A DNA stretch of 64,000 nucleotides from Wuchereria bancrofti (lineage: Eukaryota; Nematoda; Chromadorea; Rhabditida; Onchocercidae), in assembly GCA_005281725.1 (NCBI GenBank), contig SSBO01000012.1, positions 9,922,080 to 9,986,079 on the forward strand. Reading direction: 5' to 3'. The notes below the pieces were generated by a model. The model did no database searches. It had not been told where the DNA came from and saw only the letters and a program-made list of their open reading frames with translations. The translations under genes and the position numbers were made by a program. Below, piece by piece: positions 1-64,000 of this stretch; the first letter of the stretch is position 1, and each line of letters opens with the position of its first letter.

Positions 1-2050
1 AAAAAAAAAATCGCAACATATAGAGTTGTAATAAAGATTTGACATGAACGATGAGAAGAATTAAATGATTTCAAAAAATAAAAAAAAAAATAATTTTAAT
101 CCACAATTTTGTTTCATAACAAATAATGGAAATTTTTTTAACCCAAAAAGTTGAAATTTAACTCATCTAAACGCTCATAATTAATTATACCATAAATTCA
201 AAAGAAGGCCGATGATAATCCTTAATTTTAGAATTAATTTAAATACCAAATAATAATTCATTATTGGATTTTCTATTCATCTATTTCATTTCACTCCTTA
301 GATCTAAACCAAATTTAACTAAAATACAATTTGAGCGAACTTAAGTAAAACAAAAAGAAAAGAATTAAATAATATATAACTTCAAAAATCTAATGTAAAC
401 TAAAATCATTTCAATTTTAACTTTATTTTTCAACTTCAGCAAAAATGAAAAAATATGAATATTTTAATTGTTTACTTAAATGTTAATAATAAAGTCAACC
501 TTTTAAAAATTTTTACAATTAATCAATTTCCATTTTTTCAAAAAAAAGAAAAATAAGAAATGAGATTATGCATGTATTTTTAAATAGATATGATATCAAA
601 TGCTAATTTCTATGTATCTTTCATTTAATAAAAAAAATAATAATAACAAATAAAAGAAACAAAAATAAATAAATGAAACAAATCTCATATGCTACTCAAA
701 TTATCTAAGATGTTATGATAATTTTTGACGAAATTTTTGCTTCATTAGCTAAAAATGTGACAAATATGACACAACAATTTAGCTATTTCCTGTCCTTTGG
801 GAAAAAAAGTTATAAGAATTGTAACTATTCAAAATAATCAAAATACGAAAACAAAAGCAAACAAAAAAAAAAGTTTTTTGATACAATTCGTTCATTTAAA
901 ATAGAAATTTATAAAGAAGAAAAAAAGCGCAAATTTTTCAATCAAATTTTTTTAAATATTTTTTTTTTTTGAAAGAAAAATTATAATTAGAAATGAAATT
1001 GAATGAATTCTTTTTTTTCTTTCACTTAGTTTAATGATTTATTTTCTCTCTTTTAAAATATACTACTGCTCAAGTAAATATTATGACGAATGTTGTAAAA
1101 CTAATGTTGTCTTTTCTTTTCTTTCGTCGTTTTTTCTTTTTTCTTTTTTATTGTTAACTTTTTTCCATTAGCAATGCATGCATTATTCAAAGCTATCATT
1201 CATTTTTTCTTTTTTGTTAAACTTAGTAGAGGAGGAAAAGGTTGGAAGAAAAGAAAAAGGAAAAAAGTTTGAATGAAAAAGGATGGAAATGACCGAATTG
1301 ATAAATGATAATTAATTGAAATGGTATTAAAGAATGAGCTTTTGAACAATATTCTAAAATGTAATAATAATAATTATTATTATAAAGTGAATGAAATTGA
1401 GAAAATCAAATCAATAAATGGTACGGTGAAAAAAGTGGGAAATGAGAAATAGAGAGAAAGAAATTAATTATTAGTAATAAATTTATAAAAGAAATTAATC
1501 AATAAATAACTGATAATTCCATTCAGTGCTTCCAATCAAAGATATTAATTCAAAAGAAAAAAAAGAGAGAGGAAAAGAAATAAAATGCAAAATGATTCGC
1601 AAATAAATGGAAAACAGAAGGAAAGAGAGAAATAAAGGAGAGATGGATTATCTAGGCTCTTTTTTTGATATGTCTATTTCAGTATAATTTATTTTTAAAT
1701 AAAAATGATGACAATTTCAATAAATAATAATCGTATCATATGCAAAGCAAGGCGAAAAAAGGATTTGTAAAGAACAAAAAAAAAGGGGAGTGAAAAAAAA
1801 TTGGAAGAAAAAATTGTGAATGTATTCATATAATTGATCACTGTCTGGATGGAATTTCCCAACAAAAAGCATTTGAAAAAAAAGGAGGGGAAAAGGAAAA
1901 AGAAAAGGAAAATTTATTGGCAATATTCCATTCTTTGTTGGAAATGAAGTAATTTAAACAAAAAAGAAAGAACTCTTCATATTATCATTATATTTTATTT
2001 GATTAGTTGGTCGAAGATATATTTAGTTGTATTCAAAAGAATTTATTAAT
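1..2050. other. AT-rich sequence, no feature seen
   Basis: Long A and T homopolymers and purine-rich stretches. No reading frame with coding-like composition and no RNA gene recognised. It may be intergenic or part of a long intron. Confidence 0.5.
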
Positions 2051-2059
2051 ATTTGAAAA

Positions 2060-2700
2060 AATCACAATAAATATAATAGTGGTAACAATGATAGATAATA
2101 ATATTAGCGATAGTAAGAATTGCCATAATAATGATGATGATGAGATAACATATATAAGATGATGATTATATTGATAATAATGATAGCGTCAATTATTATA
2201 ATAATGATAATAATGAAAATGAGAGCGATAATGATTATGATCAGTGACAGTAATAGTAATGATAATAATGGTAATAATATTGGTTAATGATGGTAATCAT
2301 GGCTGAAATAATATTAATGATGGAACTACTGATTAGTAATGGTGATGATGCTAACAATAGTAATGGTAGTAATACTTGTTGGTAATAGTGATGATGACAA
2401 TAATAATAATTAATAATAATAATAATGAATATATACAATGAATAATAACAATAATAATGGTGATAATACCAGTGAGTGATGATGGATGATGAATGAATGA
2501 ATAAATAAATAAATTGAATGAATAATACTAACATAAATATATAAATAATTATATATAAAAATATGAGGGAATTAATTAAAAATTCCAAACTTATAGCAAT
2601 ATTTAATCCAATGTGAAAAAAGAAAAATGAAATTTCATCAGTGGTATCATTTATTATTATTATTTATCATTATTATTATTGTTATTGTTATTATCGGCAA
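2060..2700. repeat. Degenerate AAT/ATG trinucleotide tract
   Basis: About 600 bp dominated by imperfect AAT, GAT and ATG triplets, ending in an ATT run at 2,650-2,690. The 115-codon minus-strand frame here is a low-complexity artefact (Tyr/Ile/His runs). Confidence 0.75.
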
Positions 2701-2810
2701 TTTTTTTTCTCTCATATTTTTTTCATTTACAGAAATGCTTTATGTACAGATAACAAAATAGATTATTATAATTAATACAGTCAGTAATAAAAGAAATATG
2801 TTTGTGTATC

Positions 2811-2832
2811 TCTCTCTCTCTATGTGTGTGTG
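2811..2832. repeat. Short (TC)n-(TG)n compound microsatellite
   Basis: TC dinucleotides pass directly into TG dinucleotides after one TATG interruption. Confidence 0.7.
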
Positions 2833-3350
2833 ATTAGTTTGTTGGTGATATTTATGTTATTTTTGGTTTTCTAATTGAGAATTGTTAGAAAGCATCTCAA
2901 GCTGATTTAAATGCATTATCATCAATCACTCAGTCATTTAAGTGCAAGCTTTACATTTGCTTTTCACCATAAAAAAAATAAATAAAAAGAAAGAATCAAT
3001 TTTCATTTTTAATTTATAGACTATTTCATTTATTATTATATTTTATTAATTAATATCAAATAAAAATATTACTTAATCTCTTTTTTTGTCCTTCAATTAA
3101 CTGAAAATAAAATAAATTTGAATACTAAATTAGTTGTTATATACATATTTTATTAATTAATAATTAATATCAATAAATTGTTATATTAGATGTAATATTT
3201 TTTCTTTTCGATTCATTCAAATTTCTTATGGCATAATTTTAAGAGATAATCGTATGCTAAGCAAAAAAAAAAGAAAAAAAGTATTTCCGATCATCTCATT
3301 TCACAATCTAAACTGATTTCATTTTCAATTGATTTATCGCCACCGTCATC

Positions 3351-5939
3351 TAAAGCGTTAAAAATTGTAACAGTTAACATTTTTGAAAATGAATAAATGC
3401 TTTTAGACAGAATTAATATTCTTCGTTTTTTTTTCGAATTATTTTTTTTCTCGAATTGTTTAAAAACCTTTTTCTTTAGCTTATATTCAATGCATTACAT
3501 AATCAATCATTTCCGGAATTTTAGTACTAACTTATTCATCTTGCATCAACCGAAACTTTACTGATACATAAAATTTGCATAATATTATGTGGAATTAAAA
3601 AAAAAATTTAGTTCAATTTTTTTACCATAATTTAACGGAATTGATATTTAAAAAGGTATTATAAGTGAAGCTAGTAATTATAGGAATAAATGGGTTTGAG
3701 GTAATTAGTGAAGTAATGTAAACTGATTTTCAAAAAAATGGTTAAATATGGATTTTTAGCGACAAATAATTTCTAAGGATTGAATGCGAAAAAAAAGAGA
3801 GAATGATTTCATTCCGTATCCGTTCTTATTCCGGAAAAAAATAAAAAAGGAGACAAAGAGAGGAGAGAGGAAGAAAAATGAAGAATGATGATAATAAAAG
3901 ATTGAAATATAGCGCTAATTTAAAAAAATGAGTCAATACTTACTTTTCATCATATCATCCATGAGAAAAGATAATTTTACATATTATATTTTAATTTAAA
4001 TTGATTAACATAAGAAAAGATCAATTTGAAATGAATGTATTTCAAATAAATAAAAAGAAAAAAGCCAATGATGAACTTTCACAATGCAAAAACAATTAAC
4101 CAGAAATTTTAATAAATGAAATGAAATAAGAATTAGAATAAAAAAGAACTAAAATAACGAAATTCAACTTATTAAAATAATGAAAGAACAAAAGAAATAA
4201 AATGAAACAGGGAGAAAAAAAAAAGAAGGAAGAAGCGAAAAATAAAATCTCAAAATCTAAGAATAAGAAAGAATTAAACTGAGCAATAATCTAGCAACCA
4301 CAATAAAACTGTACTTCGCCTTCTACCTTCCTCTTTTCTGCCTGTACTTCTTCCCTCCCTTCTGCACTATTCTCAATTCAATCAAGTTAATTCATTGGTA
4401 CAAACATTTCTTGAAGATGGCGTAAAATTGAATTTCATAATAAAAAAAGAAGAACAAAAAAGAAAGAGAGAAAAAAGAAGAAAATCAGTCGTTGAACATT
4501 TTTCGTAATTTGATGAATGACTGATGAAATTTTTCGATGCTTCTTATAATGGTTTAAAAAATTTTCCAAAAATTTCGAATATTTCAGTAGAAAATTTTAG
4601 GGGAGAAAAAAAAACATTTTTTTTCGATTATTCAACAAACTACCANTAAAGCGTTAAAAATTGTAACAGTTAACATTTTTGAAAATGAATAAATGCTTTT
4701 AGACAGAATTAATATTCTTCGTTTTTTTTTCGAATTATTTTTTTTCTCGAATTGTTTAAAAACCTTTTTCTTTAGCTTATATTCAATGCATTACATAATC
4801 AATCATTTCCGGAATTTTAGTACTAACTTATTCATCTTGCATCAACCGAAACTTTACTGATACATAAAATTTGCATAATATTATGTGGAATTAAAAAAAA
4901 AATTTAGTTCAATTTTTTTACCATAATTTAACGGAATTGATATTTAAAAAGGTATTATAAGTGAAGCTAGTAATTATAGGAATAAATGGGTTTGAGGTAA
5001 TTAGTGAAGTAATGTAAACTGATTTTCAAAAAAATGGTTAAATATGGATTTTTAGCGACAAATAATTTCTAAGGATTGAATGCGAAAAAAAAGAGAGAAT
5101 GATTTCATTCCGTATCCGTTCTTATTCCGGAAAAAAATAAAAAAGGAGACAAAGAGAGGAGAGAGGAAGAAAAATGAAGAATGATGATAATAAAAGATTG
5201 AAATATAGCGCTAATTTAAAAAAATGAGTCAATACTTACTTTTCATCATATCATCCATGAGAAAAGATAATTTTACATATTATATTTTAATTTAAATTGA
5301 TTAACATAAGAAAAGATCAATTTGAAATGAATGTATTTCAAATAAATAAAAAGAAAAAAGCCAATGATGAACTTTCACAATGCAAAAACAATTAACCAGA
5401 AATTTTAATAAATGAAATGAAATAAGAATTAGAATAAAAAAGAACTAAAATAACGAAATTCAACTTATTAAAATAATGAAAGAACAAAAGAAATAAAATG
5501 AAACAGGGAGAAAAAAAAAAGAAGGAAGAAGCGAAAAATAAAATCTCAAAATCTAAGAATAAGAAAGAATTAAACTGAGCAATAATCTAGCAACCACAAT
5601 AAAACTGTACTTCGCCTTCTACCTTCCTCTTTTCTGCCTGTACTTCTTCCCTCCCTTCTGCACTATTCTCAATTCAATCAAGTTAATTCATTGGTACAAA
5701 CATTTCTTGAAGATGGCGTAAAATTGAATTTCATAATAAAAAAAGAAGAACAAAAAAGAAAGAGAGAAAAAAGAAGAAAATCAGTCGTTGAACATTTTTC
5801 GTAATTTGATGAATGACTGATGAAATTTTTCGATGCTTCTTATAATGGTTTAAAAAATTTTCCAAAAATTTCGAATATTTCAGTAGAAAATTTTAGGGGA
5901 GAAAAAAAAACATTTTTTTTCGATTATTCAACAAACTAC

Positions 5940-5941
<2 letters not shown>
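3351..5941. repeat. Direct duplication across gap N4646 (2 x 1,295 bp)
   Basis: Copy 1 is 3351-4645, the N is at 4646 and copy 2 is 4647-5941. The offset is a constant 1,296 bp wherever I compared. Copy 1 stops exactly where copy 2 enters a run of 30 A (5941-5970), a classic place for a contig to break. The duplicated sequence is AT-rich and non-coding as far as I can see; a slightly GC-richer patch (copy 2, 5,580-5,690) gives no supported exon. Confidence 0.9.
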
Positions 5942-5970
<29 letters not shown>

Positions 5971-5972
<2 letters not shown>

Positions 5973-7910
5973 AAACAAACTAAAAAAAATTATAAAAAAG
6001 TGATTTCGTAAAAAAGGTTAAAAAATACATAAATAAATGAAACAAAATAAAAGAAGAAAATGTTAATGTAATGGTCAAATATTTTGCGTAAGATTTTCAA
6101 AAGAAAAAAAAAGAAAACGAAAAGCGATAAAAAGTTTTAAATTGATAATAAGCAAAGGAAATTTTTCATAGCACAAAAAAAAGAAAAAAGAAAAACGAAA
6201 GATTTAAGAAAGACAAATTTAAAATGTTGATATCTGTGCTGTGTAATGGAGTGTTTATTGGAATGAAAACAGGTATACAGGATCCGTACAAACACACACA
6301 CACACACATACATACACACAACAAATAAACACACACATAGACAGAGACACACATTTAAAAAAACACAGACACATTTATAAAAATGTCGTATAATTGAGAA
6401 AAAGGACCGGTCTTGTTAAATACATCCTAATCATAACCTGTTTTTTACTTTTTGAAAATTGTTTCATACCCAATCTTTTTAAATCATATCAGTGATAAAA
6501 TTTAAAGAAAAATTTTTTTTCAACTTCCTACTTTTAATTAATTTTTCATCTATTAATAAAATTCAAACAAATTTACAGAAAAAAAAACAAAAATAAAAAA
6601 ATAGAAAAAATATATGAGAAAGAAAAGAAAACAAAAACGGAAAATGAAGAAATGTCAGATAATTTAAGCAGAATTTTAATTTAATTTAATTTTATTTCGA
6701 AAGTTTTTTCTTTTTACCTTCCTCATATGGTTGCTTCTTTTTTTTTTCATTCCAATCATTTCGTTTCTTTTTGTTATACTTTGATGTTAACGGTTGAAAA
6801 GATAATCAACAATTCAAATGTATTGTAACTATTACTGTATGCGAAAATTTTATTTATTTTGATTTTTAATTTTATAATTGAACATTTCAATTACAACTAT
6901 AATTTTTCAATCAAATTTCGTTCTTTAATTAACCAATTAACTAATAATTTTTTTCAATGTTTTGTATAATTTTCGCTTAATTTCACAATATTGTCCATTA
7001 GTTATTATTTATAATTTTTTGTCATTGATATTATACATGTAATACAATTAATAGCATATCATTATGCATACATTTGTAATTATAAATACAAATCAAATAA
7101 TACCAAAAAAGACTAATTAATAAATACATAATCGATTAATTATTTGTTAAATAAATAAAAACACATAATAAAATTATTTTGTCGAAAAAAAATTAGATTA
7201 AAAATATCAAAAAAATTATTTTTAATTAACAAAATATAAATTAAACCCTTCATTTTTTAAAAAATAAAAAGTAAAATAATTATATTAATTGCTTACAATC
7301 AATTTAATTGTAGTATCAGCCTATTAAACACTAATTTCATTTAGTTCAAAAACAATTTAACAATCTTTTAAACATTAGTCTTTAAATTTCTGATGAAGAT
7401 TTTGAAAAATTTTTTGATTCTTTCAGAGTACAAGAAAATTTCCATTATTCTTATAAAGGAATTATATTATTTTCAGATTGTGAAAAGAATGAATGCAAAC
7501 TTAATTATAAAACCACAAAATCATAAAAATAAATGTTGAATGTCGCATTATTGTAACAAAAGATATATAAGAACAAATGAAAATTTCCATTTAAATTAAC
7601 TTTTCCAGAAGTTGAAATTTGCTATTAATAATATATTTTAGACATCTAATATTATTTTAGAAAAAAATTAATAAATATTAATACTTTTAGTATTGATTAA
7701 AAATAACTAGCAAGCGTGAAGTAATGTGGATAAACCCACAACATTCAAGAATGAATTACTGTAGAAAGTATGCAAAAAAATGTCAAAAAAGATGATTCAG
7801 AAATTGTTAGAAACATATGCTTCATGTACATATTTATTTATTGTATATGTAAGCGTACGTGTCCTACGTCTGATATACACGTATGCATGAGTGCAAATAT
7901 GCGTATTCGA
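5971..7910. other. AT-rich region with a (CA)n microsatellite at about 6,292-6,366
   Basis: The only structured element is an imperfect CA/ACAT dinucleotide tract. The short minus-strand frames over it are its translation (Cys/Val repeats). No coding sequence recognised in the remainder. Confidence 0.55.
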
Positions 7911-8830
7911 AAACAATATAATTAATAATAATAACAATAATAATGACAATAATAATAACAATAATAACAATTATTTTTTTTAAATTAAATATCTAATATT
8001 TCATTAGTTAACAAATTTGATTATTAGCTGTAAAGAATAAATAATAAAATAATAAATTATGAGAGAAAAATTGAAAAGGAAAATCTAAACATTTTTAAGC
8101 TTCCAAAAATTTTTACAGAAAAAAAAAAAGACAAAAATTTGTTATTTTTCAACTACTTCACAACAAAAAAAAAAAGAAAAAATGTGAATAAAAAAGAAGA
8201 GATAGAATATAAGAAGAAAAAAAAAAGTAAAAATTCAACGTTGTGACAATACTGGAAGAAGAAAAGAATGACAATAAAAGCAAAGAATGACAATAATGTC
8301 ACATTCGTTCATTGCACTTTCCAATCGAACTTTACAAAACCGATTGCGCTTGCATAATGTATAATGCAAACTTATGCATACAATCGTATACAGTATGTAC
8401 TAGTACTAGTATACGTGTACAAATATACGTATGTTAATGCTAGCATACGTGTACAGATATGCGCACATTAGTGCCAGTAATGTACGTGTATAAATATGAA
8501 TACAATAATACCAATATACATTGTGCATTAATAATAATATAAGTGTACAACTATTAATACATTAGTACTAATATACGTTTACATACATTTGTATATCAAT
8601 ACTAATATATGTTTATATACATGTATATATACACGTTTACATATATGCAAACGTACGTACAATAATACTAATAATATTTTCACGTATAAACGTGCATTAG
8701 TAATCTAATAATACGTATACAAATACACACGCATCACAAAATTTACAATATTCGAATATATGCACACGTTACAGAATAACGTGAAACACGCACATATGCA
8801 TGAACATAAAGATATACATTTATTATGTTT
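7830..8830. repeat. Degenerate minisatellite rich in TACGTGTA / TATACGT motifs
   Basis: From about 8,340 to 8,830 the sequence repeats diverged units of roughly 35-40 bp built on (CA)TTAGTACTAATATACGTGTACA. An isolated related block lies at 7,830-7,905 and an AAT microsatellite at 7,920-7,972. The core is alternating purine-pyrimidine with many small palindromes (ACTAGTACTAGT, GTACGTAC, ATACGTAT). Confidence 0.6.
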
Positions 8831-10655
8831 TAAAAAAACTTTCTTTTTTCAATGTTTTCAAAAATTTTTTAAATACAAATTTAAAAATTTTTAAGACTAA
8901 AATGACAAATGTGCCGTGTAAAAAAAAATAATTAGCAAACAAATAATTTTGTCATTTGATAATATTACTTCCGTTATCATTTTATCTTATCATTTTTATC
9001 CTCATTTCTTTATTATTATATTCATTTGACATTTCTTTTTCTCAATCATCAAAATGACAATTCCTAAAATAAAAAATTTGTATGCATTGAAAAGGTGTTG
9101 ACAACTTCTCCCCATGTCATGTTATTTTATGTCATATCGATAATTTTATGAAAATTTTGTTTTGCCCAAAAAAAGGGAAAAAAAAGCCAGAAGCTTAAAA
9201 TATGCATAATAAATCAACACGTGCATTTATAATGTTAGCATAATCTTAATTTTTGACAAATAAAATATTTATAAAATAAATAAATAATATATGCAATAAC
9301 AGAATCAAAAATAATAATTTTTGAAAATATTTTTCAAAAAAAGAAGAAAACGAAAAAAGAAAAAGAAACTAGGTTTAAATGTGAATACAAATGATGCCAT
9401 TACTTTTTATTAATTCAATCAAATATTAATAATTTTAAAATTTGCAGTAAATTTTAGAAATGCTTAAAATTTATTCTGTGCAAATGAAATGTCTAAATAT
9501 TGGCTTAATTTCAAAATGAAAATTAAAATTTAACTGTTATTATATTAATATAATTATTCTTATTATTTTTTCCAGAACCCCTTTTGTAAAGAAATGGAAA
9601 AAAAACAATTTGTCTCTTGTTGGTTTGTTTCCTTTTTTTATTCCATAATTACATTCTAAACAAAGGATTTTTGAAGTATTTTAAAAAGGGAAAAATAAAT
9701 AATATCGGTTGTAAATGATACTATTATCTCTCGTACATAAGATTTCTTACTTCCTATTATTCTGGATTACCTTTTAGATAGAAAAAAAGATAAGTAATAA
9801 TATTAATAACAAGTAGTACTAGTAGCAGTAGAAGTGTAGATTGAAAAAATAATTATCAGTAAGATATAAAATAGCAATCATATCATTTATCAATTTTTGT
9901 GTTTCATACTACCTAACGAATATTTGGTACCTTAATTCAAATTACTTTATTTTTTTTTGAAAATAACTCGAAAATTTTTTTTCTATTTTTGTTTCTTTTT
10001 TTCTTCACTTTTTTAAAAATTTTTTCTCCTTCTGTTTTTTTTAAATTTTTAAAATTTTTCCTAACTTTTAAGAAAGTTCACAAATTTCAATGGAATTAAA
10101 TAATTAACAAAATTGTAATTGTAAAAAAAAGCAAGAAAATAGAAATGAAAAAGAAGAGTTTTCATTCTTTTCCTTTTGGCAAAAACATATTTGGAAAAAT
10201 GATGAAAGCAAAATGAATTAGTTTTCTTTCTTTTTTTTGTAACTTTATTTTCCTTATCATACCGTTCCTTTCCGAAAATGTTAAATTTCAAAAATTCCAA
10301 TAAAAAAATGTTTTTTATCCTTTCCTTTTTTTGTTGTTATTTCTATTATTCATGAAAAGCAAAAATAAGTCGTCACAATCTCATATTTTTCACTTTTCTA
10401 CTTTTTTTTTTATTTTTCATTAAATGTTATTGTCATTCAAATATATGAATTAAATTTGATTAATGATTTTGATTATTGAATAAATTATTATCATAGCTTT
10501 TGCGGTCTTTGTTATTTTATTTTTTTAGCAAATTCTATTGTTTAGATATAAAATGTCTTGTCATTTTATTAAAAATTAAATTCAGAAATAAACAAAAGAA
10601 GTAAATAGAATTTTTCGGTGCAAAATTCAAAAAAAAACAGTTAACTTTAATAACA
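8831..10655. other. AT-rich sequence, no feature seen
   Basis: No coding-like frame; the 79-codon minus-strand frame at 10,061-10,300 is Phe/Lys-rich and has no splice context. No RNA gene recognised. Confidence 0.5.
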
Positions 10656-10890
10656 TTATTAATACCACTAACTAATGATAATAATAGTAATAAATAATAA
10701 TGATAATAATGATTATAAATAAAGATGGTGGGGATGATAATAACAATAGTACGAACAATAAATATTAATAATAATAAAAAGTAATAACAATAGTAATAAT
10801 AATAATAATAATATAATAATAACACAACAATATTAACATTAAATAATAGCAGCAATAACAATAATGCTAATGATAATAATGAATAAAGGA
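10656..10890. repeat. Degenerate AAT/AAC trinucleotide tract
   Basis: Imperfect AAT, AAC and AGT triplets over about 230 bp. The apparent minus-strand frame is Leu/Tyr/Ile low complexity. Confidence 0.75.
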
Positions 10891-11439
10891 ACATTTGAAT
10901 AGTTATTTCAGAATAATTATTATCATTACAACTTTATTTTTTATTGACTGGTATGATATTTGCTATTTTCTTTCTTTTCCTTTTCTTTGATTTAAAAAAA
11001 ATGTATACAAATTCAAAATTAAAGTACATGTTACGTGTCAATAACCAAAAATAATGAATTATTTCATTTCAAAAATAACCAATTGAACTGAATTTTAAAC
11101 TAATTTGGTCTACCAAATGAACTTCTAATTAATATTGATTTAGCACATAATGTTAGATTGAAAATTTATATGCATCAAATGAATAAAATAAAGAGCCTGG
11201 AAAAAAAAAACAGACTTAATAATTTAATAAAGTATTGATTTGTAAAAGGAATGGATTGACAAAGAGTGAAAAAAAGCGAAAATTATTGGTTATGAGAGAT
11301 GGAAGCAAGCAGTGATAAGTGATAAAAGGAAACGATAAGAGAAATTATAAATTGTTCGCCTTTAAAACAAAAAACAAAAAAGTGAAAAAGGAAATCGATG
11401 CACAAATGTGGATGCATCAGAGATAGTGTACAAGTTTGA

Positions 11440-11670
11440 AAAATATGCGTGCCTTATAGCTTTTTGATAAAAATAACTGTTGCGTGATCAGATTTGGAAA
11501 ATGCGTCTTATAGTTTTTGAGAAAATAACTGTTTCGTGATTAGATCACGCTTTATAATTTTTTAATAAAACAACTCAAATTTAGTAAAATTTTAATAAAA
11601 CAACTCAAAAATCAAATACGCCACATAATTCTCGATAAAACAACTGTTGTGGTAATATGTTTTTTTTTTT
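11440..11670. repeat. Degenerate tandem repeat, about 55-bp unit
   Basis: Successive units share the order ATGCGT-CTTATAG-TTTTTGA-AAAATAACTGTT-CGTGAT-AGAT, with later copies more decayed and the block AAAACAACTCAAA repeated. At least three to four units are visible. Local composition is slightly richer in GC than the flanks. Confidence 0.55.
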
Positions 11671-12018
11671 TGAAAAAAAAAGAATTTCATGTAATTCTAT
11701 AGATAAAAAAAAAGACTATGATGAAATTGAGTTTGCATTTAACTTATCAAAGTTTAACTTTTTTTTGCATGTTTGATAAATGAACACTAGGACAATTAAT
11801 CTTATGGAGTGAAATTTCTTCCTTTCTCTTTTTCCAGCTTTCCCTATCTACCTGACCTTTTCCTCGCTACGACTTTTTTCCTTCCCTCTTACTTCATCCT
11901 TACCTGAAAACCATTGTTATATCTAACCAAATAATTAAATAATCTTTGATTTTGATAAAATTTTAAATGAAACGAGAAAAAAAGTTACATAAAAAGAAAA
12001 AGAAAGTGAAAAACTTAC

Positions 12019-12099
12019 ATTTTGTTCTGGTGATCGTCGTTGAGATGGATGATGAATGCGAAAAACACGAAAACTAAGTGCCAAAGAGCGAAACTTCAT
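12019..12099 (-). CDS. Candidate first exon of an unrecognised gene
   Basis: An ATG at 12,099 (minus) opens 27 codons (MKFRSLALSFRVFRIHHPSQ, then RRSPEQN) ending exactly at a strong GTAAGT donor. The composition is GC-richer than the surroundings and the peptide is basic. The nearest TTTTCAG downstream (about 11,905) would give a stop after four codons, so the partner exon is not found. It could be chance. Confidence 0.2.
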
Positions 12100-14219
12100 T
12101 TTTTTCTTTTTTCTTTTTGTTAAAATAACGTTAAAAGTTCTAAGCAATAATTTTAAGCAATAGCAGTTAAACTTGATATGTTAAATGTGCCAAAAAAGAT
12201 GAAAAAATAAAACATCAAATTTTATAATTAATTAAAAACAAATATGTCTATATAAACAGATATGATGTATTAATTCAATTATTTTCATTTATTTTCTTTC
12301 AATCAGTATTTTAATTAAAAAAAATTTTTTTCATTTTGAATTTATTCACTTTCAAAATTTGAATTTAATTCAAATATTAAATCTTTTTCGACAAATTTAT
12401 TCCTTCTTGTTTTTTTTTTTCATTACTCCTGTATTTATCTTTTTTTTCTGCTTTTTTTCCTTAATTTTTATTTTTATTCAATCGTTTAATGTTGAAGTTT
12501 AGCTACTACCATTTTCTTCATTTTCCGTTTTTTTTTTCTTTCCTGCAAAATTACATTTTGATGAATATATTAAAATCCTAAACTAAATTGAATTATTCGA
12601 TAATTTAACAGAAGTAAGTGCTAATGACACAATTTGAATTTACGGCAGTGATTTATCGCACAATGCATAACAACAAAAGCAATTTGATTATTTCGTCATA
12701 AAAGTACTTCTCAATTTTGAAAGGAAGAAATCAGACAGAATGTTCAAAAAAATGTTTTAAATATTATTTCTTTATAAGGAAACAAAGGAAAGCCAAAACA
12801 ATAATTTCTTTCTGTCGATCGTTTCAAACTTTTTACAATAATTATTGATAATAATAGTAACAAAAGCCTATATTTGAAATCTTTCAGGAAATAATTAAAT
12901 AACAAAAGTACTTCAAATTTGAATAAAAAAAGATTAATTTTGAAATGTTATTTAAATGAAAATTTTTCATTTAAAAAAGGAAAAAACACGAAAGGAAGTG
13001 AAAAAAAGAAAGAAAAAAATCTTTAGTAAGAAAAGATTTCATTAAAATGATATTTGCTATAATTTAAAAAAAAGAAAAGAAAAAAGTTATAAAGAATAGA
13101 GAAAAAAGGAAAAAAAAGGAAGGAAAAATTACAATTTCAACAAATGATGCAGCAAATTGTTGGATGTTGGAAATAAAAATAAAAAATGTTGAAAAATTGT
13201 GATTTAAAAATTTCCTATAAAATATAGTTTAGAATATCGTCATACCATAATTTGTAACGAACTCTCGATTTGTTAAAGTTTGAAAATATCTCATTAAATC
13301 ATATTACTATTACAATTATTGTCATAATAATAATGGAACAATAACAGTAATAATAATTATTATTGTTACTATTAGCATTATTATTCTCATTTTTAGATGG
13401 CTAATTTTAAATAATACTAAGTAAAAAAAAGTAGCGCGAAAGAAAGAGTACGAATAGACTAAAAAACTAAAAATCGATCAATTATAAATGTAAATTAATG
13501 TTAGACAATTATTTGATATTATATTTCATCATATAAATCATGAAAACATTTGAAAAATTTATTATGCTATAAGATTTTATTATTGTTTAATTCATGGTAT
13601 TATGTTGTAAAAATTTTTAACCAATATATGAACAAAAAATAAATTTACAAAATGAATAGTCTTTGTAAATTAAAAAATGAAGATTTGCTATTAAATTGTT
13701 GATAAATAATAGGAAAGATATCAGTTCAAAATAATTAAAAACATGAAATAAAATAAAAGAAGAAAAATATACATACATTTCAAAAATTTTTTAAAATTCC
13801 CCTTTTTTTCTCTTTTTTTCTCTCCTCTCTCTCTCTTTCTTCATATCCCTCTTTTTGTTTAACCGTTTTCTTCTTCTTTCCTTCACTTGTTTTTCACTAC
13901 TTGTTTTTTTGGAAAAGAATCTTTACATAATTGTATACATCATCATGAAAGAGTAAGCAAATGAAAATGACGGAAGTGAAAAGTGCATGCAAGAGCAATA
14001 TGTAAATTACAAGGAAGCTAATTTATATTTATATATATATGGAGGAAAAAGTTTTTTTTTCCTTTAAATAAGTGGGAAAAAGAAAGAAGAAAAAACGAAG
14101 GAATGAAATGAAAAATAAGCAATAAGCATAATTTAATTGACTAATATCAACGCCACATCTTTTATCGATTGTGAAAAGTATTCACATTCACATTGATCTT
14201 TTTTTTTAAGCCTTGTCGT
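12100..14219. other. AT-rich region with a pure polypyrimidine run
   Basis: No coding sequence recognised. Bases 13,797-13,842 are an uninterrupted 46-nt pyrimidine tract on the plus strand. An AAT/ATT microsatellite lies at 13,310-13,390. Confidence 0.5.
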
Positions 14220-14415
14220 TATTTACACATGTAAACATTAACTTATCCTTTATTGTCAACAGTCTTATTTGCATACGTAAACATTAACTTAACTTATCCT
14301 TTATTGTTAACAACCGTTGTTTACACATGTAAACATTAATCTATTTGTTATTGTTAACAACTGTTGTTTACACGTGTAAACATCCTTTGTTGTAACAATC
14401 TTAATTGCACATGTA
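14220..14415. repeat. Tandem array of palindromic TGTTTACACRTGTAAACA units
   Basis: Five units spaced about 45-55 bp apart each carry a variant of TTTACACATGTAAA followed by ATTAACTTATCCTTTATTGTTAACA. The unit at 14,365-14,382 is a perfect 18-bp palindrome (TGTTTACACGTGTAAACA). The unit at 14,318-14,335 differs from it by one base. Confidence 0.7.
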
Positions 14416-15040
14416 AATATTAATTACCACTACCATCACTACCACAACTACTAATAGCAAACCAACAACAACAGTAATAACAAAAATTACTATTGCTACT
14501 ATCACTGCTGCTACAGCTACCGCTACTACAATAACAGCTACTACTACTACCGATAATACTACTATAATCATTACAAAAACTAATACTACTATTACCGCCA
14601 TTTTTATTACAGTATCAGTATAATGACCAGTACTAGTACAACTATAACAATAACTACTATTACAACCAGAACTGCAACAACAACCACCATTGCCGCATAC
14701 TACAATAACAACTAATTAACAACTAATAGCTGATATATTAACAATTACAAGTAGTAGTACTACTGGCTATAACTATATTATTACTATTAATACTACTACC
14801 ACTACTATTGTTACAACTACTACTATTATTGCAAGTAGTAGTGCAAGTATTACTACAACAACAATAATACTACCACTACTCCGATTACTGCTGCAATAAT
14901 CTATTAATGTTATAACTACTATTAATGTTATGACAACAGCAGCAAAAAGAAAAACCACAACAACAGCTATTACTTTTACAAAAACTATTATTGCAAAAAC
15001 AATAGCAACAATTATTACTACCACAACCACTACCACTATT
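14416..15040. repeat. Degenerate ACT/ACA trinucleotide tract
   Basis: About 620 bp of imperfect ACN triplets (ACT, ACA, ACC) on the plus strand, GTN on the minus strand. Minus-strand frames read as Val/Ile runs and are artefacts. The triplet phase is kept over long distances, as in an old expanded trinucleotide repeat. Confidence 0.75.
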
Positions 15041-15088
15041 GACATAATGCTACCGAAACCTTTAGACTGGTTTCAGTAGCATTATGTC
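15041..15088 (+). repeat. 20-bp inverted repeat (hairpin) with 8-nt loop
   Basis: GACATAATGCTACCGAAACC at 15041-15060 pairs with GGTTTCAGTAGCATTATGTC at 15069-15088, with a single mismatch and the loop TTTAGACT. It sits precisely at the 3' edge of the ACN tract. Confidence 0.85.
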
Positions 15089-15113
15089 CAGCTATTGCAT
15101 CACATAATCCAAA

Positions 15114-15323
15114 ATGCTATCAAGCAAAAAATTATTCTTAGTCATCGCTAGCTTACTTTTCTCAAGATTAGCAGCAACTGATAGACAACACCAAGTGAAT
15201 TTTTCCGCTATTGTTGAGACAATTCCACATTGCTTTTCATTTTACCCTCCTAATGCTCCTCCCTTTTCTCTCTTTCCTTCTCCATCCACAAACACATATC
15301 ACAGCAAAAAAGAAGATGAATAA
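15114..15323 (+). CDS. Possible short secreted-peptide reading frame
   Basis: 69 codons beginning MLSSKKLFLVIASLLFSRLA, which looks like a signal peptide with a possible cut after LAA. A Ser/Pro-rich stretch follows. The frame starts 25 bp after the hairpin. There are few cysteines and no splice or homology support. Base composition is less AT-rich than the flanks. Equally it may be chance. Confidence 0.2.
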   Translation: MLSSKKLFLVIASLLFSRLAATDRQHQVNFSAIVETIPHCFSFYPPNAPPFSLFPSPSTNTYHSKKEDE

Positions 15324-15399
15324 CAGGGATTTTTCCCGAGAGTTCATGAATTTTTGCTATGCAATAAAAATGAATGCATCATTATTAAGTCATAAATAA

Positions 15400-18300
15400 A
15401 AATGCGAAAAAAAAAGTAAAAAAAAAAAATGAAAATAAAAAAAAGATAATATATTAATTATACAATAACATTATTATGTGTTATTTTAAATCGATAAAAT
15501 TCTTTTTTCCTTTCTTGCTCTTTTTATTCTCTTCTAATTGCTACGAATTGGATAGAATTTATAGTTTCAAATTAAGAATTAAGAATAAAAATTTAAATTA
15601 AAAAAAAATAGTGATAAAACGGATAATCCAGTTGATTACAATTAAAAAGGCAAATTATTATTATTATATTAAGCCAAATATCACTATATTTGACTTAATA
15701 TTAACGCTGTAATATATCAAATAATTTTAAGATTAATATTAAAATCAAAAAGAAAAAAGAAGATGGAGGATAGAATTGAAGTGATGAAGGCAAAATTTTG
15801 ATAGGAAAAGGACAATATTTATTAAAATTTGAGCTGCGAAATTAAATTTTTAATATCTCAAAGCAAAAAAGAACATATTATTTTCTAAATGAATAATTTC
15901 TACTGAAACTTTGTTAAATTATTTTTAAAAATTTCTCATAATTTAAAAATTAAGAGGAAAAAATTCTTTTTCTTTTATACGCCTATTAAGTAAATGTATT
16001 TTAGTTGTAGCAACAAGTATTTAAGTCAATAACGCTTATTTTAGTAAAATGAAAAGTGCAATATATCTAAAAGGTTATTCACACTGAATGTTATTTATTA
16101 TATTTTTTAAAATCGATTCGAAATTATTTAAGTTTTAGCCAAAAAGACTGAAGAAAAAAAAATAAGCAAACACAAAAGAAGCAACAGATATTATTGAAAA
16201 AAAAGAGAAAAAATCACAAAAATTAGGTAAGAGAAAAAAAAGAAGCCAAATTTGTAATTTTGATTATTTTCTAATTCTGAAAAAAAGATTTTTTTTAACT
16301 TTTCGATCTGCAATAACGAACACAAAATCAAAGTTTTGATAATAAATGGTTGCTGACAAGAAATGATGGCAAAAGACAAACCGAAAAATTCTTAAAGCAG
16401 AAAAAAAATATGAAAAAAAAAATTCCATAGCTAAAGCTGAATGATACATTTGAAAATGTGAATGAAGTAAGTTTGATAAATTTTTAATGGCTAAAATGAA
16501 AATTCATCTCATTAATTCATTAATATTTAATAAATTAATGAAGTATTTAATGAACCAGTGAAAAAAAGGAAATTATCTATTCAATTTTTTTCAAAAATAA
16601 AAATAAAAAAAAATTTGAAAAAAAGGAAAAAACAAGGGAGTGAGAAAGAAAAACAAAACAAGATGAAAGAGAAAAAAATGAGATTACTATCTTTAATAGG
16701 TTTATTATGATAAAAATTGCATTTTTTTTCACGCATCAATTTTTTTTAAAAAAGGTTTTAAAAATTTGGATAAGTTTCATTTAAGAAAAAAATTGCGCAT
16801 TTCCATTTCATTTCAATGATTTTATAGCTATAATCATATTATTTTTTTTAAAGATAAAAATGCATTCGGCATATCTTTTTTTTGTTGAAAAAAATGAAAA
16901 ATTTTTGAAGTTTGAAGTTTTTATTTCAAACTAATACACATACACGTATACAAGCACATGTGAAAAAACATAATTTATTTCTTTACAAGTTTTTATTTTT
17001 TAGTTTTCTTTTTTTTGTTGTATCGTCCCAATAAATTCTGTTTAGTTTTTTTTGTCAAAATTTTTTTTTTAAATTTTTAGTGCAAAAAGTTTTATTTTCC
17101 TTTTAATATAATTTTAGAAGATTCAAATTGTTTTTTGTCACTTTTTTTTTGTTTTAATTTTTATATTATTAAAGATTATAGCTATGGTAATTAGATAGTA
17201 ATTTATAAATTTGCTAAAAAAATTTTTGTTCGACAATTTAAGAGTTATAGAAAACTTGTTTATCCTATAATTTCCAAATTTACCTATACTAATTTGAATG
17301 AATAGTAGTAGTGGCAGCATTTAATAAAAATGTTAAGTGTAAATTGATATTGCTGGCGTTTCTTCTTTTTTTAAGTTTTAAATATAATACAATTATCAAA
17401 ATACTTACAGAAAAAAACAGAAAACAAAAAATTTATAATTTAATTATTAAATTACATACATTTTTGCAAAGTTGCAGCAATTTCATATAATTTACTTTTG
17501 CTTTATAATACCATAACTTAGCAGTGCGTGCACTTTACTTCTTATATGTTTAATTCGTTTTTTTCTTTTTTTCTTGTTAAGTAATAATTTTCTCATTTAT
17601 ATTTCCAATATGTAACTCAAAAAAATTTGCAATGAAACTATTGATTTAAAAAACAGGATTTGGTTTATTTTTCCATTTTTCATATTAATAATGTAACTAT
17701 ATTCAGTTAAAATATACCTCTATAATTTTATTAAAAAGAAGTTTTTAAGAACAAAAACTAAAATTTAAAGGCACAAAAAATAAACAGACGATAAAAATAT
17801 TGATGACATGATGGAATTTATAAAAAGAGTACCATTTCTTTTGAAAGGAATAACAAAAAAAAATTATTGAATAATGTGATAAAAAAAACAAAAAAACAAA
17901 AAAAATTTTTATAAAAGTGTATTTTGAATTTTTTTACATTATTTGCTCCCTCATTCTCTTTTTCCTTTTCCTTTTTATCCATTTTTTCTTTTTTCCCCTT
18001 GTTTAGTTTTCATTACTTTATTTTAATTTTATTAGATAAAAATTATACATAAAAGAAAGTATTCGAAAAAAGATTTATTTTCATCTACTTTTTTGATAAA
18101 AATTCATTGAAAAGAAAAATGAAAATCAAAAAAAAAAAAATAGGAATAAGAATTAAATTGAAATAATTGAAAAAACAATAGAAATTACGATCAGAATTAA
18201 ACAAGAAACTAAAAAAGAAATTTAAATGTGTTATATTAGCAACGATAGAAATTATAAAAAAAATAAATAAACGAAGATAAATTTAAAGGCTAATTAAAAG

Positions 18301-19980
18301 TAAAATTGATAGTATGATAGATATCAAAATTTGTGTAACTAAAATTATTTTACTTAATCATTTTGTTGGCTAACTTCATTAAACTTCTTAGTTTCAAATT
18401 TAGCATTTCATTTAAAATTTCCTACTTTTTAAATCTTTCAACACTGGATTTATTAATTTTAAATTTAAGCCTTTCAGTCGTTCAACTAACTGAAAATATT
18501 TTTATTTGAAAAAGAAATCTTTCAAAATTTTTTTATCCCTAAATTTTTTGCTTATACTTTGAAAAAAGAAAAACTTTATGATTATTTTATTTCAAAGATA
18601 CTTCAAAAAAAGTGAAAAACTTGAATGAAATGAAACGAAAACATCCATTTTTTCCAATTTTATTTTTCATACATTTGAAATAAAATAATTCTTTTGTCTC
18701 ATTCCAAAATATTCACTTCAAAAAAAATAATTCATTTCAAAATATTTCAAACTCTACTTAAAAAACAAAAATTTATAAATTTTTTAAATTAAAATCTATT
18801 GAATAAAAATTTCAAAATAGAAAATTTTCTTTAATTCATGGCAAAAAAAACTTTTAATGCTATAGTTTAGAAGTGAACGAGCAAAAAAAAAAAAAAAAAC
18901 GAATTGTCACATATATATCGTATAAAATGAATAATTAAAATAAAAGCAAGAAATTCATTACTGCTTAATGATCAAAAACAGACGAGTAATTAATTAAAAA
19001 AATAAATGAATAAATAATTATATGTGTATTTATTTTCTCATTTAAGTATATCAAAATTCTATCGCTCCTGCTGTATTTTCCATAAATTAATGGATAAAAT
19101 TGGAAAATTTCTCATTTTAATTTATTTTTATGGCACTTTTTATTGTTACTTTTATTTTATCAGTGTTCATTTTCATTCCATATGAGAATGAAATTCTGGA
19201 AACATTCAAGCACAATTGTTTCTTTTATTGTAATCAACTTGAAATGCATTATCATTATTATCATTATCATCATCATTGTCAGTTGGTTCAGAAAATGATT
19301 ATTTAATTTCTAGCAAGTGAAAAAATTTAGGACAGATAATAGCAAAAACAACTTGGGGAGTATTGTTAATTTAAATGATGGAAAAAAATTCTTTTTCAGC
19401 ATAAATCTAAGTTTTCATTTAAAATATTCCTCGTTCGTTTTTCGTTTCTTTTTTGTTTTTTTTCCCTTTTTGCCTTTTTTTTAAATTTTGGAGGTGTAAT
19501 AATTTGGATTAAATTTGATTAGCACATGTTATTTCATTTGCAAATACTCCATATTTTAGTTGAAAGATTTTTGATTATATTTTACAAAAATTTGCCCAAA
19601 AATTTTCACAAGAAATTATTCTAAGATAATAAGTAAATCGCATTAAAAAATAATTTTAATCTTATTCTTGAAAAAATTTCAACCTTAAGAAATTCAATCA
19701 CATTTGTTTTAATTAGTTAATGATAGTTGTAATTAATTAACTGCAACGATATATGTAGTAGATTATTTCTGCATATACATTAGTTAGCTTTTGATAAGTC
19801 AATTTTTAGAATATTCGAAAAAATGGTTTATCATTTCAAATATTTGATAATTAATTAACATTTTGAATAATGATTTTTCAATTATTTCATGTTTTAAATT
19901 AGAGCGGAAAAAAATGAAAAGATGTGCATTCAAACACTTGAAATATTACGATGCATAAATAATTTATGATTTTAATAAGC
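15400..19980. other. AT-rich sequence, no gene seen
   Basis: Long A/T-rich DNA with homopolymers. All frames present are short and of low complexity (Phe, Lys, Asn, Ile). No tRNA-like or repeat structure stands out. Confidence 0.5.
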
Positions 19981-19990
19981 AATTACTAGT

Positions 19991-20158
19991 TGTCGCCACA
20001 ATGGCGAAGCTATGATGTAATGAACAAAGATTACTGTTTTAAGTGATTTTAATCTACTTTGTAACCTTAACATCTGTCGCCACAATGGCGAAGCTATGAT
20101 GTAATGAACAAAGAGTATTGTTTTAAGTGATTTTAATCTACTTTGTAACCTTAACATC
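19991..20158 (+). repeat. Tandem duplication, 2 x 84 bp
   Basis: Copies 19991-20074 and 20075-20158 differ at about three positions. Each carries the small hairpin CGCCACAATGGCG. Confidence 0.9.
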
Positions 20159-20549
20159 CAAAAAATCCCTCCCAATTTTCTTCCTTACAAAGCCATTTAT
20201 AGTATCTTGTAATGGTATGGCTCGGTTGGGAAGTGTCTAGCTTGCTTACATCTTTAAATGTTTTATAATTAAGTTATATTCGTGTGTTATGTATCAACTC
20301 GTTATTGTAATGTTGTATAATTTTTAATGTTAATCTGTGGTTTAATTACCCAAGTTTGAGGTTTGAATAATAAAGTATTTCACGAAGACTCCCACAGTAC
20401 ACGTACACAGAACGGAACCAGTACAGATTCGAGAATCTACCAGTATCGAAGGCAAAGAAGTCAGCGATCTGAACTGTCAAGGAAGGAAACCTACTTTGTT
20501 TCGCAAGGAAGCAGAGCAGTAAGAAAGGGTTATTAAATTTGTTTTTACG
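19991..20549 (+). mobile_element. Probable solo LTR of a retrotransposon
   Basis: A block of distinctly higher GC in the AT desert. It begins TGTCGCCACAATGGCG and is flanked by a 5-bp direct repeat CTAGT (19986-19990 and 20550-20554), as for a target-site duplication. It contains an AATAAA signal at 20369-20374. Its proposed end ACG is a near match to the inverse of TGT. The first 84 bp are tandemly duplicated. No internal retrotransposon coding region follows. The boundaries are inferred. Confidence 0.45.
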
Positions 20550-20554
20550 CTAGT

Positions 20555-23500
20555 TTACGTCAAATGTAGAAGAGAGCTAAAATTATTTAAAATTTTACAT
20601 ATAATACAATTCCAAAAAATAGAAATTAAATGGATTTTAATAGAACTTTTTGATATAATTTTAAGACTAACCATTATGCATTAGCATTTAATTTCTTTTA
20701 TAAGTTCTGAAATTTAAAATTCACATAAATGACCAATTCTGCAATGATGAAAATTTGAAAATTTACTTGCAAAACATGAAAAATAATATAAAATGTTACA
20801 GGTTCAATCATGAAATTAAATTATTTAAGAAATAATGCATTTTTGATATTATCATCATTATTATTACTATTACTAACTATTTTTATCATTATTATTACAT
20901 TGATATTAAATTAATATGTATAATGCATGGATAGGAGAGAATATCGTTTAATTTATTAATAATGTTAATAAAGATTTGATAAAATAATCTAATTAGTTTT
21001 AATTATTATCAAAAAAAAAACACTTTCTTAATAAATTTATAGAAAAAACAGCAATAATTCATTTAGATAATAAATATCAGAAATTTAGAGTTTATAACAT
21101 TTTGAAACCACAAATCTTTGTATCAAAAATTTCAATTCTAAACAAAAATATTAAAATCTACTGGTTGCATTTTGAGAAAATAACATAATCAGAGAAAATG
21201 ATTGAACTATTATGAGATTTAGTGATCAACTTAGTTCTTTTTTTATGGAAATTGTTTTTTTTATTTTGACATAAACAAAACAAATTCATTTCTGCACCAT
21301 TCTTCCTCTAATTAATGATTAATTACATTAACTGAAAATTCATTACTTTAAATTTTTTTTATAATTTTCAAAAATTTTGTGAAAAGATACTGATAAATTT
21401 GTTTAACATGAAATCCAGAGAATAATTAGTCTTTTTATGAGAATTACTTTTAATTTTAACATAAACAGATAATCAAATGTGTAGGTAAATATGTATACAC
21501 ATGCATAAGTATTTGTATACACATAATTACAGTAATTTAAAATGTCTTTAAAAGAAAAAGAAAAAAGTGAAAAAAAAAAGAATAACAACAAAGATCAAAA
21601 ACTAACTGATATCAATGATTACTTCTTATCAATTCCATTTTAGTAAAATAAATTACATCATGTAGTATAACAGCTTCTGAACAAACAAATCTAATATTAA
21701 TAGGTTGCTAATAAGTAAGAAATAAGCGCAGCAACGTGTAACGTGTAGCTTATGTTTATATTTATGCTTGTAAATTCAAAAAACTGAAAATCTTTTAAAT
21801 CCCTCTGAGAAATATTAATTACTCAAGACCAATATTCCTAAAATTGTTTATTCAATAAATCAAATAGCTCACTTATGGTTCCATTTTCTTTTTCCTTCCC
21901 ATTCTATATTCTAACATTTTGAAAAATTTCTAACATTTTAAGATTTTATACAAGTATATGCTTATATGCAATAATAAAATTGAACATTGATAATTTTGAT
22001 ATGTATTAATATGCGCAAAAATAAGTGAGAATGATAAAAATAAAATCGTTAAAAAAGTTTATGAAATATAAGTGGTTAAATGTTTTTCAAGTTGTTCTAA
22101 TGAAAATATTAATTATAAATAATGTATTTAATAAATACATATATAATTTCAATTAGTGTGATTGATTAATAATACGTCTCTCATTAATTCTCTTTTTTCC
22201 TGATTATAAATTTTAACAATGTAATTGAGTGATAATACGTTTCTTTTGATAATTTCCTTTTTTCTCCCATTAATGACCGATATTATTGTGTTATGAAGTT
22301 ATAAATGGAAATAATAGCACTTTATTTTTTATATATGGAAAAAAAGGAATTACTAGGAAACGTATTATTACTTAATGACATCAATCAGAATTGATAATTT
22401 GAAAAAAAAGGAAATTACTAAAAAACATTTATCGCTTTATCATATTGCCTGGAAATCATAGTCGTTCAAATGACCGACACTGTTTGTCTGATGCAATTAT
22501 AAATCATTGAAATTATCATTTTATAACTGCATTAGTTATGTATTAAAGTATAAAGTCTGATAAAGAAGGTTTATTACCATAAACTGATTGCGAAAAAAGT
22601 TTCATTCTTTTTTTTGCTGATAATTTAATAAATTATTTCTCTCTATTTGGCTAAAATTTTAGTTATTTCTATAATACAATTTGTAAATTTCTTCAAGTTA
22701 TCATTAATTTTTATTACACTTTTTTTTAAGTTTATCATTTATCTCTCATAATCACTCATCATTCCTTAGTGATTTTTTTCCTTTTTTGATTTTTCATATT
22801 AATTTTTCTTCACGACAATATATTTTAATAATTTGTATTTATTGGATTATAATTTTTTAAATTATTATTGTATTGTTATTATCATCAATTACTACCATTA
22901 CTACCATGAAGTATTTGCTTAGTCATTTATACGAGTTAGCCAAATTTTAATCATCAATATAATTAGCATAAAAATATTACTTCAAAAATTTTTGTAACTG
23001 AATTGGATGTAATTTTTCAACTTTCCAAAGAAAAATTTTTTTTTACCAAAAACAGAATAAGTTAACATTATTATTTCTAAACCCAAAAGTTTATACTACT
23101 ATTTTTCTTGTTTAATTTAATTCCAATGAATAAATGAATGAATTGAATAATAATAGAGAATTTATAACTTGAAGTTTATTCAACTGTCATATTTTCTTTT
23201 CTGTCTTTTCCACCTTCCTTCCTCTTTCGCTTTTTTCAAAGTTTATTTGATAATAAATAAAATCAATTTTTGACTAAATCAATTTATTGTAAATAAATTG
23301 AAGTAAGATCTTAATGTAAATTTTTTATTTTAAAACAGTTTTGTTATCGTATTTTGTCTTATATATACATTTTACCTTCGTATGTGTTACACATCATTAT
23401 ATGAAATGAAATATTTTGACGTATTTCTTTTAAAATAGAATATTAGTGCAGATTAAGTTAACAGGTAAATTTGATTGTTGTAGATGCTAGCATTTTTAAG

Positions 23501-24050
23501 ATTACATTAGATAACGATAGTCTCATATATAGTTGCTGGGGAAATTAGAAAGTGAATGCTAAAATTCACTTATTAGGCTCTTTTTAAAGGTTTAGAACTA
23601 ATATCTATCAATAGTGATTAACTTGTTAAAATACATTTAAGTTTAAAACTGACACTAAAGATACCTGTTGTTTTCAATTTCAACATTTAGTATAACAAGA
23701 AAATAAATGAGCCAAAATTTCAATCCAATAAATTGTAATTTAGGATTTTTCAAATGACAATATATTTGTTTCTTTTATTAGGTATTCTAAATTTTAATCG
23801 CTATTATATGCTGACTGAAAAAATTTTAAATTTTCAAATATTTCTGGAAGAATTTTAAAAATCATTTCAAGTCAATTTTTACTTCAATAAAAGAAAAATC
23901 ACTCCAACTAAGTGATATTGCAATCAAATGTTATATTCATAATTAATTTCAGTTACAAATTTTTTTTCAAAAAATTAGAAAAATTTTATTTACCATACAT
24001 CCCATCTAATACATATTGAATGGAAATCAGTATACAGAATATAAAAATTT
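20555..24050. other. AT-rich sequence, no gene seen
   Basis: No coding-like frame or RNA gene recognised. A pair of related sentences, TGATAATACGT...TTTCCT (22,165-22,260 and 22,330-22,430 in opposite orientation), hints at an old inverted duplication about CGTATTATCACT. Confidence 0.45.
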
Positions 24051-24160
24051 ACTGGCTCTCTCAAATGATAAGGGCACAATGCTGTGGTGCTTGTATACAT
24101 GCAAGCACTTATATGTAATTTTAAAGACAAAATTTCATTTTTCAATCAAAAAAAGACCAA

Positions 24161-24241
24161 CTTATGGATATATGTAAGCGTAACCACTTATATAAGCATA
24201 AATGCTTATATAAGCACAAACGCCTAGCATATATCCATAAG
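24161..24241. repeat. 81-bp hairpin-forming inverted repeat
   Basis: Outer arms CTTATGGATATATG (24161-24174) and CATATATCCATAAG (24228-24241) pair perfectly over 14 bp. Inner arms CTTATATAAGCAT (24187-24199) and ATGCTTATATAAG (24202-24214) pair over 13 bp. A 12/13-nt partly complementary internal loop lies between. A looser relative lies at about 24,275-24,325. Confidence 0.8.
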
Positions 24242-24329
24242 CTCCAATTTTGATATTTTAAAGCAAAACGTCAAACTTATAGATGCATGAAAACGCTAAC
24301 GCTTTATATATACTCCATAAGTTCGACTC

Positions 24330-25121
24330 ATTTAAAATGTTCATATTATAAATTAATTACTGTGCTGCATTCTATCCTTACCAATTTACAATTACTTATT
24401 TTTAAATCACATATTTCGGGATATAAAAAAAAAGAATTTCATGTCACAAATCCTGCAATATAAAATGATCGAAATGCCTAGGCAGCAGTTGGAAAAGAAA
24501 TTTCGTCGCTAGAAAACTAGCAAATGAATAGAAAGCATTTCGCCAAAGAAAGATAGCAATAAGCATGAAAGACTTACTTTACTTATTTTGATGTTCAAGA
24601 AATAAACTATCAATATCCTCCTCATTTATTAAATCACAGTTTTTTTTCTCTCCTCTTTTTTTTTTCAGGAAATGAAGAGATTAAAAAGGAAAATAAATAG
24701 AGGAGGAACGAAAAAAAATTTTCTAATGAAATGAAAAGTATGATAATAGTAAGCTAAATCTAAAATGTAATACCAAAATATATTTTCATAACGTCGAAAT
24801 CAAGTGGATCTTATCTAATAACTGTTTGAACTGCACTAAATTAGTTACCAATATGACTATCCGATATGGAAAAAAGAGGCAAGTGATAGAGAAGAATGAA
24901 CTATTGGAAAAGGGCTAATCTATTGCAAAAAAAAAAGAAAGAAAGAGGTTACGGGACATACGGGACACTATTTCAGATAAGAGAATGATAAAGAAGTGAA
25001 GAAAGGGTCATAGGATACTATTTAAAATATATATGGAAAAGAAAGAAAGATTAATTTAATAAGAGAAGGCAAGAGCAAAGGGGAAGTTAGAATAAATGAG
25101 TATCGTTCATGTTGAAACGGA
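24330..25121. other. 3' flank of the coiled-coil gene
   Basis: AT-rich, with no further exon recognised. The transcript end of the minus-strand coiled-coil gene must lie here, but I see no clean AATAAA on that strand. Confidence 0.4.
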
Positions 25122-28100
25122 TTACATTTTTGTCACTTGTTTTCCAAGTCCAAGTTTCAATCCCAAATCCATTAAACGTTGTTCTGAAAAAGCTAATTCA
25201 TTTCAAAACCAGATGAAAGTTTATCACAAGATATTTTATAGTTTCATGTTTATCCGCTTAGCTATGAGCATTTCATACAGCCACAAGTAACATGATAAAA
25301 TGCATAACAATGGTATCCCAATTTTACAGTTGTAATGAAAAGTGGTTTATTATACTTGCATAATATGGTTAATCGAATCATCAAAGATTGATACTACAAT
25401 TTTAGAAATGCAGAAAAATTAAACATTCGATTGAAAACTTACTGAAACTGTCCTTCTTCTGAACTATCTGACAATCCGTTTTCTGTCTAGTAGAACCTTT
25501 AGCATGCTGTTCATTTTCCTGCAACATAAGTGAATTATGTTGTCTGAAGATTAGGATACAACCATTTTTCCTTTTGCGAGTAACATAACATTAATGAAAT
25601 TATATTTTCTGTGAAGGTAATTCATGTAAGAACAAGATAATCTGTCTTTGGGAGCTGAAGGAATTTTAATAAATGTGCATAAGATTGAACTAAAAAATGA
25701 TGATTGCAGATTGTCTTCATAAAAACACAAAATTGTTAAAATTTACTGTAATTACCTTCATCATATTTGCACTTTTTCCATTTGTCGAACATAGAATCGC
25801 TGCGCTTAAGTTTTCATTGCTTTTCAATCTAGTCTTATTTGCAGCCGAATCTGTTGTTTGCATAGCCAAAGTGTTATGGAATCTTTTCTCTATCTTCTCA
25901 AAACACGACTGAACGTTCTTAACCTGCTTCTCAAGCTTCTGAAATAAATTTACGTGGAAATAATTTAGAATCTTACCCATTTTGCATTACAAATTAGAAA
26001 ATTAAGATGTAGATTGGAGCAAAATTAATCAAACAGTACCTTATGTTCACCGCTCAAATAATCAACATAAGCGCAAGTTGTTTTTAGTTTAAGCTGTTCT
26101 GTTTTAGCTTTCTCCAACTTATCCTCGCGCTCCTCTTTGATTACTTTGATGTCATGGCGGAAATCATCAAATGCTTCGAAAAGCGTTTCAAGCTTAACAT
26201 TAATGTCTTCTGTTTCCTTGTTAACCTTATCGAGATCATAGTGTTTGCTATTGATGGTAGTAAGTATATCCATCATATGATCCACACGTTTCACTATACC
26301 GTTGTCAAGCTTCTGAAAAATACTTGGGAACAATTTTCTGAAAATTCAATTTCAACTTTTAGTTTTGATTTCACACTCAATTACTTAAGAGCACATTCTT
26401 CTGGAATGTGATAAATCGAAAACCTTTATTAATTTAAAAATTAGATTACTTTTGGAATTTTCGAAAGTAAAGAATAACATTTGTTACTAAGTTATAATCG
26501 TTACCTGTTCAGTAGTATCCAGACGACTTATGATTTTCCATACAACTTCACAGAGTTCCTTCGTTTGATTGTTATTAAACTTCTGCAGCACGAAATGGAT
26601 TTCCGAATTCATTTCTGATTTAAAATCCTAAAATTATCAAAGTTCATAAGAGAACAGAACTTTGACTTCTATGATTTATAAACGAAAACATAAAAAGGAT
26701 GAAATTTAGTGTAAAAAATGATGTACCATTAAAGAGTTTTGTATTAGGCCTGAATATCCATGCTGAAGGTTGCCTTCCAGTGACGTTGCTTGCTGAAATT
26801 CTTCAACAAAAAAATTAATTTTTTCTTTTATAATTTGGGCTTAATCTGCTTTACATTTCAGTAATTTAATTTAAAATTGACACTGGACGCCACATAACAT
26901 AGACAAATTGCATACCATATCCGATTCTGCGTTTCGTGCTTCTAGGAAAACCATAAAACGTTCAGCCAATGGAGCAAGATGAGGATCGTCAGATAGAATA
27001 ATTTTAATCGCCATTTCAAATTCATCGACTGCATAATGAATGTTTTCTTCACCCATCCATGCAAGTTCTGGATTTTCCGCCTCCAATTTGAACTTCTCAA
27101 CGATTTTTATAAGATGTTTCTTCAGTAAGCGATAAAATTCTTTCGAATCCATTGCTCCGGCTCTCGCATTTCTGAGATCAGAAATAGCACTATTGAGGTG
27201 CTCACGAAGTCCTGCATTGTCGGCATACATCTTCTCAACCAGTGTTTCAAGATGCGCAACTTTGGCCTGACTTGCACAATACACCTGTTCTGCTGCCGCT
27301 AAGCTCTCATCAATAGACTGCAGCAATTCCATCTTCTGTTTCTCGAGATCTTCCGCTGCTTTTCTGCGCAGATTCTAAAATGAATATTACAATGTTTTCT
27401 AAATAAGTTTTATACACATAAAAAGCATTTAATGAACAAGTTGAAACCTCAAGAACAAGACAATGAATTAAATTCAAATCTAACTTTATTGATGCTATTT
27501 ATTCAAACCTATCCGACCCTTTAAAAATGAAGCAAACAGTATGAATAAGGATAGAAAAAAAAATAATAATACAGGGTCGTGTCTCTCTATAGAAGCATTG
27601 CTAGCAAAGTGTAAATATGCATTTTGGAAAATTTCTCTGCCTTGAAGCTTTTCATTCTTCTCTTACTACTTTCCTAGTTGTTGCTCCTACATTTCTAAGT
27701 ATGTGTAGAAAAACATGCAAAATTATTTGAATATATACTTGAATGATCGCCTTCAGCTCCCCGATTTTCGTGTTCCTTTCAGCCACCTCTGCCTGCAGTA
27801 ACTTGACTTGTCCTTCAGCTTCAACAAGCTAAAATTTTGACAATCTTGCAAACATAAATTTTATTTTCTTGGTGATGAATTCTAAAAACTTCAGTTATAA
27901 TCCATGCAATATACTGACAGCTTCCTGTGTTGCTGCAAATTCTTCCGTTTGAGCATCCATTTCCTGACGAGCCGTTATAAGTTTGTGCTCCAGTTCGTTC
28001 TGCAACAAAAAACCCTACTTGTACGCTTGAGATCGAACTATATTTCGAAATTAATATGCTAAATTTCATCTCACACTTTCAAATTCAGAATATCTTCAAT

Positions 28101-29459
28101 CTTATGCAGTGCATTCGACTAAATGAGTATTGTTTTCGGTAAGACATTACTGATTACATCTAATAGCACTCATTACTACATGGCTTCCATTTTACTATTG
28201 CAGTAACAATTACTTTTCTTTGTTGATATTTAGTCAGAAATGGGAAGAAAAGCTTCGGCTTTTTCATTTGCACTAGTCTCTTACTTGATACTCTCAACCT
28301 TACACGGAAATATGAACCCATCTTTAAACTCAACACTTCGAAAGACAACATTTTGTCAAAACATGTTTGACAGTGTTAAAAACCCTACGATTCTCATCAT
28401 TTCCTGGTTTCTGTCTTTTTTTTATTTTTTACTTTTCTGGTCAAATTCATGACTTACACAAAGCATTTGCCACATTTGTTCGTTGGTATTCATCCGGGTA
28501 GTGCTCGAATCATTTTCCGACTCCGTCACATCCTAAAAAAAGTAGAGTAACAAAACGAAAGCAAACTGAAAAGAAAAAAATCTATTCAACTATACCCGAA
28601 TATAACCAACGGTAAACACTTCATTTTCATTCGTTGGTGACAACACTATTTCTCCTTCACTGAGTACTTCTTCACTGGCTGCTCCATTTGCCTAAAAAAT
28701 TTGCATATTTGCCTCAACGTACGGTATTCCCAAATTTCGTAACGCGTCATTACTGATTTTAGGGTGCGGTATCCCAGAATTTCAGGATATGTCACCATCA
28801 ATCTTCAGGATACGGTACTCTAATCTGATAATAAGGAATAACAAAATAAACGTGATTTTGTACTGCTAAAAACTTGCGAATGTTTTTGAAATTAAAATAT
28901 GAATAACAGCGATGTTTGTCATACTTACAATTGACAGACGTAAAATTGGACTAGATGTTACTGTTTGGTCCGTACGGTCTATTTCCTAAAACTTCATTTA
29001 AGTAAGAAAAAATTAACACGAAGAGTGTGAAATGAAAATAGGTAGGAACAGAGGTAGCTGAAAATGACTGGAAAGAAGTACGGTAATTTAGTCATTGGCG
29101 AATGTGAATTTATTGCAATTTTGGAATAAATTCAAAGATAATTTCTGATAGAAACGTAAAATATGTTCAGTCTTTCACAATAAACCAGAAATTCGTGGAA
29201 AACAAAAAGAGATTTTTTTTTGCCTAAAATTATGGACATATGTTACGGACATATGTAAAAATTGGATAATTATGCTGTTGTGCTTAACGGAATAATATAA
29301 CTTGCTTTTGAATTGAAAACGAAGAAACCTTTCCAAAACTTTAAACATATGCATGAGGATGAATTTCTAAGGATGAGTAAATAATGCGATGAATATTTGG
29401 TTAACAAAAAGATTAGTGATAAGGCATACCAAATTATTCGATGCAGTAATATCATCCAT
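25122..29459 (-). CDS. Orphan coiled-coil protein, 13 exons, about 570 aa
   Basis: I do not recognise this protein. Exons in transcript order are 29459-29430, 28985-28929, 28691-28596, 28532-28458, 28118-28077, 27999-27919, 27828-27739, 27374-26916, 26792-26727, 26627-26505, 26312-26040, 25938-25756, 25518-25443 and 25183-25122 (14 blocks; the 42-bp block 28118-28077 is the least certain). All blocks join without a frameshift. Every intron is phase 0 except the last (phase 1). All donors are GT and all acceptors AG. The start codon at 29459 follows a TTTTTCAG acceptor by 15 nt. The N-terminal 90 residues are acidic and Ser/Thr-rich, probably disordered. Residues about 85-230 form a charged heptad-rich coiled coil (e.g. 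KLLQAEVAERNTKIGELKAI). A more globular helical part follows (about 230-310, containing KEFYRLLKKHL). A second coiled coil spans about 375-480. The tail is basic and ends GLKLGLGKQVTKM. A structural, cytoskeletal or scaffold role is inference only. Confidence 0.8.
28700..28830. repeat. Short degenerate repeat TACGGTATYCC within an intron
   Basis: Three diverged units (ACGGTATTCCCAAATTTCG, GCGGTATCCCAGAATTTCAG, ATACGGTACTC) lie in the second intron of the coiled-coil gene. The motif AGTACGGTATCCC recurs in the minisatellite upstream of the same gene. Confidence 0.4.
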
Positions 29460-29474
29460 TGTTGTTTAATTACA

Positions 29475-29482
29475 CTGAAAAA
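29475..29482 (-). promoter_or_regulatory. Probable trans-splice (outron) acceptor of the coiled-coil gene
   Basis: On the minus strand, TTTTTCAG lies 15 nt before the ATG at 29459, with no usable upstream exon seen. In nematodes this is the usual look of a spliced-leader addition site. Which leader is added cannot be told from the sequence. Confidence 0.4.
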
Positions 29483-29609
29483 TCATAGCAACAACTTTTG
29501 TGTACATTGTTTTACACATGTTTTATGGGGAATCATATTTAAAATATCGTATAAACTAAGATTTCCTTTTTTCTGAAGAGACCCATGCTACTAGCGTTTT
29601 GTTATGTTG

Positions 29610-29890
29610 AGTGAAATTCCCACGAGCACAACCAAAGCGGCTTATCCTTGTTCAATACTACAACCAAAACGACTGTGCATGTTAAATAGTAACATCAAAA
29701 TGACAATTCTTCTTAAACAGTACCACCAAAATGACTCTCCCTCCCCCTTAAGCAGTACGGCCGCCTCCTCAAATATGGTCCCCGTTCAAACAGTACGGTA
29801 TCCCTCTTAAATAACCGTCCTCTAAATAGTACGACTATCCCCCCAAATAATACGTACGACTGTCTCCTTGTATAGTACCACTACATCTTC
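29610..29890. repeat. Degenerate GC-richer minisatellite upstream of the coiled-coil gene
   Basis: Eight or more diverged units of about 25-35 bp share TTAAACAGTACNACCAAAATGACT and a C-rich spacer (TCCCTCCCCC, TCCCCCC). It is the most C-rich DNA in the window. The 68-codon plus-strand frame across it is a by-product. Confidence 0.6.
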
Positions 29891-30193
29891 CGCCTTTCAT
29901 TTCCCTCAAAAAATTTTCCCCAAAACCGACTCTTTTTATCCTTCCCAAAGACCAGCAAATCCAACTTGCGCCACAGAAACAATGAATCAACCACCTGCGA
30001 ACTTGTAATCAGCCACAAATAAGGAACTGAATGAGTTTTTCGATTAAAATACCTTCTTCCGGAAAATATTGATGATTGATTGGTTGATGAGAAGTTATTT
30101 ACAGCACATCGATTGATTGGTTAATATTTACCTATCGATTAGTGATATTTACCTGATAGATGTTTATTTGGATATATTTCAAACATATCACCA

Positions 30194-30922
30194 CACTATC
30201 ACTTACTAATCTGGATATATTTAGTTGTTAACTGTAAACAGGATAAATTATTCGTCCCTATTTTCCTGCTCAATGGAACAAATTGTCTTCAAACTTAGTT
30301 CGTAAAAATAATAAAAAGCAAGTCCAAATACTTTACACCACAAAGCGAGAATGATAAGAGTTTCTTAGGCTGCTTAACCAATCCAAGGCATCTTGTCAGT
30401 TTTACTATCATTATATTTTCTATATTTGTTTGTTTTACATACAATAATTTGAATATGAAATTTTGGTTTTCTCTCAAGTCTATGTTTTTGTGTAATAGAT
30501 GAATTGAGACTGATTATTCTGGATGAGAGAATGTTTCAAATGAATTTTTTTCTTCTGAATCTTTTAAACGGATTGCCCAATATCGATCGAAAATATTGAT
30601 AAAACGTCAGGATGTATGGATGGGATCTTTAGACGTATAAAAATAATTCGTTGGACTAAAACAGTTTAAGTGATTAGTGTGGTGATATGTTTGGATCATG
30701 TATAATGATAGTAAAACTGACAAGATGCCTTGGATTGGTTAAGCAGCCTAAGAAACTCTTATCATTCTCGCTTTGTGGTGTAAAGTATTTGGACTTGCTT
30801 TTTATTATTTTTACGAACTAAGTTTGAAGACAATTTGTTCCATTGAGCAGGAAAATAGGGACGAATAGTTTATCCTGTTTACAGTTAACAACTAAATATA
30901 TCCAGATTAGTAAGTGATAGTG
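30194..30922. repeat. Large inverted repeat: 222-bp arms, 285-bp loop
   Basis: The left arm 30194-30415 is the reverse complement of the right arm 30701-30922 with one mismatch that I can find (30248). The loop is 30416-30700. A partial third copy of the sequence just outside the left arm (AAACATATCACCACAC) occurs inverted at about 30,668-30,692, inside the loop next to the right arm. No coding frame and no clear target-site duplication. Confidence 0.9.
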
Positions 30923-31079
30923 CTGATATATCTGAGCATTATTTCCAATGATCAGTGTGCGACCCTGATCCTTCTTTTTAGTGCGAATAAATTTATATCT
31001 AAGGATTTAACGTCTTTTACGTTAGTTTCATATCTCCAACCGTCCAGTACTTAATTTTACATCCTCATTCTCATCCTTT

Positions 31080-31510
31080 CATGACTGAAAAAGCGGAAAA
31101 ATGCTTCAACTTCACAAATGATCTGGAAAAGCAGCAAATTTTTCCTTCCAGCTACTTGAGCTCAACGATCAGGTCTTGCTGGTTAGCGATCCATATGACA
31201 ATGAGAATTCCATGCAGTCAAATCTCCTTCGCTACAGAGAATTAGTTTAACCACTAAAAACTTTAGATGCCCAATCGGATACATAGTATACACCACTGTG
31301 GCAAATCCGAAAATTGCATTACTAACTCTGCTCAATTAATCAGTGTAGCAAAACTGATTCAAGACTTGATTGATCTTTCCATGTTCTAATTCCGATTTTC
31401 TAATTTTCTTTGAAGTACTACTCATTGCTCAAACTCATAATTCTTCAGCTTTTATCTCACAGGAGGCAAAGAAACAGAGAAACCACAGAACAAATTTCCT
31501 AGTATCTCAA
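31080..31510 (+). pseudogene. Exon-like remnants of an unrecognised gene
   Basis: This patch is GC-richer than its flanks. Three plus-strand segments look protein-like and each follows an AG. (1) About 31,151-31,249 reads LLELNDQVLLVSDPYDNENS onward and stops at TAA. (2) About 31,268-31,390 contains NSAQLISVAKLIQDLIDLSM and stops. (3) About 31,466-31,528 reads EAKKQRNHRTNFLVSQQFMA and stops. They are in different frames with stops between and no good donors, which suggests decayed exons. The family is not recognised; chance is possible. Confidence 0.25.
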
Positions 31511-31529
31511 CAGTTTATGGCTTAAAGAG

Positions 31530-32302
31530 TATAACATTGAAATTTGGAAAGCATAAAAAAGTATAAACTTATGAAGATATATAAAACTGCTTCAAGCTCA
31601 TTCTTGGAATCTCGACTTAATTCGAAACCCCAAGCTTACTTAAAAGTAGGTTCACAATGAGAAAATAAGGTACAACATCAATCAGAAAATAAGGTACAAC
31701 ATCAATTATCGTCGAAAATGATCTGAAATCTGAAAACACTGTAAATATATGTGTTTGCTAAACCTAAGAGATACAAAATTTTCGCAGCTATTCCTTTAAA
31801 ATTTTCTCCTCCTTCCTGATAATGAAAAAGTTGGTAACAACAACCGCAAAACATTTATCTTCCTTGCATCAGAATTATCCGGTCATTTTAGCCCTATGCA
31901 TTTCTATTTGGGAAAAGTGTGAAGCAATTACTGTAATAAGATAAAGTCGCTTATGCATATTTTCAAATACCAACCAATCAACTCTATCATTTAATTTACC
32001 CACTTCTTACGTTTATGCTGCGTCGTTTGTTGTGCACAATTAATCCTAAAACTTAATATATTTTAAAATACTTTCCAGATGCTACTTTCAAAAACACAGA
32101 ATATTACAAAAACGTACCAAACAAAAGCGCTTCAAAAAACAAAAACAACACCCAAACAATAACAAAAAGGCCAATGTGTTCATTGATTTTAAGAAAGAAA
32201 AAAGGGCAGACTAACAAATCTGATGATGCATACAATTGCTATCACGACCATAAAAACATGTTTGTCAAGACCCGCCTTTATCAAATATGCCAGTTTTAAT
32301 GA
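31530..32302. other. 3' flank of PA2G4
   Basis: AT-rich; no exon recognised. The PA2G4 transcript must end here on the minus strand. Confidence 0.4.
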
Positions 32303-35300
32303 TCAGCTGTTTTTTTCTTGTACGGTTTTCACACTATCCCTATTATTAGATAACACAGATTTCTTATCCAAATTCCGAATCTTCAAATTCACACTTTGGA
32401 TATCAACATTCCCTTCCTTTTCCATAATACCATCTTTCTTCTGAGCACCATTATTCTCATCTTTCTTATCACTTTTCGGCTTCTTTTTTGCTTTTTTAGG
32501 TTTCAGTGAGGAGTTTAATAAAGATGTGATCTGGAAAATGATCCGTAATGGAATGTTATCATGATTTTATTGAAATCAAAAATTGAAAACATTTTCCAGG
32601 TACCTTTCTGAAATACTTCAGTGATACCCCAACCATAAATTTCAGATCTCACTATAATTTTCAAGGAAGCGCTCATTAATCATGTTCATTGAAAATCGAA
32701 GTGAACTGAAAACTTATTCCAAGCTCCAAAGTAAATAGCTGAATCAGAATATTTGTTTTGTCTAAAAAACCAACCAACTGATCCTCGATCTTTATATCGC
32801 TTTCTAGTGTATTCATATCAATAGGAAATCCAGTAATCTTCAATAATCCATTAGGCATGATTAATACCGTAGATTTGAACTGCGCCACATATTCACCATC
32901 TCGTTCATAGAAAACCTAAAGATTTATTCTCTGATTATCACACCAATTTCACTATTTCTAAAGAACGGACGAATTAGTTATGATAGTCAAAAAAAAGTAC
33001 ATTTGCTCAAGATAACTGAAAACTTCTCTTTGATGGTTTTCAAATCTTATATTCGTTTATCCAAAGTGTAACGAAAGTAAAACGAAAATAGGATAAGAAG
33101 CAGTATATATTAAGTATGACTCAGTAAAGTCATTGTAGCATTTTTTACTATACTCCCAAAAAAAAAAATGTTACTGTGCGAGTAGTTCCACCATGAAGCC
33201 TTAACCTCCACAAAATTTCCTACGCTGAAGGGAATTTACATTTCAAAGGATTTTGAAACAGCATTTATATCCAAGTCAATGTTTTGAAAAAATGAAAAGT
33301 GCTATGAGTGCTGTTATAAAAAAAAAACAAACCTGATATGGCCGCATTAGATTATGTCGTTCACATTCCACTACACCCATTTTCGCTAGCTTCTCATCCT
33401 CGAATGACCGTAAAGTGAATGGCATTAGTCCATATTTGTTCACCGCTGCCGATAAAAACATTCTGAAGCAAAAAACAATGTGAATCTAAGTAAAAAATCT
33501 AACTAAAAACATCTATTGTATTTTCTATTAACGAATGGTGACTGATTTTGTAGTTAACAACATTTCTGTTTAAATATGGAACCAGCGATAATGCTGGTTT
33601 GAATCAGAAGTTTAACTGAACTGAAATTTAAAAAAAAAATGTAAGAATGAAAAAAATAGGTAGTTCAATAAAAAGGATAATAACTTAAACAGTCAAAAGC
33701 AGTGAAAGTGTTCGAGAAAAACACTCTACAAAATTGCTTAATGTGTAAAGGAATGTAAGCATATTCAACATACCTTGACGCTTTAACTTTGAGTGAGTAA
33801 ACGAGATCATCCACTTTTTTATAAACTGTAGTTCTCGAATCCAGAATACGAGTTTTGCCTTAAATTTAGCAGTAGCTTATAATTTCTTAGGATGGCTAGA
33901 AAGAACGGCTACCAGTGTTTGAGTTAGATATTTGAAAAAATATAGGAAGGCAGCAAAACCATAAATTTTTATAGAATAAGACTGCTAAATGTGTGCTTGC
34001 TAATATCGTATCATAGAATAAGTGAGACTATTGCTTCTGCAATCATATGAGGGAAGAAGATGGGAGATTATCACAAACAGAAAAGTCTAAACGTAGTCAA
34101 CCGCAAAGAACAAAAATAAAACATTAAAAACAAAACAACAGACCTTCACCAGTGCTCATTAGAATATCAATAGCATACACTTCAAATTTTTCAAAACTAC
34201 ATTTCGTCATTTCGGAACGTTGCTTTTCACCAGGATTTTGAATAATCTGCTTCTCCCCATCAATCTTATTTTTCCTTAATTCATGCGACAGCATATTCTC
34301 AACTGGCCTTACCTGAAAATAAGAAAAACGGTCATTTTCATGGGAAAAACATAGAAAATATGCAACCAGACAAATGTATGATTTTTGGGAATACAGATTT
34401 TTTTAAAGATTATGACAGTAAAATGAAGGAAGTTGCGGTCGAATAAAGGAAATAAAGTTCAATAAGCCAGCAACGGCCAGCAATGACAAAAAAAAAATCT
34501 ATAATTCTACAGTCCGTTAGATAATACAAATCCCATTTCGACCATGTTAATAATTGAACTAAACTAATGGAAAACGATTCGCTTCTGTTCCGATCCGATA
34601 TAAAAATATTTCACGTCATTTAAAATGTATTTACTTTCATAAACCTTATATATATTTGCTATTTTATCGATCATATCTGTAATTTCCATGTTTTTATATA
34701 ACCCTGGACGAAGCATGCGAATTGCTGCTTCCATAGCATTGTACGCAGCAAGCATCACGTTTGCCATCCTGTCTTTTATTTTATTCTCCTGAATTGAAAT
34801 TCAAGATCAAACAATATCAAAACTAATTTGGTTCCAATCATTATTTCAAAACTCATGTGATTTAAGTTTACGAACTGTACTAATGAAATTTTGCCTGTGA
34901 CCAGAAATTAATAACTGTGGATGCTTTAACGATTTTAGTCTATTTTTGATGTAAAAGTTCCTCCAACGCATACACAACATTTATCAGGTGTGTTATCGCT
35001 GAAACATGAAGCTAAAAATTGCAACCGTACTGGAGAAGCTCCGACAACGACGGTGTGAGCAGCAGTTGCAATGAAACCATCAATGTGAGCTCCGAGATCA
35101 ATTTTCACCATTTGTCCATCCTTGATAATTATTGGTGGATCACTTCTCAATGGAGAAAAATGACACACACAATTGTTGATTGAAATACATGTTGGCATAG
35201 CGATACCTATAAAAGAATATCATGCAAGTACAACGAAAAGGTACGGTTAAATCTATGCCAATTGAAGAATAATTCAGTCCCATTAGCGAACCTAATCAAA

Positions 35301-35938
35301 GTAAACGACAGCTAGTCACAGAGCTATGGAATCAGATAAGAAACCTTATCAACCAATTTACTTATTAAATGAAAAATAATTATTAGTCTTAAGGGGATTC
35401 TAACTGTTAACAAGGGAAATGAAATAATGTGAAAATGTAATTGATATTGATTCATACAATAAAACTATTCCGATTATGAAAAATTGAAGACAAACATATA
35501 TTTTACCTTTCAAAGTATCTTTTTCCTTCTTAAAAACCTTTGCTATTCGCTCATTCATAAGCCTATCGCCGAGATCACAAATTTCACCTACTTCGACACC
35601 GTCTTTTGTAGCTGTTATCAGTTCCTACAACAAATTTTTGTTTCAGTTACACATTGCTTTAAAAGATATTTCTCCTATCCGGTATGTAACCATTTACCAT
35701 GTATAAGCCGATTCGACCTATTAAAACATTTTCTTTAATGCATTTGCATAGAGCAACATCAGATGTCATCAAGTGACTCTTGTGAACAGATAAAACTCAC
35801 TCTCAAGACAGCGTTAACGATATCGGCTGCCATTGCATATTTAGTCACGACTAAATCGCTTGCCGGTGTTTCCATAACACTTTTTTCATCATCACTACTT
35901 TCGCTACTTGGACTTGTCTGTCTTCCTTTCTCGGCCAT
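32303..35938 (-). CDS. PA2G4: Proliferation-associated protein 2G4 (EBP1) homologue, 9 exons, 442 aa
   Basis: Member of the catalytically inactive type 2 methionine-aminopeptidase ('pita-bread') fold. The family binds RNA and ribosomes and acts in growth and translation control in cytoplasm and nucleolus. Exons in transcript order: 35938-35801, 35624-35507, 35206-35031, 34788-34645, 34312-34144, 33858-33774, 33462-33333, 32915-32775, 32530-32303. The phases agree at every junction. Landmarks that match the family: [112 protein letters not shown]. The N terminus is about 14 residues longer than human PA2G4, with a Ser/Asp-rich head. The tail is Lys-rich ([14 protein letters not shown], as in the nucleolar-targeting tail of the human protein) and extends the total to 442 versus 394 residues. 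Splice sites are GT-AG; the exon 8 donor (GTTGGT) and exon 4 donor (GTTTAT) are weak. Identification is very secure. Confidence 0.96.
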
Positions 35939-35976
35939 TCCTCTAGATGAACTCAATGTTAGATTTAAGCACAATA

Positions 35977-35983
35977 CTGCAAC
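35977..35983 (-). promoter_or_regulatory. Probable trans-splice acceptor of the PA2G4 gene
   Basis: On the minus strand GTTGCAG ends 38 nt upstream of the PA2G4 start codon, with no recognisable exon further upstream. This fits spliced-leader addition. It could instead be a cis acceptor of an unseen 5' UTR exon. Confidence 0.3.
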
Positions 35984-37408
35984 ACAATTACACAGTCCGC
36001 GAAATTTGGAACCCGAATTTCCAGCACGAAAGTACTTTTGACTGGACCAGTAACTATTTCTTAAATATTAGTCTTTCACTACGAAATATAAGCAATACAA
36101 TATAAAGGTTATCAACAGATGATATTAAACTTGAGGTGAAAAAAATGAGCAATAATAAAAAAAACTGCTCAAAATCTAATGAAATGAACAGAAATTAACA
36201 AGTAAAAGGTAATGAAGTGAAGAAATATCAAGGAAAAGATTGAAAATATAAGCAAAATCTATATAAACAACTTTTGTCCATTTTAATACCTGATGAAACC
36301 ACAAAAAAAAAATAAGCAAAGCACTAAATATAATCAATGAAAAAATCTTTTCTCAATATTAATACTAGAAAAGGATACAGCAAAAGGAAAAAAAAACTCT
36401 TGAAATATTTCAAATTTAGACACTCAAATCCAAAATATTCCAATTTGGATAAATTTTTAAAAATTCCGAAATTTTCGTCACTTTTTAAATAAAAAGTTTA
36501 AATTTCAACTTTTGTCATAATTTTTAATTGCAACATATTTGTTTAGTACAAGTATCACGACGCAATTGTCAAATCATGTGAGTCAAAAAAAAAAAGAAAA
36601 CAAACAAATGAACAAACAGAAATAAGTAAATAAACAAATAAAATGGACAGACAAAGCAATCAGTAAATCCTACAAATTACAAACAGAACCATATCAACGA
36701 GGAATTATTGGTTGTTGAAAATTGGCAACATTCCAATTACAAAATCATAAAAAGCGTTGTAGGATTTTAATTTGTTCTACGTTTACTTATATCAGTATTG
36801 ATTTGTAGACGTGTAACGGCGTACGAAGTGTACGTGTTTTGTGCATTCCTCATATTTTATTCATTTAAACACTACTGAGGAATGTGAGTGAAATTTTTTT
36901 CAAATTAAATGTATAAATTGTGTTATGAGAGTTAGTTGAGAAATTTATAAGCGATGTTTTTTTTTCGTTTTTTAAAATCTAAAATTTACAATTGAGAAAT
37001 TTTCTTTCTTTTCTTTCTAAAATTGATCCAGTGAATTCGCAAAAAAATTTTTTTTTGGATTATGTTTTTTTTCTTTTTTTTGCGCCTGTTCTATTTATTT
37101 TCATTTTCCGTAGCCAACGTTTGTTTATTTGTTTTTTTATTCTTTTGTCATTATTTATTTTCATTACAATTGCAGATCAGTGTGACCGAACATATTTGTA
37201 GTTAAAATGATTAAATTCTGGTTTAAAATGTTGGACTGAGCATGAGCTCATGCAAAGTGCCACTCTGCACTTTTATTTCAAAATATCTTCAGCGCAGTCT
37301 AAGGTTAGTTATGTGTTACAAATAGATTTTGCTTAAAATGTTTAACTTCTTCCATAATTATTTATTCGTGCTACGCTTCAATTTGAATTCAATTTTTACA
37401 TATTTGCA
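35984..37408. promoter_or_regulatory. Divergent intergenic region between PA2G4 and the EDEM1-like gene
   Basis: The two start codons diverge and are about 1.5 kb apart, so both promoters (and outrons, if trans-spliced) must lie here. I see no clear TATA box or known operator. Base composition is AT-rich with T and A runs. A modestly GC-richer stretch (about 36,790-36,880) near a conserved-looking ATTTGTAGACGTGTAACGGC is the best place to look for a core promoter. Confidence 0.35.
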
Positions 37409-37445
37409 GTGCTGATCGCTTTAATAGAATATATTTTTCCTTCAG
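37402..37445 (+). promoter_or_regulatory. Two candidate trans-splice acceptors of the EDEM1-like gene
   Basis: ATTTGCAG ends at 37,409 and TTCCTTCAG ends at 37,445, respectively 60 and 23 nt upstream of the ATG at 37,469. Either could receive a spliced leader. The reading frame is open from 37,409 but contains no ATG before 37,469. Confidence 0.35.
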
Positions 37446-37468
37446 GTTTATTTGCAAGCATTGTGGTA

Positions 37469-40400
37469 ATGGTATGTCTCTTAGATCTTTTCGTATTATG
37501 GGCATTAGTAATGGTCATTACGGGTGCGGATGTCTATCCGTTTGTTCGTGATAGCTATACCTCGAAATATGGTTCTTTTACACCGGAAGAATTACTGGAG
37601 GCGAAAAAAGCAACGCGAGAAATGTTCTATTTTGCATATGAAAATTATATCCGGCATGCTTTTCCTATGGATGAATTGGATCCAATTAATTGTTCCGGTC
37701 GTGGCTATGACCATCTTCATCCGTAAGTTCTGCTGTTTTTTTTTCCGTGTTCTACTTGTTTTCAATGAAATTCTCGTGGAAGAAGAAGAGGAAGGAAAAA
37801 TTTCAAGTTTTCCCTAGAGTATTTAGAAAAGAAGTTCATTTAAATGTTAATGATTGTGCAGTTTTATTATCTTCATCTTGAAAAAATTTTCACATACACT
37901 TTTCTGCTTGTTTTTATAGTCTTTTTAGCGGTGTAGCATACCAGTTTTTCACATTTTGTATCCCGAAATACGCTTTTTATAGATCCAATATCAATATTAA
38001 CGATGTTCTTGGCGATTATTCACTTTCGTTGGTATGTTAACGTTTGTTCGGTAATGATGGCATTCAATGTTCCAAATAAAGCATGCGATATAAATAGAGA
38101 ACTGGTTTTTCATAATTATTATTTTCATAATCATGTCCCAATCCATGATTCATTTCTAGATTGAGTCGTTGGATACTCTGGTTGTTTTTGGGAATCGAAC
38201 TGAATTCCATAATGCTATTAGAATGGTGATCGATAACGTTTCCTTTGAGAGAAACGTTACAGTACAAGTGTTTGAAGCGACGATTAGGTTATTACACTTT
38301 TAAAATGATATGCAAATTGAATTATTCGCACATTTGCTTCTGAATATCATATTTTTCTGTGAAAGTAGTCGTAGCTTTACTATAACTCCACGAAATGTCA
38401 AGCATGTAATATAGCCATGTCCATTGACAGGCTAATAATGATAAACTAATTTAGGAGCTCACTTTTTTAAAAGAAATCTCGTCAGTATAAAAGCATTAGC
38501 TTTGTTGATGTTTGAGGTGATAATGGTTATTGGTGTTTTTTCGTTGTTTTCCGCATCCCAATGTCTTTCAACGTTTTTTTCAGGATAATCGGATCTCTTT
38601 TGTCAGCTCATCTGATCCTCACTGATGATTCCCATATGTTGGGTAATTACGCTCTAAGTGATTATGATGGAGAATTACTTACAATGGCACATGATTTGGC
38701 TATTCGTCTGTTACCAGCTTTTAAAGGCACTAAAACCGGTTAATTCACGTGTTATCATACTTGATCTTTAAACGTTAATTTTACTAAAAATCCTTACCCG
38801 CAAGATGTACAAAACTTTACATCTTTACACTTTACACATTCCAGGAATACCATTTCCACGGGTAAATCTGCAAAGTGGGGTGAAGGAAGGAACGATTAAC
38901 GAAAATTGTGTTGCTGGAGCCGGAAGTTTGTTACTGGAATTTACAGTTCTCTCACGTCTTTTGGGTGATGGTACATATGAAAGCTTGGCGCGCAAGACTA
39001 ATCGAAAGTTGTGGTCTTTGAGAAATAAAGTAACTGGTTTGTTGGGTTGGTACTGCTTTTTTTTGGTTTTATTAGCTGTAATCTTATCATTTAGCTTTAT
39101 GTTTATCTCTCTGTCATTTAGCTTTACCTAACATTATTTTCAGCTTTCCATACATAACTTAGTGCTTATATATCTTCAAATTTTATTATTGTAAGATTTT
39201 CTTCTTCCCTTTTTTTTTATAAGTCGTTTTTGTTTTTACACGTGTGCTCATTTTTCGAGATTTTCTCAAGTAAGCATCCTTTCAGGTAATGTCATAAACA
39301 TCCAAACAGGCGAGTGGAAAGGTGTAATCAGTGGACTTGGTGCAGGCCTTGATTCGTTTTATGAGTATTTGCTTAAAGCTTTCGTTCTTTTCGGTGTCGA
39401 GACGGATTTGAAGATGTTCCAGGTATTTTATGGTTTCATGAAATATTTTAACATAACAGTTTCCTTCTATAGCAAATTCAATTATTATTTTTGTGATATT
39501 TTAAAATTTAAAAATGAGAGAAACTTGCTACTCTGTTTTATTAGCTTTCTTTCTTAGTACTCCATTTGTTGTGGTTGACGAAAAAAAACCGTTCAGTATC
39601 TGAGAAAGTACAACGCAGAATACGGAATGTGAAATGAGACTTAACACTGCAGTTCATAATATTTTTCGTTTAACGGTAGTTAGCGCTATTAATGACATGA
39701 AGGAAGCAATGTTTTTGACAAATTTTTTATTTCAAAAAAAAGGCAGTATATTTATACACGTCGAAATATACAGGAAGCATATACGCTCATAATAAGTCAG
39801 TTACGACGTGGCCGTGATCGTTGCGTTTTAGGCGAGGGAGAAACGCCAATGTATGTAAACGTTGATATGCGAGATGGTTCACTACTAAATACCTGGATAG
39901 ATGCTTTACAAGTATGTTACATTCTACGTTTATGTGATCTTCGTTTCATTTCTCAGCCACTGTTATTTGTAATATGGTTGGGCAAATGATGATTTAACTT
40001 GAATTTTGACTTTTTCAAATGTTATTCGTTTACTTTAATATGTTACTGTTCACAGGCTAGTTTTGCTGCTGTTCAAGTATTGAATGGTGATATTGATGAA
40101 GCAGTTTGCATTCATGCCATATATTATTCATTGTGGAAGCGATATGATGCTCTTCCTGAACGATACAACTGGCATTTAAAGTAAGTGAAAATTACTTCCA
40201 CTGATTCATAGGTATTTCGTGATATTTCCATTAATTTAGAGTTTCTTTTCTTTCGTGCCTTCTGTAATTATGAATTTTCATGAAGAATAGTTACTTTGCA
40301 AAATATTTGACATGTGTTTTTTAAGGGTTCCTGATGTATATTTTTATCCGTTAAGACCGGAACTGGCTGAATCAACTTATATGTTGTATCGTGCCACACA

Positions 40401-40956
40401 AAATCCCTTTTATCTTCGTGTTGGTTTTGACATTCTTCAATCTCTTAACACGTTTGCAAGAGTGAAATGTGGTTATGCTACAGTGCACAATGTTGTCGAT
40501 AAATCGTTAGAAGATCGGATGGAATCGTTTTTCCTTTCTGAAACTGTGAAATATCTATATCTGGTAAGTAATGTTGTGTAATCGCGGGCCGTATTTAGCA
40601 AAATTTAGAATTTCGTTGTTTGTTATCGAGTTTTTGGTTTTCTCATTTGTCCAAAATTTGCTTTATATTTTGGAAAAAACAATAATTTTTGTGATGAAAT
40701 TTTGGCGCTTTTTTAGTTGTTCGATGTAAACAACGCAGTGAATCGTAATGAGGAACGTATCATGTTTACAACTGAAGGTCATATAATACCCATCGACAAA
40801 CGTATAAGGGATCCAATTTATGATGCACCGCAGTATTTTTCTCGTAATCATTCCTGTACTGCGTTTAAACTTGATCGACATCGACCACCATTGGATCAAT
40901 CTCGTCTTGCTCAAATATTCCGTTTAGCTGGCATCAGTTTAGGGTTCTCAGGGTGA
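37469..40956 (+). CDS. EDEM1: EDEM1-like ER degradation-enhancing alpha-mannosidase-like protein (GH47), 10 exons, 554 aa
   Basis: Family role: trims mannose from, or binds, misfolded N-glycoproteins in the ER lumen and routes them to ER-associated degradation. Exons: 37469-37722, 37983-38031, 38160-38287, 38584-38738, 38845-39045, 39286-39422, 39774-39911, 40056-40180, 40326-40563, 40717-40956. All phases agree. The N terminus [19 protein letters not shown] is a signal anchor, giving type II topology or a cleaved signal. GH47 landmarks follow in order: [46 protein letters not shown] (catalytic-acid Glu), [27 protein letters not shown] (catalytic Asp), [30 protein letters not shown] (Glu), [17 protein letters not shown] (Glu), [11 protein letters not shown] (calcium-site Thr). 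Similarity is closest to EDEM1 rather than EDEM2/3; there is no protease-associated domain. At 554 residues it is shorter than human EDEM1 (657), mainly at the N terminus. The third-intron donor is GTTATT, a weak site that the reading frame requires. Confidence 0.95.
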
Positions 40957-42507
40957 AATTTTTATTTCTAGTCCATTTTATCATTCTAATTTCTGGTTTA
41001 TTTGATATTCCAGGTTCAGGAGCGGCTTTTGATTTTTTTTTTTTTATACAAAATTTTCGATCCTTTATTTCATGGATTTTTCACGTAGTCTTGTTGCCTG
41101 TAAGTGATTTTGATTTTACTCTCCTCAACTTCCTGTTCTAATATTTGTCATTTCTGTGATTTTTAAAATTAGGCCAACCACTAAGCAGCTACAAATGAAT
41201 TAAATGTATTGTTTTGTAGTCTTTCACTGGTTTTCTGTGTTTATTAACAAACCTCATATAGAAACCGTCTGTTTTCCATCTCCTTTAGTGTCTTAATCAC
41301 TTTTTTCTCTTAAACCAGGTGCAAATTTCGTGCAGATTTTTTCGTTCTTTTCTTTTTCAAATTTGTTCTTGGTTCTATTCGTGCCTTACACACATATTCA
41401 TGGTGAGGTTACTTCTCATTCCAGTGTTAGTCATCTCCTAGGCGAATTAAGCAGTTTCTGAATAAGTAAAGGAATATTTGTTTGATGATTTCAATAGTTC
41501 TATTCATTATTTGTTGCAGAGCAAATGGATTGTGTTTTAATAATTTTTTCTTTCCAGCTCTGTGTTATGTTTTGCATTACAAAAAATTTAATCCGGAAAA
41601 TATACATTTTGTATACGTAATTAATTATAATATGATTATGTGATAACGACTGAATAGAGATACGGCAATACTAAGCAACTATTATGATATACAAAAAACA
41701 TAACATAACATAGAGCTAGAAATGATAAACTGATAAACATATCAGTTTTTAGAGAGTAAACTATAAGCTATAATTTTTGCTAGAAAAGTTGGTAACGAAA
41801 TTTCATCTTCTTGTTTTTGTTGAATTGATGATAATGCTGCTGTAAATTTTGCACCAAGATAAGAGGTGAATGAACATTATGTTAATTTTAATAACACCAA
41901 ATTACGAAAACAATTTGACAAATGAGGAAATTGATAATGCGTTCTTTCAGGTGCAGAATTTATTCAATATCAATTTGAAAGAAAATTTTTCTTCACATTT
42001 CTTGATTGAACATGTACAATCATATGATTACATACAGTTGAAGGATTGAGCATTATGACAATTAAACTTGGGACAATTATCATTTCATGATTTGACTATT
42101 CTACTATCTTAGATGATAAGTACTTCATCAATTATATTCTAATCTAACTTATAACTACCGTACTTATCATTGTTATTTAGTTCAAAAAATGTTGTTTTAA
42201 AAGAAAGTTTTAAGATTTAAAAATTGTGAAATATATGAAAAATGCGAAAATTTCTGAGAAAAACTTTAACAAAATTCACAAGAAAGAAGATAAAAAGAAA
42301 AAGAAACGACAAATGATTCTTATTAATATAATTTATTGAAAAAAAGAACGAACAAAATCATAGAATGAAATAAAGTATAAAAAAAGGAACGATCATTGAA
42401 AAACGAATGGTAAATCTGTTTCAATAAAATTTCAACTGAGGACTTTTGATTATTTCAGTACGGCATTAAATGTGAAGAGAAATAGGAGAAAAGAAAAAGA
42501 TCAGATC
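40957..42507. other. Intergenic region between the EDEM1-like gene and the channel gene
   Basis: It holds the 3' UTR of the EDEM1-like gene and the promoter of the channel gene. I see no further exon. The 62-codon frame at 40,953-41,141 overlaps the stop codon and is not supported. Confidence 0.45.
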
Positions 42508-45500
42508 AATTTAAAAAAAAGGAAAAGAAAATTGCATTAAGATTGTGTAACAAAACAAGATTTTGTCATACCAATGGAAAAGAAAATTTTGCTTTTTTTT
42601 TGTTTAAATAAGATCGCAGCAATGTACATTCTCTTCGTCTTCTTATTCTTATTTTATAAATATTTATATTTATAAGTAATTATCAATAATTAACATAAAT
42701 TATGTTAAAAAAAAAAGTAAACAGGAAAAAAAAGGAAAAAACGGAAAAAGAAGTGAAAATTTTCTTTTTTATATAAATTAATTTTTTTCTCTAATTTGGT
42801 CTTTTTCCTTCAATGTATTATTTTCACTTTTCTTAAATTTTTTTGCTATATTAAAGTGGGGATAATGTTAACAAATGAATAAATAATATAACGATTTGGA
42901 TTATATTGGTTATTTGCAAATATGAAATGGTTATTTGTATTAATATTATTTATCGCTAAGATGAGTAAGTTTTATTATAAAATTATTATTTTTTGATTTC
43001 TTTTTTTTTCTCCCTTTCATTCAGTAATTTTACTTATTAATCAATCGTTCATAATAAAATAAAATCTATTATAGGTCAAAGTGATAAACGATTGGTGTCA
43101 AATTTTGCTAACGAAATGGAAAAGTTTAATTCATTAGCATCAATTGATTCGAAAGAAATGATTATTGAAGGAAGTAATAATGAATATAAAGGTTAATAAT
43201 CATTTACACAAAAAAAAAATAAACAATTATTTATTTAAATTAAAATTTCTTAATTCAAATATTCAAAAAATAATATATCGTAAACGTAATATATAATATA
43301 TATCGTAAATATTCAAAAATAATATATCGTAAACGAAAACGTAATTAATGCAAACGAATATAAATTTTATAAAAAAAATGCATAAAATTAAATTGAAACT
43401 AAATCTAATGAATGAATATAATTAATAATTAATAAATAGTAATCAATTTAAATTTTTGTTAAACTTTTGTTTTTCATTCAAATTGTTTGTTTCAGTCAGT
43501 AAATGATGTTTAAATTTATGTCGATTAATATTTGTGTTTTGAGATGAAAGTATGAAAATTATTGTTACTCATCCCGATACTATTCATTCTACCAATATAC
43601 TAATTAACAAGCCAAATATTGGGATAAGTGATGGAAAAAAAGTAATTTTAAATTTGATGTCAAATTTAAACAATTTGGATGATTGCACCGGAATTTGTGA
43701 CAGGTAATTTAATTAAAATTCCAATACCATCCAATTTAAAATCATTTCTGAATTGAGCATTTTTAAATTTGCATTAATATATATTTATGCTATAATTATA
43801 GTCAATATTAATTTATGTTGTAATTATACATTTTCAAATTTACATTAATTAATATTTATTTATGTTACAACTACTTATGCTATAATTAGTTGTTATGAAA
43901 ATAGAAATATATTAATTGAATTTCTTTATTTCAATTTATTTTTTTTAAGTCTCAAATTTTGTACTTGCTTTGAAAGATTTTCCCTTTTTTTTGTTCGTAA
44001 TATTTTCATTTAATATATTCAAAAGTTATTAATTTATGTTATGCTAAAATTAATTATATTTTACAAATAAAAGTGAAATTTTTATGAATGAAAGTATTTT
44101 ATGCTATTTTTAATTTAAAATGAAATATAATGCAGCAAAAATAAATATTAATTAATGTGATTACATATACACTTTCTTTTTGTTAGTTTAAGAAAGAAAA
44201 AANAATTTAAAAAAAAGGAAAAGAAAATTGCATTAAGATTGTGTAACAAAACAAGATTTTGTCATACCAATGGAAAAGAAAATTTTGCTTTTTTTTTGTT
44301 TAAATAAGATCGCAGCAATGTACATTCTCTTCGTCTTCTTATTCTTATTTTATAAATATTTATATTTATAAGTAATTATCAATAATTAACATAAATTATG
44401 TTAAAAAAAAAAGTAAACAGGAAAAAAAAGGAAAAAACGGAAAAAGAAGTGAAAATTTTCTTTTTTATATAAATTAATTTTTTTCTCTAATTTGGTCTTT
44501 TTCCTTCAATGTATTATTTTCACTTTTCTTAAATTTTTTTGCTATATTAAAGTGGGGATAATGTTAACAAATGAATAAATAATATAACGATTTGGATTAT
44601 ATTGGTTATTTGCAAATATGAAATGGTTATTTGTATTAATATTATTTATCGCTAAGATGAGTAAGTTTTATTATAAAATTATTATTTTTTGATTTCTTTT
44701 TTTTTCTCCCTTTCATTCAGTAATTTTACTTATTAATCAATCGTTCATAATAAAATAAAATCTATTATAGGTCAAAGTGATAAACGATTGGTGTCAAATT
44801 TTGCTAACGAAATGGAAAAGTTTAATTCATTAGCATCAATTGATTCGAAAGAAATGATTATTGAAGGAAGTAATAATGAATATAAAGGTTAATAATCATT
44901 TACACAAAAAAAAAATAAACAATTATTTATTTAAATTAAAATTTCTTAATTCAAATATTCAAAAAATAATATATCGTAAACGTAATATATAATATATATC
45001 GTAAATATTCAAAAATAATATATCGTAAACGAAAACGTAATTAATGCAAACGAATATAAATTTTATAAAAAAAATGCATAAAATTAAATTGAAACTAAAT
45101 CTAATGAATGAATATAATTAATAATTAATAAATAGTAATCAATTTAAATTTTTGTTAAACTTTTGTTTTTCATTCAAATTGTTTGTTTCAGTCAGTAAAT
45201 GATGTTTAAATTTATGTCGATTAATATTTGTGTTTTGAGATGAAAGTATGAAAATTATTGTTACTCATCCCGATACTATTCATTCTACCAATATACTAAT
45301 TAACAAGCCAAATATTGGGATAAGTGATGGAAAAAAAGTAATTTTAAATTTGATGTCAAATTTAAACAATTTGGATGATTGCACCGGAATTTGTGACAGG
45401 TAATTTAATTAAAATTCCAATACCATCCAATTTAAAATCATTTCTGAATTGAGCATTTTTAAATTTGCATTAATATATATTTATGCTATAATTATAGTCA

Positions 45501-45898
45501 ATATTAATTTATGTTGTAATTATACATTTTCAAATTTACATTAATTAATATTTATTTATGTTACAACTACTTATGCTATAATTAGTTGTTATGAAAATAG
45601 AAATATATTAATTGAATTTCTTTATTTCAATTTATTTTTTTTAAGTCTCAAATTTTGTACTTGCTTTGAAAGATTTTCCCTTTTTTTTGTTCGTAATATT
45701 TTCATTTAATATATTCAAAAGTTATTAATTTATGTTATGCTAAAATTAATTATATTTTACAAATAAAAGTGAAATTTTTATGAATGAAAGTATTTTATGC
45801 TATTTTTAATTTAAAATGAAATATAATGCAGCAAAAATAAATATTAATTAATGTGATTACATATACACTTTCTTTTTGTTAGTTTAAGAAAGAAAAAA
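42508..45898. repeat. Direct duplication across gap N44203 (2 x 1,695 bp)
   Basis: Copy 1 is 42508-44202, the N is at 44203 and copy 2 is 44204-45898 (offset 1,696). It includes the first three exons of the channel gene. The break lies in an A-rich run. Confidence 0.9.
42922..43703 (+). other. Falsely duplicated copy of channel exons 1-3
   Basis: Exons 42922-42964, 43075-43191 and 43544-43703 repeat the channel's first three exons exactly 1,696 bp upstream of the copy that runs into the rest of the gene. This copy ends at the N at 44,203. It is most likely an unmerged contig end, not a real tandem exon duplication. Confidence 0.8.
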
Positions 45899-48800
45899 AA
45901 AATTTTGGATGTATTTGCAAATCTTTGATATTTTAAAATTTACAAAAAAAAAAGAAAACCAATGAATCAATTACATAATTTTATTATACTTTTATATTAA
46001 GCCATTATGGAAGTAGTTACATTTTACCAATTTTGCGTTCTATAAACTATGATAACAACACTGTACCTACTACATTTTCAGGTTTGTTTTTTCTTACTTC
46101 TTTTTCAAAATTTTTTCTATAAAATAATAGAAAAAGAACGAAAAAAATTATAAATTAAAACAAAACTTAAAATATGAAAAGAGAAGAAAAATTATTAAAA
46201 ATTAATGTATAACATATACTTTTGGAATGATCAAAAAAAGCCATTTTTTTTACGATATTGATTTAAAAAAAAAATTTTTTTTCTTAGTTTTCTTTTTTAG
46301 ATTTACCAGTTGATGTTAGTTTTGCTCTAAAGATTATTCATTTAGCTAATTTTGATTCAAAAAATATGGATTATTCCATCGGTAAGAAAATTTCATATTT
46401 GTGTTTATTTATTTATCTGTTTATTTATTTTATTTATTAGTAAAAGGAAATAAAATAATTTTTTTCAAACTTCAAAAGTTTATTTAATTTTTGTTTTTGT
46501 CTTTTTTGTTTTTTTAAGATTTTGAAATGCAAATGAGTTGGACTGATTCACGTTTGATGAACAATTATACAAAATGGATACGAATTTGGGAAAAAAGAAT
46601 TTTGGATCAAATATGGAAACCTGATCCGTATTTTGTTAATTCCAAACATTCACATTTCCATTATGTTTCATTTCCAAATTTTCGAATGCTAATAAGTCCA
46701 AATGGCTTAGTCATTTATACAATGAGGTGATATTTTTAAAGAAAAAAAGAGATTTCAGCAATAAAAATATTTATTATCAAGTGTATTTTCTTAATATTTT
46801 AAAATAGTTTACAAAATTTTTTTGAATTCTTTTTTTGTTTTATCATTTCTACAATATTATTAAATTTTTTTAAATTTATTAATTCTTATTTTGATCATTA
46901 ATTTTAATAAAACTTTTCATCATATCATTTAAGAATAACACTACAACCATCGTGTTACATGGTTTTTTGTCAATTTCCACATGATGATCAACAATGTCAA
47001 CTTATGATTAGTTCACGTTAGTTTCACATTCTTATGTACGCAAAGTTGAAGCAGTATAAGTTAGGTAAATAAATCTACGTAATGTTTTTAAGTGTAACAA
47101 ATTGCATTCTTTAATTTTAATCCTATCTTTTTTTTTCTTTTGGCCATTATTTTAAATAAGTGATTAAATTAATAATAAAAAATTTTCTAGACATTAAATG
47201 GTTTTTATAAATTTTTAAAAAATTATCAAATATTTAAAAAAAAAAAATTTATCAAAAAATATAAAAAAAATATATTTCTCCTTCCAATTCTTTTTCCACC
47301 AAAAATTTTTCATAACTAAACTTGAACTTTTAATTTTTTTCGTTTTTCTCTTCGTGAAACCAGGCAATAAGTTATTTTGAAATAATAGTTTAGATTTGAA
47401 TAGAAAGAAATAATAGTTTAAATTTGAATGAAAAAGAAAAAAAACGAAATGTATATAACTTTTAAAGTATCACATATACCATCAAGTGTTCGATTTTCTT
47501 GGCTTTCAACAAATTCAATAAATTTAATGTCAACACATCCGTCACCTGATTTCAATCTTGTATCCGTACATACGCATCATTGTGTTGTAGATGGAAAATT
47601 ATGTAAGCAATGTTTGAAATTTTAATTTATTTAAATTTATTCTTCTTAATTTTAATATAATTATGTAATTTTAAATATAATCAATATGATAAACATAAAA
47701 ATTCGAATGAAATATTTTCATGTATTAGACATATCACATGAAAATATATACACATATAGAAACATATAATAATAAAAAATAAATTTATTAATTATATTTT
47801 TAAATTTAATTTATGCTTTTTTTCATTCATATATTAAAGTATTACAACAAAAAAAAGTTTTCTTTTTTAAAAAATTCTGCATAAATTAGTTTTAATTTTT
47901 TCATATTTCACACGCAATTTCCATTAACAATTGAAATTAGTAAAAATGACAAAGTAAAAATTAACGATAAAATTTACTGGGATTGAAATGTAAATTAATT
48001 TTTGAAATAAATTTTTAATTTTTTTAAGTACCATCATCATGTCTTCGTGTTTTATTCAAATTAAAACGTACCGGTGCACGTTTTATCATTGAAAAATATA
48101 TACCAAGTTCATTAGCAATGTTTTTTGCATGGATTGCACCATTTGTACCATATAATTATGAGGAAGTACGAATTATTACACCAATCTCTGTTAGTTAAAT
48201 TCATTTTTATTTTCATTTTTTCATTTCAAATTTATTATTTGAAAAAAACAAAAAATTTTTAAACACTAAAACAAAAAAAAAAAGAGAAATATCCTTTTTA
48301 AATTTAAAAATTTTCTTTATTAATAAAGTAAATTAAAACAAAAAGTCTTTAAAAAATAATTAATTAATTAATTATATGATAAATATTTATTAATTGCTTT
48401 TTTTTAATGTACTTTTAACATTGGTACAAATGGAAAGAGGTGAAGAACATGTCCATATCAATTATATTACACCATTGGATATATGGTTTCGTGCGATGAA
48501 AATATTTACCGTTTTATCATTATTTGAATCAGTCGTCGTTTTAGCACTTATAAGAGCTACTAGAGCTATTGTAAAATTTTCACTCTTTTTTTTTTGTTTT
48601 GTTTCTTATTAAACTTTATTTAAGAAATTTTTTTTCACTTAATTAATTAATTAAAATAAATCGATTCTAATTAGAAGAAAAAATAGATTCTCAAGTATAT
48701 ATATATATCGTATATCATAGCTAACTAGCAATAATCATTATTCATTTTATGAAAAAAATAAGAATAATACTTAATAAAAAATGAGTAAGAAAATTTGTTA

Positions 48801-50826
48801 TTGTTATTATTATTTGTTATTTATTATTTTATTATTATTTATTATTATTATTGTTATTATTATTATTTGCAATTATATGAATCATAATAGTTTATATATA
48901 CAGCAATAATTTTTACAAATAGTGATAATAATATTAATTCTGAGAAAAAAGAACAAAAATTAAAATTTCAAGGGAAATTTAAAAAAAAAAACAAAATTAT
49001 AAAAGTTAAAGAATGATTTAAAAATTTAAAAAATTTTTTTTAGGAAAAACGACGTTTGGAAGCTGCAAATGAATTTGAACGTGAAATTTTTCGCGTAAAA
49101 AAACGACAAGTAATACGATTATATCANTCAATCTTGTATCCGTACATACGCATCATTGTGTTGTAGATGGAAAATTATGTAAGCAATGTTTGAAATTTTA
49201 ATTTATTTAAATTTATTCTTCTTAATTTTAATATAATTATGTAATTTTAAATATAATCAATATGATAAACATAAAAATTCGAATGAAATATTTTCATGTA
49301 TTAGACATATCACATGAAAATATATACACATATAGAAACATATAATAATAAAAAATAAATTTATTAATTATATTTTTAAATTTAATTTATGCTTTTTTTC
49401 ATTCATATATTAAAGTATTACAACAAAAAAAAGTTTTCTTTTTTAAAAAATTCTGCATAAATTAGTTTTAATTTTTTCATATTTCACACGCAATTTCCAT
49501 TAACAATTGAAATTAGTAAAAATGACAAAGTAAAAATTAACGATAAAATTTACTGGGATTGAAATGTAAATTAATTTTTGAAATAAATTTTTAATTTTTT
49601 TAAGTACCATCATCATGTCTTCGTGTTTTATTCAAATTAAAACGTACCGGTGCACGTTTTATCATTGAAAAATATATACCAAGTTCATTAGCAATGTTTT
49701 TTGCATGGATTGCACCATTTGTACCATATAATTATGAGGAAGTACGAATTATTACACCAATCTCTGTTAGTTAAATTCATTTTTATTTTCATTTTTTCAT
49801 TTCAAATTTATTATTTGAAAAAAACAAAAAATTTTTAAACACTAAAACAAAAAAAAAAAGAGAAATATCCTTTTTAAATTTAAAAATTTTCTTTATTAAT
49901 AAAGTAAATTAAAACAAAAAGTCTTTAAAAAATAATTAATTAATTAATTATATGATAAATATTTATTAATTGCTTTTTTTTAATGTACTTTTAACATTGG
50001 TACAAATGGAAAGAGGTGAAGAACATGTCCATATCAATTATATTACACCATTGGATATATGGTTTCGTGCGATGAAAATATTTACCGTTTTATCATTATT
50101 TGAATCAGTCGTCGTTTTAGCACTTATAAGAGCTACTAGAGCTATTGTAAAATTTTCACTCTTTTTTTTTTGTTTTGTTTCTTATTAAACTTTATTTAAG
50201 AAATTTTTTTTCACTTAATTAATTAATTAAAATAAATCGATTCTAATTAGAAGAAAAAATAGATTCTCAAGTATATATATATATCGTATATCATAGCTAA
50301 CTAGCAATAATCATTATTCATTTTATGAAAAAAATAAGAATAATACTTAATAAAAAATGAGTAAGAAAATTTGTTATTGTTATTATTATTTGTTATTTAT
50401 TATTTTATTATTATTTATTATTATTATTGTTATTATTATTATTTGCAATTATATGAATCATAATAGTTTATATATACAGCAATAATTTTTACAAATAGTG
50501 ATAATAATATTAATTCTGAGAAAAAAGAACAAAAATTAAAATTTCAAGGGAAATTTAAAAAAAAAAACAAAATTATAAAAGTTAAAGAATGATTTAAAAA
50601 TTTAAAAAATTTTTTTTAGGAAAAACGACGTTTGGAAGCTGCAAATGAATTTGAACGTGAAATTTTTCGCGTAAAAAAACGACAAGTAATACGATTATAT
50701 CAACGCTTGGATTATTTCACGCAAATTTTTTCACCTTTACTATTTGCAACATTCCTCATGTATTATATTATGAATGTTGTTCATGGCGAAGATAGTGATT
50801 GTAATGCAAATACAATTAATAATTAA
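44618..50826 (+). CDS. Divergent Cys-loop ligand-gated ion channel subunit, 11 exons, 478 aa
   Basis: Pentameric ligand-gated channel subunit of the plasma membrane. My model after removing duplicated copies: 44618-44660, 44771-44887, 45240-45399, 46002-46081, 46301-46381, 46519-46726, 46934-47016, 47468-47602, 49605-49765, 49985-50146, 50620-50826. Phases agree throughout. Signal peptide MKWLFVLILFIAKMSQS. Extracellular domain with WTDSRL and WKPDPYFVNSKHSHFH (loop A region). Cys-loop C237-C251 (CYMVFCQFPHDDQQC, 13 residues between). A second loop-C pair, C296-C307. M1 about 321-342 (IIEKYIPSSLAMFFAWIAPF). M2 about 350-370 (RIITPISVLLTLVQM). M3 about 380-404. Short basic M3-M4 loop of about 35 residues. 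M4 around YFTQIFSPLLFATFLMYYIM. The C296/C307 pair is typical of glycine/glutamate-gated anion channels. The PAR motif before M2 is replaced by EEVR. The ligand cannot be named. The exon 9/10 intron has no AG acceptor. Confidence 0.87.
48029..49126 (+). other. Falsely duplicated copy of channel exons 9, 10 and part of 11
   Basis: Exon 9 (48029-48189), exon 10 (48409-48570) and the first 83 nt of exon 11 (49044-49126) repeat the copy 1,576 bp downstream. Exon 11 is cut in mid-codon context by the N at 49,127. After the N the sequence restarts inside exon 8. A real duplication would not have both breaks at a gap character. Confidence 0.8.
48190..48408 (+). other. Channel intron 9 with no canonical AG acceptor
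   Basis: The donor after CCAATCTCT is GTTAGT. The reading frame and M2 alignment require the next exon to begin at GTACTTTTAACATTG (48409), which is preceded by TTTTTTTAAT. Other acceptors in this gene end TTTAAG, so a single G-to-T difference at 48,408 (49,984 in the other copy) explains the loss. Confidence 0.6.
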
Positions 50827-51917
50827 CGTTCGAAAAAGGAAATTCAAAAAAAAAAGCAAAAATTAACAAATTTATCTCGAACTATTTTTATACTTTATTT
50901 TAAAATATTTTTAGATATTTTAGAATAAAGTATAAAAAGTATTCTGACAATGAGCTAAAAAAAAAAATTGTGTTAGAAGGTAAAAAATGTGAAGGAAAAA
51001 AGAGGTAATAAAAAGAATTTTTAAAAAATTCTATTTTAAAATGTTATTTACCTGATAACTATGGATTTTATTATTTCAGTTTCTCAATTAACTTTTTTTT
51101 GTTTGACAAAAAAAATGGTTTTTTTATCAGGAATATATGACACTTATTATTTCCACTCATTAAGCCGAAAAATGGAAAAATGAAAAAGGCGAAAAAAAGG
51201 AATTGGGCATTTCCGGCATAAATTTACTGTATTTATTCCAATACAACTTACAAATATATTTTTGTGTCAACTGAAATTATAATATTTTCTGATTTGTACC
51301 AAATTTATGCAAATGTTAAATTAAAGATTGCATTGAAAATTCTTTTAATTACTAGAAATAATTTATTTGGTCACAAAATTTGGTTGACATTAATGGATAA
51401 AAACGGGAATTTTTCTTTTTTAATTTAAAATTTTACTACTTTTAATGGTACTTCTTTTTTGTTCGGGTAAATATTTTCAAAAAGAAAAAATTTCCAAAAA
51501 AAGGGAAATGAGAAAGTAAAAGAAAGTGAAAAGGAAACTGTCAAAGATTTGAAACTTTTGAAATTATATTGCATAAAAGCTTTTTTTTAAATTATATTTT
51601 TACTCAAAGACTAAAGAAAAGAATAAGAATGACAAAATATTACTCTTTTACTCGAAAGCAAAATTACTCGAAGTTTTTTAAGTTATGAAATTATACTTCA
51701 TTGTTTTTGCTAATATGTTTATTCGAAAAGGCATTATCAAAGGTATGGCATATTTAATTATGAAATGTTTATTTTCATTTTTCACAAATGATATAATTTA
51801 TATCATTTAAAAAAAAGAAAAATAATTAGTTAATATTCAAAAAATGAGAATGAAAAATTGCTTTTTTATAAAAAATAATTTTTTTTTAATTTTATAGAAA
51901 ATAATACCATTATTCAG
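50827..51917. other. 3' flank of the channel gene
   Basis: AT-rich; AATAAAG at about 50,923 is a plausible polyadenylation signal about 100 bp after the stop. Nothing else recognised. Confidence 0.4.
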
Positions 51918-54900
51918 AAAAAATGCAGTTGATCTTTATTTTTAATAAAAAAAGAAACTAAAACTTAAGCTTTCGTGATAATTACAAATTTCCAAATAAT
52001 ATTTTCAACATTTCATGAAAAATTTTATTTTTAAATTCTGCTTTTTTCTTTTTAGAAAAAAAGATCCTAAAGTTCAAACCATCTAAATGGTTGATATTTG
52101 ACAATAAAAATATTTTTACGAATTTTAAATAAATGAATTGGAAGATGTTGTTCAGTTCAGAAAAGGTCAAACATTTTAAATCCCTGTCAATTTCTCACTT
52201 TCTCTGATTAATGGTATATTTTGCATATCAAAAAAAAACAATATTTACTATAACTAGAAAATTGACAAGTTTAAAATCAAATTGCTGAGTTGGTAATATT
52301 ATATTTGGTTATAAGTTGCGGTAGAAGTTAGCAATTAAATATTAAATTTCGATTCGATAAGAAAATATTAATGTGTTTCCATAAGATCATCTTTTTAAAA
52401 AAAAAAAAAAAAAATAATAATTATGATAAAAGTCTATTCCAGGTCAAAATGATAATGGATGAAATTTCAGTAACTTGATGAAAATTCAGAAATCAAGCAT
52501 ATTTTGCATATCAAATTCTACTTTAAAATATTGTAATATATATTTAAAAGCAAAAAAAATTATATTTAAAAATAAAAAACTAAAATATTATAATACATAT
52601 ATATTAAAATATCGCTATAAAATATTTCATCTTATTGCTAGAAAATTTTTTCGAAATTTTTTAATTCAAAAAATTTCGTATTGCTATCTCAATGATTGAA
52701 AGTTTTTTATATAGATGAAATCATTTAGCAAAAATGATTTTCCTCTTTAAAACATTTTGAGATAATTTAATCTTTTTTTTAATTGATAAAAATATCATAA
52801 ATATTGTTTCATATAACAAAAAAATTAATTCAACGATTGATCAATTTGCACTTGACAATTTGTTATCTGTTAAGTTCACATTGGGTAGGTATGAGTCAAT
52901 GGAAAATTATATTAGCAAAAATATTGTTCAGTTCAGATTTTGCATTTCTTTTTTATATATATCTATATTTTTTTTTGAAGTAAAATAATATAAAATCATA
53001 CATTTAAAGAATTTGAAAATTATTAATATAAATATTTAGAAATTTAAATTATTTTTATGATTTCTTTTAAAAGTAAAGAGATTAAATTATTTTTACAACT
53101 AGTTAGTAGTGAATATATAAGCATATTATTAATAAATAAATCTCCAATTTTTTAAAAATAATTCTTATTGTACTGTTAAATTAGTAAATAAATTTGTGTT
53201 AACATTCAAGTAAAAAATATCGACTAATATTTAATGTATTTATATTATACTTTTTCAAATTGGTATTTTTTTCATAATTCATTTCTTAATTCTTTTCACT
53301 TCCTAACAAATAAATAATAACTTTTCAAAAAAAAAAAAGAAAAACTTCAGTCTAAGAAATTATCAGAAATTCTGTAAATTTTTTAAATCTTTTACAGAAG
53401 ATATTTAGTAAAACATAAAACAATAATTCATGTCTCTTCAGTATTCTCTTCACTATTCACTAGTGAAGACTATAATAATAGTAATAATGGTAATAATGAT
53501 AAATAATAGTAAATAATTACTATTGCTATGATATACACTAACAATATAGGAACACTAACAATAATAATAATGATAATAANAAAAAATGCAGTTGATCTTT
53601 ATTTTTAATAAAAAAAGAAACTAAAACTTAAGCTTTCGTGATAATTACAAATTTCCAAATAATATTTTCAACATTTCATGAAAAATTTTATTTTTAAATT
53701 CTGCTTTTTTCTTTTTAGAAAAAAAGATCCTAAAGTTCAAACCATCTAAATGGTTGATATTTGACAATAAAAATATTTTTACGAATTTTAAATAAATGAA
53801 TTGGAAGATGTTGTTCAGTTCAGAAAAGGTCAAACATTTTAAATCCCTGTCAATTTCTCACTTTCTCTGATTAATGGTATATTTTGCATATCAAAAAAAA
53901 ACAATATTTACTATAACTAGAAAATTGACAAGTTTAAAATCAAATTGCTGAGTTGGTAATATTATATTTGGTTATAAGTTGCGGTAGAAGTTAGCAATTA
54001 AATATTAAATTTCGATTCGATAAGAAAATATTAATGTGTTTCCATAAGATCATCTTTTTAAAAAAAAAAAAAAAAAATAATAATTATGATAAAAGTCTAT
54101 TCCAGGTCAAAATGATAATGGATGAAATTTCAGTAACTTGATGAAAATTCAGAAATCAAGCATATTTTGCATATCAAATTCTACTTTAAAATATTGTAAT
54201 ATATATTTAAAAGCAAAAAAAATTATATTTAAAAATAAAAAACTAAAATATTATAATACATATATATTAAAATATCGCTATAAAATATTTCATCTTATTG
54301 CTAGAAAATTTTTTCGAAATTTTTTAATTCAAAAAATTTCGTATTGCTATCTCAATGATTGAAAGTTTTTTATATAGATGAAATCATTTAGCAAAAATGA
54401 TTTTCCTCTTTAAAACATTTTGAGATAATTTAATCTTTTTTTTAATTGATAAAAATATCATAAATATTGTTTCATATAACAAAAAAATTAATTCAACGAT
54501 TGATCAATTTGCACTTGACAATTTGTTATCTGTTAAGTTCACATTGGGTAGGTATGAGTCAATGGAAAATTATATTAGCAAAAATATTGTTCAGTTCAGA
54601 TTTTGCATTTCTTTTTTATATATATCTATATTTTTTTTTGAAGTAAAATAATATAAAATCATACATTTAAAGAATTTGAAAATTATTAATATAAATATTT
54701 AGAAATTTAAATTATTTTTATGATTTCTTTTAAAAGTAAAGAGATTAAATTATTTTTACAACTAGTTAGTAGTGAATATATAAGCATATTATTAATAAAT
54801 AAATCTCCAATTTTTTAAAAATAATTCTTATTGTACTGTTAAATTAGTAAATAAATTTGTGTTAACATTCAAGTAAAAAATATCGACTAATATTTAATGT

Positions 54901-55242
54901 ATTTATATTATACTTTTTCAAATTGGTATTTTTTTCATAATTCATTTCTTAATTCTTTTCACTTCCTAACAAATAAATAATAACTTTTCAAAAAAAAAAA
55001 AGAAAAACTTCAGTCTAAGAAATTATCAGAAATTCTGTAAATTTTTTAAATCTTTTACAGAAGATATTTAGTAAAACATAAAACAATAATTCATGTCTCT
55101 TCAGTATTCTCTTCACTATTCACTAGTGAAGACTATAATAATAGTAATAATGGTAATAATGATAAATAATAGTAAATAATTACTATTGCTATGATATACA
55201 CTAACAATATAGGAACACTAACAATAATAATAATGATAATAA
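51918..55242. repeat. Direct duplication across gap N53580 (2 x 1,662 bp)
   Basis: Copy 1 is 51918-53579, the N is at 53580 and copy 2 is 53581-55242 (offset 1,663). The break lies in an AAT-type microsatellite. Two chance reading frames are repeated with the same offset. I see no coding sequence within it. Confidence 0.9.
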
Positions 55243-58200
55243 CAATATCAATAAATAATAGCGTAAATTTTTTCTCAAAAAAATAAATTAATAAATGTTC
55301 AATTTTTTTTAATCAAGTTTTTTGCAACAAAAAATAAGTTGAACTGCATTTTTTCTCCTTTTTTCTTTCAAACAAATTTAGGATAAATTTTGCTTAATTT
55401 TTTCATCCAAATTTACGCTGCTATCCACTTTAAATATTTATTCAGCTATCTTTTAAGTAAATTAGGGTGATCGTTTTGAAATAGTAGTAATAAATATGTA
55501 CTTTTGAAATTTTGAAAAAGAAAGGTGGTGTATCAATAAAATTGATCTTTGTTTCATTTTAAATAACAGTTTTTTTTTCCTTTCCATCCTTATTTTAATA
55601 TCAATTACCATAGCAACTAATTGCTACATTCAATTTTCAACTTAATTTTATTTCATCATTTTTCATTCTATTCCATTCAATTTCATTCCATTTCAAATCT
55701 ATTCCACTCATTTTTCTTCCCACTTTTTCCAGCATATTTCATTCGCAATATTTTTTTTCCATTCATTATTTTTACATATATTCTTTTAACTAGTAATAAA
55801 TAACATAAAATATTATTTTAATATTTTCAATGAATAATTAATTATTCAGCATTGCGTAAAATGAGATCAAAAAAATAAGATCGAAAAAAAATGAAGGAAT
55901 TGGTAAAAATAAAGAAAAAGATTACTTTAAAAATAAGGGAAAGATAAGAGAGGAAGAGAGAGAGGAAGTTAAAAAAAGTGAAAAAAAGCAGAAAAAAAAG
56001 AACAACTAATGATGTGAAGTAATGCGGCATCTATTTAATATTTAATAGCTATTATACTTTATTCATTTCTTTTCTTATAGCAATAGATCGGCGTTTGATT
56101 TCATAGAAATATTTATATTTATGTATTTATTTATGATTAATTTTCATCGAATATATTTTTTTTTCATTCATTTTCATTTCGCCATTTTTTAGTAATACTT
56201 TTTTTTCTTCTCTGCAAATATTTTCTTTTTTATATAAATTAAAACTTTTTGCTTCATATAAAATATAAATTAAAAGTTTTTGGCTTGTTATATATAAAAC
56301 TTTTTGGTTGTATATTAAAAAATTATAATCTATAATTATCATAATTATCACATTTATCGATGAATTAACAATATATGAAATATTTTAATATAATTGTTAA
56401 AAATAAAAATGTAAAAATTAGGGGTAATCTTTATGGTTAATTTAGTTGTATGCTATAATTATATGAATGCAAATAAAATATTAAAAAATATTAAAATGAA
56501 ATTTCTTTTTCCAAAAAAATGTCATTGCAATAAATTTTTTATTACAAAATTTGAAAGAAATTTTGGATAAAAAATGAAGCGTCATTGTTTCTAATTTTTC
56601 ATTTCTTTTTTTTTTCTTTTAAATGTTCAAAATTATAAAAAATTATATTTTAAAGCCTCATTTAATTATTTGTTTTTATATTAATAGTAATTGAATGAAA
56701 AATATTCATTTTTGTTAAAGAAAGCAGAACTTTTTGACACGCATGACATCATGAATTTTATCATTTCGGTTATCACCATCATTGTAATCATTCCACTGAT
56801 GACCAATAATTCATAATCATAATAATGAATAATAATTATAATATATTTATTACTGAAACATAATCATAATAACCAATAACGATTTTTCAGTTTCATTGTC
56901 AACTTCTTATCAGTATTTTCATTATTTTGGAAGAAGAAATTAGAACAGAACAGGTAAGAGTAATAATAATAGAAAAATAATAATCATAATAGTAATATTA
57001 ATAATAATATTTTTCGTGCTAAAAAGAATGATGGAAAAAAGCAAAATAAAATAAAGCGAAACTAAATTTAATTGGAATAAAATTAACAAATAATTTTTTT
57101 TGTAAGAAAAAAAAAATGGAAAAAAGAGGAAGGAAAATAAATATTTATTGCACATTCAATTCATTCGTATGATTCGTTAATAGCATTGCATAATTAGTAA
57201 TAACTTGCTTTATTGCTATCAATCAACAGCTGCTAAGTAATTAATAAACTTTGCAATAAACACTTTTTTTTTTGTTTTTTACTTCACCCTGTTTCTTTCC
57301 AATTAATTAATCAAGTGAAAAAAAGTGAAGCAAAAAAAAACTAAAACTTTGATATTTTCTGTTCTTTCCTCTTTTGCTTCGTTTTATGATTTTTTCTTTT
57401 TAAATGATGTTTATACTTTACGCTGATTTATTTTATGATTTGTTTGTTTATTTAGTTTTTTGCTTTTCTTTTTTCCCTATTTCAGCTTCTTTTTTCTACT
57501 TATCATGTAAAGACATGTGAATAACTTCCCGTAATTATTATTAATTAATTAGCTTTAATAATATCATTCCGTTACTGCAATAAGTTCGTATTTGTTTTTA
57601 ATTAACAAAATAAACAATAAATGAATTTACAAAAGAAAAAAACAAAAAAATTTTTGTTTCAACTCTTCAAAATTAAATTATGACACAAATAATTAAAATT
57701 AATACTATCATAATTTTTGTTTACTTCTTCATAGATTCCAATTTTTAATTCATATTTCATATAGCATCAATAAAATTTGGTTAGGAATAATTAAATATTT
57801 TATAATATTTTTATTAAATATTTCTTCTTTCCTTTTACATATTTATTACGAATGAAAAATAAAACAATAAAAAATAATAACGTTTTCAAATTAAATTTTA
57901 CTTTTGAACGGAAAAAAAAGCCTTTTTCATAATGTGTTCAAAAAATTTTATAATACAGTAATACAGTGTTATATTTATCTACGCATTATAATCATGATAA
58001 CCATGTTGATAATATTTATTATTATTCTCATTATTTACTATTATTATTGTCACTATTATTATCATTATTATTATTAGGATTATTATTGTTAATTATTATT
58101 ACTGCTATTATTATTGTATAAGCAATTTCCGGTTCTAATAGATTATCATTTTTAATAATAGGCATGGAATTGCGTTTCGTGTACCAATTGTTATTGAATT

Positions 58201-60082
58201 TTGAACAATTTTTCTTCATCTTCATCTCTCGCCTTTCTTTCCTTCTTTCGCTCTCTATCTCTCCGTTTATCTAACAACCTCATTGAAATAAAGTGGAAAT
58301 GGATTGAAATTTTTCTTCTTTTGAAAAATCTAACTGTTTACTGGATAATATAATGTTAATAATTGCATATAAGAAATGTGGAGAGAAAAGAAATGTGTTT
58401 TTATTCCATTTTGTTTGAAGTTAATTAATTAATTTATTTTTTTGTAGAACAAATTATCGTCTAATATTCGATTATCCTGAATGATAAATCTGGATAATAG
58501 CAATCAGTGTGTCAATAAGTGATAAGATGAAGTGAAATAACCTTTCGTCTTAATTTTCTTTTTTTTTGCTACTATTACCCTTTCTATGCATTATTAAATG
58601 AATCTTACTAATTTCAAAATTTTAGAATTTTAGGCAAAAAGCTATTATTTCATTTGAATATGATCAGCTAAGCTTATCGGTTAGGCAAAATATTTTGCAT
58701 GTAATCACCAGGCAAATTATTATCGTTTGCTTAATTTTGCAAATTTGCGCTAAAAACATTGGCGCTATTAGCTATTAACATTAATATAATGGTTTATATG
58801 CAGTTATCATCAAAAGAGTTACTCTTTAATGGTTGATATATTAACTATATCAAGTATGCATTAATGAAATAATCATCAAATGATTGAATAAAACTTTCGC
58901 AAATTGTAATTAATGTTAATTGCCAATAGTGCTAATGTTTAGCGCAAATTTGTAAGAATTTAAATATACATTTAAATATATCTCCAAGTTTTTCCAAGTT
59001 TATACAAAAAAGAAAAGAAAAAAAAAACTGACTAAGAAAGATGAAATATCTATGATAATACCAAATGAATAATCAAAACTAATGAATTATATTGAATGAA
59101 TAACTGATAATTATTTTGGTTCACTTGAATCATTAAATTTAATTGACAACAAATGAATGACAGATGATGAGGTTTAAAAATTGACAAATATTTATACCTA
59201 TTTTTTTGTAGATACATTTTCTAATACTTTAAGTTCAATCATTATTCAAATCAATTTATTGCTAATATTTTACATTAAAAAAAAAGCGATTTTTAAGATA
59301 ATGTTTTTTTCATTTAATTTTATCAAAATTTTTAAAATAAAAAGACTTACAGTATGATTAGATTAATCATGATGCTATTGTTTGAATTTGATTCACTACT
59401 TGCGCATATTATATTATTTATGGTTTATTCCATCCTTTCTTTTAATTTCATCTAATTTGGGACAGTTTGTTAATAATATCAAGTTGAAATTTAAAATTAT
59501 TAATTGATAAAATAAGCTACATTAGAATATTTTTGTTTTTCAGGTATAATGTAATGTTTGCTCATATTATTTAATTATATTTCCTTTTATTTATACCTAA
59601 ATAATGTATAATTTTTTTTGCATACGAATGATTTCTTATGTATATAAAAACCAACAAGTAATTAAATTATTTTACCAAATTTAAATGAAGTCTTCTCAAA
59701 ATTTTAAATCTTAAACTTTTTTGAATCTGAAAAAAGAAAACTTAAGTTGAATAATAAATTGGATATTAAATTAAAAAAACAAAGAAAGAAAGGAAGAATA
59801 AAATCAAATCATGATAAAATCCAAAGAAAATGTGCATGACATTTTTTTTCTTTTCTTTTTTCTCCAAAAAAAGTTATTTGTTTGAAGAATGAAGAACGGG
59901 TTTAAATTTTAAATCCAAGAAATTCTCTTCAATTAATTTTTGCATACATAATTTTCCATAACTATATTTCTTACACTGAATATTATTACTTTCACACTTT
60001 ACTTTAGAATAAAATTTTAAAACTTTCCGAAATTACTCTAATTTTTCAACATTTCAGTTGAATTAGATTAGCAAAAATACCA
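55243..60082. other. AT-rich region with AAT/ATT microsatellites
   Basis: Microsatellites lie at about 56,960-57,010 and 58,010-58,115. The minus-strand frame at 58,031-58,225 begins MKMKKNCSKFNNNWYTKRNS and ends in a poly-Asn tract made by the ATT repeat; it has no other support. A tandem-like repeat of GCAAATTTGCGCTAA-type sequence occurs around 58,740 and, inverted, at 58,940. Confidence 0.45.
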
Positions 60083-61990
60083 ATGGGAATAATATCGTTG
60101 TATTTGATATTTCATTTACAAATTGAAAACGAATCGGAAAATAATGCATGTAATATTTATTTTAGAGTTCTTTTTTCTCTCTCTACTCTCATTCCCTCTT
60201 TCTCTCTTATTCTTTCTATATTTCAGTTAATTTTTTCATTTGTTTTATTTCTAATTAAATTAATAGAGTCATGAAAGATGATTTTTTTCTCATTCCTAAA
60301 ATGTTCATCAAAATTTGCCCAAGAAATTAAATTCAACTAGCATTTCAATTTCTATTTCACATTCATCTCATTTCATTTCGATCCGTTCTTTTAACAATTT
60401 TCAAAATCATCGTTTATTTCAACATCTGCCTTGTGACACTAATGATCCACAACGTTCCACATTTTTTTTCTTTCTTTCCCTTCCTTTTTTTGATTTTTTG
60501 TCTTTTCCGTTTTAAAGACTTATTATTATTATTATTATTATTATTGTTACTGTTAATGAATTGAACTTAACATCAGTATCCGCGAGACAAACTCCCGATT
60601 TTTTCCAATTCATATCATTTTCACTTCATCGTCTATCATTCTAAATGATTTCTTCCAATTTCTCCTTTTTCACTTATCACATCTGTATGTATTATTATTT
60701 ATAGAGATATCAGGCGCCACCCTATAATCACATTAATATCATTACAATTTCAGATTGTGCGCTGTTGATGAGAAATGCTGTTTATGACAGATGCACCAAA
60801 TATTACTGAATGCATCATACTTTTAAATGCAATCAATCAGAAATGTTATAATGCATTAAGGATAAATTTAAAATGATATTTTTGAAAATACAATAAATTA
60901 AAAAACGATACATTGCAAGGATAACTTTATTTGTCAATTTTAGCACATCCATTTTTCTTACCATTAAAAGAATTTTGATACTTATTTGTTTTATTGAATC
61001 ATAATTATTAATTATTTCACCTCTAATTTCTAACTAGTCATTCACTATTATTCGACGCCCAATTTTCAATTAATTACCTCACTTTCAAACTTTCAATCAT
61101 CAATTCTCAAAAAGAAAAAACTTTCTTCTATCATCCTTTTATCAACAACTTCAATTGCTATTGAACATTATTGAGATGATATTAATTTACAAAAATAGTT
61201 CCAGATTTAAAAAAAAAATCCTTTTAAATCATTCAAGTAACAAAATAAATTTTGTCATTTTAAAATTCCATCAATTTTTTCTCCATCAAGTAATTTTCCA
61301 ATTTTTTTGATTTATTCAATTTCAATTTATTCAATTTATGTATGCTTCAATTTTTTCGAACTTTGCAAAATTTTAGGGAAATTTTCAAAAAATTTCATAA
61401 TAAAAAGTTAATCAAAATTTATTTTATAACTTTCTTTCCTTTTTATTTTCAGAAAAAAAAATGAAAAGGAATATTTTACCGTACTCTGTATCCTAAACCA
61501 TCTGTAAATTCACCTAATCATCCTTTTTTAATTTTTATTTTTTTCTATCAACTATTATGATTTGGTAAAAGGTCTGATGAGTGCTTCGGTTCATTAATTT
61601 TCAGCCGGTTTATGACTTTTATTTTCTCTCTTGCGCTTCATTCATTTTCCATCTTCTAAATTATTTCAGGTTCTAATCAGTTGGATATGATCCAAAATTG
61701 TCGCAGCCAAAATTTTGATGTGTCAAAATTTCCTCTTTGTTTTTTCTTTTTTTTCCTAAATAATCCAAAATTTCCGGAATTACTTCTCGAAATCTTATTT
61801 ATCGAATTCATTTATGCATCCATTCATTTTCTGAATGATTTAAAAAAAAAACAGAATGCGGTTTATGAAATTAATTAAACAATATGAATAGACGATAGCG
61901 GAAAATCTCGCACATCAATTCCAGCAATCGCTACGTGGACCTATGCCAACATTAGATTTTCTTTCATTTCGTTCTTCGGGATTATTTTAG
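60083..61990 (+). CDS. Weak candidate: small secreted protein gene of 3 exons
   Basis: Exon 1, 60083-60149, codes MGIISLYLIFHLQIENESEN plus NA, a plausible short signal peptide, and ends at a GTAATA donor in phase 1. An exon from 61671 after TTATTTCAG fits this phase and would give CSNQLDMIQNCRSQNFD before a GTGTCA donor (about 61,720). An exon from 61903 fits phase 0 and codes ENLAHQFQQSLRGPMPTLDF onward, to a TAG at 61988-61990. An alternative second exon, 60754-60809 after ATTTCAG, also fits phase 1 and ends CALLMRNAVYDRCTKYY-stop. These patches are GC-richer than the flanks. No family is recognised and the model is unverified. Confidence 0.22.
60520..60552. repeat. (ATT)n microsatellite
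   Basis: A near-perfect ATT run of about nine units followed by GTT variants. Confidence 0.8.
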
Positions 61991-64000
61991 AATTTCTTCC
62001 GTTTTCTTCCAAATTCTTAGCTACTATGCATTATTCCGGTTTACTAAACTCTTTTTCCTGATTCTTTTTTTTTTCTTTCATTTTTATATTTTTTTTCAAC
62101 GCTTAACGCTTTTCATTCATTTCATTCGGTCATTTTGTTTCGTCAGGAATACTTGTTTTTGATTTATTCTGTTTTATTCGATTTTCTACCGGGTTATTTT
62201 TTCCATCAGTTTCCTTCATATTTGTCCTAAATTTGTTACATTTTTTGCATTACAAATTCCCTGTCGAAAAGGATTTTAGAATTTTAGAGACTTATTTGCG
62301 TACATGAAATGAAAGTGAAATGAAACTTTTGACTAATTTACTAAAACATTTTCAAATTAAAAACTAAATTTAACATCGAACATTTTCAAAGTTTTATCGG
62401 AAAGTAGTCAAAAATTTACTCATTGAGCATTTAAATGATGTAAATAAATTTAGTCAAAATTTTTTTGCTGAATTTTTAATCCAACATGTATGTATATAAA
62501 ACACTGTTCTTATTGTGATTGCAAAGTACTAGCAAAAAAAGACAAATTGTTGTAATAAAAATTATTATGATTTCACCAATTATAATAATAGTAAGTGAAA
62601 TGATATTACAACTAATATTTGATTATTATTTTCAGGTAAATTTATGAAAGGAAATTGAAAAAGAAAATAAACAACGAGGAAAAAAAGGAGCCGAAAAGTT
62701 AACAGCAATAATAATATACAACAATCCGTTTCTGTATCAGAAACATAAAGAAATAAAGTAAAAGTTTTCTTTTCGCTCTTTCGTTCTTACTTTTTTGCTT
62801 TTTCAAGATGCTTTTTTCTTGATTCATTTCCGGAAATTTAGTTTTTTACATGTAAAAACGTCTCTTCCCTTTTTTCTTTGTTTCATTTTATTACTTTTAT
62901 TTATTTACTTTTTTGGAAATTTCTTGACAAAATTTCATTTTCGGAATTTCTTTTCGTCATTTAATCGCATTATTCAATTGTCATTTTAAAGTTTTTATGT
63001 TTGTCTTTTTTCCTTCCTCTTTTTTTCTATTTTTTCTTTTACAGTTGAAAAGTATTTTACTGTAATCGTTCACTATTATTCATCATTATTCTGAATGCGG
63101 AATTCCGGATATCAGATAAAAATTATCACCGTAGCAGTTATTTCATTTAGATAATTGAAAAAAAAGTGGCTTATTTCCTTTTCTCTCTTTTTTTAAAAAA
63201 ATACAGAACGTAATAATTGATATATCGTTTTTTTTCATTTATTTGAATTTTTTTTTAAAAAAGTCCTTTCATTACTGAGATCATTAATTCATCGATATTT
63301 CCTCCTTTTCTTTTTTTTGATTTCTTTTATTTATTTTTTTTAACAATTTTCAGCAGTATATCATCTTTAAATATAGCAATCATCACAAATGAATCTTCAA
63401 CGATTACTATATTTACATGCACAAGCATACATACATGTATGCATGTAAACATAAATACAACAAAGAAATTAGTAAAGCATATGATAGATAAACAAGAATG
63501 ACTTCATCCATCTTATTTCTTTCATTATTTTAAAAATATGTAGTATTAAGCCTTTTTTTTTAGTTTCAAATTTTTAATTTTAGGAAATTGAGAACGAAAA
63601 AGGAAAGAGCAAATGTTGTAGTAATGAAATGAAGGATATCGTCTTTTTATATTATTATTATAAAATTATTACGATAATATTATCATATCGTTCATATAAG
63701 TAACAAATTTGCAAAGCAGCATTAAATGTTCAATGATAATAATTTGTAAATTATTTAAACCGAGTACTTTTTCAAAAAAACAAAATGAAAATTATTTAAA
63801 ATTGTTAAAACACACATATTTTTCATATGAAATATAAAAAATAACAACTCCTAAAATTTGAGAAGTAAAAAATGACTGGAAAAATAAACAAAATCATTTT
63901 TTTGAATGAATAAAAACAAAAAAAAAAAGAAAAGATTTGGCCGCCATATTGTAAACTTTTAACATTTATTCGATTCATAAATCATTTTGGTTAGTTTTGC
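61991..64000. other. AT-rich region, no gene seen
   Basis: Many TTTCAG acceptor-like words occur (e.g. 62,630, 63,350), but none opens a frame of coding character. A small palindrome, ACATACATGTATGCATGT, lies at about 63,430. Confidence 0.45.

What the first reader, a model, noticed from the sequence alone, without database searches (positions are those of the whole stretch)
3351..55242. Four single-N gaps each separate apparently identical 1.3-1.7 kb direct copies: likely false duplications
Every N in the window (4646, 44203, 49127, 53580) is the exact centre of a direct duplication of 1,295, 1,695, 1,575 and 1,662 bp. The breaks fall at poly-A or AAT tracts. This is the signature of overlapping contig ends joined without merging. 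About 6.2 kb of the window is probably not real.
Basis: seen in the sequence. Interest (0 to 1): 0.75.

Follow-up and report, generated by a model that had tools for sequence, protein, structure and literature searches.

The report
False duplications from unmerged contig ends
Four stretches of this nematode genome assembly appear twice in a row almost certainly because the assembly software laid overlapping pieces end to end with a single N between them instead of merging them, so this is an assembly error and not biology.

Summary
In 264 kb of contiguous sequence (window plus 100 kb each side), 9 of 10 single-N gaps and the one 11-N gap are exact centres of identical direct copies; the tenth is a partly identical pair. 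All 9 exact adjacent duplications of period 100-3,000 bp contain an N. Three of the short ones are exactly 158 bp, as a fixed graph overlap would leave. A gene-level test agrees: pair 3 lies inside an ion-channel gene with one exon across each outer edge, and nematode homologues (Brugia pahangi about 96-99% identical within exons) carry one set of exons, in the order left flank, one copy, right flank. Read depth could not be tested. About 6.2 kb (9.7%) of the window is surplus. The artefact class is well known; interest is low, apart from a warning for gene annotation.

The parts
3351..4645 (.). pair 1, left copy (1,295 bp): right end of the upstream piece, stopping before an A run of about 30
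   Evidence: identical to 4647-5941, 0 mismatches; the only two full-length matches reported in the genome
4646..4646 (.). single-N spacer of pair 1
4647..5941 (.). pair 1, right copy: left end of the downstream piece
42508..44202 (.). pair 2, left copy (1,695 bp)
   Evidence: identical to 44204-45898; the only two full-length matches reported in the genome
44203..44203 (.). single-N spacer of pair 2
44204..45898 (.). pair 2, right copy
46518..47018 (+). ligand-binding-domain exons (46518-46727, about 46923-47015) of a Cys-loop ligand-gated ion-channel gene, in the left flank of pair 3
   Evidence: PF02931, E 1.9e-10 (above cut-off) and 2.6e-5 (24.2 bits, cut-off 26); Brugia pahangi P0001 residues 6-102
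47467..47601 (+). channel exon crossing the left edge of pair 3 at 47552; intact in left flank + left copy, truncated in the right copy (from 49130)
   Evidence: P0001 residues 103-147 matched across the edge
47552..49126 (.). pair 3, left copy (1,575 bp); holds channel exons at 48028-48195 and about 48409-48576
   Evidence: the only two full-length matches reported in the genome
49127..49127 (.). single-N spacer of pair 3; cuts the last channel exon of the left copy
49128..50702 (.). pair 3, right copy; the same exons at 49604-49771 and about 49985-50152
50620..50823 (+). channel exon (by position the last transmembrane segment; inferred) crossing the right edge of pair 3 at 50703; intact only in right copy + right flank
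   Evidence: 65 of 68 residues identical to P0001 247-314
51918..53579 (.). pair 4, left copy (1,662 bp), stopping in an AAT tract
   Evidence: identical to 53581-55242; the only two full-length matches reported in the genome
53580..53580 (.). single-N spacer of pair 4
53581..55242 (.). pair 4, right copy

Best explanation
Each pair is one genomic segment present twice by assembly error: two neighbouring assembled pieces share 1.3-1.7 kb at their ends, were placed side by side without merging the overlap, and were separated by one N. The true sequence is left flank, one copy, right flank. Shown here: exact identity, the N at the exact centre, recurrence at nearly all small gaps in 264 kb, and (pair 3) homologous proteins that fit one copy. 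Inferred: that the pieces were independently assembled contigs joined by a scaffolder that met a zero or negative gap, and that the 158-bp class is a k-1 overlap of a de Bruijn-type graph (k about 159). The stated confidence is for false duplication by unmerged overlap; the first two rivals below are other routes to the same false duplication.
For:: N exactly central, 0 mismatches in 6,227 bp; full-length matches reported only at these two adjacent places in an 86.5-Mb genome; in 264 kb, 9 of 10 single-N gaps and the 11-N gap are exact centres of identical direct copies (4 long; short ones of 158, 158, 158, 171, 176 and 150 bp); 9 of 9 exact adjacent duplications of period 100-3,000 contain an N; the B. 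pahangi channel protein is matched once through by left flank + one copy + right flank, with one exon crossing each outer edge and two truncated exon stubs flanking the N. In 6 of 14 homologues both edge-crossing exons are matched across the edges and the exons follow in a single pass; 14 of 14 homologues show no internal duplication (several are partial proteins); the 158-bp duplication at C12:9909869 doubles the same stretch of a PKC-like kinase core in frame. Literature: (passages).
Against: No read depth, read pairs or long reads could be examined. The gene-level test applies to pair 3 only; no coding exon was recognised at the edges of pairs 1, 2 and 4, which rest on the shared signature. 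For 8 of 14 homologues the match does not cross both edges: they are partial, too divergent or differently predicted. One single-N pair in the flank (C12:10028892) is not identical throughout: about 172 and 221 bp of unlike sequence lie between identical ends. One gap (2,068 N) has no flanking duplication. The copy sizes fall into two classes (150-176 and 1,295-1,695 bp) and only the short class has a ready explanation of its length. The scan sees exact copies only; diverged or shorter tandem repeats without an N exist (for example 84 bp x 2 at 19991).
Confidence: 0.97

Rival explanations
1. The copies are false, but arose in gap filling: both sides of a gap were extended through the same sequence by a gap-filling program that then failed to merge the two extensions and left one N. 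(A variant within the best explanation.)
For: Gives the same anatomy. GapFiller extends from both edges and counts a gap as closed only if the extensions overlap and the length fits the estimate (passages of PMC3446322). The long class has a narrow length range (1,295-1,695 bp).
Against: Does not by itself explain three copies of exactly 158 bp. The pair at C12:10028892 has two different middles, more like two separately assembled pieces.
Confidence: 0.2
2. Heterotype false duplication: the two copies are the two alleles of one locus laid in series. (A variant within the best explanation.)
For: The pair at C12:10028892 has identical ends and different middles, each with a single match in the genome. 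This is a known class (passages of PMC9516828).
Against: The four window pairs have 0 differences in 6,227 bp, so no allelic difference is visible there. A homozygous locus would look the same, so this cannot be fully excluded.
Confidence: 0.08
3. Real, very recent tandem duplications whose internal junction could not be assembled.
For: Real tandem duplications can be identical if very young.
Against: Exact copies of this size would have to occur at nearly every small gap and nowhere else in 264 kb, with a recurrent length of 158 bp, breaking exons at both edges of pair 3. They would also leave the intact gene only in the one-copy reading that relatives have.
Confidence: 0.02

Closest known systems
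Duplicated overlapping contigs (Kelley and Salzberg 2010, PMC2864568; passages seen)
   Same: Neighbouring contigs whose ends align to each other, giving an apparent very recent duplication that disappears when the contigs are joined.
   Different: There the cause discussed is divergent haplotypes and the test is mate-pair distances. Here the four window overlaps are 100% identical and no mate pairs were available.
Homotype false duplications beside assembly gaps (Ko et al. 2022, PMC9516828; passages seen)
   Same: Duplicated pair on one scaffold, separated by a gap, with exons duplicated inside a gene.
   Different: Depth and k-mer multiplicity, part of that definition, could not be measured here.
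Unmerged k-1 overlaps of de Bruijn contigs in scaffolds (PMC5368935; passages seen)
   Same: Contigs that share a fixed-length overlap, and a scaffolder (SOAPdenovo2 in that paper) that puts gaps between overlapping contigs. The three 158-bp copies outside the window look like this.
   Different: The 1.3-1.7-kb copies of the window are much longer and of four different lengths.

Membership tests
False duplication beside an assembly gap (Ko et al. 2022) | an assembly gap lies between the two copies | tested here: met
   single N exactly between the copies in 4 of 4 pairs; 9 of 10 single-N gaps plus the 11-N gap in 264 kb
False duplication beside an assembly gap (Ko et al. 2022) | read depth at or below haploid level over each copy | not testable with these tools
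   no reads are held
False duplication beside an assembly gap (Ko et al. 2022) | discordant read pairs between the copies | not testable with these tools
   no reads are held
False duplication beside an assembly gap (Ko et al. 2022) | homotype rather than heterotype (no haplotype-specific k-mers) | tested here: inconclusive
   0 differences in 6,227 bp fits homotype; k-mer multiplicity in reads not available
Duplicated overlapping contigs (Kelley and Salzberg 2010) | ends of neighbouring contigs align to each other | tested here: met
   copies abut the N on both sides and are identical from end to end (that each side is a separate contig is inferred from the N)
Duplicated overlapping contigs (Kelley and Salzberg 2010) | mate-pair distances fit better when the contigs are merged | not testable with these tools
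   no mate pairs are held
Unmerged k-1 overlap of de Bruijn contigs | overlaps of one fixed length | tested here: not met
   the window pairs have four different lengths, 1,295-1,695 bp; only three flank junctions share 158 bp
Real tandem segmental duplication | continuous sequence across the internal junction | tested here: not met
   an N at the junction in 4 of 4 pairs; in 9 of 9 exact adjacent duplications of period 100-3,000 bp in 264 kb
Cys-loop ligand-gated ion channel (gene across pair 3) | ligand-binding domain PF02931 and following transmembrane segments in order | tested here: met
   nematode homologues (one named LGC-43) and solved glycine and GABA receptors match the exons in order. 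By Pfam alone only exon 46518-46727 passes its cut-off; the second PF02931 exon and one PF02932 exon fall below it, and the other three exons have no relevant match

The most novel reading that the evidence does not exclude
One or more of the long pairs is a real, very young tandem duplication, for instance a duplication inside the ion-channel gene, that the assembler could not bridge.
Probability: 0.02. Interest if true: 0.35.

Novelty: not a real feature. Interest (0 to 1): 0.07.

Why it matters
It matters for users of this assembly only. About 6.2 kb of the window and about 8.5 kb of 264 kb (3.2%, counting the imperfect pair once) are surplus. The duplications break or double exons: an ion-channel gene at pair 3 and, outside the window, a PKC-like kinase whose 159-base period keeps the frame open, so that it could pass into gene models as an exon gain. 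Counts of recent tandem duplications, copy number and heterozygosity drawn from this assembly near single-N gaps should be treated with caution. The signature (1 N at the exact centre of identical copies) is easy to screen for.

Tried and rejected
Rejected: real tandem duplication. Rejected: dispersed repeat or mobile element. Searches report no other full-length match; only 40 of 267 and 40 of 87 candidates were scored and the tool skips simple repeats, so short partial matches are undercounted. Those partial matches are mostly to the TTA/AAT tracts inside the copies; one 129-bp match of 89% to pair 4 (C1:12280167) is not. Rejected: known RNA genes in the window (none at the thresholds used). 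The published B. malayi reference (PMC7181701, passages seen) gives an X of 24,943,668 bp and 29.4% GC; the contig holding the window is 24,139,319 bp and the 264 kb around it 25.3% GC, so it is probably not that assembly. The species, the assembly and the program were not identified. Paper searches for a program that writes one N for negative gaps gave related material only; the papers were seen as listings, apart from PMC9516828 and PMC7181701. That SSPACE writes a single n between contigs with a negative estimated gap is recalled, not seen. One search (last channel exon alone against solved structures) found nothing. (gapFinisher paper, passages) had nothing on this point.

Full report
What was claimed and what is there. 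The window has exactly four non-ACGT letters, single N at 4646, 44203, 49127 and 53580. Each lies exactly between two direct copies of 1,295, 1,695, 1,575 and 1,662 bp, with 0 mismatches in 6,227 compared positions; the copies touch the N on both sides. An independent repeat finder reports the same four families and no fifth direct repeat of 100 nt or more. The remark on poly-A and AAT breaks holds for the right-hand edge of three of the four pairs. Pair 3 breaks inside exons at both edges.

Where it lies. The window is C12:9922080-9986079 of an 86.5-Mb, 108-contig assembly; C12 is 24.14 Mb. The proteins point to a filarial nematode close to Wuchereria and Brugia. The left-flank exons of the ion-channel gene differ from a partial W. 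bancrofti protein (P0012, which ends before pair 3) only at the ends of the aligned exons, and the gene differs from a B. pahangi protein (P0001) at a few residues. The species was not pinned down.

Copies elsewhere. Searching the assembly with one copy of each pair reports full-length matches only at the two adjacent places. One search scored 5 of 5 candidates, 2 of 2, 40 of 267 and 40 of 87. Other matches are partial. Those are mostly to TTA or AAT tracts, with one 129-bp match of 89% on C1 as the exception. Whole copies are therefore not dispersed repeats.

Is it a property of gaps here? I fetched 100 kb on each side and examined 264 kb of contiguous sequence. It holds 12 N runs: ten single N, one of 11 N and one of 2,068 N. 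Nine of the ten single-N gaps and the 11-N gap are exact centres of identical direct copies: the four long ones of the window, and short ones of 158, 158, 158, 171, 176 and 150 bp (the last around 11 N). The tenth single N (C12:10028892) also lies between copies that touch it on both sides, of 1,330 and 1,379 bp. They share 570 of 570 bp at one end and 584 of 589 aligned columns at the other. Between these lie middles of 172 and 221 bp that were not aligned to each other, and a search of the genome with each finds only itself. The 2,068-N gap has no flanking duplication. Conversely, a scan of the 264 kb for exact adjacent duplications of period 100-3,000 bp finds nine, and all nine contain an N. 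The scan does not see diverged or shorter repeats; an 84-bp unit occurs twice at 97% without an N at 19991-20158. A further 12.4 kb from four other places (L003-L006) held no N, so nothing can be said about the rate elsewhere.

A test that does not use the N. Pair 3 lies in a gene for a Cys-loop ligand-gated ion channel. Pfam PF02931 is found in the left-flank exons, one above and one just below the cut-off. A composite of five exons from unbroken window DNA finds 14 nematode homologues, one named LGC-43, and solved glycine and GABA receptors. One exon crosses the left outer edge (47552) and another the right outer edge (50703). The B. pahangi protein of 314 residues is matched by exons in the left flank (residues 6-102), by the exon across the left edge (103-147), by two exons that occur in both copies (148-203 and 204-248), and by the exon across the right edge (247-314, 65 of 68 identical). 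Next to the N lie only cut-off stubs of the last exon and of the left-edge exon. Of 14 homologues, the left-edge exon is matched across the edge in 8, the right-edge exon across its edge in 9, and both in 6 (counted from its table). In those 6 the exons follow in one pass. None of the 14 has an internal duplication (several are partial proteins). The remaining proteins do not contradict this but do not test both edges. The B. pahangi model lacks some residues that my reading has before its residue 204 and may itself be an imperfect prediction; the order of exons is not affected.

A second protein-level case lies outside the window. The 158-bp copies at C12:9909869 hold a kinase exon on the minus strand. 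The period of 159 keeps the frame open, so the as-assembled reading has the same part of the kinase domain twice. Pfam Pkinase matches two stretches, while the best solved relative, PKC-theta, is matched by one copy. A MADD-like exon crosses the left edge of the imperfect pair at 10028892.

How it arises. The simplest account is that overlapping contig ends were placed next to each other and not merged, with one N as spacer. Such errors are described as duplicated overlapping contigs (PMC2864568, passages) and as homotype false duplications, with a gap between the copies and false exon gains (PMC9516828, passages). The three overlaps of exactly 158 bp suggest a fixed k-1 overlap (k about 159) of a de Bruijn-type assembler; contigs of such graphs overlap by k-1, and SOAPdenovo2 is reported to put gaps between overlapping contigs (PMC5368935, passages). 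That this happened here is inference. The long class of 1.3-1.7 kb needs another step, such as two-sided gap extension (GapFiller works from both edges, PMC3446322, passages) or contigs from a second assembly. That is not resolved.

Verdict. False duplication by unmerged overlap, confidence 0.97; which program step made it is open. Surplus in the window is 6,227 bp plus 4 N, 9.7%. It is an ordinary and well-described artefact, of use only as a warning for annotation of this assembly. Read depth, read pairs and spanning reads, which would settle it directly, were not available.

Noticed in passing
C12:10027562-10030271 (in L027), N at C12:10028892: A single-N pair whose copies share identical ends but carry unlike middles of 172 and 221 bp, each with one match in the genome; perhaps two alleles laid in series. 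One middle contains what looks like a short exon with splice sites (by eye). A MADD-like exon crosses the left edge.
   Followed up: partly
C12:9909711-9910027 (L021): 158-bp false duplication (period 159 with the N) that doubles part of a PKC-like kinase core in frame, so a gene predictor could accept it as an exon gain.
   Followed up: partly
264 kb around the window: Duplicated lengths at small gaps fall into two separate classes, 150-176 bp and 1,295-1,695 bp, with none between (11 junctions); the long class is not explained by a k-1 overlap.
   Followed up: no
window 24000-40000: G+C is about 32-33% against about 19-26% on either side. The stretch holds GH47 (alpha-mannosidase-like) matches at about 37.6-40.6 kb on the + strand and an M24 peptidase-like exon within 34.9-35.2 kb on the - strand, so it looks like a gene-dense block.
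   Followed up: partly
window 30168-30948: Inverted repeat with 248-nt arms, 96% complementary, 285 nt apart; not examined further.
   Followed up: no
window 19991-20158: 84-bp unit repeated twice in tandem at 97% match without an N, a genuine-looking short tandem repeat.
   Followed up: no
window 52268-52396 (and its copy in 53581-55242): 129 bp with an 89% match at C1:12280167-12280295, a possible short dispersed element inside pair 4.
   Followed up: no
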